64,000 bases of DNA from assembly GCA_946414805.1 (NCBI GenBank), contig CAMKPZ010000001.1, positions 368,110 through 432,109 of the forward strand, read 5' to 3'. Source of the stretch: an uncultured Bacteroidales bacterium (lineage in GTDB: Bacteria; Bacteroidota; Bacteroidia; Bacteroidales; Paludibacteraceae). This document shows positions 1-64,000 of this stretch, one piece after another (positions within the stretch are counted from its first letter, which is position 1; every line of letters begins with the position of its first letter). The translations under genes and the position numbers were made by a program. Under the pieces are notes generated by a model. It saw nothing but the letters and a program-made list of their open reading frames with translations. It was not told the DNA's origin and made no database searches.

Positions 1-979
1 GACGATACACGCCGATGACACATTGTCTCTCCTGCTTGGCATCAAAATCGCCCCGATGATAATAGTCGTAATAACCGGCTTTCGCCAGTACACGGTCCGC
101 AATAAAGTCTTTGCGTGTCCGGTTGCTTTCCACGATTGCCTCGATCAGGTTCTCCGGCACATCCTGATAGTTCGCCAAGAGCTGCTTGGTGTCTTTCGGC
201 AGGCAGTAACCGCCATAACCGAAGGAAGGATTGTTATATTGCGTGCCGATACGGGGATCCAGACACACGCCTTCGATGATATCCTGCGTGTTCAGACCCT
301 TCATCTCCGCATACGTATCCAGTTCGTTGAAATAGCTGACACGCAGCGCCAGATAGGTGTTGGCAAACAGTTTGACAGCCTCCGCTTCAGTCAACCCAAT
401 GATACGCACCTCGATGTTTTCCTTGAGTGCGCCCTCCTTGAGGAGGTTGGCAAAAGTCTTTGCTACGGAAAGCAGGCGCGGATCGCGGAGAACCGTTCCG
501 ACAATGATCCGACTCGGGTAGAGATTGTCATAGAGCGCCTTGCTCTCGCGGAGGAACTCAGGAGAGAAGAGGATGTTATCGCAGTTGTATTTCTTGCGCA
601 CCGACTGCGTGTATCCCACAGGAATGGTTGATTTGATCACCATAACGGCGTTTGGATTCACGCGGATCACGGTCTCAATGACATTCTCCACCGCCGAAGT
701 GTCAAAATAGTTGAGGCGGCTGTCATAGTTGGTCGGCGCAGCGATCACCACGAAATCAGCATCCTTGTAGGCTGCTTCGGCATCCAAAGTGGCCGTCAGA
801 TGCAGATCCTTCTCCGCCAGATATTTCTCGATATACTCATCCTGAATAGGCGATTGGCGGCGATTAAGCATCTCCACTTTTTCGGGAACGATGTCCACCG
901 CCGTTACTTCATTGTGCTTGGCGAGTAGGGTAGCTATGCTGAGTCCTACGTACCCTGTACCTGCAACTGCAATTTTCAT
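1..979 (-). CDS. ugd: UDP-glucose 6-dehydrogenase, 3' end cut by window edge
   Basis: Oxidises UDP-glucose to UDP-glucuronate with two NAD+, supplying cell-surface polysaccharide synthesis. About 326 residues are visible. The Rossmann motif GTGYVG is at residues 7-12. The catalytic motif [10 protein letters not shown] has its nucleophilic cysteine near residue 259. The central helix with the KSTIPVG and SPEFLRES motifs is present. The C-terminal UDP-binding domain runs off the left edge. The start is ATG at 979; an in-frame ATG at 985 (M-K before it) is equally possible. It lies about 155 bp downstream of a second, shorter dehydrogenase on the same strand. Family assignment is firm; substrate (UDP-glucose rather than UDP-ManNAc) is inferred. 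Confidence 0.92.
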
Positions 980-1035
980 TTTCATTTTCTTTTGGCATTT
1001 TTTTCGATTTCTGCAGGGTCATTATTATGGACATA

Positions 1036-1079
1036 TTCACTCGACTTGCTCTCGACTTAACCTCGACTTGCCCTCGGTA
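1036..1079. repeat. 11-bp tandem repeat, CGACTTGCCCT family
   Basis: About four degenerate units of 11 bp (CGACTTGCTCT, CGACTTAACCT, CGACTTGCCCT, CGG...) lie between the two dehydrogenase genes. The same word family recurs at 33185-33247 and 56640-56693. No gene is present in this spacer. Confidence 0.8.
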
Positions 1080-1134
1080 TGACCTGCATCCGTTTCCGTG
1101 TTTGACAGCAGAATGACGGATCAGAAATGTAGTA

Positions 1135-1890
1135 TTAAATGTGCTCCTCTACGCCGCGGAAGTGGACGTTGAGTTCGTGCAGGTGCTCCAAGAGGGTTCC
1201 GAGGGATGTACCTTTGGTCATTTCAGCAAAGGCATTGACATCTTTCGGGAAGCATTTGCCACCATAGCCGAACTTGCCATCCGGTCCGGGAACATAGGTG
1301 TGGGTGTCATTGATATAACCGGAGAGGAGGATACCGGTGTGCACCTTGCGCCAATCGGCTCCCATCTGCTCACAATATTCACGGCAGGCGTTGAAATACG
1401 TTACTTTGTATGCGCCGAAGACATTGTGCATGTATTTGGTCAATTCCGCCTCAAGCGGAGTCATGACGGTAAATTTCTTGCCGACAAAAATCTTGGTGAG
1501 CAGGTCCTGTGCGCCGGTGAAGACCATGGTCTGCTTGTTGAAGTCCTCAATGAAGGTACGCTCGGTGAGGAACTCCGGCATGTAACATACCTGATGCCCG
1601 GTCTCTTTGGAAAGGCGCTCACTGGTACCCGGCAGAATGGTTGTACGAACGAAAACAGGCACATCCGGCAGATTTTTGATCAGCTCGGTCATCAGTCTCA
1701 GATCCTGGGTTCCGTCTTCCTCTGTGGGGACATGAATCTGCAGAAAAGCGATGTCAATGTCACTCAGATCGTCATTGTAACCTTTGTAAGGATCCGAGAT
1801 AAAGAGTTTGCACTCGGGGTTGTTGTGTTCCAACCAGTTTTTGAGGGCTCCGCCAACGAAGCCGCATCCGATAATTCCAACTTTAATCAT
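1135..1890 (-). CDS. short UDP-glucose/GDP-mannose dehydrogenase-like protein
   Basis: A 251-residue protein with the N-terminal NAD-binding fold (GCGFVG, residues 8-13), the RTTILPGTS strand and the FGYGGKCFPKD motif with the catalytic cysteine at about residue 213. Family members are usually 390-440 residues; this one stops about 40 residues after the active site and lacks the C-terminal UDP-sugar-binding domain. The stop is followed by about 150 bp of repeat-containing spacer, not by a frameshifted remainder. The catalytic residues are intact, so it could be an enzyme with a different substrate or a decayed paralogue of the neighbouring ugd. Its own promoter lies at 1934-1964. Confidence 0.8.
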   Translation of the reverse strand: MIKVGIIGCGFVGGALKNWLEHNNPECKLFISDPYKGYNDDLSDIDIAFLQIHVPTEEDGTQDLRLMTELIKNLPDVPVFVRTTILPGTSERLSKETGHQVCYMPEFLTERTFIEDFNKQTMVFTGAQDLLTKIFVGKKFTVMTPLEAELTKYMHNVFGAYKVTYFNACREYCEQMGADWRKVHTGILLSGYINDTHTYVPGPDGKFGYGGKCFPKDVNAFAEMTKGTSLGTLLEHLHELNVHFRGVEEHI

Positions 1891-1933
1891 AATGTTTTAT
1901 CTATTTAAATTTATAATTTTCGCAAAAAGCGCG

Positions 1934-1964
1934 CAAAGATACAACAAATTTTTCATATACACAA
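1934..1964 (-). promoter_or_regulatory. Bacteroidota-type promoter for the short dehydrogenase
   Basis: On the minus strand: TTG at 1964-1962, a 20-bp spacer, then TATCTTTG at 1941-1934. It sits 44 bp upstream of the ATG at 1890. Confidence 0.75.
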
Positions 1965-2056
1965 GTGCGCGCGTACATTATTTGATAAAAAGTAGCATTT
2001 AAGTGAGAAAAACGAAAAAATAATTCAAAAACGATGGCGGAATGAAAAAAAAGATG

Positions 2057-2064
2057 TACCTTTG
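2057..2064 (+). promoter_or_regulatory. -7 box TACCTTTG upstream of DUF2723 gene
   Basis: TACCTTTG fits the Bacteroidota -7 consensus TAnnTTTG. No convincing -33 TTG is seen. It lies 75 bp before the chosen ATG at 2140 and argues against the longer reading frame that would begin inside the box at 2062. Confidence 0.5.
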
Positions 2065-2139
2065 TGCCGAATTTGGGGTAGAATGCGCAGAAAGGGAAGA
2101 GAACGGGCAATCCAACACAAAATAAACAAACATAAAACA

Positions 2140-5100
2140 ATGAAGAATTTCAAATTATGGAATACGGTTTTCGGTTGGGTGGCTTTTGCCATCGCTGCTG
2201 CAACGTATCTCCTGACAATGGAACCCACCGCCTCATTCTGGGACTGCGGCGAGTTCATCTCCAGCGCATGGAAGCTGGATGTGGGTCATCCGCCCGGAGC
2301 ACCGTTTTTTATGCTCATGGGGCATTTCTTTAGTCTGTTTGCGTCCGACACATCGCATGTGGCTATGTGCGTGAACGCTTTGTCGGCGTTAGCAAGCGCA
2401 TTCACGATCCTGTTCCTTTTCTGGACTATTACCGCTCTGGCAAAGAAATTGGTGGTGAGCCGTCAGCCGTCAGCCGTCAGCAATCAGATGGACATGTGGC
2501 AGGGAATAGGTATTCTCGGAGCCGGAATGGTAGGTGCATTAGCTTACACGTTCTCCGACACCTTCTGGTTCTCCGCCGTAGAAGGAGAAGTGTATGCGTC
2601 GTCGTCGCTCTTCACTGCCGCTGTGTTCTGGTTGATTCTCAAATGGGACGAGCACGCAGACGAAGAAGGCGCGGACCGCTGGTTAATCGCCATTGCATAC
2701 CTCATGGGATTGTCTATCGGCGTTCACCTGCTGAACCTGCTGACTATTCCGGCGATCGTATTGGTGTACTATTTCCGCCGTTACGAGTTCAAATGGTGGG
2801 GCGTAATCGCCGCCTTCGGCGCCGCTTGCGGAATCCTGTTGGTGATCCTGTACGGTATTATTCCGGGGTTCCCGACCGTAGCCGGTTGGTTTGAACTGCT
2901 GTTCGTAAACGGCTTCGGAATGCCGTTCAACACAGGTCTCGTGGTCTATATTATCTCGGTGATCCTTGCTTTGACATGGGCGATTGCAGAGTCGGCCTTG
3001 GACCGCAACAAACTGCGGATGGTACTGTCCTTCGTGTTAGCCGTAGCGCTCTCCGGCGCCGTGTTCCTGTTCGAGCAATGGTGGATCGGAATCCTCCTTT
3101 CCGTCGCTCTGGCAGCAACTCTGGTTCCGATGCGAAACAAGATCCCTGCCCGCTGGCTGAATACGATCTCGGTTATGATCGCTGTGATCCTGATCGGCTA
3201 CAGCTCCTATGCGGCCCTTGTGATCCGCTCCAATGCAGACACGCCGATGGATCAGAACTCGCCGGATAATGTGTTCTCGCTCAAGTATTATCTGAACCGT
3301 GAACAATACGGGGACCGTCCGCTTTTCTACGGCCAGTACTACAATGCGCCGGTAAAACTCCGCGTGGAAGGGAACATGTGTGTGCCTGTGGAGAAAGTAG
3401 GTCACGCGCAGTATGCTCCGGCTCCCAAAACAGAAGGCGAGAAAGACCATTATGTAGTGACCGGACATAAGAACAGCTATGTTTACATGAGCCAGTTCTG
3501 CACGCTTTTCCCGCGTATGTATTCCTCGCAAGGCAGCCACCAGTCGGCATACAAGGAATGGGCGGATGTGAAAGGGAAACGTGTCCGTTACGACTATTGC
3601 GGCCAGCAGAAAACAGAATATTGTCCTACTTTTGTCGAGAACCTGCGGTTCTTCTTCAGTTACCAAGTACATTTTATGTATTGGCGCTATTTCATGTGGA
3701 ATTTCGCGGGACGCCAGAACGACCTCCAGTCCTACGGCGAGTTGACCAAAGGCAACTGGATCTCCGGTATTCCGGCGCTGGATAATGCACGTCTGGGCGA
3801 CCAGGATCTGCTGCCGACGGAACTCAAAGAGAACAAGGGACATAATGTGTATTATCTCCTGCCGCTTCTGTTAGGTCTGATCGGAATCACATGGCAATGC
3901 GGCAAGCGCGACGCAGAGGGCAAAGCGGAAGGCTGGAAGAACTTCACGCTGACTTTCCTGCTGTTCTTCCTAACGGGTCTGGCAATCGTGATCTATCTGA
4001 ACCAGACACCTTACCAACCGCGTGAGCGTGACTACGCGTATGCGGGTTCGTTCTATGCCTTCTGTATCTGGATCGGTCTTGGCGCATTGGCGATCGTTGA
4101 CTGGATCAACCAGCTATCAGCCGTCAGCCGTCAGCATTCAATTGTCAAGACCTCAATCGCTGTTGCTGTGAGCCTCCTGTGTCTGGGTGTTCCGGCATTG
4201 ATGGCACAGCAGAACTGGGATGACCACGACCGTTCGAACCGCTATTCGTGCCGTGATTTCGGAGCCAATTATCTCAAGTCCTGCGAGACACAGGCCATCC
4301 TGTTCTCCAACGGCGATAATGACACCTTCCCCTTGTGGTACAACCAAGAGGTGGAAGGAGTAGGGACCGATCTGCGCGTGTGCAACCTCTCGTATCTGCA
4401 GACCGATTGGTATATATCGCAGATGAAGCGTCCGTACTATGAGTCGAAAGCATTGCCTATCTCATGGGAATACAAGGATTTCATGCCTAACAGCAATGAG
4501 ATCGCCCGTGTGGACAACCGTCTGGGACAACCGATCTCGGTTGAGAAAGCGTTCGCTTTCCTGCGTTCGGATGATCCGCGCACCAAGACCCGCGAAGGTG
4601 AAAACTATCTCCCGTCCGACAAACTCTACGTGGAGACACCTGACGGCGAACAGATCACCTTCCGCTCCAAACGGATGTACACCCGTTCGGAGATGATGAT
4701 CATGGAGATGCTCTCCACCAACAAATGGGAGCGTCCGATGTATTTCTGCGCCACGGTCGGCAATGACTACTATCTGGGACTTGAGCCGTGGATGGAACTG
4801 ACCGGTCTGACCTATCAGATCACTCCGACCCGCAGCCGCGACGGCCAACCGCGCGTCAACTCCGAGAAGATGTATGACAACATGATGCATAAATTCCAAT
4901 ACGGAAACATGAATATCCCCGGTATCTATATCGACGAGAACCTGATGCGCATGTGCCGCACCCACCGAATGATGTTCGCCCAACTGGCAGAACAACTCAT
5001 CCGTGAGAACCAACGCGACAAGGCACTCGAAGTGCTGAATTTCGCGGAGGAGCAACTGCCGGGTTACAACATTCCGTATGACTATACATCCGCCTCGATG

Positions 5101-5346
5101 GCATCCATGTATTTCATGCTCCACGAGGACGAGAAAGCACTTGCTATCATGGATTATGTAGCCAATAACAGCGTGGAAATGCTGCGTTTTGCCGCTTCTC
5201 TGAACCGTGCCCAACGCAAAGCGATGGAGCCTACCACCAACCGTGAAGGAGCGATTCTGGGCTATGTGCTCCAGACCTGCGAACGCTACAAGCAGCATGA
5301 GTTTGTGGATAAATACTACGGCGATTACGCAACGTACGTAAATTAA
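2140..5346 (+). CDS. DUF2723 family membrane protein (putative protein O-mannosyltransferase-like)
   Basis: A 1068-residue membrane protein. The N-terminus carries the family signature EPTASFWDCGEFI followed by HPPGAPFF, then about ten hydrophobic helices. A soluble C-terminal half follows (SNGDNDTFPLWY, PMYFC). DUF2723 proteins are related to eukaryotic TMEM260 and to GT-C glycosyltransferases, so an extracytoplasmic O-glycosylation role is likely but inferred. Start chosen at MKNFKLWNTVFG because the longer frame has no homologous character and overlaps the promoter box. Two stretches of 7-bp tandem repeats interrupt the protein at about residues 107-116 and 658-667 (both containing SAVS), in loops between conserved segments. 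Confidence 0.85.
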   Translation: MKNFKLWNTVFGWVAFAIAAATYLLTMEPTASFWDCGEFISSAWKLDVGHPPGAPFFMLMGHFFSLFASDTSHVAMCVNALSALASAFTILFLFWTITALAKKLVVSRQPSAVSNQMDMWQGIGILGAGMVGALAYTFSDTFWFSAVEGEVYASSSLFTAAVFWLILKWDEHADEEGADRWLIAIAYLMGLSIGVHLLNLLTIPAIVLVYYFRRYEFKWWGVIAAFGAACGILLVILYGIIPGFPTVAGWFELLFVNGFGMPFNTGLVVYIISVILALTWAIAESALDRNKLRMVLSFVLAVALSGAVFLFEQWWIGILLSVALAATLVPMRNKIPARWLNTISVMIAVILIGYSSYAALVIRSNADTPMDQNSPDNVFSLKYYLNREQYGDRPLFYGQYYNAPVKLRVEGNMCVPVEKVGHAQYAPAPKTEGEKDHYVVTGHKNSYVYMSQFCTLFPRMYSSQGSHQSAYKEWADVKGKRVRYDYCGQQKTEYCPTFVENLRFFFSYQVHFMYWRYFMWNFAGRQNDLQSYGELTKGNWISGIPALDNARLGDQDLLPTELKENKGHNVYYLLPLLLGLIGITWQCGKRDAEGKAEGWKNFTLTFLLFFLTGLAIVIYLNQTPYQPRERDYAYAGSFYAFCIWIGLGALAIVDWINQLSAVSRQHSIVKTSIAVAVSLLCLGVPALMAQQNWDDHDRSNRYSCRDFGANYLKSCETQAILFSNGDNDTFPLWYNQEVEGVGTDLRVCNLSYLQTDWYISQMKRPYYESKALPISWEYKDFMPNSNEIARVDNRLGQPISVEKAFAFLRSDDPRTKTREGENYLPSDKLYVETPDGEQITFRSKRMYTRSEMMIMEMLSTNKWERPMYFCATVGNDYYLGLEPWMELTGLTYQITPTRSRDGQPRVNSEKMYDNMMHKFQYGNMNIPGIYIDENLMRMCRTHRMMFAQLAEQLIRENQRDKALEVLNFAEEQLPGYNIPYDYTSASMASMYFMLHEDEKALAIMDYVANNSVEMLRFAASLNRAQRKAMEPTTNREGAILGYVLQTCERYKQHEFVDKYYGDYATYVN
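2458..2487. repeat. 7-bp tandem repeat inside DUF2723 gene, copy 1
   Basis: Three exact AGCCGTC units followed by AGCAATC, translated in frame as part of a hydrophilic loop before the conserved GALAYTFSDTFWFSAVEGE segment. Confidence 0.85.
4112..4139. repeat. 7-bp tandem repeat inside DUF2723 gene, copy 2
   Basis: Units AGCTATC, AGCCGTC, AGCCGTC, AGCATTC in frame, within the loop before the last membrane helix. Same word as at 2458 and, inverted, in ispE at 12662. Confidence 0.85.
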
Positions 5347-5361
5347 AAAAATCAAATTGAA

Positions 5362-6639
5362 ATGACAACAATAAATACAGTACCCGTCTTGCTGCTTACC
5401 GGATATCTCGGAAGCGGCAAGACTACACTCTTAAACCGCATTCTGACGAACAACAGAGGTATTCGTTTTGCGGTGATTGTCAATGACATAGGCGAGGTGA
5501 ATATTGACGCTTCGCTGATTCAACAGGGCGGAGTTGTGAGCCAGAAAGACGACTCGCTGGTGGCGCTTCAGAACGGATGTATCTGCTGTACGCTGCAGAC
5601 CGATCTGATCAACCAGTTGCACGAGCTCTGCGCGCAGAAGATCTATGATTATATCGTGATTGAGGCCAGCGGTATCTGCGAACCCGCGCCTATCGCACAA
5701 ACGATCTGCTCGTATCCGCAGATGGTGCCTCAGTTCGCGTTAGACGGCATGCCGGCGCTGGATTGCATCTGCTCTGTGGTAGATGCACTGCGTATCCGTG
5801 ACGAGTTCATGGATCGTCTGGGCGACGAGCATGAAGAAGGTCACGGAACAGCCATGAAAGCGAAGGAAGAAGACCTCGCAGCACTGGTTACCGAGCAGAT
5901 AGAGTTCTGTAATATCATTCTTCTGAACAAGGTTTCCGAAGTTAGCGAAGAGGAACTGGCACGTGTCAAGGCGATCATTCGCGCTATTCAACCCAAGGCG
6001 GAAATCATTGAAACCAACTTCTGTGATGTGCCGTTTGAGAAGATTCTGAACACGAAAATGTTCGACTTCGACCGCGTTGCTACTTCTGCAACATGGATCC
6101 AAGAAGTAGAGGACGCATGCCATCACGACGACCATGACGAGGACGAGGATGACGACGATGATCACGATCACGATGAGCATGAACATGAGCATGAGCACGA
6201 ACACGAGCACGAACACGAGCATCACCATCATCACCACCACGACCATGAGCATGGCGAGCATGACCACCTGGCGGAATTCGGTATTGACACCTATGTATAT
6301 TACGCGCGCAAGCCGTTTGACTTAGGGATGTTCGACGAATTCGTTGCCGCTCACTGGCCCAAGAACGTGATCCGCTGCAAAGGTATGTGCTATTTTGCAG
6401 AGGAGTATGACATGTGCTATCTCTTTGAGCAAGCCGGCAGCCAGTTCAATCTCCGCAAAGCAGGAGAGTGGTTCGCCACTATGCCCAAAGAGGAACTGAT
6501 GCAACTCATGGCCGACGATGCGCAGTTGCGTCATGACTGGGACGACCAGTACGGCGACAGAATGCAGAAACTGGTTTTCATTGGCCAGCACCTGGACAAA
6601 GAGGCACTCAAAAAGGCGCTTGACAACTGCCTGCAATAG
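5362..6639 (+). CDS. CobW/COG0523-type GTPase with His/Asp/Glu-rich metal-binding region
   Basis: A 425-residue G3E GTPase. Walker A is GYLGSGKTT (residues 14-22); the metal-site motif CICC is at 73-76. A region of about 50 residues (about 254-302) is almost entirely His, Asp and Glu and precedes the CobW C-terminal domain (TYVYYARKPFD onward). Family members are metallochaperones or metal-insertase GTPases, often for zinc; the His-rich segment supports a zinc, cobalt or nickel role, but the metal is not determined by sequence. It starts 15 bp after the DUF2723 stop and may be cotranscribed with it. A strong hairpin terminator follows. Confidence 0.88.
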   Translation: MTTINTVPVLLLTGYLGSGKTTLLNRILTNNRGIRFAVIVNDIGEVNIDASLIQQGGVVSQKDDSLVALQNGCICCTLQTDLINQLHELCAQKIYDYIVIEASGICEPAPIAQTICSYPQMVPQFALDGMPALDCICSVVDALRIRDEFMDRLGDEHEEGHGTAMKAKEEDLAALVTEQIEFCNIILLNKVSEVSEEELARVKAIIRAIQPKAEIIETNFCDVPFEKILNTKMFDFDRVATSATWIQEVEDACHHDDHDEDEDDDDDHDHDEHEHEHEHEHEHEHEHHHHHHHDHEHGEHDHLAEFGIDTYVYYARKPFDLGMFDEFVAAHWPKNVIRCKGMCYFAEEYDMCYLFEQAGSQFNLRKAGEWFATMPKEELMQLMADDAQLRHDWDDQYGDRMQKLVFIGQHLDKEALKKALDNCLQ

Positions 6640-6662
6640 TGCAAATACCGATAAAAATTGTA

Positions 6663-6698
6663 AAAAAATCGGCATACATTTGCGTATGTCGATTTTTT
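6663..6698 (+). terminator. bidirectional hairpin terminator
   Basis: A 15-bp stem (one G-T pair) around a 6-nt loop: A6-TCGGCATAC against GTATGTCGA-T6. It ends the GTPase transcript. Its right arm overlaps the promoter of the next operon. Confidence 0.85.
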
Positions 6699-6710
6699 GT
6701 TGTAACTTTG
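6680..6710 (+). promoter_or_regulatory. promoter of the methylmalonyl-CoA operon
   Basis: TTG at 6680-6682, a 20-bp spacer, TAACTTTG at 6703-6710; about 75 bp before the mce start. The promoter is embedded in the preceding terminator hairpin. Confidence 0.8.
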
Positions 6711-6784
6711 CGGCGTTTTATACGTAACGTATAATAAAGAGCGGAACTAATTAAAACCAATTTAATTTTATACATCATTTTATT

Positions 6785-7198
6785 ATGAAACCCACACACA
6801 TTGAGCATCTGGGCATTGCAGTAACTTCGTTGGAAGAAGCAATGCCTTTCTTTGAGTTTTTAACCGGCAGTAAGTGCTACAGCATTGAGGAAGTGGCTGA
6901 TCAGAAAGTAAAGACCGCTTTCTTCAAGGTAGGTGAAGTGAAGATCGAACTTCTGGAGCCGACTTGCCCGGAATCGACGATCGCCAAGTTCATTGAGAAG
7001 AACGGCGGCCGCGGCGGTGTTCACCACGTAGCATTCAACGTGGATAATGTAGCAGATTGCCTGGCAGAATGCGAGGCAGCCGGTATCCAGTTGATCGACA
7101 AAGCTCCGCGTAAAGGCGCAGAGAACCTCATGATTGCGTTCCTCCATCCGAAGAGCACCAAGGGTGTACTGACGGAGATCTGCCAGCAACCGAAGTAA
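6785..7198 (+). CDS. mce: methylmalonyl-CoA epimerase
   Basis: Interconverts (R)- and (S)-methylmalonyl-CoA. The 137-residue length is typical of this glyoxalase-fold enzyme. Visible metal-site motifs include the HIEHLGIAV start, IELLEPT and the RGGVHHVAFNV strand, ending near LTEIC. It is the first gene of a five-gene plus-strand cluster with the methylmalonyl-CoA decarboxylase subunits, the standard propionate-forming arrangement in Bacteroidales. Confidence 0.95.
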   Translation: MKPTHIEHLGIAVTSLEEAMPFFEFLTGSKCYSIEEVADQKVKTAFFKVGEVKIELLEPTCPESTIAKFIEKNGGRGGVHHVAFNVDNVADCLAECEAAGIQLIDKAPRKGAENLMIAFLHPKSTKGVLTEICQQPK

Positions 7199-7222
7199 AA
7201 TCATTTAACTATTTTGATATTT

Positions 7223-8779
7223 ATGGATCAAGCAAAATTGGATAAACTGGTTGAATCGCGCGCAAAGGCTATGGCCGGAGGAGGCGAGGCAGCCGTAGAA
7301 AAACACCATGCCAAAGGCAGTTACACCGCCCGTGAGCGTATAAACATGCTGCTGGATGAGGGTTCGTTTGAGGAAGTGAACATGTTCCTTACCCACCGCT
7401 GCCATGATTTCGGCATGGAGAAGAAAGTGTTCCTGGGCGACGGCGTAGCTGTCGGTTCCGGTACGATTGACGGTCGTCTGGTGTTTGTCTTTGCGCAAGA
7501 CGCCACCGTGATTGGCGGTTCGCTGAGCGAGACGATGGCTCTCAAGATCTGCAATGTGATGGATCAGGCTATGAAACTCGGTGCACCGATCATCGGTCTG
7601 AACGACTCGGGCGGCGCACGTATTCAGGAAGGCGCTTGTGCTCTGGCCGGCTATGCTGAGATCTTCGAGCGTAACATCCTTGCTTCGGGTGTCGTTCCGC
7701 AGATCAGCGTGATCTTCGGCCCGTGTGCAGGTGGAGCCGTTTACAGCCCGGCGCTGACCGACTTCATCATGATGACCGAGCAGAACTCGTATATGTTTAT
7801 CACCGGTCCGAAGGTTGTCAAGGCCGTTACCGGTGAGGATGTGACGGTAGAGCAACTCGGCGGTGCCAAGATCCACGCCACCCGTTCGGGTGTGACCCAT
7901 TTTGTGGCGGCAACCGAGGAAGAGGCACTGGCGGAAGTCCGTCGTCTCGTTTCTTTCATCCCGCAGAACAATATGGAGGAGGCTCCGCGTGTCGAGTGTA
8001 CGGATGATATCACCCGTGTGGATGATATCCTGAACGATATCGTTCCTGCGGATCCGAACAAGCCGTACGACATGCACGAGATCATCAACACGATCGTGGA
8101 TAACGGTGATTTCATGGAGGTGCATAAGGATTATGCCAAGAATGTCATCTGCGGATTCGCCCGTTTCAACGGACGCTCCACGGGTATCATCGCCAACCAG
8201 CCTTCGTGGTTAGCCGGTGTGCTGGATTGCGACGCCAGCCGTAAGGCCGCCCGCTTCGTACGTTTCTGCGATGCCTTCAATATCCAGATCCTGACGCTTG
8301 TAGATGTGCCGGGCTTCCTCTGCGGAACCGGACAAGAGTACGCAGGCATCATCGATCACGGAGCAAAACTGATGTTTGCTTACGGCGAAGCCACTGTGCC
8401 GAAAGTTACAATTACCGTTCGCAAGTCCTACGGCGGAAGTCATATTGTGATGAGTTGCAAGCAGTTACGCGGCGATATGTGCTACGCATGGCCGAACGCG
8501 GAGATCGCTGTGATGGGTGCCAGCGGCGCTGTAGGTGTGCTGCAAGCCAAAGCCATCAAGGCTATCGAGGATCCGGAGGAGAAGAAGAAATTCATCGCCG
8601 AGAAAGAGGCGGAATACAAGGATCTCTTCGCTTCCCCCTACCAGGCAGCCAACCGCGGATATATCGATGATGTGATTGAGCCGCGTTATACACGCAGCCG
8701 TATCATCCGTGCATTCGAGATGCTGCAGACCAAGCGTCTGACCAACCCGCTTAAGAAACACTCTAACTTACCGTTGTAA
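7223..8779 (+). CDS. mmdA: methylmalonyl-CoA decarboxylase / propionyl-CoA carboxylase carboxyltransferase subunit (alpha)
   Basis: A 518-residue biotin-dependent carboxyltransferase. The two crotonase-like halves are visible: GSLSETMALKI, NDSGGARIQEG and PCAGGAVYSPA in the first, DVPGFLCGTGQE and KSYGGSHIVM in the second. It decarboxylates methylmalonyl-CoA to propionyl-CoA, passing CO2 to the biotin carrier while the membrane beta subunit exports sodium. The ATG at 7223 (MDQAKLDKLVESR) is chosen over an upstream TTG at 7214 because family members begin here. It lies 24 bp after mce and 2 bp before the gamma subunit. Confidence 0.95.
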   Translation: MDQAKLDKLVESRAKAMAGGGEAAVEKHHAKGSYTARERINMLLDEGSFEEVNMFLTHRCHDFGMEKKVFLGDGVAVGSGTIDGRLVFVFAQDATVIGGSLSETMALKICNVMDQAMKLGAPIIGLNDSGGARIQEGACALAGYAEIFERNILASGVVPQISVIFGPCAGGAVYSPALTDFIMMTEQNSYMFITGPKVVKAVTGEDVTVEQLGGAKIHATRSGVTHFVAATEEEALAEVRRLVSFIPQNNMEEAPRVECTDDITRVDDILNDIVPADPNKPYDMHEIINTIVDNGDFMEVHKDYAKNVICGFARFNGRSTGIIANQPSWLAGVLDCDASRKAARFVRFCDAFNIQILTLVDVPGFLCGTGQEYAGIIDHGAKLMFAYGEATVPKVTITVRKSYGGSHIVMSCKQLRGDMCYAWPNAEIAVMGASGAVGVLQAKAIKAIEDPEEKKKFIAEKEAEYKDLFASPYQAANRGYIDDVIEPRYTRSRIIRAFEMLQTKRLTNPLKKHSNLPL

Positions 8780-8781
8780 TT

Positions 8782-9201
8782 ATGGTTTTTCTGGTCGTTA
8801 ATCCTGAGACTTGGACATGGTCCAACACTTGGGCTGTCACCGGCTTGGGCTTCGGAATCGTTTTAGTGCTGCTTTTTGCACTGGTATTCATTCTGATGTT
8901 TTTAGGATGGATCATGCAGAAGATTACAGCCCCCAAAGCGCCGAAAGCCCCGAAGGAGCAGAAAATAGAGAAGACCGCCGCACCTAAGGTTTCCTCATCC
9001 GAACCCACGGACGAGGGAACCAAGGCTGCGATCGCAATGGCTATCGCTCACAGCGGCGACGAAGAGATGGCTGCTGTGGCGTATGCACTGCATCTTGCGC
9101 GGAATAACAAACACGATCTGCCGACTGCCATGATCTCTATCCATCAGCATGAGACAGCGTGGAATACAAAATCTGTAGGAATGAACAATGTCGGCTTCTG
9201 A
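8782..9201 (+). CDS. OadG-type sodium pump decarboxylase gamma/delta subunit
   Basis: A 139-residue protein with one N-terminal membrane helix (about residues 18-45), a Lys/Pro/Ala-rich linker, and a C-terminal conserved segment with AAIAMAIA and ending in TKSVGMNNVGF. These small subunits anchor the carboxyltransferase to the membrane beta subunit. The position between mmdA and the biotin carrier fits. Sequence conservation in this family is low, so the name rests on both architecture and context. Confidence 0.85.
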   Translation: MVFLVVNPETWTWSNTWAVTGLGFGIVLVLLFALVFILMFLGWIMQKITAPKAPKAPKEQKIEKTAAPKVSSSEPTDEGTKAAIAMAIAHSGDEEMAAVAYALHLARNNKHDLPTAMISIHQHETAWNTKSVGMNNVGF

Positions 9202-9236
9202 TGACCGAATGCTGACAACTGAAAACTAATAAAACA
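9202..9236. repeat. degenerate 7-bp repeat spacer
   Basis: The spacer between the gamma subunit and the biotin carrier reads as successive 7-mers (CTGATGA, CCGAATG, CTGACAA, CTGAAAA, CTAATAA). It is a weak member of the heptamer repeats seen elsewhere in the window. Confidence 0.5.
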
Positions 9237-9686
9237 ATGAAAGAATTCACATTTAAAATCAATGGCGCCGAATATAAGTGCGCAGTAGAAGAAGTAGAGG
9301 CAGGTTTGACCAATGTAACCGTAAACGGCAAGACCTACCAAGTAGAAACAGAGGCTCCGGCAGCTCCGGCACCGAAACCCGTAGCTCCCAAACCGGCAGC
9401 CGCTCCCGCTCCGAAGCCTGCAGCAGCTCCTGCTCCCAAGGCTGAGCCCAAACCTGCAGCTGCTCCTGCTGCCGGCGTACAGGTGAAGAGTCCGCTTCCC
9501 GGTTCGGTAATCAAAGTGCTGGTGACGGAAGGTCAGGCTGTAAAACGCGGCGATACGCTCCTGACGCTTGAGTCCATGAAGATGGAGAATGCCATCATGG
9601 CTGAGCAGGACGGTACCGTTAAACAGATTGCTGTTTCCGCCGGTCAGAACGTTATGCAGGATGATCTGCTCGTTGTATTAGGATAA
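9237..9686 (+). CDS. mmdC: biotin carboxyl carrier protein of methylmalonyl-CoA decarboxylase
   Basis: A 149-residue carrier. An N-terminal domain of about 38 residues is followed by a Pro/Ala/Lys linker (about 39-80) and a lipoyl/biotinyl domain with the biotinylation motif ESMKMEN, modified lysine about residue 115. It shuttles the carboxyl group from the alpha to the beta subunit. The Pro/Ala linker is encoded by imperfect repeats and is probably flexible, as usual in this family. Confidence 0.93.
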   Translation: MKEFTFKINGAEYKCAVEEVEAGLTNVTVNGKTYQVETEAPAAPAPKPVAPKPAAAPAPKPAAAPAPKAEPKPAAAPAAGVQVKSPLPGSVIKVLVTEGQAVKRGDTLLTLESMKMENAIMAEQDGTVKQIAVSAGQNVMQDDLLVVLG

Positions 9687-9699
9687 TCTGGTATTCTAA

Positions 9700-9734
9700 G
9701 TCAACCGGTTAACTGGTCGACAGTCAAATAAACT
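9700..9734. repeat. degenerate 7-bp repeat spacer
   Basis: Units GTCAACC, GGTTAAC, TGGTCGA, CAGTCAA and ATAAACT fill the spacer between the biotin carrier and the beta subunit. Confidence 0.6.
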
Positions 9735-9738
9735 GATT

Positions 9739-10914
9739 ATGAACATCTTAGATTTTTTTCAACGCATGGGTTTCATGCAGATGACTTGGCAACAAGGTGT
9801 AATGCTCTTGGTGTCGTTCTTCCTGCTGTACCTTGCCATTCATAAGAAATACGAGCCGCTCTTGCTGCTGCCTATCGCATTTGGTATGCTGCTTACCAAC
9901 CTCCCGGGCGCAGGAATGTTCCATGACGAGTTATGGACTGCCTTCCTTGATCCGTCCAGTCCGGCATACCATTCCTACGGAGCAATCCTCAAAGAAGCAG
10001 GTCTGCTCGATGTGCTCTATATCGGAGTGAAAGCCGGAGTGTATCCCTGCTTGATCTTCATCGGCGTGGGCGCAATGACGGATTTCGGTCCGTTGATTGC
10101 CAACCCGAAGTCGCTTCTGTTAGGAGCCGCCGCACAGATCGGTATCTTCGTCACGTTCCTCTGCGCTTATGCAATGGGTTTCTCGCCTGCAGAGGCGGGT
10201 TCGATCGGTATCATCGGCGGTGCAGACGGACCGACATCTATCTTCCTGACTTCCAAACTGGCTCCGCATCTCTTAGGTCCGATCGCCATTGCCGCCTATA
10301 GCTATATGGCGCTTGTGCCGGTGATCCAGCCGCCTATCATGCGCGCGCTCACGACTAAAAAGGAACGCGCGATCAAGATGGGTCAGCTCCGTCCTGTTTC
10401 CAAGACCGAGAAGATCGTCTTCCCGATCATTATCACCGCTATCGTAGCCCTCATCCTGCCGGATGCGGCGCCGCTGATCGGATGTCTGATGCTGGGCAAC
10501 CTGATGAAGGAGTGTGGAGTGGTGGACCGTCTGTCAAAAACTGCCCAGAACGAACTGATGAATATCGTAGTGATCTTCCTGGGCCTTTCTGTCGGCGCCA
10601 CGGCTACTGCCGGCAGTTTCCTGAATGCCAAGACGCTGATGATCCTTGCGATGGGTATCGTGGCGTTCGGTCTCGGTAGCGCAGGTGGTGTGCTGCTTGC
10701 CAAGTTCATGAACCTCTTCCTCAAAGAGAAGATCAACCCGCTGATCGGTTCTGCCGGTGTTTCCGCAGTGCCGATGGCTGCGCGTGTGAGTCAGACGGTT
10801 GGAAAAGAGGAGAACCCCTCCAACTTCCTGCTGATGCACGCCATGGGGCCGAATGTAGCCGGAGTGATCGGTTCTGCTGTTGCCGCAGGCGTCTTGCTGA
10901 CCCTGCTTGGATAA
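9739..10914 (+). CDS. mmdB: sodium ion-translocating decarboxylase beta subunit
   Basis: A 391-residue integral membrane protein of the OadB/MmdB/GcdB family with about ten hydrophobic helices. Family motifs are [35 protein letters not shown] and the C-terminal GAAGVSAVP-like segment ([13 protein letters not shown]). It decarboxylates carboxybiotin and couples this to sodium export. It is the last gene of the mce-mmd cluster; the histidine kinase follows after 38 bp. Confidence 0.94.
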
Positions 10915-10952
10915 TTCCCGAATTTTCAAATCTTTGAATATTCAAATTATTT

Positions 10953-12074
10953 ATGTCCAACCGACGGATAGGAACAATAGTACTGGTAATAGCCATGTTT
11001 ATCGTGGCTATTTCCGTATTATTTACCAATAATCTGGCGCACGCGCTGCAGGCGGAGGAGCAGAAAAACATGGCGGTCTGGGCGGAAGCCACCCGCCAAC
11101 TGATCCTTGCCGACGATGATGCGGATATCGATTTTGTCTCGTCTATCATTGAGGGCAACACTACCATCCCTGTCTATATCTGCGATGAAGAAGGGAATAT
11201 CCTGGCAAGCCGGAATACCTCTAAGGAGCATGCTACCGGCAAAGTGAACGCCTCGCATGGACCTATCGAAGTGCGGATTGACGGGACTACAACCCAGTAT
11301 ATCTACTGGGATGACAGCAGTCTGCTCACCAGCCTGAGATATGTGCCTTATGCCCAGTTTGCGCTAATCTTCATTTTTATCGCCATCGCCGTAATCACGA
11401 TGCTTACGGCCCAACGGAGTGAAGAAAACCGCCTCTGGGTGGGGCTGTCGAAAGAGACCGCTCATCAACTCGGCACGCCGATCTCGTCGCTTAACGCCTG
11501 GCAGCAACTGCTCGAAGAGAAATATCCATCCGACGAGTATGTGCCACAGATGAAGCGCGATATTGACCGCCTGCAGATGATCGCCAACCGGTTCCAGAAG
11601 ATCGGTTCGGAACCCGACCTGAAATCAGAGAACATGATCCCTGTTGTACGGGATGCGGTGGAATACATGCGTGTGCGCGTCAGCAGCCGTATTGTTATCG
11701 ATGATACCTGTCTGGAGGGCGTAGAACGCATCGTAATGCTCAATGCCCCCTTGCTTCAATGGGTGATCGAGAATCTGCTCAAGAATGCAGTTGATGCGAT
11801 CTCCGGAAACGGAACGATCGCATTGCAGCTGCATGAGAACGAACATGAGGTGATGCTTGATATTGCTGACTCCGGAAAAGGAATGGACAGCGCTACCCAG
11901 CGCCGGATCTTTGAACCGGGATTCACATCGAAAGAAAGAGGATGGGGATTAGGCCTGCCACTCGCCAAACGTATCATCGAGCAGTATCATGGAGGCAAAC
12001 TCCTCCTTAAAAGCTCTCAACCGGGCGTCGGTACAACCTTCCGGATCGTTCTGAAAAAGCCCGAAAACAGTTGA
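10953..12074 (+). CDS. sensor histidine kinase, no adjacent response regulator
   Basis: A 373-residue kinase. Two membrane helices (about 7-25 and 135-152) enclose a periplasmic sensor of about 110 residues. The DHp phosphoacceptor motif is KETAHQLGTPISS with histidine at about 171. The ATPase domain has the N box (WVIENLLKNAVDA), G1 (DSGKGM) and G2 (GWGLGLPLAKRI). The signal is unknown and no response regulator is nearby, so it is an orphan. The last 126 bp overlap the end of convergent ispE. Confidence 0.9.
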   Translation: MSNRRIGTIVLVIAMFIVAISVLFTNNLAHALQAEEQKNMAVWAEATRQLILADDDADIDFVSSIIEGNTTIPVYICDEEGNILASRNTSKEHATGKVNASHGPIEVRIDGTTTQYIYWDDSSLLTSLRYVPYAQFALIFIFIAIAVITMLTAQRSEENRLWVGLSKETAHQLGTPISSLNAWQQLLEEKYPSDEYVPQMKRDIDRLQMIANRFQKIGSEPDLKSENMIPVVRDAVEYMRVRVSSRIVIDDTCLEGVERIVMLNAPLLQWVIENLLKNAVDAISGNGTIALQLHENEHEVMLDIADSGKGMDSATQRRIFEPGFTSKERGWGLGLPLAKRIIEQYHGGKLLLKSSQPGVGTTFRIVLKKPENS

Positions 12075-12821
12075 ACCGCTGCCGCTCATAGCGGCATAGA
12101 AAGCGCCTGCGTCCAGCAGACGCTTTTTTATTTGGGCTATCGCCGGATGGAGAGGGAAGACCGTCGCTTCAAAATCATTGACAAAAGCATCGCCCTTGCC
12201 TAATTGCTCCGGTATATTCAGTTTCCCCTTCAGTGAGGGAGTCGGGTACGGTTTTATTCCGGCATACGCCTCTTTGGTGCTGACGCCTTCTTCGGGTTTG
12301 ACCAGCAGGATCCGGATACCGCGCAGATCCAGATCAATCGGTGTCAGCTTGTCTCCGATGCCTTCGGCGAAACAGGGGGTGTTATAAATAAAGAAAGGAC
12401 AATCGGCACCCAAGGGACGCACTTCTTCCGCTAATTGCTTTTTGGTCAAACCCAGTGAGAAGAGTTCGTTCAGTGCGATAGCCATATGCGCTGCATCGCT
12501 GCTTCCGCCCCCTAAACCGGCGCCGAAAGGGATATTCTTCCTGAATCGGATGGACACTCCGCCTATCTGCGGGTATCTCGCCGCCATCCGGTGGTAACAA
12601 CGGATAATCAGATTATCCTCCTCCGGACAATCAACCGCAATCCCTTCCTGTACAAAAGAAATCTGACGGCTGACAGCCGGAGACGGAATGCTCGTCACTT
12701 CTAATTCATCGTGCAGCCCGTAAATAGGGACAAAAACAGTCTCTAAATCATGGTAGTTGTCCGGACGCTTGCGGATGACACGCAGCCCCAGATTGATCTT
12801 GCAATTCGGATAGAGTATCAT
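11949..12821 (-). CDS. ispE: 4-diphosphocytidyl-2-C-methyl-D-erythritol kinase
   Basis: Phosphorylates CDP-methylerythritol in the MEP isoprenoid pathway. The 290-residue GHMP kinase starts MILYPNCKINLGL, with the ATP loop IPFGAGLGGGSSDAA and C-terminal MSGSGSTVFGLF. The ATG at 12821 matches the family start; a longer frame to 12860 would run through the promoter. A 7-bp repeat (GGCTGAC type) encodes a surface segment at about residues 48-54. The 3' end overlaps the histidine kinase by 126 bp on the other strand, both C-termini being credible. Confidence 0.93.
   Translation of the reverse strand: MILYPNCKINLGLRVIRKRPDNYHDLETVFVPIYGLHDELEVTSIPSPAVSRQISFVQEGIAVDCPEEDNLIIRCYHRMAARYPQIGGVSIRFRKNIPFGAGLGGGSSDAAHMAIALNELFSLGLTKKQLAEEVRPLGADCPFFIYNTPCFAEGIGDKLTPIDLDLRGIRILLVKPEEGVSTKEAYAGIKPYPTPSLKGKLNIPEQLGKGDAFVNDFEATVFPLHPAIAQIKKRLLDAGAFYAAMSGSGSTVFGLFQNDPEGCTDARLRAFKEEFASMILLDDTFGEWQA
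12662..12682. repeat. 7-bp repeat inside ispE
   Basis: ATCTGAC, GGCTGAC, AGCCGGA: an inverted match to the AGCCGTC word of the DUF2723 gene. It encodes PAVSRQ in IspE, resembling SAVSRQ in the DUF2723 protein. Confidence 0.6.
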
Positions 12822-12829
12822 AATGGCTG

Positions 12830-12860
12830 CAAAGATACAGCTTTTTTTTGATATATGCAA
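12830..12860 (-). promoter_or_regulatory. promoter of ispE, predicted near-leaderless
   Basis: Minus strand TTG at 12860-12858, a 20-bp spacer, TATCTTTG at 12837-12830. The box ends 9 bp before the start codon at 12821, so the mRNA would have only a few untranslated bases. Confidence 0.8.
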
Positions 12861-12876
12861 ATCCTAATGCAGAAAA

Positions 12877-13023
12877 TCAACTATGAAGGCGTGAATGGGT
12901 GCCGCAATGCGCGCACGTGTAAATAGATGTTGAGGATTTGGATTGACCCGACGAGGGCTCAATGAACAAACGCAGGACAAGATCCTGCGCCTGTTTACTG
13001 AATGTTTGAACATTAATTTTCAT
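12877..13023 (-). CDS. putative 48-residue small protein with CxxC-type motif
   Basis: A 48-codon frame from ATG 13023 to TGA 12877. The N-terminal half is amphipathic (MKINVQTFSKQAQDLVLRLF), a Ser-rich linker follows, and the end is YTCAHCGTHSRLHS: a CxxCxxH-like arrangement that could bind metal. A complete promoter lies 56-86 bp upstream. I do not recognise the protein. It could instead be an untranslated RNA; the evidence for translation is the promoter spacing and the motif only. Confidence 0.45.
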   Translation of the reverse strand: MKINVQTFSKQAQDLVLRLFIEPSSGQSKSSTSIYTCAHCGTHSRLHS

Positions 13024-13078
13024 AGTTTGAGGTATATTTGTTAAAAGGCAATAATTCCTTGTTCTTTGGTTTCGAGTG

Positions 13079-13109
13079 CAAAGGTAGTATATTTTTGTGA
13101 ATTATGCAA
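13079..13109 (-). promoter_or_regulatory. promoter of the 48-residue ORF
   Basis: TTG at 13109-13107, a 20-bp spacer, TACCTTTG at 13086-13079 on the minus strand, giving a leader of about 50 nt before ATG 13023. Confidence 0.75.
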
Positions 13110-13652
13110 GAGAAAAAGTCTGTATTTAGTGCAATAAAGGTGAACACCATTTGTGCGCAAAATGTTTTCATTTATGACATTCACAAAGTACGTATTTTTC
13201 CATGTGTTCACAGATAGCCCTAATCAAAGGATCCATAGAGTAGGGAAGAGTCCGCCAAGTCCTAAAGACCTCTATGATCCGGGCACAGAAAAGATTGCGA
13301 GTCAATATATAAATGCAAAACAAACACTTATAACTTACTGAAAATAAGCGGCTGGCGATTTTACTTAAAGTGACAGATTTAGCTGTTTTGCGGAGATTGA
13401 TGAGTTGGGTGACATTTTGAGTTAAATACTATAAATAAAACATATAAAATACTTATATTGTGGTGTTTATGCGTTAAACCTAAAGTAAAATAACAAGTTT
13501 ATTTAATCCACTTATAGTACGGATAGTGATGTTGAGGGTAGTCGGATTGTAAAAATGTTCCACGGAAGAAGGATAGCTTTGGCTGTTTTGTATTGAATAA
13601 ACAGACATATTCACGTTTGTGAAAAATTATTCACAAAAATATCTGCAAACAT

Positions 13653-13683
13653 TTGTGTATTTCGGTATTTTTTTGTACCTTTG
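13653..13683 (+). promoter_or_regulatory. promoter of the XRE-family gene
   Basis: TTG at 13653-13655, a 20-bp spacer, TACCTTTG at 13676-13683; leader of about 50 nt. Confidence 0.8.
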
Positions 13684-13736
13684 CACCGTGATTTGATCAA
13701 GTCGCTGAGAATTGAATATTTTTAATCAACTGTCCT

Positions 13737-14129
13737 ATGAATGAACGAGAGCGCATTGAGAAGGTGAAAGACACGCTGGGGCTTACGGCGCGCCAGTTTG
13801 CAGCAGAGATTGGGGTGCAGCCCGGTACGATCAGTAATATGATGGCGGGACGCAATAACCCGAGTCTGGATGTGATGAAGCGTATTATGGAGCGTTATCC
13901 TACGCTGAATCCCGAGTGGCTGGTGTTAGGCAAAGGCGATATGTGGCGCACTGAACCCGGTAAGGAAGCCGGTTTGTTCGATGTGTTGCCGCCTGAGGGC
14001 AAGAAACCAACCGTTCGTGCGGCAGCAAAAGAGGAGCCGCAGATACCTGCAGCTCCCCCTAAACAGATCAGCCGTATTGTGGTTTATTACACCGACAATA
14101 CCTTTGAAGAGTTCTCTAATCACCAATAA
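13737..14129 (+). CDS. XRE-family helix-turn-helix regulator
   Basis: A 130-residue protein. Residues 1-65 form a lambda-repressor-like HTH (DTLGLTARQFAAEIGVQPGTISNMMAGRNNPSLDVMKRI), typical of XRE proteins. The C-terminal half is Pro/Ala/Lys-rich and ends in a short hydrophobic and acidic segment (RIVVYYTDNTFEEF). There is no peptidase or toxin domain. The target is unknown. It is transcribed toward lon and shares a hairpin terminator with it. Confidence 0.85.
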   Translation: MNERERIEKVKDTLGLTARQFAAEIGVQPGTISNMMAGRNNPSLDVMKRIMERYPTLNPEWLVLGKGDMWRTEPGKEAGLFDVLPPEGKKPTVRAAAKEEPQIPAAPPKQISRIVVYYTDNTFEEFSNHQ

Positions 14130-14165
14130 TCAAAGAAGCGCTGCTTACTGCAACGCTTCTTTGAT
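14129..14165. terminator. shared terminator of convergent XRE gene and lon
   Basis: A perfect 12-bp inverted repeat, ATCAAAGAAGCG against CGCTTCTTTGAT, with a 13-nt loop. The lon stop codon (14145-14147) lies in the loop, so the right arm is lon coding sequence. Confidence 0.75.
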
Positions 14166-16529
14166 AACCTCGCTGATGTCATGCACGTAGTGCAGCTTCA
14201 GACCCTTGAGATAAATATCATTGATCTCCGCAACATCTTTCCGGTTTTCCTCGCATAGAATGATATCCGTGATCCCTGCCCGTTTGGCGGCGAGTAGTTT
14301 TTCTTTCACTCCGCCGATAGGCAGCACTTTGCCTCGCAGCGTCATCTCTCCGGTCATCGCGATGCGCGGTTTGACCAGTCGTCCCGTGAATGCGCTCACA
14401 AGTGCAGTGGTCATCGTGATACCGGCGGACGGACCGTCTTTGGGAATCGCTCCTTCCGGCACATGGATATGTACGGCCGTCTTCTCAAAGACATCCGGCT
14501 TGATGCCGAACTGCTTTGCGTGCGCCTTGACATAACCCAATGCCAGCGTTGCGGACTCTTTCATCACATCGCCCAGATTGCCGGTGAGTGTCAGAGCCGG
14601 TGATTTGGAAGCAGAGAGGCTGGTCTCGATGAACAGGATCTCGCCGCCTACTTGCGTCCACGCCAATCCGGTCACGACACCTACGTATTTGTTCGTCTCC
14701 CAGCTGTCGCGGCTGAAACGCGGTTGTCCCAGATATTCTCGCAGATCCTCAAGCGTCACGGAGGGGTTGTATTCCTCGCCGAGTGCCAGTTTGGTATCGA
14801 TCTTGCGGCAGATAGTGGCGATCTGGCGTTCCAGACTGCGCACACCGGACTCGCGCGTGTAATCATCTATTATATGACTCAGGATCTCCTTCTTGAACTT
14901 CAGTTGGGAAGCCTTCAGACCGTGGTTCTCCAGTTCTTTCGGGATCAGATGACGCTTGGCAATCTCCTCTTTCTCTTCCTGCAGATAACCGGTCATCTCG
15001 ATCAGTTCCATTCGGTCGAGTAGGGGGCGGGGGATCGAATCCAGACTGTTTGCCGTGGCGATAAAGAGCACATGGCTCAGGTCGTAATCGACATCCAGAT
15101 AGTTGTCGTGGAAGGAGTTGTTCTGCTCCGGATCCAGCACTTCGAGGAGTGCGGAGGTCGGATCGCCTTTGTAGTCGGCGCCGATCTTGTCGATCTCGTC
15201 GAGCACGAAAACCGGATTGGAGGTGCCGCATTTCTTAATGCTGTCAATGATCCGTCCGGGCATGGCGCCGATATAGGTTCTGCGGTGGCCGCGTATCTCC
15301 GCTTCGTCGTGCAGACCGCCGAGTGACACACGCGCATACTTGCGTCCGAGGGCTTCCGCAACGCTCTTTCCAAGACTCGTTTTGCCGACACCCGGAGGAC
15401 CGTAGAGACATAAGATCGGCGATTTCACCGGATGATTTTCCTTGTCCTTGGCGCTGCGAAGAGACAACTGGCGTTGTACCGCCAGATATTCGACAATTCT
15501 TTCCTTCACTTTGTCCAACCCGTAGTGATCGCGGTTGAGTACCTCCTGTGCATGCGGCATATCGAAATTGTCTTCGGAATAAACCTCCCACGGCATGCCT
15601 AAAAAGACCTCTAAATAATCCAGTTGGGTGGAGTATTCCGGCGCATGGATGTGCATGTGCTCCAGGCGCTGAAGCTCTTTCTCGAACACCTCTCCGACCG
15701 CCTGCTTCCAGTGTTTGTCTTTCGCTCTCTCGCGCAGTTCTTTCACTTTCTCGGCACCGGAGTCTTCGCCCAGATCCTTCTTGATCGTCTCGATCTCCTG
15801 CTGCAGAAAATACTCGCGTTGCTGCTTGTCCATCGCTTCGTGGGTACGCTTGAGAATGTCCGCCTTGATGGTCTGCATCTCGTTCTCTTTCTCCAGAATG
15901 CCCAACATCATCGTTGCACGTTCCATGAGCTCATCAACCGTCAGCAGCTCCATCCGTTTGTCAAGCGCCATCGGGAAGGTGGAGCAGATATAATTGACGA
16001 GGGTAGGGCCGTTCGTGATAGAACGGATCGTCGGCTGTAGATCAACCGGCGTTTTCTCGCGGAGATTAAGCAACTGCAGCACTAATTCGCGGAGCGAATC
16101 CACCACCACTGGGAACTGTTTGTCCTTCTTCAGCGGCATTTTCTCATCCCGCGGAACCACTTCCGCTTGAATGATACCGGATTTACTCTCCTGAAAACCA
16201 ATGACTTCTACACGTTCTTTGCCTTCTAAAATTGCCATAACGTGCTCTCCGTCATTTGCATTCTCATTGGGTAATGTGATGATTTGCAGCACATGTCCGA
16301 CCGTTCCGATCTGATAGAGATCGCTGCCGTTTGGTTCATTCACCGAACTGTCTTTCTGTGCCAGCACCAGGATTGGCCGTTCCGCTTTCTCCGCCTCTTT
16401 GATCAGTTTGAGACTGGACTTGCGCGAAACTGCCACCGGCAGCAGCACACCCGGAAACAACATTGTATTCCTCACCGGAAGTACATCATATTGTTTTACT
16501 TCTTCAATATCTTCGATTTTCTTTGCCAT
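14145..16529 (-). CDS. lon: ATP-dependent protease Lon
   Basis: A 794-residue LonA. The substrate-binding N-domain begins with YDVLPVRNTMLFPGVLLPV. A coiled coil precedes the AAA+ module with Walker A GPPGVGKTSLGKSV and Walker B PVFVLDEIDKIG. The C-terminal protease domain has the catalytic serine in KDGPSAGITM and the conserved lysine in GGVKEKLLAAKRAG. It degrades damaged and regulatory proteins in the cytoplasm. Length and all motifs are normal. No clear promoter is seen upstream in the 220-bp spacer to the next gene. Confidence 0.97.
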   Translation of the reverse strand: MAKKIEDIEEVKQYDVLPVRNTMLFPGVLLPVAVSRKSSLKLIKEAEKAERPILVLAQKDSSVNEPNGSDLYQIGTVGHVLQIITLPNENANDGEHVMAILEGKERVEVIGFQESKSGIIQAEVVPRDEKMPLKKDKQFPVVVDSLRELVLQLLNLREKTPVDLQPTIRSITNGPTLVNYICSTFPMALDKRMELLTVDELMERATMMLGILEKENEMQTIKADILKRTHEAMDKQQREYFLQQEIETIKKDLGEDSGAEKVKELRERAKDKHWKQAVGEVFEKELQRLEHMHIHAPEYSTQLDYLEVFLGMPWEVYSEDNFDMPHAQEVLNRDHYGLDKVKERIVEYLAVQRQLSLRSAKDKENHPVKSPILCLYGPPGVGKTSLGKSVAEALGRKYARVSLGGLHDEAEIRGHRRTYIGAMPGRIIDSIKKCGTSNPVFVLDEIDKIGADYKGDPTSALLEVLDPEQNNSFHDNYLDVDYDLSHVLFIATANSLDSIPRPLLDRMELIEMTGYLQEEKEEIAKRHLIPKELENHGLKASQLKFKKEILSHIIDDYTRESGVRSLERQIATICRKIDTKLALGEEYNPSVTLEDLREYLGQPRFSRDSWETNKYVGVVTGLAWTQVGGEILFIETSLSASKSPALTLTGNLGDVMKESATLALGYVKAHAKQFGIKPDVFEKTAVHIHVPEGAIPKDGPSAGITMTTALVSAFTGRLVKPRIAMTGEMTLRGKVLPIGGVKEKLLAAKRAGITDIILCEENRKDVAEINDIYLKGLKLHYVHDISEVIKEALQ

Positions 16530-16749
16530 TTTCTCTTTTTTCTTTTTACTTTAGCAGATAGGGACTTCTTCCAAATATGCTATTTTACATAATCGTGATT
16601 AGGTTTCCATTAGTATATTTCTTACATGAATCATTGTGCAAGAATTATGCCAATAATTTAGGGTTAAAGAATTCTGCCATAATGGCAGTTAAATAAACAT
16701 ATACAAAATTAATATGAATATTATGAAAAGAATTTATTATTATGTATGG

Positions 16750-17250
16750 TTATTGATTATTCGAGTTTTTCAATTTTTGACGGATGATCGCTTGAATGAA
16801 GTTGTCGAGTTTGGAATATTGTTTTTGGCGGAGTTTCATTGAGCCCGGTTCGGGTTTCTTCTCATACGGAGCTTCCGAATCCGGATGTTTGAATTGTGCG
16901 TAGAAACGATTTTTGAAGTTTTCCAGTTCTGCGCGCAGTTCAAGCGTTTTTTGACGCTCTTCTGATGTCATGGCGGCGAGTTCTTCGTCAGAAACTTTGC
17001 CGGAATTGATAATCTCTGACGCCAGATGTTTGGATTCGCTAAACAGTTGAATATTAGCGAGTTCGGCGCCTTTAGGCGGATTCTTTTCGTAGTCGCGTGG
17101 ATTTACGAGCTTGTATGATTCCTGAACTCCTTCTTTCAGGACTTTTCCATTTGGCGCGCGGTATTTCTTTTTGCGCATGATAATACCGCTTCCTTTCTCG
17201 AATTCACCGTTCATTTCTTTAACCGGTGCATAAAACTTAATTTGCGTCAT
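16750..17250 (-). CDS. hypothetical protein, small Bacteroidales family
   Basis: A 166-residue charged protein without signal peptide or membrane segment. The start resembles short proteins common in Bacteroidales accessory regions (MTQIKFYAPVKEMNGEFEKG..., a basic stretch, then PPKGAELANIQLFSES). The middle is helical and Glu/Lys-rich; the end is basic. Its layout (N-terminal G/K/R segment, ...E...F... helix, final Y..L..F helix) loosely matches the proteins at 55598-55972 and 57102-57473. Function unknown. Confidence 0.65.
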   Translation of the reverse strand: MTQIKFYAPVKEMNGEFEKGSGIIMRKKKYRAPNGKVLKEGVQESYKLVNPRDYEKNPPKGAELANIQLFSESKHLASEIINSGKVSDEELAAMTSEERQKTLELRAELENFKNRFYAQFKHPDSEAPYEKKPEPGSMKLRQKQYSKLDNFIQAIIRQKLKNSNNQ

Positions 17251-17428
17251 AATGGCATAGTTTTTGCAGTGAATATAATGGATTTCTATATTTATGACAT
17301 TTTGTCATTCCAAAGGCTGTTTCTTGGTTTGTCCTCATCCTTTCCCTATAATAACCTCCATCAAATCACCCTCTTATCACCCTGTAATCACGCCCTAATC
17401 ACCCCCTTTTGATTCGATTTTGGTCTTT

Positions 17429-17450
17429 AAAAACCTCGGTTTTACCGAGG
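17429..17450 (-). terminator. terminator of the DUF1232 gene
   Basis: On the minus strand CCTCGG-TAAAA-CCGAGG followed by TTTTTAAAG, 45-65 bp after the DUF1232 stop. Confidence 0.7.
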
Positions 17451-17492
17451 GAATTTATATTATGGTTTATTTAGGGCGTGAGTCCCCCACTC

Positions 17493-17684
17493 TCACTTGT
17501 TTTTCTTGAGTTTGGAGGCGAATACGAGTCCGTTAGTGACTGCTAATAGGACGGCAATCATGTCATCTATCCATCCGATAACCGGCATTGCGTCCGGGGC
17601 TACATCTATCGGAATCAGCATATAGATCAGCGCAATCAACGCCCCTATTCCGATGTTCATCTTATATTTTGTCGCTTTCTGCAT
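17493..17684 (-). CDS. DUF1232 (YkvA-like) small membrane protein
   Basis: A 63-residue protein with the DUF1232 signature: a hydrophobic helix, then YMLIPIDVAPDAMPVIGWIDDMIAVL, then a second helix and a Lys-rich tail. Family function is unknown. The start at 17684 (MQKATKYKMNIG) is preferred; a frame from 17702 is also open. Promoter at 17775-17805. Confidence 0.8.
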   Translation of the reverse strand: MQKATKYKMNIGIGALIALIYMLIPIDVAPDAMPVIGWIDDMIAVLLAVTNGLVFASKLKKNK

Positions 17685-17774
17685 ACAAAAAAAACTTACC
17701 ATCTGCAGCGGTTAATTTCAACTGGTAACAATTTGTTACCGTTTCATATTTTTGTATCAAAACCTTTGCAATTG

Positions 17775-17805
17775 CAAAGGTACAACAAAAGTTTGACATA
17801 CACAA
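17775..17805 (-). promoter_or_regulatory. DUF1232 promoter with palindromic start region
   Basis: TTG at 17805-17803, 20 bp, TACCTTTG at 17782-17775. The box is one half of a perfect 20-bp palindrome, ACCTTTGCAATTGCAAAGGT (17762-17781). Confidence 0.8.
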
Positions 17806-17978
17806 GACTTTTGGCTAAAAAATTAAATTTAATTGAATTTATTTTGCTAAAAGGCTTAGGTATGAGCACAAACGTGCGAACGTACCTTCTGTGGGACCCT
17901 GCTTTTTTATAGGGAGGACCGAAGGTACACAACCTTTTTTCTGATATATGCAAATTTTGGAGGGGGAAAAACATAAAA

Positions 17979-18008
17979 AAGGGTGAGGTTTTGTAATGCC
18001 CCACCCTT
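17979..18008 (-). terminator. terminator of the caspase operon
   Basis: On the minus strand AAGGGTGGGG...CCTCACCCTT followed by a T run, about 20 bp after the caspase-gene stop. Confidence 0.75.
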
Positions 18009-18029
18009 ACTTTAAGAATAATTTATATC

Positions 18030-19385
18030 TTATTTTAATTTCATGGACTTCCATGAAGAAGCTGCTTTCGGACTGGTAGCGACTACTGGAGTCTGCGGCT
18101 TTTCGTTAATCAAGAATGCTTCTTTCTTTACGTTTTTATTAATGTATCCCGCAAGTTCATCATAAGTCACGTCACCACTTGTCTCTTGCAGTTTTTTGAG
18201 CAAGAAATAGGTGAATAATCCGTGTCCTTTTTCCGGGTAAGTCATAGCCGTCTCATCAGCACTGGAGGCGGAGAAAACGACGGCATTACCATCCAATTTC
18301 TCTTTCTTCGCTTCTCGCGCAACGCCACGTGCAGCAACCAGCATACTTCCCTCTTTGTTAGCACCTGTAAAGCAAGCGTCCATGAAATAAGTAACGTTAA
18401 CTGCTTTGGTGGCAGCCAAAGTGGTGTACAGTTTGTTCAGGCTGTAGCAAGTAGCCGTATTGGTACCCTTGCCATCAACCGGCACGATGTACGCATCGCC
18501 TGTCTTCTCATCGGGAATACCGTGACCGCAATAATAAACGATGGCTTTGCTGCCCTCGAAATTATCAAGCGCATATTTGAGCCAGTCCACACCGCCGGAG
18601 ATAACGCCATACGATGCGTTTGTGCAATACCGTACTTGCTTCTCGGGAATGCCTAATGTCTTGATGCAATACTCTTTGAACACCTCGCCGTCATGGGAAG
18701 CGAAGTTCACCGGATCCACAAACTGATAGTCCTCGTTGGCAATGATGAGTGCATAGGTATTTTCAGCAGCTCTTTTGGATTGAGGAATATTGAAATCTAC
18801 GTCGGATTGGACTGCTTTAGCTTTTTGTTTCTCTCCTTGTGCCAGTTGCGGTTTCGCAGAAAAAGAACCCTCACCTTCTATTACCTTTCCTGTTTTTTCA
18901 TCAATCTGTTTTCCCTCTTCTGTATAAAATTTTTCATCCTTAAAAGCAATAAAACCTGCATATTGTATTGGATTCGCCCCTTGTTGAAGTTTCATGAACT
19001 TCTGCTTGTCTATATGAGCTATCTTAAACTTCTTTTCATCAATCTTTATATAATAATCCTGTCCGCCAAGTGCATTTAAAGTTAAAGAATAATTCGGTTG
19101 GTTTTTCTTAATATCATCATAAGGAAGATTTCCAACATAGCCTGTTATCGTATGACTGCCCGGCTGAACTTCCAATTTATAATATGTCAGCGAGTTTACT
19201 ACTCCGAATTTATGACCATCCAAATCAATCCAATGTTGCATTTGGTAATATTTTTTACCTCCATACACAGCACCCATAGCTGCTCCAAAATCGAATGGAC
19301 GCAATAAATATATATGCGCCATTTCTTCTGCTGATAGGTTACCCACCATTAACAAGGTAACCAACATAAGTTTAAATCTTTTCAT
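18030..19385 (-). CDS. exported caspase-family (C14) protease
   Basis: A 451-residue protein. Signal peptide residues 1-19 (LMLVTLLMVGNLSA). Residues 20-140 form a beta-rich domain of unknown type. The caspase-like domain starts near YALIIANEDY (about 211) and has the catalytic dyad His in YYCGHG (about 288) and Cys in YFMDACFTG (about 338). Bacterial metacaspase-like proteases cleave after basic residues in studied cases; the substrate here is unknown. It is the last gene of a three-gene operon of exported proteins, 6 bp after the DUF4384 gene. Confidence 0.88.
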   Translation of the reverse strand: MKRFKLMLVTLLMVGNLSAEEMAHIYLLRPFDFGAAMGAVYGGKKYYQMQHWIDLDGHKFGVVNSLTYYKLEVQPGSHTITGYVGNLPYDDIKKNQPNYSLTLNALGGQDYYIKIDEKKFKIAHIDKQKFMKLQQGANPIQYAGFIAFKDEKFYTEEGKQIDEKTGKVIEGEGSFSAKPQLAQGEKQKAKAVQSDVDFNIPQSKRAAENTYALIIANEDYQFVDPVNFASHDGEVFKEYCIKTLGIPEKQVRYCTNASYGVISGGVDWLKYALDNFEGSKAIVYYCGHGIPDEKTGDAYIVPVDGKGTNTATCYSLNKLYTTLAATKAVNVTYFMDACFTGANKEGSMLVAARGVAREAKKEKLDGNAVVFSASSADETAMTYPEKGHGLFTYFLLKKLQETSGDVTYDELAGYINKNVKKEAFLINEKPQTPVVATSPKAASSWKSMKLK

Positions 19386-19391
19386 AACACT

Positions 19392-20234
19392 TTATTTTTT
19401 GATTGTTAATACTACTTCTTCCGCTTGCGCGGTGGTGTCATATACGCGCAAGCCGTGAAGCCATTTTTGGAATTTGGAGTTTTCTACTTCTGGAACAAAC
19501 TCGCCCATATTACTTAGTGAAATATGGAATTTCTTTTGCGAGAATACTACGATAAGTGTATTATTCTCTATACTTTTGGAGGTTGTTAGTATTGTTTCTT
19601 CGTCATACGGATATTCTGGATCTCTCGTACAAAGGAACAAATACTCTTTATTGCTTTTAACCTCGCGTGCGTTACCGTCGCTGCCCTCATATGGCATCAT
19701 TACATTGACAATATCATTATTGTCATCGCGTATAAAAACAGCCACATACCCGCTCACCGCAGATTTGAACGAGACAGAAAAACGGTCATTGTTCTTGAAA
19801 TTGGTACTCTCAAAACCATTGTTTAACGGCTTTACCTGCAATTCGACCATTTCACGCTTCTGCTCTCGCACTTTACCGCACACTTCAGCATGAATAACCA
19901 TCATTTCATTGCGGTATTTGACGGTTACTTCAGGCTCTTTCGTGTCGCTAATCCAAATACCGCGCACCTCGTTTTCGCTAAAGGAATTAAAACTGCTGTT
20001 CGTTTTTCCATTATTGGTGTGCATAGCAGTCGTATTCGTTTGCGATACAACCGTTCCGAACTCGTCGGCTATGGCTTTTAGGCGCGCTTGTGTAATAGCT
20101 GCTTTTTTAGCCTCGACAAGTGTCTGCGTTTCGGGCACAATGTAGTCCACCTCACCGCACGCATTAACCGTTCGTTGAGCATAGACCGTTACACTTACAA
20201 GCGCCAAAAGCAATATGAATAATCTGGTTTTCAT
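19392..20234 (-). CDS. exported DUF4384-type protein
   Basis: A 280-residue protein with signal peptide (LFILLLALVSVTVYA). The first half resembles the LPP20/flagellar assembly-like fold (VEAKKAAITQARLKAIADEFGT). The second half matches DUF4384 (KNNDRFSVSFKSAVSGYVAVFIRDDNNDIVNVMMPYEG). It lies between the caspase gene and the LPP20-like gene; its start overlaps the previous stop by 1 bp. DUF4384 domains often accompany caspase or kinase domains in signalling proteins; the function here is inferred only from context. Confidence 0.75.
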   Translation of the reverse strand: MKTRLFILLLALVSVTVYAQRTVNACGEVDYIVPETQTLVEAKKAAITQARLKAIADEFGTVVSQTNTTAMHTNNGKTNSSFNSFSENEVRGIWISDTKEPEVTVKYRNEMMVIHAEVCGKVREQKREMVELQVKPLNNGFESTNFKNNDRFSVSFKSAVSGYVAVFIRDDNNDIVNVMMPYEGSDGNAREVKSNKEYLFLCTRDPEYPYDEETILTTSKSIENNTLIVVFSQKKFHISLSNMGEFVPEVENSKFQKWLHGLRVYDTTAQAEEVVLTIKK

Positions 20235-20911
20235 TAGAATCCGAGCACTTTGTCCAATTGCTCATGCAAATCCATACCTTTCTTCTCCAATTCTTCGCGA
20301 ACAGCATTCTTGGTTGCTTGTTTTGCCATTTCGCCATTATACGCGATACGAACTTGTACTTCGTAGTTTTTGTTTTTAACTCGTCTGTACATCTCCGTCA
20401 CAGGAATAACCCGTCCAATAGATTGCGCGATAGAGTTTTTACTTGCCATAACGCTTTCCGTAATGGATGCTGCATCCTCAGGTGCTAATTGCTTGTTGCC
20501 AACAGTATTCTCAATGAGCGCGCTCACTTCGGTCTGAATTTGACCTGCCAAATTGGTAATGGCTAAAGACATAGCAGCGGTTTTGGCTGCATCATAATTT
20601 TCGCCAATGGAAGATGCCTCGCCCATAATATATTTCGGATAATTGTTCTCGTCGTACTCATACTGCATCAAGTAACTTTTCTCCAGTTGCTTCTCAATAG
20701 GAAGTGCACCTGGTTTTACTTCCCATCCTTCTTTAACATACTTCTTTGCGGCTTTTTTAGTTGTTCTGTCCACTTTGGCTTTCAGTTCGCTTTTGGCTAA
20801 CTTGCGAATTTCTTGACGCTCTTTGTTGAGCTCCTTTTGCTCGTTTTTGTCTGCGAACGCAAAACTACTTGCAACGATTAAGGCCATTGCTACCATGAAA
20901 ATCTTTTTCAT
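20234..20911 (-). CDS. exported LPP20-like hypothetical protein
   Basis: A 225-residue protein with signal peptide (MVAMALIVASSFAFA), then a Lys/Glu-rich helix, then an alpha/beta segment (AAKTAAMSLAITNLAGQIQTEV ... YEVQVRIAYNGEMA) typical of LPP20/DUF4136-like exported proteins. First gene of the caspase operon. I find no promoter between this start and the terminator at 20995-21028, so expression may depend on the structured leader upstream. Confidence 0.7.
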   Translation of the reverse strand: MKKIFMVAMALIVASSFAFADKNEQKELNKERQEIRKLAKSELKAKVDRTTKKAAKKYVKEGWEVKPGALPIEKQLEKSYLMQYEYDENNYPKYIMGEASSIGENYDAAKTAAMSLAITNLAGQIQTEVSALIENTVGNKQLAPEDAASITESVMASKNSIAQSIGRVIPVTEMYRRVKNKNYEVQVRIAYNGEMAKQATKNAVREELEKKGMDLHEQLDKVLGF

Positions 20912-20994
20912 TGTTGTTTGAATTTTTGGTTAATATTGTTGTTCGTTGTTGCTTTTCTACTTCTTGATTACCCGATTGCTCGGAAAACACAAAC

Positions 20995-21028
20995 AAAAAA
21001 GCGGGACTGCAATATTGCTGTTCCGCTG
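20995..21028 (-). terminator. intrinsic terminator before the caspase operon
   Basis: On the minus strand AGCGGAACAGCAA-TA-TTGCAGTCCCGCT followed by TTTTT (11 of 13 stem positions pair canonically, the others being one mismatch and one wobble). It ends the structured RNA and lies 84 bp upstream of the first operon gene. Confidence 0.8.
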
Positions 21029-21203
21029 GTTAAGGCTCTGGTATTGCCCTGATAACTGAACAAACAACACCGTAGCCCACGCCGTATGTATAAATGTACG
21101 CCCGATACGCGCGTACATTATAGATATACACACTAATGAGCATCTTTGTGCTGCATTGTTTTGGTTATCATTATGAATTTACCAGATTCTAACCAGCCAA
21201 AAC

Positions 21204-21223
21204 AAAGCGCGTAAGACGCTTTT
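21204..21223. other. small hairpin within the structured RNA
   Basis: AAAGCG (21204-21209) pairs with CGCTTT (21218-21223). On the plus strand it is followed by a short T run, so it could also act as a plus-strand terminator. Confidence 0.45.
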
Positions 21224-21286
21224 TATTATGTCCTCCTGTTTAACGTCAGAGAGTGACGGTATCGGTTACTTCAACCTTTGCGGGTG

Positions 21287-21317
21287 CAAAGGTACTACAT
21301 TTTTTCGATATATGCAA
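21287..21317 (-). promoter_or_regulatory. promoter of the structured RNA
   Basis: TTG at 21317-21315, 20 bp, TACCTTTG at 21294-21287. The box overlaps an inverted repeat, CCTTTGC-GGGT-GCAAAGG (21275-21292). Confidence 0.8.
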
Positions 21318-21348
21318 GAAAAATCGCATTCAGTAGCGATTTTTCTTG
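21315..21348. terminator. perfect bidirectional hairpin
   Basis: A 13-bp perfect stem, CAAGAAAAATCGC against GCGATTTTTCTTG, with an 8-nt loop; T-rich arm on either strand. It shares its left arm with the -33 element of the RNA promoter. Confidence 0.7.
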
Positions 21349-21381
21349 TTTTGGACAAGTGTTTATGGGCTTTAACAGCAC

Positions 21382-21404
21382 AAAAAAACGGACCGAAGTC
21401 CGTT
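21382..21404 (-). terminator. terminator of the 153-residue hypothetical gene
   Basis: On the minus strand AACGGAC-TTCG-GTCCGTT followed by TTTTTTG, starting about 9 bp after the stop codon. Confidence 0.85.
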
Positions 21405-21412
21405 CTTTGTGT

Positions 21413-21874
21413 TTATAAGTCTCCTGACCAGCCGTGTCCTAAATCCCAGTGTTCGTCATATCGGAACTCGAAATATGGCAGGGCAAAGTATTTCTCTAAT
21501 AATTCGGTTAATTCATCTTCTTTGTCCTTTGCCCATTGACCGACAAAGACCACGAAATGATCCACGCTCCATGATACACGGCCACGAGGTACTTGGGTGT
21601 AATCACCTTTGAACTTCGTTGGCTCGTTGTTGGCTAATGCCCGGAAATACTGCTTCTGCCAAATCTGGCGGTGAAGCGTCCGGTAGTTAATATACGGAAG
21701 CCCTTTATCTGCCGCTTCTTCTACCATTTTAGGAGTCAGTTCCTTCTTATAGACGCCAAAGAAATCATGTTCTTCCGGATCGTACCAAAAGATACCTACA
21801 GCAGGCATTGGCTCGTCAAAGGACTTCATATCCGCCATAATTGCCTCTTTTTCGCTTTGTGATAATGTGGTCAT
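21413..21874 (-). CDS. hypothetical protein, unknown function
   Basis: A 153-residue soluble protein starting MTTLSQSEKEAIMADMKSFD. It has no signal peptide or membrane segment, and is rich in aromatic residues in the middle (GIFWYDPEEHDFFGVYKKEL) and at the end (YFEFRYDEHWDLGHGW). I do not recognise the family. The start at 21874 is chosen because the longer frame crosses the promoter. Single-gene unit with its own promoter (21901-21931) and terminator (21382-21404). Confidence 0.75.
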   Translation of the reverse strand: MTTLSQSEKEAIMADMKSFDEPMPAVGIFWYDPEEHDFFGVYKKELTPKMVEEAADKGLPYINYRTLHRQIWQKQYFRALANNEPTKFKGDYTQVPRGRVSWSVDHFVVFVGQWAKDKEDELTELLEKYFALPYFEFRYDEHWDLGHGWSGDL

Positions 21875-21900
21875 CTCGCTTATTAAAAACCTTTGCGATG

Positions 21901-21931
21901 CAAAGGTACTGCTTTTTTTTGAATTGTGCAA
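21901..21931 (-). promoter_or_regulatory. promoter with palindromic start region
   Basis: TTG at 21931-21929, 20 bp, TACCTTTG at 21908-21901. The start region is an inverted repeat ACCTTTGC-GAT-GCAAAGGT (21889-21907). Confidence 0.8.
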
Positions 21932-21938
21932 ATTATTT

Positions 21939-22403
21939 TTAATTTTTCAGCGCATTCAAGATCGCCTTGCATGAGGTATAGATATCCTGAAAGGCGGTTT
22001 CAAAATCCCCTGTGTACCAGGGATCGGAGACATCTCTGCTCTGCCCTGCCCACTCCATCATCATTGATACTTGTGCATGGGAGTTATCGAGCACTGAACG
22101 ACCGAAATGATATTCCATGATCCGGATATTCGACCGATCCGCACAGACGATATAATCATACGTATCGAAATCCGCCTTTGTAATCTGATGTGCTCCGCGG
22201 TGCGAGAAAGGAATACCATGCGCCGTCAGTACCCGTTTAGCCGGCGGATAGATGTCATTGCCGATCTCTTCCGTCGAGACAGCAGCCGAAGCAATCTCAA
22301 AACGGTCGTTGGCTCCCGCCTCCTGGCATAAATGGCGCATGACAAACTCCGCCATCGGTGAACGGCAGATATTTCCATGACATATGAAGAGAATCTTAGT
22401 CAT
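21939..22403 (-). CDS. low-molecular-weight protein-tyrosine phosphatase
   Basis: A 154-residue phosphatase with the CX5R signature CHGNICR at residues 8-14 (catalytic Cys8, Arg14) and the general-acid region DVSDPWYTGDFETAF. It dephosphorylates tyrosine-phosphorylated proteins or small phosphates; in Bacteroidota such genes often relate to polysaccharide export, but no kinase is nearby. Last gene of the long ATPase-fabD transcript; its start overlaps the HAD gene by 4 bp. Confidence 0.93.
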   Translation of the reverse strand: MTKILFICHGNICRSPMAEFVMRHLCQEAGANDRFEIASAAVSTEEIGNDIYPPAKRVLTAHGIPFSHRGAHQITKADFDTYDYIVCADRSNIRIMEYHFGRSVLDNSHAQVSMMMEWAGQSRDVSDPWYTGDFETAFQDIYTSCKAILNALKN

Positions 22404-23026
22404 TGTAAACCTCTGAGACTTTCTGACAACTCATCGATGGATGCGTATGTTTGCCATCCGACGGTTTGTTCCGCGGCTTGGCGGTTCGCCTGAATATCAT
22501 CGATGAAAACAACGGATGGCGGGTTTCCGATGGCTTTCTGCACGGCTTCGAAGATCTGCGGTTCGGGTTTGGACATGTGCATCTTCTGCGACAGGAAGAA
22601 GCCGTCAAAATACGCGTCCAGACGGTATTGGCGGTTGATAAAACCAAAATGCAGGTCGTTGCCGTTGGACAGCAGATAAACCGGATGACCGGCCTTGCGC
22701 AGCTTCTCAACGAACAGCAGCCGCTCCGCCGGCAGTTCGTCCAACATCGCCATCCAAGCCTCGGTCACATCGGTTCCCGTAGTGCCCGGACGGCAATATT
22801 GGAGGATCTGCGAGATGAATTCATCAGGCTCGATCAGTCCCCGTTCGAAGTCCGCCATGAGTTGTTTGGACGCCACGCTGACCGCCTTGACGCCTTCTCC
22901 ATGACTGTCCATTCCCAGAACGGCGCGCATGTTCTCCTCGCCCATGAGTCGCTTAAAGGCGATGAAACAGCGCTTCACATCGAGTTTGATGAGTACGCCT
23001 CCCAAGTCAAAAACATATACCGTCAT
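22400..23026 (-). CDS. HAD-superfamily hydrolase (subfamily IA)
   Basis: About 208 residues, starting MTVYVFDLGGVL with the nucleophile motif DLGG; motif II is LLSNGND and motif III/IV is the KPEPQIFEAV and VVFIDDIQANRQAA segments. A phosphatase acting on small phosphometabolites; the substrate is not predictable. An M-H extension to 23032 is possible. It sits between the SDR and phosphatase genes with overlap or 8-bp spacing, indicating an operon. Confidence 0.9.
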   Translation of the reverse strand: MTVYVFDLGGVLIKLDVKRCFIAFKRLMGEENMRAVLGMDSHGEGVKAVSVASKQLMADFERGLIEPDEFISQILQYCRPGTTGTDVTEAWMAMLDELPAERLLFVEKLRKAGHPVYLLSNGNDLHFGFINRQYRLDAYFDGFFLSQKMHMSKPEPQIFEAVQKAIGNPPSVVFIDDIQANRQAAEQTVGWQTYASIDELSESLRGLQ

Positions 23027-23034
23027 ATGCAATT

Positions 23035-23808
23035 TTACACGCAGGTGTAACCGCCATCGACCGGCAAGGCAACGCCGGTGACATAGGTGGAAGCATCGGA
23101 AGCCAGGAAGACCACTGCGGAATCCAGTTCGCCTTCATGACCATAACGCTCCATAGGGATAACCGTCTTTGCATAATTGGCAAAATAGTCCGACTCCAGC
23201 GTCTCCTTCGTAAGAGGCGTAATGAAATAGCCCGGGCAGATGGTGTTGACGGTAATGCCGTACTTACCCCACTCTGCCGCCAAAGCCCGTGTGAGATTGA
23301 CCACACCGCCTTTCGCTGCGTGGTACGGAGAAGCCGGAGCGATCTTATTGCCAACAAGGCCGTACATGGAAGCGATATTGATCACACGGCCGTAACGGTT
23401 CGGGATCATCGATTGTTTGGCTACCGCCCGCGCTACGCGGAACGTACCAAAGAGATCAATCTGCATCTCGTTCTCGAACTGTGCATCGGTGATGTCTTCA
23501 GCCGGAGCCACAGCACCTGTACCGGCATTATTGACCACGATATCAATGTGCTCCACCTGCTTGAGCGCCTCCGCTACCATCGCATCAACCGCCTCCGTGT
23601 TTGTGATATCGCATTGCAAAGGCAGCACTTTCACTCCGAACTCCGCCTCAATGGCTTTCTGCACTTCCACCAGTTTCTCATAACGACGGGCGATGATAAC
23701 GAGGTTCGCCCCACGGGCGGCAAACGCTTTTGCCATCTGGACACCCAGACCGCCCGAACAGCCGGTAACCAACGCTACACGACCCGATAAATCAAAAATA
23801 TCTTTCAT
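23035..23808 (-). CDS. short-chain dehydrogenase (gluconate 5-dehydrogenase-like)
   Basis: A 257-residue classical SDR. It has NAD(P)-binding TGCSGGLG, the NNAG motif (VVNNAGTG), catalytic Ser in INIASMYG and YxxxK in YHAAKGG, and ends with VDGGYTCV. Overall it resembles gluconate 5-dehydrogenase or 3-oxoacyl-ACP reductase-type SDRs. Adjacency to fabD hints at fatty-acid synthesis, but the sequence does not settle this. The spacer toward fabD contains AT-rich repeats of the TTTTCTTATTTTCCC type. Confidence 0.88.
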   Translation of the reverse strand: MKDIFDLSGRVALVTGCSGGLGVQMAKAFAARGANLVIIARRYEKLVEVQKAIEAEFGVKVLPLQCDITNTEAVDAMVAEALKQVEHIDIVVNNAGTGAVAPAEDITDAQFENEMQIDLFGTFRVARAVAKQSMIPNRYGRVINIASMYGLVGNKIAPASPYHAAKGGVVNLTRALAAEWGKYGITVNTICPGYFITPLTKETLESDYFANYAKTVIPMERYGHEGELDSAVVFLASDASTYVTGVALPVDGGYTCV

Positions 23809-23839
23809 TTTCTTATTTTCCCATTTCCTTATTTAAGAT

Positions 23840-24739
23840 TTAACCTACTTGCACCTCCGGATTGATCTTACGGATCAAGCCTTTGAGTACATCTCCCGGA
23901 CCGAATTCATAGAACTCATTGGCTCCATCAGCGATCATGTTTTGAACCGTCTGCGTCCAGCGAACGGGGGATGTGAGTTGTTTCAGGAGGTTTTCGCGGA
24001 TAGTCTCCGGCTCCATTTCCGCCTTTGCAGATACATTCTGATAGATCGGGCAGAAAGGTTTGCGGAACTCCGTTTTGAGAATGGCTTCACGCAGATCTTC
24101 TGCCGCCGGCGCCATCAACGGGGAGTGGAATGCCCCTCCGACAGGCAGACGCAACGCGCGCCGTGCACCGGCTTCTTTCATCGCCACGCAAGCGGCTTCG
24201 ACGGCTTCGATGTCGCCGGAGATGACAATCTGACCCGGGCAGTTGAAATTGGCAGCGACAACTGTTAATTGAGAATTAAGAATTGAGAATTGAGAATTAA
24301 CCAATTCCTGACATATCTCTTCAACTTTCTCATCTTCCAAACCAAGGACGGCGGCCATCGTTCCGGGGTTTTGTTCACACGCTGCCTGCATCGCCTGCGC
24401 ACGCGCGGACACTAATAACAAGGCGTCCTCAAAACGCAATGCACCGCAAGCCACCAGTGCGGAGAACTCTCCCAGACTATGCCCCGCCACCATCGCCGGC
24501 GTCTCGATTGTCATTAACCGCTGCGCCACAACGGAGTGCAAGAACACTGCCGGTTGGGTCACTCTGGTCTGCTTGAGATCGTCCGCCGTACCGGAAAACA
24601 TCACTTCGGACAAAGAGAAGCCCAGCAGGCTGTCTGCCTGCCGGAACATCTCTCTTGCCTCCGGGTACGCGTCATACAGATCGCGTCCCATTCCCGGGAA
24701 CTGGCTTCCCTGCCCCGGAAAGACAAATGCTTTGCTCAT
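23840..24739 (-). CDS. fabD: malonyl-CoA:ACP transacylase
   Basis: Loads malonyl groups onto acyl carrier protein for fatty-acid synthesis. 299 residues: FPGQGSQ at 8-14, catalytic serine in GHSLGE (about Ser88), AANFNCPGQIVISG, active-site His in GGAFHSPLM. The region after EEICQEL contains an in-frame heptamer-repeat insertion (24269-24300, about residues 146-157, NSQFSILNSQ), lengthening a loop by roughly seven residues relative to E. coli FabD. The start is 2 bp downstream of the ATPase K gene, so it is probably cotranscribed with the V-ATPase. Confidence 0.95.
   Translation of the reverse strand: MSKAFVFPGQGSQFPGMGRDLYDAYPEAREMFRQADSLLGFSLSEVMFSGTADDLKQTRVTQPAVFLHSVVAQRLMTIETPAMVAGHSLGEFSALVACGALRFEDALLLVSARAQAMQAACEQNPGTMAAVLGLEDEKVEEICQELVNSQFSILNSQLTVVAANFNCPGQIVISGDIEAVEAACVAMKEAGARRALRLPVGGAFHSPLMAPAAEDLREAILKTEFRKPFCPIYQNVSAKAEMEPETIRENLLKQLTSPVRWTQTVQNMIADGANEFYEFGPGDVLKGLIRKINPEVQVG
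24269..24300. repeat. 7-bp tandem repeat inside fabD
   Basis: TTGAGAA, TTAAGAA, TTGAGAA, TTGAGAA, TTAA on the plus strand. The complementary word TCTCAAT/TTCTCAA occurs as an intergenic tandem at 56701-56728. Confidence 0.85.
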
Positions 24740-24741
24740 AA

Positions 24742-25196
<455 letters not shown>

Positions 25197-25197
<1 letters not shown>

Positions 25198-27002
25198 TAT
25201 TGTTTCTTAAAAGGTGTATAGAGTTTTCCGTTGCCCTCATATCCTGCATTCTTGAAATACTCTACGAACGACAGACGCAGCGGGTGGACAAAGGCACCCA
25301 GACAAGCCATCAGCAGATTGAGCACGTGACCGAAAGTGACGATCACCACAAAGCCTATCCATGCGCCGATACCCGGGTTCTCGCCAAGAACCTGTACGCC
25401 AAGCTGGTTGAAGGCAGCACCTAACATTCCGCCCGCCAGACCGAGGGCATACAAACGGATATATGAGAGTACATCGCCCAACAAACCGGTTGTCATTCCA
25501 TAGGTATCCCACAAACCGGCACCGATGTTAATCAGCGGGTTACGGCCGGGCGTATTGAAGACGAAGATACCTAACGCCGAGACAGCACCGATAGCGATCA
25601 AGGTCCATTTAACCACCTCAGTAGGCAGAGAGAGTGTCATGGCAAGGATCGCCGTAGCAATTCCTCCGACAATCAGCAACAGCCATCCCCAGGTAGAGAC
25701 AGTAGCCTTGAAACCATTGCGTTTGGTATATGTGACAGCCTTGATCGTCATTGCGAGGATCAGATGGAAGACACCTATCAGGATTGCAAGAACCATCATT
25801 ACATCGTATTCGCCGATCTTACCATTCACACCGAGATTATTGAACATCGGCGCTTTCGCCCACTCCGGGAACCATGCCGCACGGAAGAGATCGATGCCAA
25901 AGAAACCACCCATGAGGTAGCCTATGACGGTTGATCCGACGCCCAACGCCATGATTATACCACCCAGACCTTCGAACATCTCAATCTTCAGTTTGTCCTT
26001 ATAGATAAGATACCCGATGAGGGTAAGCAGGATACCATAGCCGGCATCTCCGATACAGAGCGCAAAGAAAAGCAGGAAGAACGGACCGAGAATAGGCGTC
26101 GGGTCAAACTCATTGTAGTTAGGCCAGCCGTACATACCTGTCAGCGGCTCGAAGAGACGCACAAACCAGTTGTTATGCAACTTGATCGGCGTAGCGTCCT
26201 CTGCATCCGGATCCGTCTCTTCGTAATAGACTTCCGCTTTCGCCAGCATGGCATTGAGGTCGGGCTCCTTGTCAATCGGGCAGAAACCTTCCACGAGACA
26301 CAACGCACCGTCTGCGAGTTGATCTGTCGAGAGTTGCACACGCGTCCAATCGATCTGCTGGCGTGCCTCTTTGAGTTCGGCTTGCAGTTTCTCCATATTC
26401 GCCAGTCGCCAAGCCTCAATACGTGCTGTAGCGGCAGCCAGCAGTCCGTTGAGATGCTCGATCTCCGTCTGCCATTGTGCAGCCGATTTCTCGGGTTGAG
26501 GGATTTCGGTTGCTTTCTCGAACAGTTCCGAGTTATCGATATTTCGAGATATCGAGTTATCGAGGTCTTTAGACGAGTTATCGAGATTTACGAAGTATGT
26601 CTTACCCTCTATCGTATTGACCGCGATACCCCACTCTTCCTGAAATGCGCTTGCGCTGCAAGAGAAGAAACGGATGGAATATCCGGCTTTCTTCAGCGCC
26701 TCAATACGTGCAGGGTCAAACTCTCCCCACACAGCGGCTTGCTGCATAGCGGACTTGGCATCCGTGATACGCTGTTCAATCGCGGTGCGCTCTTGGATGA
26801 GTTGGTCCGGGGCACCCTGTTTGATCAGACGGCGGAGTTCATCCTCATGCTGAAGCTCAGCTTGAAGCGTCTCGTTGTCCTCGATGAGTCCGGCGGCTTT
26901 CTGACGAATATGCACTACGCCAAGGTTGCGGAGTTGCGACAAGAAAGTCTCATAATCACGATGGAATACCAGAAAGGTATATTTCTTCATTTGCGTAATC
27001 AT
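25197..27002 (-). CDS. ntpI: V-type ATPase subunit I (a/stator subunit)
   Basis: A 601-residue protein. The N-terminal 280 residues are soluble with coiled-coil segments; the C-terminal half has about seven membrane helices (PTPILGPFFLLFFALCIGDAGYG, LGDVLSYIRLYALGLAGG, VHPLRLSFVEYFKN). It provides the membrane half-channel. A segment at about residues 140-158 is encoded by AT-rich repeats (ATCGAG/TTATCGAG words, 26528-26584) and reads as repeated LDNS; it is probably an inserted surface loop. It overlaps the D gene by 4 bp. Confidence 0.92.
26528..26584. repeat. 7- to 8-bp repeats inside ATPase I gene
   Basis: Words of the type GAGTTATCGA and ATATCGAG repeat across 57 bp, in frame, within the variable soluble domain. 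Confidence 0.7.
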
Positions 27003-27622
27003 AGCTTCGCCCTCCTTTCCTCTTCTAGGCGAACTTCCGCCTCGCGTTTGGATTTAACGATCTTCTGACTTGATTTGCTCAAGTTCTCCTCGTCCTCCAT
27101 AAACCGTTTGATTTTGCGGATAGCATCCTGATAACCGGGGATCTGCACTTTCTCAAAGAGGTTCACTTTCTGCGTTGTTTTCTTACGCGCATACTCCAGC
27201 AAATCCACTTTGCGGCGCACAAACTCCTGACGGATACCCACATCCGCGATCGCCTTGATCTGCTCGAACCCGTCGGCAAACCATTTCGGGCTGGAGAAAA
27301 GCGAGAACTCCTTGGTCGAATAGACCACCTCGTCCAGAACGGGTACGCGTACGCCTGCAATCTTCTTGACCGACATGCGTACATCGTCCACGTGGATGAG
27401 CGAGGTGTCAAACTCTCCCCAGAGCGCCAACATCTGGTCATAATCTTTGATGCGCTGCTCCACCTCACGGTCGAGTTCCTCCAACTCTTTCTTCGCCTTT
27501 TTGACTTCAAGGCGAAGGGCTGTCTCCTTGCTTTGCAGCGTAGGCAGCGTGCGTTGGCGCATCTTCAGATCTTTCTCCAGACCCTGCAGCGATGTTTTAT
27601 TGAATTGATAAGTTATAGCCAT
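26999..27622 (-). CDS. ntpD: V-type ATPase subunit D (central rotor)
   Basis: A 207-residue coiled-coil protein; the long N-terminal (YQFNKTSLQGLEKDLKMRQRTLPTLQSKETALRLEVKK) and C-terminal (KKTTQKVNLFEKVQIPGYQDAIRKIKRFMEDEENLS) helices are typical of subunit D, which forms the rotating shaft inside the A3B3 head. It lies between the B and I genes. The spacer to B carries CATTTTCT repeats with an 8-bp period (27608-27652). Confidence 0.93.
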   Translation of the reverse strand: MAITYQFNKTSLQGLEKDLKMRQRTLPTLQSKETALRLEVKKAKKELEELDREVEQRIKDYDQMLALWGEFDTSLIHVDDVRMSVKKIAGVRVPVLDEVVYSTKEFSLFSSPKWFADGFEQIKAIADVGIRQEFVRRKVDLLEYARKKTTQKVNLFEKVQIPGYQDAIRKIKRFMEDEENLSKSSQKIVKSKREAEVRLEEERRAKL

Positions 27623-27647
27623 GGCTATTTTTCATTTTCTCATTTTC

Positions 27648-28976
27648 TCATTTAGCCGGCCAGTATTTTTCTACAAGCGCGGCTTTGATATTCACCTCTT
27701 CGGGCTTGAAGTATTTGCCAAAGAGCGTCCAAGCCACATCGAGCATCTGCGTGGTATTGATGTTCACATCGATTGCCAGAATCTCACGGCTGTAGTCACG
27801 TGCGAAGTCCAGACAACGGTTATCGTAATCCGTCAGATCGAAACCGTTCTCCTTCTTGGTCTTTGCATTTGCTGCGTCGGCATACAGACGAACAGCAGCG
27901 TTCATTACCTGCGGATGGTCTTCGCGGGTCTTTTTGCCTGCCACCAACTGTTTCAGACGGCTCAGTGAACGGAACGGATCCACGATGACTTTACCGATTT
28001 CGGAGTCACGGCGGAGATACAACTGACCCTCTGTGATATATCCGGTGTTATCCGGAATAGCGTGCGTGATATCACCGCCTGACAGAGTTGTCACAGCGAT
28101 GATCGTGATTGAACCGCCACCGATCGTCTCCGGGAATTGAACCGCCTTCTCATAGATCTTCGCCAAGTCGGAATAGAGCGAACCCGGCATGGAGTCCTTG
28201 GAAGGAATCTGGTCCATACGGTTGGAGACGATTGCCAATGCGTCGGCATAGAGCGTCATATCCGTCAGCAGAACCAGCACTTTCTCATGTTTCTCAACGG
28301 CGAAATACTCTGCAGCCGTCAGCGCCATATCCGGAATAAGGAGTCGCTCAACAGGCGGGTTCTCCGTCGTATTGACAAACGAAACGATGTGGTCCAGCAC
28401 TCCGGCATTGGAGAACACGTTCTTGAAATAGAGGTAGTCATCATTAGTCAGACCCATACCGCCGAGGATGATCTTGTCCGCCTCTGCGCGCAGGGCAACA
28501 TTAGCCATTACCTGGTTGTAGGGCTGATCCGGATCGGCGAAGAAAGGAATCTTCTGACCGGAAACGAGGGTATTGTTCAGGTCAATACCTGCAATACCTG
28601 TTGCGATAAGCTCCGACGGTTGTTTACGACGAACAGGGTTCACGGACGGACCACCGATCTCAACCTCTTTGCCTTCGATAGCCGGTCCGCCATCGATCGG
28701 TTCACCGTATGCGTTGAAGAAACGACCCGCTAACTGGTCACTCACTTTGAGCGAGGGGGCTTTGCCGAGGAAGACCACTTCGGCATTGGTAGGAATACCT
28801 TCCGTGCCTTGGAACACCTGCAGGGTCACTTCGTCGCCGATGATTTTTACCACCTGCGCCAACTTGCCGTTCACGGTAGCCAATTCGTCATTACCCACTC
28901 CTTCCGCTTTCAGCGAACAAGTGGCTTTGGTAATCGCCGTGATTTGGGTATATATTTTTTGAAAAGCCTTTGCCAT
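27648..28976 (-). CDS. ntpB: V-type ATPase subunit B (non-catalytic)
   Basis: A 442-residue regulatory subunit of the head. Recognisable segments are PIDGGP, RKQPSELIATGIAGIDLNNTLVSGQKIPFFA, MALTAAEYFAVEKHEKVLVLLTDMTLYADALAIV, and ITHAIPDNTGYITEGQLYL. As expected for B subunits there is no complete P-loop. It follows A by 41 bp. Confidence 0.95.
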   Translation of the reverse strand: MAKAFQKIYTQITAITKATCSLKAEGVGNDELATVNGKLAQVVKIIGDEVTLQVFQGTEGIPTNAEVVFLGKAPSLKVSDQLAGRFFNAYGEPIDGGPAIEGKEVEIGGPSVNPVRRKQPSELIATGIAGIDLNNTLVSGQKIPFFADPDQPYNQVMANVALRAEADKIILGGMGLTNDDYLYFKNVFSNAGVLDHIVSFVNTTENPPVERLLIPDMALTAAEYFAVEKHEKVLVLLTDMTLYADALAIVSNRMDQIPSKDSMPGSLYSDLAKIYEKAVQFPETIGGGSITIIAVTTLSGGDITHAIPDNTGYITEGQLYLRRDSEIGKVIVDPFRSLSRLKQLVAGKKTREDHPQVMNAAVRLYADAANAKTKKENGFDLTDYDNRCLDFARDYSREILAIDVNINTTQMLDVAWTLFGKYFKPEEVNIKAALVEKYWPAK

Positions 28977-29017
28977 AATGTTATTTTCTCATTTATTCAT
29001 TTTCACATTTTTTCATT

Positions 29018-30775
29018 TTACGCAGCGATCTGCTTTTCTGCCAAGAGATCATCGAGTTTTTTGCGGTAGTCTTCAAACTCTGCGGAATGGAACTCACAGT
29101 AGTTCATCTGCTTGCAGAGGTTGATGACACGTTTGAAATAATCGATGACATCCAAGAAATTATCGAAATCGTAGTCATGACGGCAGATATCCATCACCAG
29201 ACGCAACATATACTGCTGGCGCTCCAACGGACAAACGGCATCGATCTTATCGAAAGCATCCTGCTGGAGGATCACGAAGTCAATGACCTCGGATTTCCAG
29301 AACTCCTCATGATAATCAACCGGTACACCGTCATCACCGAGGATGTTAATCTGCTCCTGAATCTCTTTACCGCGCTGCAGATAAGTCTTCATGTCGTTCA
29401 CCATCGGCAGCCATTCCTTGTCGATCAGACCGGAGATATATTCCTCAAACTCAGGATATTCCACATATTTGGAATAGGAGTCGATCGGGTTCACAGCCGG
29501 ATAGCGTTTGCGGTCCGCACGTGCCTGCTCAAGGGCATAGAAGCAGCGCGCCACTTTCTTCGTACCTTCGGTAACCGGCTCTTTGAGGTTACCTCCGGCA
29601 GGAGAAACGGTACCGAGGAAAGTAACCGAACCGGTAGCACCATTATTAAGGTACACGTAACCCGCGCGTGCGTAGAAAGCACCGATGATTGCAGAAAGAT
29701 CCATCGGGAAAGCATCCTGACCCGGAAGCTCCTCCAGACGGTTGGACATCTCACGGAGCGCCTGTGCCCAACGGGAAGTGGAGTCCGCCATCAAGAGAAC
29801 ACGCAGTCCCATCGAACGATAGTACTCAGCGATCGTCATGGAGGTATAAACAGACGCCTCACGGGAAGCCACAGGCATGTTTGAGGTATTGGCGATGATG
29901 ATAGTACGCTCCATCAGTTTGCGTCCGGTGTGCGGATCATCGAGTTCGGGGAACTCGGTAAAGGTCTCCACTACCTCATTGGCACGCTCACCGCAGGCAG
30001 CGATGATCACGATATCCGCTTCTGCCTGTTTGGAGATAGCGTGCTGAAGCACGGTCTTACCGGTACCGAACGGCCCAGGAATGAAGCCCGTACCACCCTC
30101 ACAAAGCGGGTTTGCTGTATCAATCGTACGAACGCCTGTCTCCAACAGTTTGAACGGACGCGGTTTCTCGCGATAAGCCAGAATAGCTTTCTTCACCGGC
30201 CATTTCTGCACCATGGTCACCTCGTGATCCACACCCTCTGCATCGGTGAGAACAGCGATCACTTCCTTGATCGTATATTCGCCGGCAGGTTTGATTGACT
30301 TCACGGTATAAACGCCCTCGAAGACGAACGGCACCATGATCTTATGCGGTTGATGGTTCTCATCCACCTCGCCGAGCCAAGCGGCAGCCTCTACTTTGTC
30401 GCCCACTTTGGCGATCGGCTTGAAAGCCCATTTCTTCTCCTCGTCCAGCGGGAAGTTATACTCACCGCGTTTGAGGAACACACCCGTGAGTTTATCGAGG
30501 TCGTTCTGCAGACCGTCGTAGTTACGGCTCAGCAGACCCGGTCCGAGCGTAACCTCGAGCATATGGCCGGTGAACTCCACCTTATTGCCGACCTTGAGGC
30601 CACGTGTGGACTCGAATACCTGGGCATACACGTTGGCGCCAATCACCTTGATAACCTCAGCCATCAATCGTGTTTCGCCAACATAAATGTAGCAAATTTC
30701 GTTTTGAGCTACAGGACCATCCACCTGTACCGTAACCAGGTTGGAGATGATTCCTTTTACTTTTCCTTCAGTCAT
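29018..30775 (-). CDS. ntpA: V-type ATPase subunit A (catalytic)
   Basis: A 585-residue catalytic subunit. P-loop GPFGTGKTVLQ, the Glu switch segment ACGERANEVVETF, and the SRWAQALREMSNRLEELPGQD motif are present, as is the non-homologous region inserted before the nucleotide domain. It hydrolyses or synthesises ATP coupled to proton or sodium flow. Normal length. The gene starts 4 bp after the DUF2764 stop. Confidence 0.97.
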   Translation of the reverse strand: MTEGKVKGIISNLVTVQVDGPVAQNEICYIYVGETRLMAEVIKVIGANVYAQVFESTRGLKVGNKVEFTGHMLEVTLGPGLLSRNYDGLQNDLDKLTGVFLKRGEYNFPLDEEKKWAFKPIAKVGDKVEAAAWLGEVDENHQPHKIMVPFVFEGVYTVKSIKPAGEYTIKEVIAVLTDAEGVDHEVTMVQKWPVKKAILAYREKPRPFKLLETGVRTIDTANPLCEGGTGFIPGPFGTGKTVLQHAISKQAEADIVIIAACGERANEVVETFTEFPELDDPHTGRKLMERTIIIANTSNMPVASREASVYTSMTIAEYYRSMGLRVLLMADSTSRWAQALREMSNRLEELPGQDAFPMDLSAIIGAFYARAGYVYLNNGATGSVTFLGTVSPAGGNLKEPVTEGTKKVARCFYALEQARADRKRYPAVNPIDSYSKYVEYPEFEEYISGLIDKEWLPMVNDMKTYLQRGKEIQEQINILGDDGVPVDYHEEFWKSEVIDFVILQQDAFDKIDAVCPLERQQYMLRLVMDICRHDYDFDNFLDVIDYFKRVINLCKQMNYCEFHSAEFEDYRKKLDDLLAEKQIAA

Positions 30776-30779
30776 ATAT

Positions 30780-31391
30780 TTAATCTAATTTAACATCTTT
30801 TTTAAGTTCAGCGACCATAGAGCGGAAGACTCTTTCTCCCTCCTCAACAGTGAGGATAGACCACCGATGCAACATAACCGCCTCCAGATAATACGCAAAG
30901 ACCATCTCCGGCGAGAAGAAATCAAACTCCGTGCGTTCCTGCAACCACTCGAAGCGGATGGCATCAATCGCCTTCTCCCGCTGCATGAGATCATCGATCT
31001 GCGCGAGGGCAAGGATCGACAGGAAATCACCGGAGAGCTCAGAAAGCCCGAAGTCCTTCTGGGTCGTATGGGTGCGTAATTGCTCGGCTACCTCATCATC
31101 GCCGACGATCTGCTGCTTCACATCGAAATTATGCTTGCGGCAAATCTGCGCCACGAGCACATTATTCAGATCCCGATTGAAAGCGAACCACTCGCGAATG
31201 AAACGGTTTCGGGCATTAAGTCCCGCCTCCAGCGTTTCCGCGTCAACAGGCACGCGCAGCAGATCCAGCAAGCGCTTATCCGAATCGGATAACTGCTCGT
31301 TCAGCAGTTCTTCCAGTTTCTCGAGCGAAACGGGAGTATCTGCTCCGGCCTTCAGTTCCGGCAAACCTGCTAATAAATACTCGTATGTCAT
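30780..31391 (-). CDS. DUF2764 protein, V-ATPase-associated
   Basis: A 203-residue soluble helical protein starting MTYEYLLAGLPELKAG. DUF2764 genes regularly sit between the E and A genes of V-ATPase operons in Bacteroidota and relatives. No subunit C or F gene is present in the operon, so this protein may occupy a C-like connecting role; that is inference from position only. Confidence 0.85.
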   Translation of the reverse strand: MTYEYLLAGLPELKAGADTPVSLEKLEELLNEQLSDSDKRLLDLLRVPVDAETLEAGLNARNRFIREWFAFNRDLNNVLVAQICRKHNFDVKQQIVGDDEVAEQLRTHTTQKDFGLSELSGDFLSILALAQIDDLMQREKAIDAIRFEWLQERTEFDFFSPEMVFAYYLEAVMLHRWSILTVEEGERVFRSMVAELKKDVKLD

Positions 31392-31427
31392 GACATTTCG
31401 TATTTTGTCATTTTACCATATGTTCGT

Positions 31428-32012
31428 TCAGAACAGTTCCTCCACGAGTTGGGGACGCAGCATTTCCTTGAAATAAGCGATGAACTCAGCGTCGCCGAAA
31501 GCGAGTTTGTAACCGCCCTTAGCCGGTTGGATCGTAAAATCGGTCTTAATACCTTTGACCTCCTTGATCGAAACGCCCTTCTCAAGCAGACCTTTGGCAT
31601 TGGCGGCAAAGTATTTCTTCAGCGCCTCCGCATCCTTAGCCTCGATCTCTACGCTACCGTCTTTCGCCATTTGCTCTGCGAGTTTGGCGATCAGCCCCTG
31701 CATGAACTTGGCATCCGCCGTAGCAGCTTTCACGCTATCCGCAGCGATCTTATCCGAGAGGAGATCGGCGATCTCAGTCTTCACGGCATTCACGCTCTGC
31801 TCCGCATAGAGTTTGAGCTCAGCGCGAGTCTTTTTGTCCAGATCCGCAGATTTGCTCTCCGCCTCTGCAACAATCGCAGCCGCTTTTTTCTCGGCTTCAG
31901 CAATAATTCCGGCAGCCTGCGCATTCGCCTTCTCAACAATTTGCTGCGCTTCGGCATTTCCTTTCTCCACGCCTTCCGCGTAGATTTTGTCAGTTAATTC
32001 AGAAAGATTCAT
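31428..32012 (-). CDS. ntpE: V-type ATPase subunit E (peripheral stalk)
   Basis: A 194-residue protein with a long Ala/Glu/Lys-rich N-terminal helix (about residues 10-75) typical of the peripheral stalk and a C-terminal alpha/beta domain ending LRPQLVEELF. First gene of the operon, read from the promoter at 32057-32087. It pairs with a G/H-type subunit in other organisms; no such gene is seen here. Confidence 0.9.
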   Translation of the reverse strand: MNLSELTDKIYAEGVEKGNAEAQQIVEKANAQAAGIIAEAEKKAAAIVAEAESKSADLDKKTRAELKLYAEQSVNAVKTEIADLLSDKIAADSVKAATADAKFMQGLIAKLAEQMAKDGSVEIEAKDAEALKKYFAANAKGLLEKGVSIKEVKGIKTDFTIQPAKGGYKLAFGDAEFIAYFKEMLRPQLVEELF

Positions 32013-32056
32013 ATGTATTTAGTATTTTTTTAAGAATTCACAAACCTTTGCGGCTG

Positions 32057-32087
32057 CAAAGTTACAAAAAATAAACGACATACACAA
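32057..32087 (-). promoter_or_regulatory. promoter of the V-ATPase operon
   Basis: TTG at 32087-32085, 20 bp, TAACTTTG at 32064-32057. The start region is an inverted repeat, CTTTGC-GGCT-GCAAAG (32046-32061). Confidence 0.8.
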
Positions 32088-32144
32088 GAGTATACGTCGT
32101 TTTTCTCGTTTTTTTGTCTATTTAGTGCATAAATCTATGATTTA

Positions 32145-32651
32145 TCAGACGAGTTGGAGTGCTTGTTCCCAAGTATAATCGTTTTCTTCTGTACCGGAAG
32201 GGAGGTATCCCATAGACTCGCGCGCTTTGTCCTGCGGGAAAGTAAAATAGGTACACGTACACTCGCAAAGGAGTTCTCCTTCGGCAGAATAGATCTCTCC
32301 GGCAACGATTGCGATATTCCGCCGCATTTCCTTGAGGTATCCGCGGAGTTTGATATAATCCTGCAAGGTCGAGACGGGTTTGTGGTAGCGCATCTCCATT
32401 TTAGCGGTAACGCCGGCTGTCTTGAGCTGATGGAAAACGACCCATCCGCATACTTCGTCCAGAAGGACCGCCTGAATACCGCCGTGCAGCGTGTTGATCC
32501 ACGATTGGTGATTCCGTGTCGGACGCCAGATAGAGATGATCTCGTTTCCGTCCTCAAAGAACTTCATCTGCGTTCCGATCGGGTTGTCCGGACTACAGCC
32601 GAAGCAGTTATAACCCTGCATGTGTATCCAGGGATTGATGATTCGTTTCAT
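32145..32651 (-). CDS. PaaI-type hotdog thioesterase
   Basis: A 168-residue single hotdog-fold protein. The motif WINTLHGGIQAVLLDEVCGW carries the HGG and acidic active-site positions; C-terminal strands YSAEGELLCECTCTYF follow. A CoA-thioester hydrolase of unknown substrate. It starts 20 bp downstream of the GNAT gene. Confidence 0.85.
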   Translation of the reverse strand: MKRIINPWIHMQGYNCFGCSPDNPIGTQMKFFEDGNEIISIWRPTRNHQSWINTLHGGIQAVLLDEVCGWVVFHQLKTAGVTAKMEMRYHKPVSTLQDYIKLRGYLKEMRRNIAIVAGEIYSAEGELLCECTCTYFTFPQDKARESMGYLPSGTEENDYTWEQALQLV

Positions 32652-32671
32652 ATTGTGTTTTTATTCGTATT

Positions 32672-33166
32672 TTATTCGTTAGAAGATTTGATCCAGAGTA
32701 TCGCATCACCTTCCAAAGTCCAGTTGGCGAGGGGCGAAGAAGGAGTGTATCCGGCATTGCGGAAGAGCGTTGCACAAGCGGTGTTCCGAGAGGATATTAC
32801 TGCGTAGATCACACGCAAACGGAGATGCGAGAAAGCGTATTCCTCCAGCAGTGCCAAAGCCTCCTTCCCTACTCCTTTGCCCCGCATCCCGGGCGAGACA
32901 TACATACCTATCGCCGCACGACGGTTGCGCACATCGAAATCAAAGAGATCGACGCATCCGCAAGTGGTGACCGGCGATTGCTCTTCTATGATCAGGCGTA
33001 ACTGGCCGTCGCGGTAGATATCACCGGTTGTGGAAGTTATATAGTCGCGCAGATCCTGCTGTGAAAGCGGATTGTGGTTACTCCCGTCCGCCCAGACAGA
33101 AGCATCGTTCTCCCATTGATAGAGAAACGGAAGATCAGAGGGCTCTATTTTTCGTAATTTTACCAT
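32672..33166 (-). CDS. GNAT-family N-acetyltransferase
   Basis: A 164-residue acetyltransferase of the RimJ/RimL/SpeG-like type: FLYQWENDASVWADGSNH at the start, acetyl-CoA-binding RGKGVGKEAL, and C-terminal NTACATLFRNAGYTPSS. Acceptor unknown. Confidence 0.88.
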   Translation of the reverse strand: MVKLRKIEPSDLPFLYQWENDASVWADGSNHNPLSQQDLRDYITSTTGDIYRDGQLRLIIEEQSPVTTCGCVDLFDFDVRNRRAAIGMYVSPGMRGKGVGKEALALLEEYAFSHLRLRVIYAVISSRNTACATLFRNAGYTPSSPLANWTLEGDAILWIKSSNE

Positions 33167-33184
33167 TCAGATGAACAGAATCCG

Positions 33185-33247
33185 GACACGACTTGACCAC
33201 GACTTAACCTCGACTTGACCACGACTTGACCTCGACTCAACCACGAC
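33185..33247. repeat. 11-bp tandem repeat, CGACTTGACCT family
   Basis: Six units: CGACTTGACCA, CGACTTAACCT, CGACTTGACCA, CGACTTGACCT, CGACTCAACCA, CGACT. It fills the spacer between the HAD and GNAT genes. Confidence 0.9.
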
Positions 33248-33256
33248 TACATGAGA

Positions 33257-33679
33257 CTATTCAAACAGGCGTGCAAAGAAGCCTTTTTTCTTCGGATGCA
33301 GATCTTCCATGTTTCCCTGCGGCGCAGGTTCGAACGGATGGCCGGTATGGATCATGTTATAGATCACACCCCAGTCCGGCAGACCGCCGAGATTGCGGTC
33401 GTCAATCCATAGATCCGCCACCAGTTTGCGGGCGGTATGATGCTCCGGTTCCTCCTCCGGATAATTGGAGTTGACCGCATAGAACTCCAAGCCTTTCGAC
33501 TTGCAATAATCGACGGCCTCTTGCAGCAGATCTCCTTCGCGCACAGTCCAGAGAATGATCTGGTGATGATCCTCTTCCTGCAGTTTTTTCAGCGTCTGGA
33601 TAGCAAACGGAACAGGTTTGCCGATCTTCGGATATTCGTGGGTGACGATCGTTCCGTCAAAATCACATGCAATAATCAT
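33257..33679 (-). CDS. HAD-like hydrolase, BT_0820-type
   Basis: A 140-residue protein starting MIIACDFDGTIVTHEYP, with the DxDGT nucleophile motif, followed by IILWTVREGD and a C-terminal acidic motif DLWIDDRNLGG. Small HAD proteins of this type are common in Bacteroides; the substrate is unknown. It begins 11 bp after the TM protein gene. Confidence 0.85.
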   Translation of the reverse strand: MIIACDFDGTIVTHEYPKIGKPVPFAIQTLKKLQEEDHHQIILWTVREGDLLQEAVDYCKSKGLEFYAVNSNYPEEEPEHHTARKLVADLWIDDRNLGGLPDWGVIYNMIHTGHPFEPAPQGNMEDLHPKKKGFFARLFE

Positions 33680-33690
33680 ACGTATAGCGA

Positions 33691-34131
33691 TTAATAGGTT
33701 TCTTGATCCGGGTTATTATTCTGGTTCATCTCCTGTTCCATTTTGCCGAGTGTGGGTTTGGTGAAATACCATGCGATGGCACTCATCGCCGCCAACCACA
33801 TTATAGACTTATAGCCGCCAAGGAGGTAGAAAAAGCAAATATTCATCGGCATAGTGGAACCAACAACCATGATACGAAAAGCAGCGGCATCCCTGTATTT
33901 CTCCAAGGTTTTCGGTTTTGTCCATTTGATCCAATACAAACCAAACGGGATAGCAAACAAAGTCACTCCGATTGCTATATATTGAAGCATTTTCCCCAAA
34001 TCATCCATCGGATTGACAGGTTCGAAATCCGGCAGAGAAGTGAGATAATACATCACACCCATAACAATGAGCGTAAAAGCCATTACTCCATAATAATACC
34101 AATTGAGAGTTTTGATAATTTTCTTTTCCAT
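33691..34131 (-). CDS. conserved membrane protein
   Basis: A 146-residue protein with four hydrophobic helices (about 12-30, 47-65, 87-102, 107-122) and a hydrophilic Asn/Gln-rich tail. No known motif. It lies 6 bp after recR, a linkage that suggests a conserved operon. Function unknown. Confidence 0.75.
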   Translation of the reverse strand: MEKKIIKTLNWYYYGVMAFTLIVMGVMYYLTSLPDFEPVNPMDDLGKMLQYIAIGVTLFAIPFGLYWIKWTKPKTLEKYRDAAAFRIMVVGSTMPMNICFFYLLGGYKSIMWLAAMSAIAWYFTKPTLGKMEQEMNQNNNPDQETY

Positions 34132-34137
34132 ATATCC

Positions 34138-34770
34138 TTATCCTTTAAATTCTGTTCTGTTGACAATAGAGCGTCCGAGAGTGATCTCGTCAGTGTACTC
34201 CAGTTGGTTTCCGACCGCTACCCCCCGTGCGATCTGCGATATCTTCAGTTGCGCCGCTTCCGGATGTCCGCTCTCGAGATTCCGAATCCGGCGATAGATA
34301 TAGAAATTGGTGGTATCGCCTTCCATGGTAGTAGGCAGCGCAAGGATGATCTCTTTTATCTCACCTCCCGCAATCCGCTCCATGAGCGAATCGATCTCTA
34401 TATCTTTCGGTCCCACACCCTCCATCGGCGAGATGATCCCTCCGAGCACGTGGTACACGCCGTTATACTGGCCGGTATTCTCAATCGACATGACATCCTG
34501 CACATTCTCCACCACGCATATTGTAGCATGATCACGACGAACGGAAGCGCAGATCGGGCACAGCTCCGTATCCGATATATTATGGCACTCGCGGCAATAG
34601 AGCACATCGGATTTCAGCCGCACGAAAGCGTTTGCAAAAGCCTGCACATCCCCGTCCGACTGGCGCAGCAGATGCAAAACCAAGCGCAGCGCCGTGCGTC
34701 GTCCCACTCCCGGCAGCGAAGCCATTTGGTTCACCGCCTGCTCTAATATTTGGCTCGGGTACTCAGACAT
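34138..34770 (-). CDS. recR: recombination protein RecR
   Basis: A 210-residue protein of RecFOR repair. N-terminal helix-hairpin-helix [13 protein letters not shown], the zinc finger [16 protein letters not shown], and a Toprim domain beginning [16 protein letters not shown]. Normal length. Its start codon lies 1 bp after the stop of the (p)ppGpp synthetase gene, so the two are translationally linked. Confidence 0.96.
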
Positions 34771-34771
34771 A

Positions 34772-36208
34772 TTATGATTTCTTAGCCCAGTGGGCAGGTA
34801 TCATACGATAAGGATAGCGCTCCCGGATATTATCCGCGTTAGGGCAGTCGCACCGGTGAATACGAATTCCCTTGGTGACGGACACGAACGCAAAGATCGG
34901 GTCTCCCGGCTGCGGGTTGCAGCACTTGGAGAGGTTGTAGTCAATATTCTTCACGTTGATATCCACTTCGATCGCCAGTCCCTGCAATTCGCTCTTCGGC
35001 ACATATTCGGTGTGCTCACGGAGAGGCACTTGTGGCTCGTCCGCCTCCAGAAGCACATCTCTTAACCGCTGGATATCCTCCTTGCCCGTAGCCACCGACT
35101 GGTACATATCAGACACTTCTTTGTATCCGAGTTTGATCGCCATGCGGGTGATATCCGCCTCCGTATAAACGAGTTTCCAGTTCTTGAACCGCCGCTCGAT
35201 CATCTCCTTTCCCTCGGCAGCCGATTTGTACTCAATCTCCTTGAGCGCCTGGCGGATCTTATTCTTCGCTTTGGTAGATGCCACAAAAGTTAGCCAATCG
35301 GCGTTTGGACGCTGGTTCGGAGAGGTAAGAATAGCCACTTGGTCTCCGTTCTCCAGTTTCTGCCGGATGGACACGTTTTGATTACGAATGGTTCCTCCGA
35401 CGCAATGTGCACCGACTTCGCTATGGATAGAATAAGCGAAATCTAACACGGTGGCACCTTGCGGCAGACGCTTCAGATCGCCCGTTGGCGTGAATACATA
35501 CACATCTCCGGAATGCTGCACAATGGAGCCTTTGACGCCTTTGTACGACCAATGCGCCGCTACTCCCTGCTCCGCTATTTCATCCATCCGCTTGGTACGG
35601 ATCTGCACCTCCACCCATCGGTTATCAGGGCCTAAGACCGTCGTATGAAGCGATTCATAACCGTTCTCTTTCGGCACGGACAACCAGTCACGCAGACGCT
35701 TGGGGTTCGGCTGAAAGATATCCGTAATCAAGGAATAGACTTGCCAGCAATCGGATTTCTCTTTCTCTAAAGGTGAATCCAGAATGATCCGGATTGCGAA
35801 CAGATCGTAGATCTTATCGACATCGCAGTGCTGCGCCTGCATCTTATGATAGATCGAGTGAATGGATTTCGGGCGTCCTTTGATCGTGAAGGTAAATCCC
35901 TCCGCCTTCAGTTTTTGCTCCAGCGGCGCGATGAAGCGCGCAATATATGCTTCGCGTTCCGCCTTTTTTGCATTTAACGCGTGCGCGATATACTTATAGG
36001 TATCATACTCCAGGAACTTCAGCGCCAGATCCTCCATCTCCGTCTTGATCTGGTATAGACCGAGCCGGTGCGCCATGGGCGCATGAAGCGTCTGGGTCTC
36101 CTTCGCTATATGTCGCCGGCGATCGGAGTCGCCCTCCTTATCCAATTCACGGAGCAACTCCAGACGCTCGTTTAATATCGAGTATAGAACCTTATTACTA
36201 TCTTCCAT
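34772..36208 (-). CDS. RelA/SpoT-type (p)ppGpp synthetase lacking HD and ACT domains
   Basis: A 478-residue protein; full RelA/SpoT homologues are about 730-750. It starts in what is normally the last helix of the HD hydrolase domain ([12 protein letters not shown]). The synthetase domain is intact: [43 protein letters not shown] domain follows ([15 protein letters not shown]), then helical and Cys-rich segments ([17 protein letters not shown]). It ends where the ACT domain would begin ([11 protein letters not shown]). A promoter box 47 bp upstream and the tight recR junction suggest a settled gene, not a recent break. Hydrolysis of (p)ppGpp must come from another enzyme. Confidence 0.9.
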
Positions 36209-36254
36209 AGTTGAATTTTTATGAACCTACAGGTCCGATTAACACAAAATCGGT

Positions 36255-36262
36255 GCAAAGAT
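36255..36262 (-). promoter_or_regulatory. -7 box of the (p)ppGpp synthetase-recR operon
   Basis: TATCTTTG on the minus strand, 47 bp before ATG 36208. The -33 element is weak. Confidence 0.6.
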
Positions 36263-36304
36263 ACAATTTTTTTTGCAAATATAAAAATATTTTTCTTCTA
36301 ATAT

Positions 36305-36335
36305 TTGCATATTTGAATTTTTTGTTGTAATTTTG
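36305..36335 (+). promoter_or_regulatory. promoter of the 256-residue exported/membrane protein
   Basis: TTG at 36305-36307, 20 bp, TAATTTTG at 36328-36335; divergent from the synthetase promoter. Confidence 0.75.
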
Positions 36336-36373
36336 CGGCAAATTTGAAGATTTATATTAATTTAACCGAATAA

Positions 36374-37144
36374 ATGAAAGCAACAAGAGTATTTGTAGTA
36401 TGCGCTCTGGTGGTAGCAGCCTGTGTGATGGCTGTCTTCTGTGTTAAGAGCGTGACTACCCCTATTCACTTCGAGGACACACGTGCTGCCCGCGAGGTAG
36501 AAGTGATTAAGCACTTAGTTGATCTGCGCACTGCGGAGGTCGAGTATCACCACCAGAATGGTAAGTTTACAGCCAGCTATGACACACTGCTTACCTTCTT
36601 AAAGACAGCTCCGAAAAAGGAGGTGCTGAAGGAGGGAAGTCTTACGGACAAGCAGTTAGAGGGCGGTTTGACAGAGCCGAAGGCAGTCAAGATCCTGAAC
36701 GCAGCCAAGCAGAAAGCGCTGAAGGACAAGAAACTGAATCTTGATCCGGCGGACACCGATGCGCTTTATGCGTATATCTGGGAGAACGATGCGGAGGTAA
36801 TGAAGAACAGCCTTCAGGGTTTCCGCCGTGATACCATTGAGACGAATATGCTCCAATCGCTCTACAAAGGCGCATATGACGAGACCTCTATTGACACTAT
36901 CATTAAGATTCCGTACGCAAACGGCAAGGAGTTTGAGATTGAGGTAAATAACGACTATAAGACCAGTCAAGGAATCCGTGTTCCGCTCTTCGAGGCACGC
37001 GCTCCGTTCGAGAGCTATCTGAGCGATCTGGACGAGCAGGAGTTGGTGAACCTCATTGACCGTGAGACCAAGCTGGAGCATTTCGCAGGCCTGAAGGTAG
37101 GTGATATCTACGCGCCGAACAACAACGCCGGAAACTGGGAGTAA
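36374..37144 (+). CDS. conserved hypothetical protein with N-terminal membrane anchor
   Basis: A 256-residue protein with one N-terminal hydrophobic helix (residues 6-25, also a possible uncleaved signal) and a soluble extracytoplasmic part. The first soluble segment (VIKHLVDLRTAEVEYHHQNGKFTASYDTLLTFLK) resembles the pilin-like region seen in similar Bacteroidales proteins. The C-terminal half is acidic and ends GDIYAPNNNAGNWE. Function unknown. It lies just before rsmD, 18 bp apart. Confidence 0.75.
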   Translation: MKATRVFVVCALVVAACVMAVFCVKSVTTPIHFEDTRAAREVEVIKHLVDLRTAEVEYHHQNGKFTASYDTLLTFLKTAPKKEVLKEGSLTDKQLEGGLTEPKAVKILNAAKQKALKDKKLNLDPADTDALYAYIWENDAEVMKNSLQGFRRDTIETNMLQSLYKGAYDETSIDTIIKIPYANGKEFEIEVNNDYKTSQGIRVPLFEARAPFESYLSDLDEQELVNLIDRETKLEHFAGLKVGDIYAPNNNAGNWE

Positions 37145-37162
37145 TCGTATAGGACATTAGAG

Positions 37163-37693
37163 ATGCGTATTATCTCTGGCATATATGGGGGGCGGCGGTT
37201 GTCGCCCCCTAAAAATATCACCGCGAGACCCACAACCGATTTCGCGAAAGAGAGCCTGTTCAATCTGCTCAATAACCGTATTGATTTTGAGGGGATAGAC
37301 ATGCTTGATCTCTTTGCCGGCACCGGAGGAATCGGTATAGAGTGCGTCAGCCGCGGCGCAAGATCCGTCACTTCGGTTGAACTGGCTCATGTACAGCAAA
37401 ACTGGATCATCGCTTGCTGCAAACAGTTGGGGATCAAGAATCTAAGTCTTATTCGCGGCGATGTATTCAAGTTCCTTAACGCTTGCCGCACCAAATATGA
37501 TCTGATCTTTGCCGATCCGCCTTATGCCTTGGACCAGCTCCCTACTCTGCCCGATATTATCTTGTCGCAAGAGATATTAAAAGAAGACGGATGGCTGGTT
37601 ATCGAGCACGGTAAAGATACCGATTTCACCACCCATCCGCGGCATTTTGAGACACGCACCTACGGAAGCGTGCATTTCAGTTTCTTTCGTTAG
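37163..37693 (+). CDS. rsmD: 16S rRNA (guanine966-N2)-methyltransferase
   Basis: A 176-residue SAM-dependent enzyme: start MRIISGIYGGRRL, a PTTDFAKESLFNLL helix, SAM motif DLFAGTGGIGIE, and the catalytic motif FADPPYAL. It methylates 16S rRNA in the 30S subunit. Its stop overlaps the end of convergent manA by 4 bp. Confidence 0.94.
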   Translation: MRIISGIYGGRRLSPPKNITARPTTDFAKESLFNLLNNRIDFEGIDMLDLFAGTGGIGIECVSRGARSVTSVELAHVQQNWIIACCKQLGIKNLSLIRGDVFKFLNACRTKYDLIFADPPYALDQLPTLPDIILSQEILKEDGWLVIEHGKDTDFTTHPRHFETRTYGSVHFSFFR

Positions 37694-38688
37694 AGTTCTA
37701 CGTAGATCTCCAGCAACCGGCATTCCCCATTCGGGGTGATACGGATATCATTGAGAGTAGCAGGGATGAGCACCGCCTCGCCCTGCTTTATTTGTACGGA
37801 CCGGTCCTCCGATTCGCAATCCAGCGCCGTGATAGAAGCTTCTCCGCCCACGCACATGTATGCCACAAACGAATCCAGAGGCGCATAATCGCGCTGGATA
37901 GCACGCGTAGCCGTCAACAGATTAGCCGTAAAATAAGGCGTCTTGCGCAGGTTTAAAACTCCGTTCACGGCCGGCTCCGAAGAAGCGACCATCTGTTCTT
38001 TTGCCGGAGTGAAATCCATTACCTCAAGCGCCTTATCGAGTTTGAGAGGGCGCATCCTGCCGTCATTACCCACACGATTATAGTCGTATAGACGATACGT
38101 GATATCCGAGTTCTCCTGAATCTCCGCTACGATCGTGTTACGCTGCATTGCGTGTACGGTTCCGGCCGGGATATAAGCAACATCTCCGGCCTTCACCTTG
38201 TACTCGCGCAAATAGTGTGACAGTGTACCATTCGTGATAGCGGCGTGGATCAGCGATGGGTTCATCGTTTCTCGCCATCCCAGATAGATGGATGACTCTC
38301 CATCCGCCGGCAGTACATACCACATTTCCGTCTTTCCTAACGACTGCTCATTCTCAATCGCGTAATCGTCATCCGGATGCACCTGAATAGACAGGTCATC
38401 GGCGGCATCAATGAATTTCAGCAGTAACGGAAAATGATTGCCAAAGAGATCATACACTTTCTCTCCCACCAGTTCGTCCATATATACCTCTAACAGATCC
38501 TGCAGCGAATCGCCTTCGTGTGCGCCGTTCGAGACCTCAGTCGGATATCTCTCAACATCGGACATCACCCATGCCTCGCCTACATTTTCGTAGTCGGAAG
38601 GCACATGGTCGTACCATTTCTCGATGGAATGTCCCCCCCATATCTTATGAAAGAGGTGCGCGCGGAATTTAAAAGGATATAGTGCCAC
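37690..38688 (-). CDS. manA: mannose-6-phosphate isomerase, class I
   Basis: A 332-residue cupin-fold enzyme converting fructose-6-P and mannose-6-P. It has KIWGGHSIEKW, ADDLSIQVHPDDDYA (zinc His), GKTEMWYVL, and AGTVHAMQRN with a metal His. The GTG at 38688 (VALYPFKFRAHLF) is chosen; the open frame extends to 38850 but that part overlaps galE and is not conserved in character. An internal or TTG start nearby remains possible. Downstream of galE by 31 bp. Confidence 0.88.
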   Translation of the reverse strand: MALYPFKFRAHLFHKIWGGHSIEKWYDHVPSDYENVGEAWVMSDVERYPTEVSNGAHEGDSLQDLLEVYMDELVGEKVYDLFGNHFPLLLKFIDAADDLSIQVHPDDDYAIENEQSLGKTEMWYVLPADGESSIYLGWRETMNPSLIHAAITNGTLSHYLREYKVKAGDVAYIPAGTVHAMQRNTIVAEIQENSDITYRLYDYNRVGNDGRMRPLKLDKALEVMDFTPAKEQMVASSEPAVNGVLNLRKTPYFTANLLTATRAIQRDYAPLDSFVAYMCVGGEASITALDCESEDRSVQIKQGEAVLIPATLNDIRITPNGECRLLEIYVEL

Positions 38689-38719
38689 GATATACTGGTT
38701 TTGAAGGGTTAAAGTGCAT

Positions 38720-39751
38720 TTATTTGATATTACGGATATGTTTCTCCCATTTCCAAGCGGAAGCAAGCACCTCGCGGATCGGCGTATTGGCTTTCCAACC
38801 CAATACGTTGTTTGCTTTCTCGGGAGCTGCCCAAACCTGCTCAATATCACCTTCGCGACGGCCTACAATCGTATAAGGGATCTTAACGCCCGTAGCAGCT
38901 TCGAACTCATGGATCAGCGTCAGTACGCTCAGTCCGGTACCTGTACCGAGGTTGAATACCTCTACCTGTTCGCGATCGCCGGCTGTGAGCATACGGTCTA
39001 TGGCTTTCACATGAGCTTTTGCCAGATCTACTACGTAGATGTAATCGCGGATGCAGGAGCCGTCCGGCGTATTATAGTCGTTTCCAAACACTTTCAGTTC
39101 GGGTCTCAGACCGGCAGCCGTCTGGGTGATATACGGCAACAGGTTCTGCGGCACGCCGTTCGGCAACTCGCCTATCAGTGCAGACGGGTGCGCTCCGATC
39201 GGGTTAAAATAACGCAGGATCGTTGCATGCAGCGATTTGTCCGCGTGTGCCTCGTCACATATGATCTCCTCGTTGATCTGCTTCGTATTTCCGTAAGGCG
39301 AGAGCGCTTTCTGTATCGGAGCCGTCTCATCTACAGGCAGATGCTCTGCGGAAGGCTGACCGTAAACCGTGCAGGAGGAAGAGAACACGAGGTTATGCAC
39401 CTGGTGCAGACTCATTACCTCAAGCAACGTAACAAGACTGCCTAAGTTATTGCGATAATACAGAAGCGGTTTCTCTACCGATTCGCCAACCGCCTTGCTG
39501 GCTGCGAAATGAATTACGCCTTCGATATCCGGGTACTGCTTAAAGACAGCATCCAGATCTACGAAATTACCGCAGTCTACATTTGCAAACTCCGGTTTGC
39601 GGCCTACGATAGCAGCGATCCCGTCCAGTACATTGATAGACGAGTTGCTCAGGTTATCCACGATAGTTACATCGTACCCCTGTTGCATCAACTCTACTGC
39701 GGTGTGCGAACCGATATATCCGGTTCCGCCGGTTACAAGTATTCTTGCCAT
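38720..39751 (-). CDS. galE: UDP-glucose 4-epimerase
   Basis: A 343-residue extended SDR. NAD-binding GGTGYIGSHTAVEL near the start, VIHFAASKAVGESV, catalytic SPYGNTKQINEEI (YxxxK), and RYFNPIGAHPS. It interconverts UDP-glucose and UDP-galactose. Clustered with a nucleotidyltransferase and manA: a sugar-nucleotide supply group. Confidence 0.95.
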   Translation of the reverse strand: MARILVTGGTGYIGSHTAVELMQQGYDVTIVDNLSNSSINVLDGIAAIVGRKPEFANVDCGNFVDLDAVFKQYPDIEGVIHFAASKAVGESVEKPLLYYRNNLGSLVTLLEVMSLHQVHNLVFSSSCTVYGQPSAEHLPVDETAPIQKALSPYGNTKQINEEIICDEAHADKSLHATILRYFNPIGAHPSALIGELPNGVPQNLLPYITQTAAGLRPELKVFGNDYNTPDGSCIRDYIYVVDLAKAHVKAIDRMLTAGDREQVEVFNLGTGTGLSVLTLIHEFEAATGVKIPYTIVGRREGDIEQVWAAPEKANNVLGWKANTPIREVLASAWKWEKHIRNIK

Positions 39752-39773
39752 TTCAGATTTCTATTTTAGTCAA

Positions 39774-40673
39774 TTAAAATAATTTAGCGGGATATTCACC
39801 CTCTTCAATCAATTGCGCGATCTTTGCTACCACCTGCGGACGGTCCTCCGAATAGGTTACGCCAAACCATTTCGACGGAGTATCCAGCACTTTGCAGGAT
39901 GCTTTGTGCTCACCGATCAGTTGGTTCACCAGCGTAGGGATATAGAATTCCGATTTCAGTTCCTGTCCGTGTTGTTCCAAGAATGCCTTGAAAGCCGTCT
40001 CGCTGTATTGGAAGTACTCCGGTGTGAAACCCCACATGTTCATCGAAACCGGCACATTGGGTTCCAGCGGCGTGTCCACACCATCTTCGGTGAAGACGAT
40101 CGTACCGTTCTTCTTCTCGATCTTGGTACGCTCTACGACATCGGTCAGATGGCCTTCAGCATCCGTTGCACAGATACCACGGCTCACCGATCCGTTCTCG
40201 CTCAGCGTATTGGCTACGCGATAACCTACCATGCAGTATTGACCCTGCTTGCCTTCTACCGAACGCAGGAAATCCGCCAGTACCTGATAGGACTCCTTGC
40301 CGTAGAAATCATCGGCATTGATCACTGCAAACGGTTCGTGGATCAGATCTTTACCCATAAGCACAGCGTGGTTGGTTCCCCATGGTTTGGTGCGCTCCGG
40401 GTTATAGGTGCAGCCTGCCGGCACTTTGTCCACCGATTGGAAGCAGATCTCGCATTGTACTTTGCCTTCGTATTTGCTCAGTACTACACGGCGGAAATCC
40501 TCCTCGAAATCCTTACGGATCACAAAGACAATCTTTCCGAATCCTGCACGCAGCGCGTCATAAACACTATAGTCCAGAATCGCCTCTCCGTTGGGGCCAA
40601 GCCCGTCCATTTGTTTCAGACCTCCGTAACGGCTACCCATTCCGGCAGCCAAGATAAATAATGTTGGTTTCAT
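39774..40673 (-). CDS. sugar nucleotidyltransferase (GalU/RmlA-like)
   Basis: A 299-residue nucleotidyltransferase: LFILAAGMGSRYGGLKQ is the nucleotide-binding loop and FAVINADDFYG the metal-binding motif. It differs from classical GalU in lacking the usual KPxLP ending of the loop and in its insert around CTYNPERTKPWGTNHAV. Probably forms an NDP-sugar feeding galE, but the sugar and nucleotide are not determined. 22 bp upstream of galE. Confidence 0.85.
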   Translation of the reverse strand: MKPTLFILAAGMGSRYGGLKQMDGLGPNGEAILDYSVYDALRAGFGKIVFVIRKDFEEDFRRVVLSKYEGKVQCEICFQSVDKVPAGCTYNPERTKPWGTNHAVLMGKDLIHEPFAVINADDFYGKESYQVLADFLRSVEGKQGQYCMVGYRVANTLSENGSVSRGICATDAEGHLTDVVERTKIEKKNGTIVFTEDGVDTPLEPNVPVSMNMWGFTPEYFQYSETAFKAFLEQHGQELKSEFYIPTLVNQLIGEHKASCKVLDTPSKWFGVTYSEDRPQVVAKIAQLIEEGEYPAKLF

Positions 40674-40699
40674 ATATGTGTTGTTTTAATGTTAATACT

Positions 40700-41767
40700 T
40701 TACTCTGTCACGGCAATCACTTTGCCTTTCACTTTCTTATGTCGTATCCAAAGGCCATAGACCTCCGAGCAGTTACCGGCAGTGATGAAAGCTTTAATAT
40801 GGTTATTGCGGATGAAAGCCATCAGTGCCGAGAACTCATCCTGTGTCAGCAGCACCTGTATCTCCGTGTGTTCCTCGCCGCTGTAACCGCCCTCGATCTT
40901 GTAGAGCGAACAGCCGCGAATGAGTTGCTTGATAATATACTCGCGGATCCGTTCGTGTTCATTGGAAACGATACATACGCGCTTGCGTTTGTTGAGCGAA
41001 GCTGTGAAATAGTCAATCGCCAGACCGTTGATCCAAGTACCTAATATACCGACCACTACCATCCGGAAGTCATTGATCATGAAGGCGGTGCAGCAGATAA
41101 TAATGCCTCCGATGGCGACGGATGTACCGATATCGAAATGGAGGTATTTATTGACGATCTTGCCTAATATATCCAATCCTCCGGTAGAGGCATTGATACG
41201 GAACAGTACGGCCTGACAGATACTCAGCAAGAGCACAAAACAGATCAGGTCGAACCACACATCGCCCATTCCCAGTCCGCCGCTCATCACGCTGTCCCGT
41301 ACTCGTTCGAGCACTTCGCCGGTACGGCTCAGCATATACGGATTACCGTTTGCATCCATCACCGCCTGACCGGCTTGCAACTGAGTCAGTACCTCCGGTG
41401 CATCCACTACTCTGTGGGTGAAATGGTAGTACGGATATAAACGGTCCCACACCTGCGTCAGAGGACCTAAGATCATCGCCGTATAGACGGTCTTGAGACC
41501 GAACTCATTGCCGATCAGAATGAAAGCAAGCAGCAGCAGGAAAGCATTGATACCCATCACCCAATAGGAGAAGGTGTCCGCCGTGCCGCCAAAGAGCGTG
41601 TTGAGAACAATAGAGAGACCCGAGATCGATCCTACTACCAGATGACTCGGCATCAGGAAATAATAGACGGCAGCCGCTCCGATGCTCATTCCGACAGTCA
41701 TCATCAGCAGTTCGCGCCAGAATTTAAGCGTACCTAAAGGTCGCAACAGTTCATTAATGTGTTTCAT
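40700..41767 (-). CDS. YitT-family membrane protein with DUF2179 domain
   Basis: A 355-residue protein. Five or six membrane helices (VGMSIGAAAVYYFLMPSHLVVGSISGLSIVLN, FILIGNEFGLKTVYTAMILG, FDLICFVLLLSICQAVLFR) are followed by a cytoplasmic DUF2179 domain (IVSNEHERIREYIIKQLIRGCSLYKIEGGYS). It is longer than the usual 280-290 residues because of a loop of about 60 residues between helices (PYYHFTHRVVDAPEVLTQ... to ...GLGMGDVWFD). Transport function is presumed, substrate unknown. Confidence 0.87.
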   Translation of the reverse strand: MKHINELLRPLGTLKFWRELLMMTVGMSIGAAAVYYFLMPSHLVVGSISGLSIVLNTLFGGTADTFSYWVMGINAFLLLLAFILIGNEFGLKTVYTAMILGPLTQVWDRLYPYYHFTHRVVDAPEVLTQLQAGQAVMDANGNPYMLSRTGEVLERVRDSVMSGGLGMGDVWFDLICFVLLLSICQAVLFRINASTGGLDILGKIVNKYLHFDIGTSVAIGGIIICCTAFMINDFRMVVVGILGTWINGLAIDYFTASLNKRKRVCIVSNEHERIREYIIKQLIRGCSLYKIEGGYSGEEHTEIQVLLTQDEFSALMAFIRNNHIKAFITAGNCSEVYGLWIRHKKVKGKVIAVTE

Positions 41768-41776
41768 GGTATTTGG

Positions 41777-43012
41777 TTATTCTTCCTTCACCACCAAACG
41801 GGCTGTCCGGCGGGTTGTTTGGCTCAGCATGATCATTCTCCCCTTCTTCGCCTGCTCCAGAATCTCAGGCGTTGTGCCGCGGATCGTGAGCAGCGACAGA
41901 TGGTCGTTATACGACACGTTGAACCGGCTTTTGAGTTCCTCAATCGTCGGCGCCACAAACCGGGAGTCGTCTACGCAAACCGAGATCGTCACAGCCGATG
42001 ACTGGATCAGCGATACTTTGAGACGGTTCCGATGGATGATATCGAAGATCTCGCTCAGACTTTCCTCCAGCACAAAACTGAAATCCTTGGCACGCATGGT
42101 GATCAGGATCTGGTTCTTTCGCCAGATATAAACCGGTATGTCAATCGGTCCCACACCGTCTTCCGCAATGCGTGAACCCGAAGCATCGGGATCGCCGAAG
42201 GGCTTTACTAATAACGGAATGCGCTTATTCTCAAGCGGACGGATTGATTTCGGGTGAATTACTTGTGCGCCGGAGTAAGCGAGTTCAACGGCATCCTGGT
42301 ATCGCAGAGAAGGGATCAGAACCGTGTTGGGTTCGATGCGCGGATCGGCATTCAGGATTCCTTGGACATCCTTCCAGATCGTCACACTCTCTGCATCCAG
42401 ATAATTACCCATCAGCGCAGCCGTGTAATCCGAACCCTCGCGTCCCAAGGTGGTGCGATACCCGTCTGCAGTACCGCCGATAAATCCCTGCGCCACGACG
42501 ATATGCGGTCGTCCGGCACGCTCCCATCCGGAGCGGATCACAGCCCTGCTCGTTTTGTCATCGACGACTGCTTCGCGCCATGTAGCATCTGTGCGGAGCA
42601 GTTTCGGCATATTCCACCACTCTACCGACAGACCCTGCTTGAGCAGATAGACTGCGATGATCTGGGTGGACAAGATCTCGCCCGTCGAAACGATCTGATC
42701 GTAGTTCTGGTCATACGGCAGACGGGCGTCATAAGGAATCTCGCCCTGCAGACGGATATCTGCTCCGGGCCGGAGACCCAACTCCTTCATGATAGCCACG
42801 TGGAAATCAATGATATCCACCCATTGGGCAAGCGCTTTCTCTTCCTGTCCGGCGGCTAACGCTTCCACCACGCGCTCTAACGCATTGGTAGTCTTTCCCA
42901 TCGCGGAGATGACGACCATCAGATCGCTGTCTGCGCTGCGCACGATGCGTTCAACGTTACGTACGCCGTCAGCATCCTTAACCGAAGCTCCGCCGAATTT
43001 ATAGACTTTCAT
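41777..43012 (-). CDS. aspartate kinase (monofunctional)
   Basis: A 411-residue aspartokinase, first step of Lys/Thr/Met synthesis. The kinase motif KFGGASVKDADGVRNV lies at the start, followed by IVSTGEILS, the GREGSDYTAALMG segment and ACT-like regulatory domains at the C-terminus (residues about 310-400, LIQSSAVTISVCVDD). No homoserine dehydrogenase is fused. 9 bp upstream of the YitT gene. Confidence 0.93.
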   Translation of the reverse strand: MKVYKFGGASVKDADGVRNVERIVRSADSDLMVVISAMGKTTNALERVVEALAAGQEEKALAQWVDIIDFHVAIMKELGLRPGADIRLQGEIPYDARLPYDQNYDQIVSTGEILSTQIIAVYLLKQGLSVEWWNMPKLLRTDATWREAVVDDKTSRAVIRSGWERAGRPHIVVAQGFIGGTADGYRTTLGREGSDYTAALMGNYLDAESVTIWKDVQGILNADPRIEPNTVLIPSLRYQDAVELAYSGAQVIHPKSIRPLENKRIPLLVKPFGDPDASGSRIAEDGVGPIDIPVYIWRKNQILITMRAKDFSFVLEESLSEIFDIIHRNRLKVSLIQSSAVTISVCVDDSRFVAPTIEELKSRFNVSYNDHLSLLTIRGTTPEILEQAKKGRMIMLSQTTRRTARLVVKEE

Positions 43013-43029
43013 GAAGGCAATGCGTTGTT

Positions 43030-43506
43030 TCAGAGGTTCGCCATGCGGATAGCCGTGTAGGCGCCCTCTATTCCTTTGTTTCCTAATTTACCGCCGCACC
43101 GGTCAAGTGCCTGCTGCTTGTTGAGCACGGTGAGAACCGAGAAGATCACCGGCACCTTACCTTGCGCATTCAGTGCCGCTACGCCTTGCGTCACGGACTG
43201 GCATACATAGTCGAAATGCGGGGTGTCGCCCTGGATGACACATCCGATCACGATCACGGCATCCACGCGTTCCTCTTTCATGATACGCGCTGCGCCGTAG
43301 GTCAGTTCCACCGTACCCGGCACATGCAGCACATCGATACTATCGTTCTCCACACCATGTTTGACCAGCGTGTCGATTGCGCCCTGCGCCATAGCGAAAG
43401 TGATCTCGTCGTTCCAATCCGCTACTACAATCGCATAGCGCTGACGTCCGAGAACATCAGCGCTAGGCAGTTGGGAGGCATCGTATTTGGACAAATCGGT
43501 CGTCAT
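43030..43506 (-). CDS. ribH: 6,7-dimethyl-8-ribityllumazine synthase
   Basis: Penultimate step of riboflavin synthesis. 158 residues with YAIVVADWNDEITFAM, DVLHVPGTVELTYGA, VIGCVIQGDTPHFDYVC and ending GNKGIEGAYTAIRMANL. ATG 43506 is chosen because the TPR gene ends at 43508; a frame to 43536 would extend into it. Confidence 0.95.
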   Translation of the reverse strand: MTTDLSKYDASQLPSADVLGRQRYAIVVADWNDEITFAMAQGAIDTLVKHGVENDSIDVLHVPGTVELTYGAARIMKEERVDAVIVIGCVIQGDTPHFDYVCQSVTQGVAALNAQGKVPVIFSVLTVLNKQQALDRCGGKLGNKGIEGAYTAIRMANL

Positions 43507-43507
43507 C

Positions 43508-44185
43508 TTATTGAGCGATTGCGATATATTTGTCAATGTCGTTAGCCTCTACCGAAGCAGGATACTCCTCTTTGATGGTCTTGAAAGCCTTGAGTGCTTT
43601 TGCGTTCTCGCCCTCGTGCAGGTAAACGACACCTGCTTTCTTCAGGCTCATCGGAGCAATCACTTTGTTGCCGGAAGCAGCGGCTTTCTCGAATGCCTTG
43701 ACAGCGTTGCTATAATCCTGCAACTCTACATAGGCGTCACCCAGCAGCTGATGAGCAGCCGGATCGATATTGATATCGCTTGCCGAGAACTTCTTGAGGT
43801 ATTTCACTGCATCCTCGTATTGACCCAACTCATAGTAGCAGATGCCGGCATAGAGAGCTGCCAGTTCACCCTGCTGGTTGTGATACTTGTCTGCGGTAGC
43901 CGCGAAGCCTAAAAACTCCGTGTCGCCCTCAAGCGCTTTCTGATAGTCGCTGCGCATGAAATACATCGATGCTTTTGCGTTCTCATTGCTTGCTTCCAGC
44001 TGCTTCGGCACCAGCACATAGGTCTTGAACGCCATAAGGCCCAGCACTACGAGAGCGATACCGGCGATGCACCAGCTCAGCATATTCGAGTGATCCTCAA
44101 TCCATTTACCGGCACCCGTGAGCGCCTCATTTACTTCCTGCAGTTGCTCGTCTTCTTTCACGAACTGTTCTTTTTTCTTTGCCAT
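43508..44185 (-). CDS. tetratricopeptide-repeat membrane protein
   Basis: A 225-residue protein with one membrane helix (about residues 38-58, SWCIAGIALVVLGLMAF) after a cytoplasmic N-terminus, then TPR helices (GICYYELGQYEDAVKYLKKF, AHQLLGDAYVELQDYSNAVKAFEKA, ALKAFKTIKEEYPAS). The architecture resembles YfgM-like periplasmic chaperone-associated proteins. First gene of the transcript leading into ribH. Promoter at 44235-44265. Confidence 0.85.
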   Translation of the reverse strand: MAKKKEQFVKEDEQLQEVNEALTGAGKWIEDHSNMLSWCIAGIALVVLGLMAFKTYVLVPKQLEASNENAKASMYFMRSDYQKALEGDTEFLGFAATADKYHNQQGELAALYAGICYYELGQYEDAVKYLKKFSASDINIDPAAHQLLGDAYVELQDYSNAVKAFEKAAASGNKVIAPMSLKKAGVVYLHEGENAKALKAFKTIKEEYPASVEANDIDKYIAIAQ

Positions 44186-44515
44186 ATAATTTAATTTTTA
44201 TTGTTTACAATAAGGGTTCTTTCGAAAAAGCGCACAAAGGTACAAAAAAATTCCCATATACGCAAATTTTTAGGCGTAAAAAAAGCGTCCGTATAACTTT
44301 TTACTCGAGAAAACTTCCTGAGAATAGGATTTGAGGCCTGCTTTTTCCTTTGTAATCCGGCCACCTCATCGCTACCGTGGGCAGGAATGTAAACTGCCCC
44401 AGTCGGGTCACGGCGTAGAGTACCGGCACGCCATCAGTGAAGCATTTGCACTCGGTTAGTTGTTAATTTGTTGAGTTTTCCGGTTCCTATATGTTATACG
44501 GACGCTCGCTTGCGT
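44186..44515. other. gene-poor spacer with possible gene remnant
   Basis: Contains the TPR gene promoter and a 53-codon open frame without a proper start, minus strand 44301-44462 (..TDGVPVLYAVTRLGQF.., ending GSFLE), which has protein-like composition. I do not recognise it; it may be the end of a lost gene. Confidence 0.4.
44235..44265 (-). promoter_or_regulatory. promoter of the TPR-ribH transcript
   Basis: TTG at 44265-44263, 20 bp, TACCTTTG at 44242-44235. Confidence 0.8.
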
Positions 44516-45841
44516 TCAATCCCCTCTGTGCCATCCGATGGTCAGCACTATGCGGTGGGTATTGGTTCTCATGTCGTACGGTTCGGCTTTTTCATGCGCA
44601 TAGAGATTGATCTGCTGCCAGCGGAACTGGTACGCCGCCTGAATCAGCATATGTTTGCCTCTGTACCCTACTGCCACCGAGGCGTACTGGGTGTTCCGCG
44701 GACGCAGATAATAGGTGTCCTGACGATCGAAAGTTGCGTCGATCGGTACAGCCGTCGTTGCGGGTCTGAATGTGCTCTCGTAGGCGTAACCGGCATTGAT
44801 ATACATGCCCATCACGGGGATCACCTCTATTCCTGCACGCAGTGAATGGACCGCGTCGTGGTATTGCTGCTTGGTGTAGTCATACTGCAGTCCGATCATG
44901 CCGTATCCGCCGATCTGGAATGCTACCGACGACGACAGATGGAGCGGCAGGTGGAATTGCGTGTCCTGCAAACGCAGGTCAGGCGCATACGAAGAGCGCA
45001 ACGAGTCTGTCTGTGAAGTAAGCGTTCCGGCGGTGTATATACGCAGCGATCCTAACGACGGAGTCTCTAATCCGAAGCCCAACCGCAGCCACTGCACAGG
45101 ACGGTATATCGCGCCTACGGAGAAGCCGCAAGACACGTTCGTTAATTGCAGCGAAGTGGCATTCTTGTTGTAGTACTCCTTGCCTTCGGCGTTTGTACGG
45201 CTGAATTTCTCAAGGTAGATTCCGTCGGAGGAAAGGAAGACCGAATGCACGCGCAGACCTGCTCCTATGTACCACCGGTTGGATATATTCATCGCCCAGT
45301 CAAAGGAATACACATTGCTGTAGCCCCGTTCAAAGAGTTGTTGCGTGTACGAGCGCACCGTTGGATCATTGGCGAAAGGAATATCCAATGACGGCAGGAT
45401 TGAACCTAATGAATTTCCTTCACCTCCGACACCTTCCAACGTGCGCATATACGCGTTCTTGCGGTGATAGGAGAACATGAGGTTGTTGAACTGCACCCCT
45501 TTGTTGCTGTTGCTGAACGAAGGGATAGACACCACGATCGCAGCCTGTGAGCACATGAATCCATGGCGCAGCCAATGACCGGTTGTCCCGTTCTGCCAGG
45601 TCTTGTCAATCAGTTCCTCGAAAGTCACGGTGGCTTCCGAACGGCGATAGAGACCCAATCCTGCTACGTTGTCCAGTGCTGCCGACGGATCGCCTCCGAT
45701 AGCCGTCATTGCGCCGCCCATGCCTACATACCGCGCCGTACCGGAGATCGAACTCTCGCTCATTCGGGCGTAGTCCTGCGACCATGTACCAAGGGACAAA
45801 GCACCAAGTACCACGGTTACTATGTATCGGAGTTTTCTCAT
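44516..45841 (-). CDS. outer-membrane beta-barrel protein (OMPP1/FadL-like, PorV-like)
   Basis: A 441-residue exported protein. Signal peptide (residues 1-21), then the Bacteroidota signature SSISGTARYVGMGGAMTAIGGDPSAALDNVAGLGLYR, then alternating beta strands ending IVLTIGWHRGD. Members of this group are outer-membrane barrels; some act in type IX secretion or transport hydrophobic compounds. It overlaps the small lipoprotein gene by 4 bp and is probably cotranscribed with it. Confidence 0.85.
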   Translation of the reverse strand: MRKLRYIVTVVLGALSLGTWSQDYARMSESSISGTARYVGMGGAMTAIGGDPSAALDNVAGLGLYRRSEATVTFEELIDKTWQNGTTGHWLRHGFMCSQAAIVVSIPSFSNSNKGVQFNNLMFSYHRKNAYMRTLEGVGGEGNSLGSILPSLDIPFANDPTVRSYTQQLFERGYSNVYSFDWAMNISNRWYIGAGLRVHSVFLSSDGIYLEKFSRTNAEGKEYYNKNATSLQLTNVSCGFSVGAIYRPVQWLRLGFGLETPSLGSLRIYTAGTLTSQTDSLRSSYAPDLRLQDTQFHLPLHLSSSVAFQIGGYGMIGLQYDYTKQQYHDAVHSLRAGIEVIPVMGMYINAGYAYESTFRPATTAVPIDATFDRQDTYYLRPRNTQYASVAVGYRGKHMLIQAAYQFRWQQINLYAHEKAEPYDMRTNTHRIVLTIGWHRGD

Positions 45842-46071
45842 CGTTTGATCTTGATGGTGACGGTGGTATCCTGAACGGATATGTATTCTACTTTACCCGG
45901 ATTACTCGGATTACTCGGATTACTCGGAGTGCTCTGACTGCTGCCCGGAGTTTCCGTCTCGCTCTTGCTGTCCGACCAGATATACGCATCGTCAATCGGC
46001 GGCGCTTGCGTCGTCTGGCAGGCTGCTAACAGGAGCGCGCCCAGAATCACTATGAGGGTCTTTTTCTTCAT
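45838..46071 (-). CDS. small lipoprotein with PSN repeats
   Basis: A 77-residue lipoprotein: signal peptide with lipobox LLAAC (Cys 18). A Ser/Pro-rich segment contains PSNPSNPSNP, encoded by an exact 9-bp tandem repeat (GGATTACTC words, 45899-45925). Ends VEYISVQDTTVTIKIKR. Probably anchored in the outer membrane and working with the barrel protein downstream. Function unknown. Confidence 0.8.
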   Translation of the reverse strand: MKKKTLIVILGALLLAACQTTQAPPIDDAYIWSDSKSETETPGSSQSTPSNPSNPSNPGKVEYISVQDTTVTIKIKR

Positions 46072-46089
46072 TTCGTGTTACAGGCGGTG

Positions 46090-47079
46090 TCAGATCTTTC
46101 TGAATCCGATGATCTCCCGCACCTCTTCGATAGTCTTTTCCGCGCGTGCAGAAGCGGCTTCGGCACCCTGGCGCATCACGCGTTCCAGCAACGCATCATC
46201 CGATGCATAAGCGGTAATCTTCTCGCGGATAGGCGCTAACAGTTTGTTGGCATCTGCCGCCATCTGTTTCTTCATGTCGCCGTAGCGTATCTCCATGCGG
46301 TTATAGAGATCGTTGTAATAGTCCGCCGCCTCTTTGCCGCAGAGCAGTTCGCAGAGCGTGAAGAGGTTTTGTATCACTTCCGGCTTCTCCTGGTTGAGTT
46401 GCGTCGGTCCCTGGTCGGTCACAGCGCGCATGATCTTTTTGGTGACGGTCTTCTCGTCGTCGCAGAGGTACAGACAGTTGCCTTCCGATTTGCCCATCTT
46501 GCCGCTTCCGTCCAGCCCCGGCACTTTCACGGCTTTGTCGGCGAAATGGAAAGATGCGGGTTCTTTGAAGTACTCCACATTGTATATTCTATTGAACCTG
46601 CGCGCGAAGAGCCGTGCCATCTCCATATTCTGCTCCTGATCTTTGCCCACCGGCACTTTGTCTGCTTTGTGCATCAGGATGTCAGCCGCCATCAGGCAGG
46701 GATAGGTCAGCAGTCCGGCATTCACGTTATCGGGTTGTTTGCGCACTTTCTCCTTGAAGGAAGTCACGCGTTCCAGTTCGCCCAGATAGGCGTTCATATT
46801 GAGGTACAGATAGAGTTCGAGCACTTGCTTCACATCGCTCTGTACGTATATCGGTGCTTTGTCGGGATCGATACCGCAGGCGAGGTATTCGCTGAGGATC
46901 GTCTTGACGGAATTGCGGATGTTCTCCGGCGTGGGGTGCGTTGTGAGGGAGTGCCAGTCGGCGATGAAGAACATGCAGTCGTACTCGTCCTGCATCTTCA
47001 CAAAACTCTTCACTGCGCCGAAATAGTTACCGAGGTGCAGGTTTCCCGTGGGTCGTATGCCGCTAATGACTCTTTCCAT
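46090..47079 (-). CDS. trpS: tryptophanyl-tRNA synthetase
   Basis: A 329-residue class I synthetase. The HIGH-type motif is PTGNLHLGNYFGA and the KMSKS-type motif is GSGKMGKSEGN. The start MERVISGIRPTG at 47079 matches the family; the frame to 47160 overlaps the regulator gene. It lies 4 bp after the Lrp-type gene. Confidence 0.96.
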   Translation of the reverse strand: MERVISGIRPTGNLHLGNYFGAVKSFVKMQDEYDCMFFIADWHSLTTHPTPENIRNSVKTILSEYLACGIDPDKAPIYVQSDVKQVLELYLYLNMNAYLGELERVTSFKEKVRKQPDNVNAGLLTYPCLMAADILMHKADKVPVGKDQEQNMEMARLFARRFNRIYNVEYFKEPASFHFADKAVKVPGLDGSGKMGKSEGNCLYLCDDEKTVTKKIMRAVTDQGPTQLNQEKPEVIQNLFTLCELLCGKEAADYYNDLYNRMEIRYGDMKKQMAADANKLLAPIREKITAYASDDALLERVMRQGAEAASARAEKTIEEVREIIGFRKI

Positions 47080-47083
47080 GTTC

Positions 47084-47548
47084 TTACAGTTTGGTCTCGA
47101 TCGGTAATTGACGGAAGATCGGTTGCGAGAGTGCGGTGAGTGTCGTGGTGTCCGCCACACCCGGGATAGCCTGTATTTTGGTATTGAGCAGGGTCAGCAG
47201 GTGCTCGTTGTCATGCGCAAACACCTTGATCAGGATACCGAAGGCGCCCAAGGTATATTGTGCTTCGACCACCTCCGGGATCTGCTTGAGGGCATTGATC
47301 ACCTGGTTGTACATCGAGGCTTTCTCCATCGTTATTCCGATATACACGCAGAGTTCGTAGCCTAAGGCTTTGGGCTGTACGTGGTAACTCGAACCTGTGA
47401 TGGCGCCGTTGTCAAACATCTTCTGAACGCGCTGATGCACAGCCGCTCTGCTCACTCCGCACTGCTCGGCTACCTCTTTGAAGGGGATTCGGGCACTCTT
47501 GGTGATGATCTTCAGGATCTTGCGATCCAGTTCGTCTAATTTGTCCAT
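47084..47548 (-). CDS. Lrp/AsnC-family transcriptional regulator
   Basis: A 154-residue regulator: winged HTH (LDRKILKIITKSARIPFKEVAEQCGVSRAAVHQRVQKM) and a C-terminal RAM ligand-binding domain (ALKQIPEVVEAQYTLGAFGILIKVFAHDNEHLLTLL). The ligand is probably an amino acid. Located directly before trpS. Confidence 0.92.
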   Translation of the reverse strand: MDKLDELDRKILKIITKSARIPFKEVAEQCGVSRAAVHQRVQKMFDNGAITGSSYHVQPKALGYELCVYIGITMEKASMYNQVINALKQIPEVVEAQYTLGAFGILIKVFAHDNEHLLTLLNTKIQAIPGVADTTTLTALSQPIFRQLPIETKL

Positions 47549-47570
47549 GATTGGTATGTTGTATTCTGTT

Positions 47571-49451
47571 TTATTTCATGATTCGTTTGCTTCCGTCCCG
47601 TGAGACGAGCACGTATATGCCGTTCGGCAGATAGTCGATAGCGAGTGCCGTTGCGCGTGTCTCTCCGATACATGCGCCGGAGAGCGTATAGAGACGGAAG
47701 GCTTTGCCCTGCGGGTTATGGATCGTGCTGCCGTCAAAAAGGAGATCGTTGTCTTCGTGCGTCCCGTCGATCGCCTGCGGCTGATAATCCGTCTCCTCGC
47801 CCTGGATGCCTTGCAGCGGCGAGGTATAGTTGACGATCAGGTTTGCCAGTTCGCTGTTTTTCTCCGCGGAGGAGTCGTCCGTGGAACTGAAAGCGAAACT
47901 CACGTCTCCGTGCTGCATACGCCCTGCCCCGCCCTCGCCTGTCACGATTGACGGCACATCCTGCGGTGCATCCGGCGTGACCGCGGGCATCAGCGAAGGG
48001 TCTGTGTCGAAATTGTCGTATGTATGTCCGCCCTGCTTGGTCTTCACGCTCTCCGGCACTTGCTCGTCACGTGTGGCGGCAAGATAAGCGTCGAAATGCA
48101 CAGGGTTGGTCTCCGCGTCATAATAGACAAGCGTCCTGGAACCCTCGAACACATTGTTATAGGCCTTGATGATTCCGCCGTCTTCCTTGGAGAAGGTAGG
48201 AGAATCTTTCTCGTCCGTACCGTTCTTGGTGTCCGTTCCCTGCATGGAGATCAGCATCGGACGCGGACAGTTGCGGAAATAGTTCGCTTCCACGAATCCG
48301 CAGGCACCGTACGTGGCTCCTACGCCGTATTTGGCTATGCCGTCGTAGTAGTTGTTATAGATATGAACGCTCATGGTGCGCAGGCGCGGGTGGCGCGAAT
48401 CGGAGTGGTCGAACCAGTTATGGTGATACGTGATATAGTTCGGTCCCGTCTCGCTCTTCATGCCGCACATAGCCGATTTGCCGGTGTCCCAGAAATGGTT
48501 GTACGCCACGGTCACGTGCTTCGAATCGCTCTTCACATCGATCGTTCCGTCGCCTTTCACCTGGTCTTTGTCCGAGCCCGGCTGGCCGTAGAAGCCGTCG
48601 ATATGATGCACCCATATATGATCGTTGTCGGAGTCCATGGAGATGCAGTCGTCCATCGCGCTCATCACAGCGAGATTGCGTATCTCCACGCTCTCCGCCC
48701 CGCGCACGAGCATTCCGCATCCGCGCAGCACGGCGTCCTTACCCACGCCCTCGAAAGTGATGTCCATCGGTATTCCCACCTTGCCTTTGATCTGCAGTCC
48801 TTCCTCTTTGCTGCCCAGTGAATCCAGATGCGCCACTTCCACCACGCCTATCAGGCGTATCGCCAGCGGCTGTGCGGCAAACCCTTTCTCGTAGGCGCTC
48901 AGGATATGCTGGAGACCAGTGCAGTGACGCTTCGTACCTTTCTTGTCGATCGTGACATCCATCTCCACGGTCTTGGCGTTGGCGGCATGGATATAGAGCA
49001 CTTTGGCTCCGTCTTTCAGCGTGCCGTCATTCTTGTACGCGCCCACGCCCTGCGGATAGTTGAAATGTGCAAAGCCGTTGCGGTCATGCGCCTTTACGGT
49101 CAGCACATCGGTCTCGGCAGGCTTGGCTCCTTCCGCCATCTCGTCCGGGATGTCCGTTCCGCATTCCAGCGTAGCACTCACCTGCATCCGGTAACTGCCG
49201 GGCTTCAATCCCAATGCGTCCGCACGGAGATACGTGCCGTAATAGCGGATCAGAGGATCATCTAATGTCACCGACTCGTTCGTCTCCGTGTTGGTCACCT
49301 TCACCTGATACTCCGCCGCACCGCTCACCGGCGCCCACTCCACATAAGCACTCTCGTACCAACCGCCGGCACCCGTGATCTGAATCTCGCCACGCACACC
49401 GAACGGCATTAAAACGAACGCTGCTATGATCAAAAAGGCCTGTTTACGCAT
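47571..49451 (-). CDS. exported pectate lyase (PL1-like) with type IX secretion tail
   Basis: A 626-residue protein. Signal peptide (QAFLIIAAFVLMPFGVRG), a fibronectin-like domain (YVEWAPVSGAAEYQVKVTN), then a right-handed beta-helix with calcium/catalytic region (MDDCISMDSDNDHIWVHH; HNWFDHSDSRHPRLR, with the conserved Arg). The last 70 residues form a C-terminal sorting-type domain (LYTLSGACIGET ... DYLPNGIYVLVSRDG...). It cleaves pectate outside the cell; the tail indicates type IX export. Start chosen at 49451 after the promoter. Promoter 49472-49502. Confidence 0.9.
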   Translation of the reverse strand: MRKQAFLIIAAFVLMPFGVRGEIQITGAGGWYESAYVEWAPVSGAAEYQVKVTNTETNESVTLDDPLIRYYGTYLRADALGLKPGSYRMQVSATLECGTDIPDEMAEGAKPAETDVLTVKAHDRNGFAHFNYPQGVGAYKNDGTLKDGAKVLYIHAANAKTVEMDVTIDKKGTKRHCTGLQHILSAYEKGFAAQPLAIRLIGVVEVAHLDSLGSKEEGLQIKGKVGIPMDITFEGVGKDAVLRGCGMLVRGAESVEIRNLAVMSAMDDCISMDSDNDHIWVHHIDGFYGQPGSDKDQVKGDGTIDVKSDSKHVTVAYNHFWDTGKSAMCGMKSETGPNYITYHHNWFDHSDSRHPRLRTMSVHIYNNYYDGIAKYGVGATYGACGFVEANYFRNCPRPMLISMQGTDTKNGTDEKDSPTFSKEDGGIIKAYNNVFEGSRTLVYYDAETNPVHFDAYLAATRDEQVPESVKTKQGGHTYDNFDTDPSLMPAVTPDAPQDVPSIVTGEGGAGRMQHGDVSFAFSSTDDSSAEKNSELANLIVNYTSPLQGIQGEETDYQPQAIDGTHEDNDLLFDGSTIHNPQGKAFRLYTLSGACIGETRATALAIDYLPNGIYVLVSRDGSKRIMK

Positions 49452-49471
49452 AATTGTTACGAATTTCGGGG

Positions 49472-49502
49472 CAAAGTTACTGCTTTTTTTGCACATATGC
49501 AA
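49472..49502 (-). promoter_or_regulatory. pectate lyase promoter
   Basis: TTG at 49502-49500, 20 bp, TAACTTTG at 49479-49472. It interleaves with the divergent promoter of the O-methyltransferase gene. Confidence 0.85.
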
Positions 49503-49519
49503 ATTTTTTTGTACTTTTG
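49489..49519 (+). promoter_or_regulatory. O-methyltransferase promoter
   Basis: TTG at 49489-49491, 20 bp, TACTTTTG at 49512-49519. The two divergent -33 elements form the near-palindrome TTTGCACATATGCAAA (49488-49503). Confidence 0.85.
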
Positions 49520-49538
49520 CAGCAAATTTAGTATCAAA

Positions 49539-50231
49539 ATGACATTAGAGGACTATATTGCACTGCATACGACGCCCGAACCGGACTATTTGCAGACGAT
49601 CACGCGTAACACGCACGTACATATATTGAACCCGCACATGTTATCCGGGCACGTGCAGGGGCGCGCACTCGCGATGATCAGTCATATGATCCGTCCGGAG
49701 CGTATTCTCGAACTCGGTACGTTCACCGGTTACAGCGCGCTCTGTCTGGCGGAAGGCCTGCCGGAGAACGGACGGCTGGTGACGATCGAGCATAACGACG
49801 AACTGGAGACCGTCATCCGGCGTAACCTCGCCCTCTCTCCCTTGGGCGCGAAGATCGACCTCCTCATCGGCGATGCCAAAGCAATTCTCAAATCCTACAG
49901 CAATAGCGTTCTTTCGACTTTCGACTTTCGACTTTCGACTTTGAGCGAAGCGGTCGGTCAAAGCAGTTGCTTTGACCTTGTCTTCATCGATGCCGACAAA
50001 CGCGAGTACTGCGCTTACTTGGATCTGGTTTGTCCGTTGGTGCCGGTGGGCGGTTTCATCCTGGCGGACAACACCCTTTGGGACGGACATATCATTGATC
50101 CTGCCTACGACCGTGACAAACAGACGCTCGGTCTGCGTGCGTTCAATGACCGTCTGGCAGCCGACGACCGTTTCGAGCAGGTCATTCTCCCTCTCCGCGA
50201 CGGTCTCACCCTCATCCGCAAAGTGAAATAA
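49539..50231 (+). CDS. SAM-dependent O-methyltransferase (catechol-type)
   Basis: A 230-residue class I methyltransferase: ILELGTFTGYSALCLAEGL binds SAM, LVTIEHNDE follows, and FDLVFIDADKREY carries the metal-site Asp. Metal-dependent O-methylation of a small phenolic is the family role; substrate unknown. A heptamer repeat (TTTCGAC x4, 49912-49939) encodes STFDFRLST at about residues 125-135, lengthening a loop between strands. Start at 49539 (MTLEDYIALHTTPEPDY). Confidence 0.9.
   Translation: MTLEDYIALHTTPEPDYLQTITRNTHVHILNPHMLSGHVQGRALAMISHMIRPERILELGTFTGYSALCLAEGLPENGRLVTIEHNDELETVIRRNLALSPLGAKIDLLIGDAKAILKSYSNSVLSTFDFRLSTLSEAVGQSSCFDLVFIDADKREYCAYLDLVCPLVPVGGFILADNTLWDGHIIDPAYDRDKQTLGLRAFNDRLAADDRFEQVILPLRDGLTLIRKVK
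49912..49942. repeat. 7-bp tandem repeat inside O-methyltransferase gene
   Basis: Four exact TTTCGAC units followed by TTT, in frame. Confidence 0.9.
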
Positions 50232-50264
50232 TGGAAAATATGGTTTGCAAAGGAATGGAAAGCC

Positions 50265-51203
50265 TTAATAGCTCCATTTCTCCTCTATATTTTTCAATTC
50301 CAATTCCTCCGTATAGGATGGTTCGACAAAGATGCCTGTTTCACGCATGCGTTGAATATTTGCATCCTGCAGTTCCTTAATCATGGATCCAAGGTTAATG
50401 GCATCTTCGACCTCTTTCTCCGTGACTTTTTGTCCTGACTTCTTTAAATCCTTATTCAGTTTCTTCACTGTAGATTTTACAACACCTTTTACAATAATGT
50501 TTTTAAGTTGTTCTGATTGTTTGAGTTCATCATAAAATTCCATATTGCAATCAGCGGGAATATCGAACTCCCCGTCCGATACTTCACGCGGCTTAATGCT
50601 GATTACTTCCATGGAATTTTCCATCCAGATATCAACACCGTTTTCCACAGATCTTTCACGCATTTTTCCGACAGGATAGGAGCGTAGAATGTATCGCATG
50701 GCTATCTTATCCTGTTCAAAAGCATTTGCGCCATAAGCCAAGGGCGCATCCGGATGGATAGGAGTATCCATATCCGTAACAAACAAAAGAGTCTCCTGGA
50801 TGGTGCCCATAATATCTTTTCTGGAGCTATACAAAACGCCGTCTTTCCCTGCTATGGTTTTCTTTTCCGATTTGTCAAACAGAGAGGGGTATATATTGGG
50901 AGTGAGTTGCACGTACGGCAGATAATAACCGGATCTGGTGTAGTCTCCCCATACGATGATCTGAGAAGCGGCATTGCTATAGATGGTATGAATCCCCCCC
51001 AATGTCTGGTATTGGTGAACCTTGTCGCCTTTTATCGTGACGACAACGGTATCCAGACTATTAAGAAGATTTCCCGTGAATTTTTTCATGTCCTCCGAGT
51101 ACTTTGCATTGGTAAGATATACAATATCTCCCTCAAAATAGTTCTGTGCCATCATTCCTGTGGCAAAAAGCAGTACAACTACTGCGGTCAACATCTTTTT
51201 CAT
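50265..51203 (-). CDS. exported hypothetical protein
   Basis: A 312-residue protein with signal peptide (LTAVVVLLFATGMMA). The mature part starts with a beta-rich segment reminiscent of DUF4412/GLPGLI-type proteins (YFEGDIVYLTNAKY ... VTIKGDKVHQYQTLGGIHTIYS); the end is helical and charged. I do not recognise a precise family. Last gene of a four-gene exported operon (50265-55449), 10 bp after the collagen-like gene. Confidence 0.75.
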   Translation of the reverse strand: MKKMLTAVVVLLFATGMMAQNYFEGDIVYLTNAKYSEDMKKFTGNLLNSLDTVVVTIKGDKVHQYQTLGGIHTIYSNAASQIIVWGDYTRSGYYLPYVQLTPNIYPSLFDKSEKKTIAGKDGVLYSSRKDIMGTIQETLLFVTDMDTPIHPDAPLAYGANAFEQDKIAMRYILRSYPVGKMRERSVENGVDIWMENSMEVISIKPREVSDGEFDIPADCNMEFYDELKQSEQLKNIIVKGVVKSTVKKLNKDLKKSGQKVTEKEVEDAINLGSMIKELQDANIQRMRETGIFVEPSYTEELELKNIEEKWSY

Positions 51204-51213
51204 AAAGCAATTA

Positions 51214-52458
51214 TTAGTATAAAGTTAAAGATAATGTCTTATAAGAAACGCTGTATTGTCCGTCAAATACGGGATCAACAACCGTTGTTTCAGTGCGGAT
51301 AATTTCTTGTTCACCGGCATTTCCGTCATGTCCGTCTGCGCCGTCAGATCCATTTGGGGCAGAACCGAAACATCCACTTCCGTTTCCGTGTTTTCCGCCT
51401 TTTCCTCCCCTGCCACCGCGGCCGCCTTTTCCTCCGTCAGTTATGATCGACACATCCGTCTTTTTCATCCTGTTGTCCAATATTACCAGAACATTTCCTC
51501 CGTTGCCGCCATCCTCACCACTTTCAGCATTAAAACCTCTTGTGCCGCAGATACCTTTGATGGTCGTTGTTGAGCCGTCTTTATTAACAACGGTAACAGC
51601 ATCCATACCATCGATACCATCTATGCCGTCTTTTCCGTCAGCCCCTTTTTCCCCGCAGGCATTAATGACGAATGGCAAGGTCACAATCTGAGAATGCCCC
51701 GATCGCAGTTCTCTGACATGGCAAAACCTTTTACCATTCACTTTTTTCAAGAAACGGACAACGAACACTCCGTCTCTTCCTATCCATTCGATCCGGTTGG
51801 AGAAAGAAACAAGAAACGGGATTTCAACATATTCTCCGCTTTTCTGGTGTGCCAGCATGAACATACCTCCAAAAGGAATGCGGCCTTCCAAATAATCAAA
51901 CGGGCTGTATGAATGGACAATCTGCTGTATTCCGGAAACGCCTTTGGGGAAATGGAAATGTTTGGAAACAGGGAATAATCCGAACTGCTCAGGTGCCATT
52001 CTTTTCTCGTTGTCTTTCAGCACCGATATTTTCAGTCCGTTGGGATTTTCCATATTGATCCGGAAGTTTTCTATATTGTCCTGTTTGGGATTGAACTTCA
52101 GCATTTTCTTCTGTCTCGGCCACATTATTTTCCCTACTTTGTCTTTAGGGATACCGGGGAAAGAGATAAACAATGACTTGTCTTCAAATTTGATTTTCAG
52201 AGGTTTGATATCCGTTATCCTGCCATTATTATCTACGTTGCAGTATCTGTCTCTCAACTGCTTTATCCGCAGGTTGGTGCTTCGGATGGTTTTTCCGGTG
52301 CTTGTCTTGACTATTTCCACATTTCCCATCTTCCTTTTGTCGCTGAAGACATTCTGCATATCAGGCTCCAAATCGGAAGTTTGCCTTACAGGAACTTGTG
52401 CATATCCCTGATATGCCACCAGGGATAGTATAATAATAGTAAAAATATGCTGTTTCAT
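51214..52458 (-). CDS. exported protein with collagen-like Gly-rich region
   Basis: A 414-residue protein with signal peptide (IFTIIILSLVAYQGYA). Residues about 25-265 are an unrecognised globular part. From about 270 the sequence is collagen-like: GADGKDGIDGIDGMDA, then GICGTRGFNAESGEDGGNGG and GGKGGRGGRGGKGGKHG, up to GADGHDGNAGEQE. The end is a beta-rich segment (FDGQYSVSYKTLSLTLY). Gly-X-Y repeats in bacteria usually form surface triple helices. Function unknown. Confidence 0.8.
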   Translation of the reverse strand: MKQHIFTIIILSLVAYQGYAQVPVRQTSDLEPDMQNVFSDKRKMGNVEIVKTSTGKTIRSTNLRIKQLRDRYCNVDNNGRITDIKPLKIKFEDKSLFISFPGIPKDKVGKIMWPRQKKMLKFNPKQDNIENFRINMENPNGLKISVLKDNEKRMAPEQFGLFPVSKHFHFPKGVSGIQQIVHSYSPFDYLEGRIPFGGMFMLAHQKSGEYVEIPFLVSFSNRIEWIGRDGVFVVRFLKKVNGKRFCHVRELRSGHSQIVTLPFVINACGEKGADGKDGIDGIDGMDAVTVVNKDGSTTTIKGICGTRGFNAESGEDGGNGGNVLVILDNRMKKTDVSIITDGGKGGRGGRGGKGGKHGNGSGCFGSAPNGSDGADGHDGNAGEQEIIRTETTVVDPVFDGQYSVSYKTLSLTLY

Positions 52459-52464
52459 AATAGT

Positions 52465-53697
52465 TTATTTTTTCCCGATTTCTCTGATTAACATACCCGG
52501 ATAAATCTTTCCGCCGGATACTTGTTTGAAAGTAGTGTACTCAAGTGTACTACCGACAGCCCCCTCTTCAGCAGCCATGAACCGGTTATCCCATATCATT
52601 CCCTTTTCGGGTTTGATCACAGCTACTCTGCGGTAGGTTGTTTTATAGTCGGAAACGACCTTTTCGAGCACCTCGAATTTTGTATTTTCAGTGATACCCT
52701 CTTTCATTCCGATGGGTGCTTGCAAGGGGGTCACATTGGTCAGAGTGACTTTGATTTTGAAAGGTTCAAAGTTACGTGCCAGATTGGCGATATTCTCGTC
52801 TATGGCACGTGTGCAGGCTTTTTTGATCATTTCATCCGGTGTGTCAAAGTTAACGCCCAGGAATGAAATCTCGCTACCGCTTGACATCTGGGAACCGACA
52901 TATTCCAGTTTGAACATATCCCGGTTCCGGATAAAAGCATTTTTCTTGGCGTCATCAGGCACAGGAGAATACATTTCCGTATAGAATCTGTTTGCAGTCT
53001 GTTCGTCCCACACTAACCGGTACAGATGGGTGTTCACTTTCACTCTGAATCCTTTCAGGGAGTTCATGATCTCCTGGGCGGAATGTCCGATAGTAGCGAA
53101 ATCAGAGGTCATGTCAGTGCCGGTCAATCCGGAGGTCACGGCACCTATAGTGGCAATCAGATAGAAGAAGACCATTCCTGTTATCCGCCCTGCCTTTTCC
53201 TTGTCTATATAGCGGATATCGTTTACAATGACAAAGGTGTTATGAATCAACTCCTCTCCGGCATCGGCCAGCAAGGCTGAATTGCGGATCGTTTGCTGGG
53301 CAATAATCTTGTCGTATTCGGAGGCGCTGTACAATCCCCGTTCTTTAATCAAGTCCATGTTGCAAGCCCCTGTCTTCGGGTCCCGGTTAAACCACCGTGC
53401 GACCAAATGACTCGCCACATGGTTGTGTATCAGGAAGCCTTCGCCACGTTCGTTTTTGGGCGTCTTTTTGTCTACCTGAATGATCTTGACGCTCAGGTCA
53501 TGATCATTATATTTGTCAGGAAGAGGCATATCCAGGAACACATCCGCGATATTGGGACCGTAATGTTGTTCATCATGGTTGATCAGGATAGAATAGATGC
53601 TATTCCTCCGGTAGTCAACCTCTTCAATCGTCCGTTTCTCGCCGAAAACAACGGCGGTGTACATGATCAGTACAAGTGATATAAATATACGTTTCAT
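52465..53697 (-). CDS. exported hypothetical protein
   Basis: A 410-residue protein with signal peptide (FISLVLIMYTAVVFG) and one internal hydrophobic helix (about residues 170-190, ITGMVFFYLIATIGAVTSGL). No recognised domain. A central region (HLVARWFNRDPKTGACNMDLIKERGLY) may be conserved. Six bp before the collagen-like gene; operon partner. Confidence 0.75.
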   Translation of the reverse strand: MKRIFISLVLIMYTAVVFGEKRTIEEVDYRRNSIYSILINHDEQHYGPNIADVFLDMPLPDKYNDHDLSVKIIQVDKKTPKNERGEGFLIHNHVASHLVARWFNRDPKTGACNMDLIKERGLYSASEYDKIIAQQTIRNSALLADAGEELIHNTFVIVNDIRYIDKEKAGRITGMVFFYLIATIGAVTSGLTGTDMTSDFATIGHSAQEIMNSLKGFRVKVNTHLYRLVWDEQTANRFYTEMYSPVPDDAKKNAFIRNRDMFKLEYVGSQMSSGSEISFLGVNFDTPDEMIKKACTRAIDENIANLARNFEPFKIKVTLTNVTPLQAPIGMKEGITENTKFEVLEKVVSDYKTTYRRVAVIKPEKGMIWDNRFMAAEEGAVGSTLEYTTFKQVSGGKIYPGMLIREIGKK

Positions 53698-53709
53698 AAT
53701 CTCATTCTG

Positions 53710-55449
53710 TTAATAATCCCAATCTGTTTCAGCAACAATACTATTCAGTTTATAAGTCCGTGACCGTCTGGAGAAGCGCAACCGGTCTCTGAACTTCTCC
53801 AAATCGGTAAAGGTAGGAGTCGGCTTGTTCCGGTAATAGAGATATGCCGCAGCGGCCTGCTTGACATCCGTATACATGAAAGGGATCACCTTGTTGCCAT
53901 ATCCGTCCAGATAGCCGTACAGTTTCACATTCTCCTCTCCCAGGATATAGAAACGCCTCATCTGATTACCGTGCAATTCAGGATCTGCCTCATAGCAGCC
54001 CTCATACGCATCATGGGAGGGAGACAGGCTGTGGGTGTGAAGGCAATATAATCCGAACTCGTCTCCGTACTGGTAAACAAAGGTCTGATCAATAAAACTG
54101 AACAAGTCGTCAAAGATACAGTCGAGTATTTTTACGTTTCTCTCATATGCGCCCCATTTATAGTCTTTGGAGACAAAAAACACATCTCTCTTATCCATTT
54201 GGCGTATATCATCGAACTCGAACGGCACGATTACTTCTCCGGAGGTATTGACAACGCCCCAGAGTTCTCCGTTTTGAACGGCCCATAATCCGAACGAATT
54301 CACATTGACCACACTTCCTTGATAGGAATAGGGAATGACCATCTGGTGATTTCTGTTCACTAATCCGTAATTATAGTTCTCATCCCGCACAACCATGTAT
54401 CCGTTTTTGAAGTCGCAGCAGCCCTCATACGCGTAACTTGCCACCTCTTTTCCTTCCCTGTTGATCACAATGTCTTTGGAACCGGAAACAGTGTCGCTGA
54501 CAGAAACGACAGCGAAATCTTCGTGGTAACTGCGAGGCGTAAATCTCTGCGACACGGAGAACCATTGTTCCGGAGCAAGGGCATAAAGTCTCTTTTTGGT
54601 AATATCATAATTTTTAGACCAGATCACTCTTTGATTTTTCAGGTCGTAGTAAATCACACTTCTGACTCCCGTTGTTTTGCTCCTTTTCTGGCTGTAAACG
54701 AGGCATTGGATATCATTGCAGGGATTGTACTCGATATCTTTAAGACCGAGTTTTGACAATGATTGTTTTTCGTTTCCTTTTTTTCCGAAAGCCTGTTTGT
54801 AGATAGAAGACCGTATCTTGTCATTCAAGACTTGCCTGCCCTCCAGATCATAGCATGCGTTTTCCTTTACGCTATAGAAATACCCGCAAGACACATCTAT
54901 CGTATCCGTCTTGGCTTCGTACATGGGATAATAGCCGTTTTCTTTTTCATGATACAAACGTATCTCTTCAGCCGCTCCGCGATAGATCTCTTTTCCTTCT
55001 TTGTTGATCAAGGCAAAGACAACGCCCGGAGCGTCAATGGGGTCTTTCTTTTTTTTCTTTACCAGCGCTTTTGCGACACCTTTTGAATTGAACGGATAGA
55101 TAAATTCATACTCCGGTTGATGCAATAATCTACCGGTTGACGAGACTAATCCCTGTTTGTTTTTCAGACTCAGAATAGCGATGCCGTCATGAAAACTGCC
55201 TATTGCATCATATTTCGCTGCGAGAACTTCCCTGCCCTGATTGGTCACCATGCCGAATTTGTTTCCTTTCTTCATCACTGCCACTCCCTGCCCGGAGAAG
55301 TTCCCGATGTAATCATATTTATAAGGAATAACAAGATTCCCTTGCGAATCCTTGTAGCCGCATAAGCCGTTTTTGGAGGCGACGACTTCGGCAAACAGAT
55401 AACCCACGCCCATGAGGAGGGCTAATGCAAGTGCAGATGTTCTTTTCAT
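53710..55449 (-). CDS. exported WG-repeat (KWG-like) protein
   Basis: A 579-residue protein with signal peptide (MKRTSALALALLMGVGYLFA). Repeated units of about 45 residues in the form GLCGYKDSQGNLVIPYKYD / KFGMVTNQGREVLAAKYD / YGLVNRNHQMVIPYSYQ / LWGVVNTSGEVIVPFEFD are WG repeats, expected to form beta-sheet propeller-like folds. First gene of the four-gene operon. Start 55449 follows the promoter; the longer frame crosses it. Confidence 0.87.
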   Translation of the reverse strand: MKRTSALALALLMGVGYLFAEVVASKNGLCGYKDSQGNLVIPYKYDYIGNFSGQGVAVMKKGNKFGMVTNQGREVLAAKYDAIGSFHDGIAILSLKNKQGLVSSTGRLLHQPEYEFIYPFNSKGVAKALVKKKKKDPIDAPGVVFALINKEGKEIYRGAAEEIRLYHEKENGYYPMYEAKTDTIDVSCGYFYSVKENACYDLEGRQVLNDKIRSSIYKQAFGKKGNEKQSLSKLGLKDIEYNPCNDIQCLVYSQKRSKTTGVRSVIYYDLKNQRVIWSKNYDITKKRLYALAPEQWFSVSQRFTPRSYHEDFAVVSVSDTVSGSKDIVINREGKEVASYAYEGCCDFKNGYMVVRDENYNYGLVNRNHQMVIPYSYQGSVVNVNSFGLWAVQNGELWGVVNTSGEVIVPFEFDDIRQMDKRDVFFVSKDYKWGAYERNVKILDCIFDDLFSFIDQTFVYQYGDEFGLYCLHTHSLSPSHDAYEGCYEADPELHGNQMRRFYILGEENVKLYGYLDGYGNKVIPFMYTDVKQAAAAYLYYRNKPTPTFTDLEKFRDRLRFSRRSRTYKLNSIVAETDWDY

Positions 55450-55480
55450 AATGTAAAAGTGTGATATTAGTTTTCCGCCG

Positions 55481-55511
55481 CAAAGGTACAACAAAATTTT
55501 GATATATGCAA
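55481..55511 (-). promoter_or_regulatory. promoter of the four-gene exported operon
   Basis: TTG at 55511-55509, 20 bp, TACCTTTG at 55488-55481; about 30 nt leader. Confidence 0.85.
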
Positions 55512-55512
55512 G

Positions 55513-55539
55513 AAAAAAGTGCCGCGTGGGCACTTTTTT
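55513..55539. terminator. bidirectional terminator
   Basis: A perfect 11-bp stem, AAAAAAGTGCC against GGCACTTTTTT, with a 5-nt loop, between the island and the WG-repeat operon. Confidence 0.9.
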
Positions 55540-55541
55540 CT

Positions 55542-55597
55542 CATTGTGAATTGCTCATTGCTCATTGTGCATTGTGAATTGTGAATTGTGCATTGCA
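55542..55597. repeat. 7-bp tandem repeat, CATTGTG/AATTGTG family
   Basis: Eight contiguous units: CATTGTG, AATTGCT, CATTGCT, CATTGTG, CATTGTG, AATTGTG, AATTGTG, CATTGCA. It ends exactly at the stop codon of the gene at 55598. Confidence 0.9.
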
Positions 55598-55972
55598 TCA
55601 ATGGTTCTTCTCGTACTCCGCTTTCTCGAGCGACCAGAGGAACGAACGCATGGTCTTGTACTTGGTCTGGGCGGCATACGCCTCCTGATCGGCGGTGATC
55701 TTGGTCAGGTCTTTCGCACGGGCATTGACCGCCTTGGCGATCGTGCCGAACTTGAGACGCTGTGCAATCTCGTTCTCCGTCGGTGCGGACGAACGCTCGT
55801 AACGCTCGGGACCGAACGCGTAGATACGCTGACAGTTGGGGTTGGTCGTCTCGGCGGTACGGTGAGTCATCACCAGATAGTTGCCGTGGTTGTGACCGTT
55901 CTGTTTCTTGGGTTTCTTCAGGGCGCCGGAGATAGTCTCGATTCCGGCTGCACCAACTACTGCTTTTGCCAT
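55598..55972 (-). CDS. hypothetical island protein, family P
   Basis: A 124-residue soluble protein. N-terminal segment TISGALKKPKKQNGHNHGNYLVMTHRT, a Cys-Gln-Arg-Ile-Tyr motif, then RSSAPTENEIAQRLKFGTIAKAV and TKYKTMRSFLWSLEKAEYEKNH. The second half aligns by eye with the protein at 57102-57473 (RSS.P...EI.QR..F.T...A and KY.T.R). This type is scattered in Bacteroidales accessory regions; function unknown. Confidence 0.75.
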   Translation of the reverse strand: MAKAVVGAAGIETISGALKKPKKQNGHNHGNYLVMTHRTAETTNPNCQRIYAFGPERYERSSAPTENEIAQRLKFGTIAKAVNARAKDLTKITADQEAYAAQTKYKTMRSFLWSLEKAEYEKNH

Positions 55973-56406
55973 ACTAATTAAGGTTTTAAAGGTTTAGGTT
56001 AGATTTGTTTTTTTAGTAAAACGAAAATGCGGCGGTTCGGCTCCGAAGAGCCTGTACGCGGCTATGGTTCGTCAGCCCGATGAGCAAGCTCCTCGTTCCG
56101 CCGCCCCAAGCCCCGTTCCGTCCGGCACTCAATAGTGCTGTACTACCGCCTTACAAAAATATCCCTCCGGGATGGAAAATGAGAAAAATACCATGCGGAC
56201 TTTCTACTATTTTTCTTATTTTTTATTATTTTTGTAAGGCAGACGGACGACTTATTGAAGTCGGGCGGAATGCTTCGCGGTTATAGGGGCATTGGGAGCT
56301 TGCTCACAAGGAACCTTTAGCCGCCAAGCATTAGGCTACATCCGTAGCCGTCCTGCCGCATTTTCGTTTTCTACTTTGAGCGGCTTGCCGCATTTTCGTT
56401 TTCTTT
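55973..56406. other. gene-free stretch holding the nested inverted-repeat element
   Basis: No credible ORF on either strand. The element at 56018-56370 occupies most of it. A third copy of the terminal arm follows at 56387-56402. Confidence 0.7.
56018..56370. repeat. 353-bp nested inverted-repeat element
   Basis: Six arm pairs nest in order: 56018-56033/56355-56370 (16 bp perfect), 56059-56067/56342-56350 (9 bp, one wobble), 56081-56092/56295-56306 (12 bp perfect), 56096-56102/56264-56270 (7 bp), 56148-56160/56228-56240 (13 bp perfect), 56178-56190/56208-56220 (13 bp, one wobble). Small local hairpins (GGCTC/GAGCC, GCACT/AGTGC, CGACTT/AAGTCG, TAGCC/GGCTA) sit in between. It may be a structured RNA, a MITE-like element or a cruciform DNA site; strand unknown. 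Confidence 0.75.
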
Positions 56407-56574
56407 TCAGAGTTTCTTCGAGGCGTCATAGGTCTCGACGGTCTTGGTCTGGATAACCACGCTCGTGTCGCCTTTCTGCCATGCCTCACTCCGCGTGGTG
56501 ATCGTCCGCGTCACGTTGCAGGATGCCATCACAACGCTCGTCATAATGACTGCTAAGATTACAATTTTCTTCAT
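56407..56574 (-). CDS. 55-residue lipoprotein
   Basis: Frame from ATG 56574 to TGA 56407. Signal peptide MKKIVILAVIMTSVVMASC with lipobox VMASC (Cys 19), then NVTRTITTRSEAWQKGDTSV followed by VIQTKTVETYDASKKL. Too short for most gene finders but has clear lipoprotein character. Function unknown; part of the accessory island. Confidence 0.75.
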   Translation of the reverse strand: MKKIVILAVIMTSVVMASCNVTRTITTRSEAWQKGDTSVVIQTKTVETYDASKKL

Positions 56575-56639
56575 ACTGTCAAAGATCGTTAAGGGTTACT
56601 TTCTACTTTGAGGTTTTGGAGGTTATTCATTGTTCCACG

Positions 56640-56693
56640 GCTCGGGTTGACCACGGGTTGACCTCGACTTGACCTCGACATGAACACGGCGTG
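56640..56693. repeat. 11-bp tandem repeat, third locus
   Basis: Units CGGGTTGACCA, CGGGTTGACCT, CGACTTGACCT, CGACATGAACA, CGG. Confidence 0.8.
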
Positions 56694-56700
56694 GAACAAT

Positions 56701-56728
56701 TCTCAATTCTCAATTCTCAATTCTCAAT
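56701..56728. repeat. 7-bp tandem repeat, TCTCAAT x4
   Basis: Four exact TCTCAAT units, the complement of the words found inside fabD at 24269-24300. Confidence 0.9.
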
Positions 56729-56767
56729 TATTTCGAAATCCGGTGCAAAGATAATACGATATTCATT

Positions 56768-57055
56768 TTAGTGTTCCTCAAAAGGAGCGAATTTTATCAA
56801 AAAATCGTACTTTTTTCGTTTTTTTGCTTCATTAAAGAACCAAACTATGATCGTTTGCACCCGTTTCGGAATGATGCCGTGTTTCTCCGCCACGACCTCT
56901 CGTGCCTCATGTGCTGAAGCCCCCTTGTCCCGTGCAATAAAATAATCATCCACCACGGCTTGGTTCCGTACTTCTGTCTGGTGCCGTTTCTCCGACATCC
57001 GGTACTCATTCGGATCCCGTACCAAATATGGTACATCATATAAAGGATAGTCCAT
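56768..57055 (-). CDS. hypothetical island protein
   Basis: A 95-residue soluble basic protein, MDYPLYDVPYLVRDPNEYRM at the start. The segment ARDKGASAHEAREVVAEKHGIIPKRVQTIIVWF looks like a helix-turn-helix, so DNA binding is possible. Function unknown. Confidence 0.7.
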   Translation of the reverse strand: MDYPLYDVPYLVRDPNEYRMSEKRHQTEVRNQAVVDDYFIARDKGASAHEAREVVAEKHGIIPKRVQTIIVWFFNEAKKRKKYDFLIKFAPFEEH

Positions 57056-57101
57056 AATTGTCTTTAATTGTTGGCTTAAAATTCTTCTGTTGTGCCGACT
57101 G

Positions 57102-57473
57102 TCAGTCGGCGTTTTCTTCGTCTTGTTTGCGGGTCTTTAGCCCCGCGCTTACATCCATTTTATTGGGGTCCCCGACGGGCGCTAACGGAGTGCGCCCGGT
57201 GGGGAGAGCGGAGGCATCGGTTGCCCGTTCATTTAGCGGAGCGGTATGAACCTTTGCACACCGATTGCAGAACGCGAAGGCGTACCCTCGTAACGTGCTG
57301 TATTTCTTGCCGTTGAACTTATACCCTGCGGCTGTCCATTCCTTGCGCAGAAACTCCCATTGTTCGGGTGTTAGCCGGCTGATTGCCTGCGTCAGAGTGG
57401 CAAACCGCTGCCGTTGTTCAATCTCTTTGGGGCTTGGCGGCGAGGATCTTTTTATTTCAACTGTTTGTGCCAT
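57102..57473 (-). CDS. hypothetical island protein, family P
   Basis: A 123-residue soluble protein. Residues 10-70 (RSSPPSPKEIEQRQRFATLTQAI ... YKFNGKKYSTLRGYAFAFC) resemble the C-terminal half of the 55598-55972 protein. The tail is Ala/Pro/Asp-rich and probably disordered. Start MAQTVEIKRSS at 57473 chosen; 5 bp after the next gene upstream. Function unknown. Confidence 0.75.
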   Translation of the reverse strand: MAQTVEIKRSSPPSPKEIEQRQRFATLTQAISRLTPEQWEFLRKEWTAAGYKFNGKKYSTLRGYAFAFCNRCAKVHTAPLNERATDASALPTGRTPLAPVGDPNKMDVSAGLKTRKQDEENAD

Positions 57474-57478
57474 AATTT

Positions 57479-57817
57479 TTACTTTTTTGTTTCCATTCCA
57501 AAGTCCCTGACATCCTCTTGGGAGTACATGCCCCACCGCCCTTTGTATCTGGCAGAGACGAGTGTGCCGGTGCGCATCATTGCCTCAATCCGCGGGTCAC
57601 CGTTCCAGTTATGCGGTTCGGGTTCGGGGAAGTCCTGTACATAGAAATACGGGTTCTTCCATTTGGGTGCGCCTTCCGCCTTGACCTTTGCCAATATCGC
57701 TTTTCGTGCCGCGTGCGTCCGTTCGTTCCATGCCCGGAAAGTGGCAGCCCTGCGTCTGGGAAAACGTATCTCGTCCGGTTGGTATGCGTCCCAAAACTCA
57801 TTAAAGTCCTTGTCCAT
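57479..57817 (-). CDS. hypothetical island protein
   Basis: A 112-residue soluble protein rich in aromatic residues: DFNEFWDAYQPDEIRFPRRRAATFRAWNER, then WKNPYFYVQDFPEPEPHNWNGD. The layout recalls the C-terminal part of some phage replication or primosomal proteins, but the match is weak. Function unknown. Confidence 0.7.
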   Translation of the reverse strand: MDKDFNEFWDAYQPDEIRFPRRRAATFRAWNERTHAARKAILAKVKAEGAPKWKNPYFYVQDFPEPEPHNWNGDPRIEAMMRTGTLVSARYKGRWGMYSQEDVRDFGMETKK

Positions 57818-57837
57818 AGTCTAAATTTTCAAATTGC

Positions 57838-57888
57838 CCTGTCCTATGTCTTGTCCCATACTATCTGCATAGTCGGACATAGGACAGG
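57838..57888. repeat. 51-nt hairpin within the island operon
   Basis: A perfect 13-bp stem, CCTGTCCTATGTC against GACATAGGACAGG, encloses an inner ACTAT-CTGC-ATAGT hairpin. A T-rich run follows on the plus strand only. Confidence 0.75.
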
Positions 57889-57933
57889 ACTTTTCTTTTT
57901 ATTCTTTTTTGGTTCTTTTTTCTTTTTGTTCTT

Positions 57934-58389
57934 TTAGCCTACGAACGCTATTCTGAATGCGTGTTTGATACTCTCGCTCTCGGGATGTGCTTTTTCGAGT
58001 TTCTCCGCGGTGCGTTTGAGGTCGGCACGGAGGTCTTTGAGTTGGGCGGCGACACGCTCCTGCAAGGCGAGTTGCTGCATGTAGATCGCATGGTTGGGGT
58101 CGGCGGTGATGGAGGGGTTGGTGTTCTTCTCCCACGTGAACGACTTGGGACGGCTGACGACGATCTTGATACCGTGGTACTCGATGGTGCCGGTGAAGTT
58201 GGACGGCTTGCCCTGCTCCTTGATGAGTGCCTGCACGGCGGCTTCCACCTGCGGACGGAGACTCTTCAGCGTTGCTTCGGATTCGTTACATGCTACCTGC
58301 GCAGCGAAAAAAGTGTCGATGACATCGTAGTTTGAGTTTGTTTGGGCACTACGTAACGGTTTGATGTTGTTTGAATGGTTGGTTGTCAT
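57934..58389 (-). CDS. hypothetical island protein
   Basis: A 151-residue soluble protein. N-terminal Asn/Ser-rich segment, helix with FFAAQVACNESEATLKSLRPQVEAAVQALI, a short beta section (GTIEYHGIKIVVSRPKSFTWEK), and a C-terminal coiled coil (QERVAAQLKDLRADLKRTAEKLEKA). Start MTTNHSNN at 58389. Leader of about 240 nt from the promoter at 58642-58672. Confidence 0.7.
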   Translation of the reverse strand: MTTNHSNNIKPLRSAQTNSNYDVIDTFFAAQVACNESEATLKSLRPQVEAAVQALIKEQGKPSNFTGTIEYHGIKIVVSRPKSFTWEKNTNPSITADPNHAIYMQQLALQERVAAQLKDLRADLKRTAEKLEKAHPESESIKHAFRIAFVG

Positions 58390-58641
58390 AATGTTAAAAG
58401 TTTTGTGCGTGGGCTGTATGCGAGTGGCCACTCAATGCACGTGCGGACACACAAACCTTTCGCGGGTTAATAATGTTTTTTATTGGTCAACAATTAAAAA
58501 CAATTGAAGACAATTTCTTTTCATTGCTGGCTTGTCTTTAAGACAATTTTGATAATTGTTGGTAATTGTGGATAATTGTTGACTTATCTTTTGTGGTCTA
58601 CAATTAAAGACAATTGAAGACAATTTTTTGGAAATCCGCTG

Positions 58642-58672
58642 CAAAGGTATAACAAAAAAAGAGACCCTGCAA
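58642..58672 (-). promoter_or_regulatory. promoter of the second island transcript
   Basis: TTG at 58672-58670, 20 bp, TACCTTTG at 58649-58642; it overlaps the preceding terminator hairpin. Confidence 0.75.
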
Positions 58673-58684
58673 AAAAGGTCTCTT
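58652..58684 (-). terminator. terminator of the 126-residue gene
   Basis: On the minus strand AAGAGACC...GGTCTCTT followed by TTTTTTG. Confidence 0.8.
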
Positions 58685-58760
58685 ATTCGTACAGATTAGT
58701 ACAATCATTAGTACAAACAGCCGCCAAACCGCCGATTGTACGCGTACAAATTAGTACAAA

Positions 58761-59141
58761 TTATCGGTTGCGGGCTTGGCGGAAATCCTGCCCGTTGAGT
58801 CTGAATTTAGGTGCGGCGAAAGGGTTGACGAGTTCTGCTTTCTTGTCATCCTTGACATTGCTCAGCAGCAAATATCCTTGCGTCTCAAGCGCCATGATAC
58901 GCCGGCAGGCATCGGCTTTGCTGGATGCTTGCGCAATGGCCTCCCGAAGGTTCTTCTCGATGGTCTGCGGTGTGAAACGATCAGCACAGAAGAACGATGT
59001 ATCCACCGGTTCTACATCCTCGGTGGCGGGTTCGGGACGGACGGGTGCGGCAGCAGGAGTGGTCTCCGTCTTGCCGTTGATGACCGTGACATTACAGCCG
59101 GAATAGATCGGGCCGTTGTTGGTGTTAATGAAGAGTGACAT
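58761..59141 (-). CDS. hypothetical island protein with NGPI...NVT motif
   Basis: A 126-residue soluble protein. N-terminal motif NTNNGPIYSGCNVTVING, Pro/Ala/Glu linker, then helix FTPQTIEKNLREAIAQASSKADACRRIMAL and a basic end. The start overlaps the upstream gene by 17 bp. The motif recurs at the end of that upstream protein. Function unknown. Confidence 0.7.
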   Translation of the reverse strand: MSLFINTNNGPIYSGCNVTVINGKTETTPAAAPVRPEPATEDVEPVDTSFFCADRFTPQTIEKNLREAIAQASSKADACRRIMALETQGYLLLSNVKDDKKAELVNPFAAPKFRLNGQDFRQARNR

Positions 59142-59589
59142 TGGAATTGATGTTAATAGGTCCGTAGTTCTGTTGTATATAGACATTCACCACCTGTTTC
59201 TGCGGCGTTTGTGGGGCGGGAGCGGCGGAGTTCTGTCCGGTTGGGCTCGTCCGGGCGTTCTCCCGCTCGACCTGTTCGGCGGTGCATCGGCGTATGATGC
59301 GTCCGAAATCGTATTCGGCGTCCTGCCAGCAGAAGCGGATGTCTCCGTCGGAGTCGTAGTAATAGGTCTGCTCGTCCTTGTCCCTGACCATTTCGCGCCA
59401 TAGGCCCATCAGCCACCGCGTGAGTGCTTCGCGCCAATAGGGGTCGGCGATCTTCCTCAGCCGCTCGATGAGCGGAAGCCCCCACCCGCTCCGTTGCAGT
59501 ATCTCTCGCGCCTCGAACTGCACCTCTTCCTCGGAAGGAACAGGCAGCCCGGAGGGTTCGAAAATCATATCAATGGAGCGATCAGTCAT
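59125..59589 (-). CDS. hypothetical island protein with NYGPI...NVT motif
   Basis: A 154-residue soluble protein: acidic N-terminus, helical middle (LIERLRKIADPYWREALTRWLMGLWREMV), Pro/Gln-rich linker, and C-terminal VVNVYIQQNYGPININSNVTLH. First gene of the island transcript. Start at 59589 (MTDRSIDMIFE). Confidence 0.7.
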   Translation of the reverse strand: MTDRSIDMIFEPSGLPVPSEEEVQFEAREILQRSGWGLPLIERLRKIADPYWREALTRWLMGLWREMVRDKDEQTYYYDSDGDIRFCWQDAEYDFGRIIRRCTAEQVERENARTSPTGQNSAAPAPQTPQKQVVNVYIQQNYGPININSNVTLH

Positions 59590-59616
59590 GGTTGGTGTCA
59601 GGTCGGAAAGTGTCTG

Positions 59617-59646
59617 CAAAGGTACTGCTTTTTATCGAATTTACAA
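59617..59646 (-). promoter_or_regulatory. proximal promoter of the island
   Basis: TTG at 59646-59644, 19 bp, TACCTTTG at 59624-59617. Confidence 0.7.
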
Positions 59647-59729
59647 AACATTCTGCATCTTTTTTTGCACTTTCTCTGTAAAGGTTTGACTATCAGCTCC
59701 AACCCGAATCTTCACTTGGAAAAACTATG

Positions 59730-59760
59730 CAAAGGTACAAAAAAGGATTGATTTATTTCA
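59730..59760 (-). promoter_or_regulatory. distal promoter of the island
   Basis: TTG at 59760-59758, 20 bp, TACCTTTG at 59737-59730; back to back with the DUF4160 promoter. Confidence 0.7.
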
Positions 59761-59766
59761 AAATGC

Positions 59767-59797
59767 TTGCATATATCGAAAAAAAGCAGTAACTTTG
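59767..59797 (+). promoter_or_regulatory. promoter of the DUF4160/DUF2442 pair
   Basis: TTG at 59767-59769, 20 bp, TAACTTTG at 59790-59797. Confidence 0.85.
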
Positions 59798-59852
59798 CAG
59801 CCGAAAAACGCAGTTAATCGTTCCCTTTAGGGATAAGAAAGTTGCAAAGATT

Positions 59853-60149
59853 ATGGGACAGTTAGCTTTTTTGAAGACATTTATACTTGTGGCCATTCCA
59901 TTAGATGTGAATGACAATCGTCGTCATATTCATGTTTTTAAAAAAGGTAGTCGGCATCTACGTTCGGTTGCAAAAATATGGATTGAGAAAAACGGCGAGA
60001 AATGTATAGAGATCGCAGAATCTGAGCTAACGGCCAAAGAAAATAACATGATAGTAGCGGCGATTGATCGGCACTGGGAGCTTCTAAATGATCAAATTTC
60101 GAAGACTTTCCGTGGAGAGAAACCGAAGCCTAAAAATATTGAAAAATAA
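59853..60149 (+). CDS. DUF4160-type protein
   Basis: A 98-residue soluble protein. The central HIHVFKKGSRHLRSVAKIWIEKNG resembles the DUF4160 core (HVHV...). It is followed 12 bp later by a DUF2442 gene; such pairs are widespread and predicted to be toxin-antitoxin-like, though experimental support is thin. Which partner is toxic, if any, is not known. Confidence 0.75.
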   Translation: MGQLAFLKTFILVAIPLDVNDNRRHIHVFKKGSRHLRSVAKIWIEKNGEKCIEIAESELTAKENNMIVAAIDRHWELLNDQISKTFRGEKPKPKNIEK

Positions 60150-60161
60150 GGAGGAACAATT

Positions 60162-60404
60162 ATGTGCAAGATTCCAAATGTAACATTAGGTATTAAATCA
60201 TTAGATTTCACAACTCAGCGTGGTAAGTTTTCCGCAAAACTGACGGACGGGCGTGAGATCATTGTTCCGGTGTCTATGTTCCCGGACATACAACATTTAT
60301 CTGTTAAGAGACGGAATGAATGGATGATTCTGGATGACCAGTACTTCACCTTCGAGCACATGAGTCGCATCTATTCTGTGCTTGACTTGTTGAAAGCCGC
60401 ATAA
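60162..60404 (+). CDS. DUF2442 protein
   Basis: An 80-residue protein: FTTQRGKFSAKLTDGREIIVPVSMFPDIQHL is the DUF2442 core. Partner of the DUF4160 gene just upstream; likely cotranscribed. Confidence 0.8.
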   Translation: MCKIPNVTLGIKSLDFTTQRGKFSAKLTDGREIIVPVSMFPDIQHLSVKRRNEWMILDDQYFTFEHMSRIYSVLDLLKAA

Positions 60405-60492
60405 GGTAAATCGTCCCTCTCCATGACATAAAACCGGAGATTGCGCAAGCGTGCGCGAACATATTGAAATAAAGCGTTTGCAATTATTCAGC

Positions 60493-60605
60493 AACCCGGA
60501 ATGTAGGAAGTTTTGGTTTTTGCAGTTGAATAAGTCGGCGAACGCTCACGTGTTAACGTGGGCGTGACTTATTTCTGCAATAGGCGTTTCCTACAGCCTC
60601 GGGTT
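60493..60605. repeat. 113-nt long hairpin element
   Basis: Nested arms: AACCCG/CGGGTT, TGTAGGAA/TTCCTACA, TTGCAG/CTGCAA, AATAAGTC/GACTTATT, ACGCTCACG/CGTGGGCGT with loop TGTTAA. No promoter box is evident on either strand next to it. It may be a structured RNA or an interspersed repeat. Confidence 0.75.
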
Positions 60606-60650
60606 GAAATAAGGAACGCTCATTTTAATGAATAATTAAATTATATGTAT

Positions 60651-62171
60651 ATGAAAAAAATATTTATCATCATTGCTTTTGTTTTTGCTTGGGCGACACG
60701 CGCATTTGCACAGATTGAAGTTAATAACGAGGATGTAAAAGGCCCCGTTAAGCAGGTTATGATAATATTAGAATCAGCAAGCCCGGGAGCACAAATAAGT
60801 ACATACGGAGGGCCTGTCCTTAACAGGGTAGTTATTTTTACTCATTATGATACTAAAGGGCGTATTGTAAGAAGAGAACATTTTCACGGAGAAGAATTAG
60901 CGGATGGCTATTTTTGCAGATATGCCAATAATAAATGCAAAGAATATAATTTCGATGCGAAAGGAATAGTTGAGGGGCATTACCGTAATATTACATTTGA
61001 TTCTGCGGGGCATAAAATCTCTGATATATGCTACAGGAATGGTAAATTCTTTGCAAAAGATTCTATTGTGTACGATTCGCTCGAACGAGTTGTCAAAACA
61101 TATGAAAATATGAACCGCAAGAATGATTCATTAGTTTTGAGATACACATATGAATACGATTCTATAGGGCGTATTGATTCATATAAGGATTGGAGAAGTA
61201 AAAACCTGTATAATGTTCATTATTCCCCTGATGGAAATTACGTAATGCATTGTGTAAATGAAAAGGATGGCAAATCCTTTGAGAGAAAATATACTGTAAA
61301 TAAAAAAGGCCAATTAGTGAAGGTTGAAGATAGTAATATGCGCATGTTTTTATCAAATTACGACAAACATGGTAATTGGCTTCACCTAAAGGGAATGACA
61401 AATACGAATACTCCTATGGGATGGTTTACTACCATTACGAGCCGTAAGATAGAATACTACTCGGAAGATGAAATAGAGTCTCCCGAGGCAGAGAATGACA
61501 CCATATATTTATCTTCAGAACAATTGCCCGAGTTTCCCGGAGGTCAGAAAGCGATGTTCCAATATATAGCAGACAATGTGGTATATCCGGAATCTGCACG
61601 CATAAATGGTATTCAAGGGCGGACAATTTGCCAATTTGTAGTCAATTCCAATGGTGACCTTTCTGCTATTAAGGTTATTAAATCTTCTGGAAATAAAGAA
61701 TTGGATGAAGAAGCTGTCTATGTTATTGCTTCAATGCCCAAATGGATTCCTGGAAGGTCTGCGGGAAAAATAGTACGAGTGAAATATACTGTACCTGTGA
61801 CTTTTAAGATTGTAACCCAAGTCCCGACGAATGATTCTTTGGTTATCAGTACGGATACGACCATTCATGCTATTGTAAATCAAACGCCCGAATTTCCTGG
61901 CGGTCAACAAGCATTATTTGATTACCTTGCCAACAATATTCGCTATCCCAACAAGGCTGATGGCGCCCAAGGACGTGTAATAATTACATTTGTTGTGGAA
62001 CAAGATGGCAGTATCTCAAATGTTGAAATTGCTGAATCATCAGGCAATAAGTGGTTGGATAGGGAAGGTATCCAATTGATAAAGTCTATGCCCAAATGGA
62101 AACCGGGAGTCTTAAAAGGAAAAGTGGTGCGAGTCAAGTACAGCGTGCCGATTACATTTTCAACAGAATGA
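60651..62171 (+). CDS. exported protein with two tandem TonB C-terminal domains
   Basis: A 506-residue protein. Signal peptide (IFIIIAFVFAWATRAFA). Residues about 20-270 contain YD-like repeats (YDTKGRIVRREHF, YDSLERVVKTYEN). Two TonB-C domains follow: LPEFPGGQKAMFQYIADN...PKWIPGRSAGKIVRVKYTVP and TPEFPGGQQALFDYLANN...PKWKPGVLKGKVVRVKYSVP. Normal TonB has one such domain and an N-terminal membrane anchor; here the anchor is replaced by a signal peptide. Low GC (about 40%) compared with the core genes. Cotranscribed with the next gene, 42 bp apart. Confidence 0.85.
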   Translation: MKKIFIIIAFVFAWATRAFAQIEVNNEDVKGPVKQVMIILESASPGAQISTYGGPVLNRVVIFTHYDTKGRIVRREHFHGEELADGYFCRYANNKCKEYNFDAKGIVEGHYRNITFDSAGHKISDICYRNGKFFAKDSIVYDSLERVVKTYENMNRKNDSLVLRYTYEYDSIGRIDSYKDWRSKNLYNVHYSPDGNYVMHCVNEKDGKSFERKYTVNKKGQLVKVEDSNMRMFLSNYDKHGNWLHLKGMTNTNTPMGWFTTITSRKIEYYSEDEIESPEAENDTIYLSSEQLPEFPGGQKAMFQYIADNVVYPESARINGIQGRTICQFVVNSNGDLSAIKVIKSSGNKELDEEAVYVIASMPKWIPGRSAGKIVRVKYTVPVTFKIVTQVPTNDSLVISTDTTIHAIVNQTPEFPGGQQALFDYLANNIRYPNKADGAQGRVIITFVVEQDGSISNVEIAESSGNKWLDREGIQLIKSMPKWKPGVLKGKVVRVKYSVPITFSTE

Positions 62172-62213
62172 AATGAATCGTGATTAAAAAAACGCTAATT
62201 TAATCGCTATTAT

Positions 62214-63347
62214 ATGCGTAAAATACATATTCTCCTAATATTACTATTACTTCCGCTGGCAGTCGCGGCAACAGGGAATGACAGGACGGACACAGTCGGT
62301 TTTGTACATATGCCATTGTATATTGTAGATGGTAAAATCGGTGTGCAGCCATCCGATGTTCCCGAAAGTTCCGAAATAGCCTCGGTTACCATTTTAAATG
62401 AGAAAGAAGCAACAGACCTATATGGAGAACGCGCTGCCTATGGTGTAATAGTTATCCGAACAAAAGACTTTGAAAAAACACATGCTCAGCAGTCCGCAAA
62501 ACCACACAGAGGCGAGCCCGGCAAATTGGGGAGATGGGTAAGGAAGGTTACCGGAGGGAATATGTTATTGGGTATCCTAATATGTATCATCATCGTAGTG
62601 GCAATTATGGCTTTGCCGACTATTATTCCTCTGTTACTAACTCGTAATAAAAAACACAAACAAGGGCGTAAAGCGATTTTTTCTAACTATGACCCGGGTA
62701 CATTTGACGCAGAAGGAGTGCGGTTTGAAGCGGTCAAGCAACCCAAAAACTATTTTATACCGATAATTTGCCTTGCCATTATTTCGATGTTTGGTATAAT
62801 ATTATACAAAACATTTATTAGCACGCCCCCAATCGGAATATTGCTTGTTATTTTGATATTTTTTGGTGGCATTTCTGTATTATTTACCCTTGCATTTGTA
62901 AATAGTTGTAAACTATTACGAAGTTACTTGGTCATAGACGAAAAAGGGATTCGTGGATATGCTGCAAATACCGAACGGCTGAATCTCAAGATGGATTTTA
63001 AGGAGATACATATCTCATGGGAGCAAATCAAGCGGGCACAAATGGATGGATATTTAATCACATTCTTTAAAAAAGGTACTAAAATTCCTGATGATATGGT
63101 AGATTTTGCGGAATTAGCAGATACTGATATAACTGAGAAAGAGATTGAAAATTCAATATATCAGATAGACTTGTCTGCATTCCCATTTAACAAGGTTAAA
63201 GATAGTATCAATTATTTCTATGCACGCAAGAATGGCATAGCAAAACAGCCGTCATTGATCAAGTCAGACCCATTGGAGAAAACAAATGTTTTGACAATAA
63301 TCTTAATCATACTCGCAGTATTATTGCTCAGTTACTTGGCAAAATAA
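62214..63347 (+). CDS. membrane protein with plug-like N-terminal domain
   Basis: A 377-residue protein. A signal-like helix is followed by a segment resembling a TonB-dependent-receptor plug: ASVTILNEKEATDLYGERAAYGVIVIRTK. Four more membrane helices (about 116-140, 178-198, 203-227, 357-375) and a cytoplasmic segment follow. No beta barrel. It may work with the TonB-C protein upstream; no known family matches. Low GC. Confidence 0.7.
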   Translation: MRKIHILLILLLLPLAVAATGNDRTDTVGFVHMPLYIVDGKIGVQPSDVPESSEIASVTILNEKEATDLYGERAAYGVIVIRTKDFEKTHAQQSAKPHRGEPGKLGRWVRKVTGGNMLLGILICIIIVVAIMALPTIIPLLLTRNKKHKQGRKAIFSNYDPGTFDAEGVRFEAVKQPKNYFIPIICLAIISMFGIILYKTFISTPPIGILLVILIFFGGISVLFTLAFVNSCKLLRSYLVIDEKGIRGYAANTERLNLKMDFKEIHISWEQIKRAQMDGYLITFFKKGTKIPDDMVDFAELADTDITEKEIENSIYQIDLSAFPFNKVKDSINYFYARKNGIAKQPSLIKSDPLEKTNVLTIILIILAVLLLSYLAK

Positions 63348-63400
63348 GTATCTGAGGGATTCGAGGACACTTTGTTTAAGGGATTCGAAAATTGCCGTAG

Positions 63401-63472
63401 GCAATAATCGTTCGAGCGAAGCGAGATAAGAAAATTGCTTGCAATAATCGTTCGAGCGAAGCGAGATAAGAA
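63401..63472. repeat. 32-bp direct repeat, two copies
   Basis: Exact copies at 63401-63432 and 63441-63472, each containing TCGTTCGAGCGAAGCGAG. No further copies in the window. Confidence 0.85.
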
Positions 63473-63511
63473 CCCACCGATCGGGGGTTGAGAAGGCCCT
63501 CATATCCGAAT

Positions 63512-63553
63512 AAAAGAAATAGGGACGCCCCTTGTGGGTATCCCTATTCTTTT
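63512..63553. terminator. bidirectional hairpin
   Basis: AAAAGAAATAGGGA pairs with TCCCTATTCTTTT (one bulge), with inner CCC/GGG. Confidence 0.8.
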
Positions 63554-63556
63554 ACC

Positions 63557-63576
63557 GCGGAGAGTGAGGGATTCGA
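63557..63576. repeat. 20-bp duplicate of the tRNA-Ser 3' end
   Basis: GCGGAGAGTGAGGGATTCGA is identical to 63840-63859. The remainder of a tRNA is absent, so this is a partial copy as left by site-specific integration or recombination. Confidence 0.85.
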
Positions 63577-63767
63577 GGGCACCGGCATTGCCTACGGCAA
63601 TCCCACCTCGAAAACCCTAACGCCTGCCGGCGGCATCCAGAGCAAAGCGCCGGGCTCGGGAAACCGGATGATTAACAGAAACTAAACGACACTATGTGTC
63701 TCCTATTATTGCACAAAACACCGTTCAGCTTAGAGTGAACTCTATCTGCCCGATATTCTGCACAATA

Positions 63768-63799
63768 ATAAACGGAAGCCCAAATGGACTTCCGTTTAT
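63768..63799 (-). terminator. hairpin downstream of tRNA-Ser
   Basis: ATAAACGGAAG against CTTCCGTTTAT, 11 bp, 42 bp after the tRNA on the minus strand, followed there by a T-rich run. Confidence 0.65.
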
Positions 63800-63840
63800 C
63801 GTTTCTGCTAATCCCCCGGTTTCCCGAGCTCGACGCTTTG

Positions 63841-63929
63841 CGGAGAGTGAGGGATTCGAACCCCCGATACGACGTAATGCGTATACCGCATTTCGAGTGC
63901 GGCTCTTTCGACCACTCAGACAACTCTCC
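63841..63929 (-). tRNA. tRNA-Ser(CGA)
   Basis: Minus-strand cloverleaf: acceptor GGAGAGT/ACTCTCC, anticodon stem CCGCA/TGCGG with loop CTCGAAA (anticodon CGA, reads UCG), long variable arm, T-loop GGTTCGAATC. 88 nt plus discriminator G; CCA is not encoded. A -7 box (TAATTTTG, 63986-63979) precedes it; the -33 lies outside the window. Confidence 0.95.
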
Positions 63930-63932
63930 CCA

Positions 63933-63968
63933 TTTACTATTTGGCCATTTACCATGTACCATTTAGCA
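63933..63968. repeat. degenerate 7-bp repeat CCATTTA
   Basis: CCATTTA, CCATGTA, CCATTTA in register, with further degenerate copies just before; between tRNA-Ser and its promoter box. Confidence 0.55.
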
Positions 63969-63978
63969 AAAAAGCGTG

Positions 63979-63986
63979 CAAAATTA
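63979..63986 (-). promoter_or_regulatory. -7 box of tRNA-Ser
   Basis: TAATTTTG on the minus strand, 50 bp before the tRNA. Confidence 0.55.
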
Positions 63987-64000
63987 CTGCTTTTTTTTGA

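Follow-up and report, generated by a model that had tools for sequence, protein, structure and literature searches.

Heptamer arrays in the window

Here we describe short tandem arrays with a 7-bp period in the genome of an uncultured rumen Paludibacteraceae bacterium (G000; 96% complete). The window, that is, the whole 64,000-nucleotide stretch analysed, carries such arrays both within and between genes. Its features are given below in window coordinates; all except the word at 49943–49955 were delimited by TRF.

2458–2481, plus strand: AGCCGTC array, 3.4 copies, in frame in loop 1 of a DUF2723/TMEM260-like gene (2140–5346)
4117–4135, plus strand: TCAGCCG array of the AGCCGTC family, loop 2 of that gene
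24267–24298, minus strand: CAATTCT array in frame in fabD (23840–24739), encoding NSQFSILNSQL
25167–25196, no strand: AAATTAA array, intergenic, adjoining the ATPase I gene
26529–26564, minus strand: period-8 array CGAGATAT, 78% matches, in the V-ATPase subunit I gene (25197–27002)
49911–49942, plus strand: CTTTCGA array, 4.6 perfect copies, in frame in an O-methyltransferase gene (OMT; 49539–50231), encoding LSTFDFRLSTL
49943–49955, plus strand: the word GAGCGAAGCGGTC, next to the OMT array
55542–55595, no strand: composite CATTGTG/AATTGTG/CATTGCT array, intergenic
56697–56729, no strand: CAATTCT array, 4.7 perfect copies, intergenic, unit as in fabD

Eight exact period-7 runs (at least 11 matches) are present in the window, against none in 50 dinucleotide shuffles. 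A sequence-only reading of this DNA had named nine places with such repeats, seven of which hold period-7 arrays by TRF. The other two are weaker: at ispE (12662) neither TRF at score 30 nor a separate repeat detector returned an array, and the supposed mixed 7- and 8-bp tandem in the ATPase I gene has period 8. Genes and spacers do have words in common, as that reading had it: on the opposite strand, the fabD unit AGAATTG reads CAATTCT, the unit of the intergenic array at 56697.

Abundance, period and position

Over the 464 kb of G000 that were scanned, 64 exact period-7 runs were counted (mean of 0.2 in 10 shuffles), far more than at any other period between 5 and 13; periods 5, 6, 8, 9, 10 and 11 gave 2, 4, 7, 6, 0 and 5 runs, respectively. 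The heptamer arrays of G000 are real, above chance and heptamer-specific, their rate lying far beyond that of shuffled sequence. An excess at period 7 is also present in congeners and was absent in a small sample of 20 other families of the same order. The phenomenon is larger in extent than the sequence-only reading had supposed.

The 464 kb contain 76 arrays, and arrays generally span about 18–95 bp. Half of them (38) lie wholly within genes, among them those for SecA, IleRS, DXS, MurE, KsgA and FabD, in keeping with the claim that the repeats are not limited to spacers; 22 are intergenic and 16 cross a gene boundary, and the per-base density is higher outside genes (12% of the sequence is non-coding according to the gene caller). 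The genic arrays are in frame and occupy variable loops, much as had been proposed (loops between conserved motifs, with the frame kept), and 30 of the 38 fall within the middle 80% of the protein. Fifteen arrays in coding sequences are stop-free on the sense strand only and one on the antisense strand only; where both strands are open, the more hydrophilic reading is used in 15 of 18 cases.

The relatives used for comparison are uncultured or metagenome-assembled genomes, which brings an assembly or binning artefact into consideration. However, arrays recur across assemblies of several projects (RUG, RGIG, UBA and SRR names), keep the frame, avoid stops and are common to related genomes (FabD in G000 and G099), and we regard an artefact as barely credible.

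Loops of core enzymes across species

The OMT, FabD, DXS and DapB loops differ in content from species to species: one heptamer or another, some other dispersed repeat, or no insert at all. Most relatives either have no array at the site or have a different sequence there; with this and the rate relative to shuffled sequence, neither of the two refuting conditions set with the sequence-only reading was borne out. The OMT loop is 93 bp long in G000 and ranges from 30 to 105 bp over the 79 loci read, many of which carry other heptamers. In FabD, the CAATTCT array is common to G000 and G099 and of equal length in both; other congeners are array-free at this loop or have CCAACAG, AAATCAC or ACCAATG arrays (by eye). 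The loop is about 8 residues longer than in PDB 3hjv, and the protein about 8–11 residues longer than insert-free congener proteins, so the earlier estimate of about seven extra residues was roughly right. In the DUF2723 gene, by eye, two loops carry heptamer arrays in two species: apart from G000, loop 1 has one in G009 only (TCGAAAG type) among the 23 aligned congeners, and loop 2 has one in G000 and G009 only, with a different unit in each; a further species, L304, has an 8-bp-like repeat. The V-ATPase subunit I loop with the period-8 array is 7 residues longer in G000 than in G099. No clear lag-7 peak was seen in the DUF2723 indel regions taken together (0.274 versus 0.240), and in FabD variable regions lag 9 (0.364) exceeded lag 7 (0.347), so that lag 7 is not the highest peak there.

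These comparisons bear on whether the arrays are selected for a function, be it as regulatory binding sites, as switches for phase variation or as peptides of use in the loops. A role in translational regulation has been suggested for the TAACTGA heptamers of Beggiatoaceae (PMC4679880), and the intergenic and boundary arrays of G000 are frequent given its small non-coding fraction. Yet a given loop is occupied by unrelated sequences, or is empty, depending on the species, and a single 7-bp step would break the gene at the 30 mid-protein arrays. Selection for function therefore appears improbable.

Turnover as whole blocks

An empty orthologous site in a relative was found for 37 distinct arrays. 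At array-bearing sites, to which these turnover figures apply, 8 of 54 arrays are missing in the relative at a flank identity of at least 92%, and 20 of 35 at 86–92%. On a tree of DXS from 30 species, the four loops underwent at least 7, 11, 4 and 11 presence/absence changes. Between species, arrays are present or absent as whole blocks, whether by gain or by loss. In 15 hand-chosen base-level alignments of filled and empty sites, some local bases are often replaced at the array site, and neither target-site duplications nor terminal inverted repeats were evident by eye; in several of these cases an older array could have been replaced locally.

A rival account is slippage alone, in which the polymerase tends to duplicate resident 7-nt stretches, arrays build up in place and selection retains them where the loop tolerates them. 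In its favour, unit length is the constant, many units are private (101 unit classes among 221 arrays), and heptamer abundance has been ascribed to polymerase contact length (Mrazek 2007, as relayed in PMC4679880). Moreover, a length difference of 7n from the close relative was seen for 7 of 54 arrays at a flank identity of at least 92%, as were a few tandem indels of 7 and 14 bp between relatives. However, the unit has a 7-base match at only 2 of the 37 empty sites (permuted mean 0.39, maximum 2), which argues that arrays arrive as blocks and are not simply grown from resident sequence. Nor does 7 bp clearly stand out among recent indels: indel lengths between close pairs show no clear 7-bp excess, and among tandem-duplication indels of at least 5 bp at an identity of at least 90%, 7 bp accounts for 2 of 7, these being small numbers. 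Together with the recurrence of same-unit arrays within a genome far above permutation (see below), these results leave slippage from resident sequence alone not supported; already weakened by the empty sites, it is a doubtful explanation of the arrays.

The earlier picture of an active repeat-expansion process accordingly holds in part. Turnover between related species and some 7-bp steps are seen, but expansion as worded is not supported, given empty sites that mostly do not contain the unit, recent tandem-duplication indels in which 7 bp does not predominate, a FabD array of one length in two genomes, whole arrays that come or go and composite stretches that recur at unrelated loci; that interpretation as a whole is partly supported.

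At 78–84% identity the indel spectrum peaks at 21 bp (49 events, none of them tandem duplications), but part of this peak is contributed by non-heptamer sites that recur at many loci. Loss of mismatch repair was rejected as a cause: MutS1 exceeds its cut-off in 38 of 41 genomes and also does so in G000.

Shared units and possible block copying

Species have their own amplified units. CTTTCGA in three copies occurs in 14 of 61 genomes, every one among the 37 genomes of the host genus, and AATTCAC in three copies in 9 of 61 congeners. Pairs of arrays more than 400 bp apart have the same unit in 30 of 416 cases (5.0 permuted; maximum 14 in 2,000 permutations). A second set gave 30 of 473 (13.5 permuted) and, minus G000, 22 of 357 (8.8 permuted, with one permutation reaching 30). 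Unit sharing between dispersed loci is thus in excess in the larger samples, unlike in a small loop test of DXS, FabD and DapB, in which the same unit was found between different genes in 3 of 47 pairs (2.7 expected) and within genes in 12 of 43 (4.5 expected).

Sharing extends beyond the unit. Composite stretches of 28–32 bp recur at unrelated loci, and a 31–32-bp stretch of the 55542–55595 array is found again at C2:54007 and C4:43777. Thirty-one array pairs have an impure 22-mer in common, against 16.2 (P = 0.001); the block-copying signal is moderate (P = 0.012–0.027 for k of 24–28), and at k of 14–20 the observed value does not exceed the shuffle maximum. The word GAGCGAAGCGGTC also adjoins a CTTTCGA-family array at the unrelated locus L005, and GACCGCTTCGC occurs 6 times in 464 kb, where base composition predicts 0.23.

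The arrays might be moved by an enzyme of the HUH or RAYT type, as is thought for REP hairpins. Hairpin-like dispersed elements do lie in the same loops, one of them adjoining CTTTCGA-family arrays at two loci, and a 378-aa ORF of G000 has a weak Y1_Tnp match. But the heptamer arrays lack fixed ends and are of many unit types, 23 of the 61 congeners have a Y1_Tnp match (above the cut-off in 19; many genomes are incomplete), and the 15 alignments gave no target-site duplication evident by eye. A transposase-driven origin is therefore unlikely.

Telomerase-like reverse transcription is very improbable. DRT10 makes tandem repeats with a 9-nt unit off an RNA template, according to the available text (PMC12632851), but G000 is without an RVT_1 (PF00078) match, this domain is absent in 47 and present in 14 of the 61 genomes searched, and the unit types are too numerous for one template. 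A conserved core with variable positions was considered as a sign of templated synthesis; variants cluster in period-7 arrays but also in period-8, 9 and 11 arrays, and the pattern is therefore no evidence for a special mechanism.

A proposed model of copy-paste capture

We propose, with a probability of roughly 0.55, that the arrays are dispersed, selfish-looking repeats that are spread by copy-paste capture and kept in tolerant loops. While a break or a stalled fork is being repaired, the cell would copy an existing array, or capture a piece of one, at a new site, possibly through microhomology-mediated template switching or end joining; this route is suggested by the frequent replacement of local bases together with the lack of target-site duplications evident by eye. 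Captured arrays would later vary in copy number through occasional 7-bp steps, and would be purged from all places other than tolerant loops and short spacers, the survivors being those that keep the frame and avoid stops. The polymerase of replication or repair may be the source of the 7-nt step, as Mrazek (2007) proposed according to PMC4679880. Neither donor, intermediate nor enzyme of such capture was found in the genomes examined. More tentatively, the arrays might form a mobile-DNA class of their own: heptamer arrays that lack ends, hairpins and a fixed sequence, copied to non-homologous sites by a dedicated 7-nt-stepping activity, with new units arising continually and the essential proteins of the genus being reshaped loop by loop.

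Across the genus, the arrays amount to a natural experiment on the tolerance of core enzymes to random peptide insertions: time and again, the same DXS, FabD, OMT and DapB loops have gained and lost sequences that differ from one another. They are a natural record of selfish-looking DNA tolerated by proteins in uncultured rumen bacteria, and they make testable an old puzzle, namely why bacterial tandem repeats so often have a 7-bp unit.

Comparison with known systems

With their excess of 7-bp tandems and loci sharing units, the arrays of G000 belong with the heptanucleotide dispersed repeats. As described in PMC4692102 and, for Mrazek (2007), in PMC4679880, those of cyanobacteria, Xanthomonas and others (GGGNATC) are likewise few-copy dispersed 7-bp arrays, with certain units amplified in certain genomes. 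GGGNATC repeats are reported to be over-represented in non-coding and under-represented in coding DNA (PMC4692102), whereas 38 of 76 arrays are wholly genic in G000, with many unit types in one genome. Heptamer direct repeats are found as well in Beggiatoaceae, Cyanobacteria and some Bacteroidetes, with TAACTGA as the unit (PMC4679880). Two sets occur in Paludibacter propionicigenes, and two close Cyanothece strains differ by indels mostly in 7-nt increments (PMC4679880). They comprise one unit, are mostly intergenic in the main genome studied and, where genic, lie mainly at the protein periphery (PMC4679880); G000, by contrast, has many units, and its genic arrays lie mostly (30/38) in the middle 80% of proteins.

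Other systems are alike in part. Rickettsia palindromic elements (Ogata 2000, 2002, as cited in the accessible text of PMC10969869) are selfish-looking and in frame in unrelated metabolic genes, and the genic arrays share with them in-frame presence with absence in relatives. However, those elements are about 150 bp long with a conserved peptide in that account, whereas the arrays are unidirectional, shorter and without a common peptide. REP elements, in the text available (PMC3733652), are short dispersed repeats that occur within ORFs, and the hairpin-like elements seen here share loops with the arrays; the heptamer arrays, however, are tandem and not palindromic. DRT10 resembles the present case in making short tandem repeats, of 9 nt, although G000 is without a reverse transcriptase match, and the text of the DRT10 paper nowhere uses the term 'genomic integration' (PMC12632851). 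Heptamer repeats as such are already known and have been reported as mostly intergenic; what is new here is their frequent, fast-turning, in-frame occupation of core enzymes.

Heptamer arrays across the genome and within its genes

The genome that holds the window (G000; 2.23 Mb in 24 contigs, with the window at C1:368110-432109) has as its nearest named relatives, in a search based on the O-methyltransferase (OMT), uncultured Bacteroidales and Paludibacteraceae, many with ruminant-sample names. The sequence-only reading had named nine heptamer arrays in the window (an array is a short tandem repeat, with a 7-bp unit unless another period is given). Seven of these have a period of 7; ispE holds no array, and the array of ATPase I has a period of 8. 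The window contains 8 exact period-7 runs of at least 11 matches, against 0 in 50 dinucleotide shuffles. In a 464-kb sample comprising the window and 20 further stretches (21% of G000), 64 such runs are present, compared with an average of 0.2 over 10 shuffles, and each of the remaining periods from 5 to 13 gives 0 to 7 exact runs. The sample's units belong to a few families; counted at 10 or more matches, the leading ones are AAAGTCG (13), AATTCAC (11) and AATTCTC (8), followed by ACGGCTG, AAAAATT and AATGTAC with 6 each.

With mismatches allowed, the sample contains 76 period-7 arrays: 38 wholly genic, 22 intergenic and 16 spanning a gene boundary, as judged with a simple gene caller of our own (378 genes, 88% of the sample). 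The genic arrays are spread over 27 genes. Ten array-bearing genes were checked against NCBIfam cut-offs, and eight passed under the model of that name.

Array-bearing genes of the sample
SecA; over NCBIfam cut-off
MurE; over NCBIfam cut-off
NadA; over NCBIfam cut-off
KsgA/RsmA; over NCBIfam cut-off
IleRS; over NCBIfam cut-off
IspG; over NCBIfam cut-off
PPi-dependent phosphofructokinase; over NCBIfam cut-off
RluA-family pseudouridine synthase; over NCBIfam cut-off
ABC protein; over the cut-off of the PotA subfamily model (NCBIfam)
DapB; under NCBIfam cut-off, over Pfam cut-off
DXS; four arrays in this gene alone
FabD, OMT and DUF2723/TMEM260-like protein
Signal peptidase, WbqC, MBOAT, tetrapyrrole methylase and class IV aminotransferase families

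Arrays in genes have passed a filter: they keep the frame, are mostly free of stops and lie in loops. Thirty of the 38 genic arrays fall within the central 80% of the protein. Fifteen are stop-free on the sense strand only, 1 on the antisense strand only, 18 on both and 4 on neither; of the 18 that are open both ways, 15 use the more hydrophilic reading. Arrays of periods 8, 10 and 11 (a hand-picked set) are wholly genic in 5 of 47 cases, versus 38 of 76 for period 7 (Fisher P 5.5e-6).

One 20-kb locus, C4:40001-60000, is very dense, with 16 of the 76 arrays, among them four DXS arrays and two apiece in DapB, the signal peptidase and an MBOAT gene. Other repeats were also seen. Arrays of 11 bp with related units (CGACTTGACC type) lie at window positions 1040-1076, 33187-33248 and 56643-56683; their core word occurs 9 times in the 464 kb, and 19 of the 20 period-11 arrays in the sample lie at least partly outside genes. 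A 9-bp array of TTACTCGGA (window 45893-45928; 4 copies, 96% matches) lies within a short predicted ORF, and C2:60959-62387 holds a CRISPR-like array in which a long repeat (GACCGTATTGTTTACTTTTT...) occurs 20 times at a spacing of about 75 bp.

The same loops carry different repeats in different species

The arrays are present or absent in blocks, and their units are amplified species by species. The variable OMT loop, bounded by the GDA/GDC and FDLVFIDADK motifs, measures 30-105 bp in the 79 loci where it could be read; the other two of the 81 lack the anchors. A raw hand count finds a period-7 run of at least 7 matches in 28 of the 79, with units including CTTTCGA, ATTCTCA, AACTTTC, AATTTCA, TGGACAA, ATTGGAG and AGTCGAA. 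The variable loops of FabD, DXS and DapB also vary from species to species (30 species each). Base matching at lag 7 in variable loops versus the rest of the gene is 0.415 versus 0.257 for OMT, 0.347 versus 0.264 for FabD, 0.410 versus 0.236 for DXS and 0.365 versus 0.252 for DapB; in the FabD loops, lag 9 (0.364) stands above lag 7. Under a stricter test, arrays are found in 8, 14, 4 and 14 of 30 species at the four DXS loops; for the FabD loop the figure is 5 of 30. Two DUF2723 loops, compared by eye in 24 species, carry heptamer arrays in G000 and one other genome (G009) only, with AGCCGTC in both G000 loops and TCGAAAG-type units in both G009 loops.

Dispersed repeats that are not heptamers occupy these loops as well, namely hairpin-like elements bearing GCGAAGC and a CCTCTCCC...GGGAGGG palindrome. 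The palindromic element lies in frame in DXS loops of at least 7 of 30 species by eye (L191, L192, L197, L198, L199, L202 and L209), encoding NPSPTLPSREG-like peptides. In the OMT loop, hairpin-like cores of GGCGAAGCC or GCGAAGC are found in frame at L059, L061, L063, L068, L079, L135 and L136, and heptamers occupy that loop in other species.

In 80 loci of other species (1.40 Mb), exact runs number 128 for period 7, 22 for period 9 and 9 for period 8; allowing mismatches gives 221 arrays in 101 unit classes. Twenty other families of the order yielded 2 exact period-7 runs and one array with mismatches in 236 kb, from one short sample per family (first contigs only, many short). Three tandem copies of CTTTCGA are present in 14 of the 61 genomes searched; each of these 14 belongs to the 37 of this genus, and a single genome has up to 28 matches when overlapping ones are counted; the same pattern read backwards has no match in these 61. 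Triple AATTCAC occurs in 9 of 61 congeners (26 matches in G034, 20 in G000) and triple GGGTTAC in 9 of 61.

Arrays are present or absent as blocks

At flank identities of at least 92%, the relative also has an array in 46 of 54 cases and has none in 8; lengths in this set of 54 are the same in 29, differ by a multiple of 7 in 7 and differ otherwise in 18. The array is absent from the relative in 20 of 35 comparisons at 86-92% identity and in 84 of 124 at 80-86%, where an array may enter more than one bin and the counts describe array sites only. A DXS tree, made by a quick method from the sequence outside the loops, has good support at 10 of its 27 inner branches and requires a minimum of 7, 11, 4 and 11 changes between presence and absence of an array for the four loops. 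Two DXS loops distinguish the sister species G111 and G112, and at one of these the difference is a heptamer array.

Growth from a resident copy would predict the unit at the empty site. Among 37 distinct arrays with an empty orthologous site, 2 sites match the unit over at least 7 bases (under permutation, mean 0.39 and maximum 2); the distribution of matches is otherwise like the permuted one. In 15 chosen alignments the flanks are closely similar, and arrays of 21-76 bp are inserted into, or take the place of, a short stretch between them; one of the 15 (L121 versus L109) shows a 7-base unit match at the empty site. At L096, a 76-bp array directly follows the OMT stop codon, and L109 lacks it. 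Tandem duplications among the small indels between close pairs are not enriched for a 7-bp length (2 of 7 events of at least 5 bp, at identity of at least 90%).

Spread within a genome and a possible copying route

Array pairs more than 400 bp apart in one locus have a common unit class in 30 of 416 cases, against 5.0 permuted (maximum 14, 2000 permutations). A second set gives 30 of 473 against 13.5 (maximum 29, 1000 permutations) with G000, and 22 of 357 against 8.8 (maximum 30) without it. Units are shared only within genes in a small comparison limited to DXS, FabD and DapB loops. G000 also carries composite stretches whose variants follow one another in the same order at unrelated places, and in the top pairs listed the common stretch extends at most about 2 bases past the array.

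Composite stretches shared within G000
31-32 bp; window 55550, C2:54007, C4:43777
28-31 bp; C2:24229, C2:39791, C3:9310

Pairs with a common impure 22-mer number 31, against 16.2 on shuffled unit order (P 0.001); sharing of impure k-mers gives P 0.012-0.027 at k 24-28 and is weaker at k 14-20.

Since seeds are mostly lacking and neither evident target duplication nor fixed ends are seen, we infer that arrays are copied during the repair of breaks or forks, by template switching or by capture of array fragments. In G000, MutS1 is present, a 378-aa ORF matches the Y1 transposase weakly, and there is no reverse transcriptase match.

Comparison with known repeats

For Bacteroidales or Bacteroidetes, a literature search on tandem heptamers, with most subscription papers outside its reach, returned nothing beyond one paper on TAACTGA repeats (PMC4679880); among the 25 papers listed of the 40 matched by a broader search, none dealt, by title and abstract, with such repeats in Bacteroidales genes. 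In the TAACTGA paper, the repeats of the main genome studied are mostly intergenic and, within genes, mostly peripheral. Two further papers describe the Rickettsia palindromic elements as in-frame selfish DNA (PMC10969869) and place REPs inside genes (PMC3733652).
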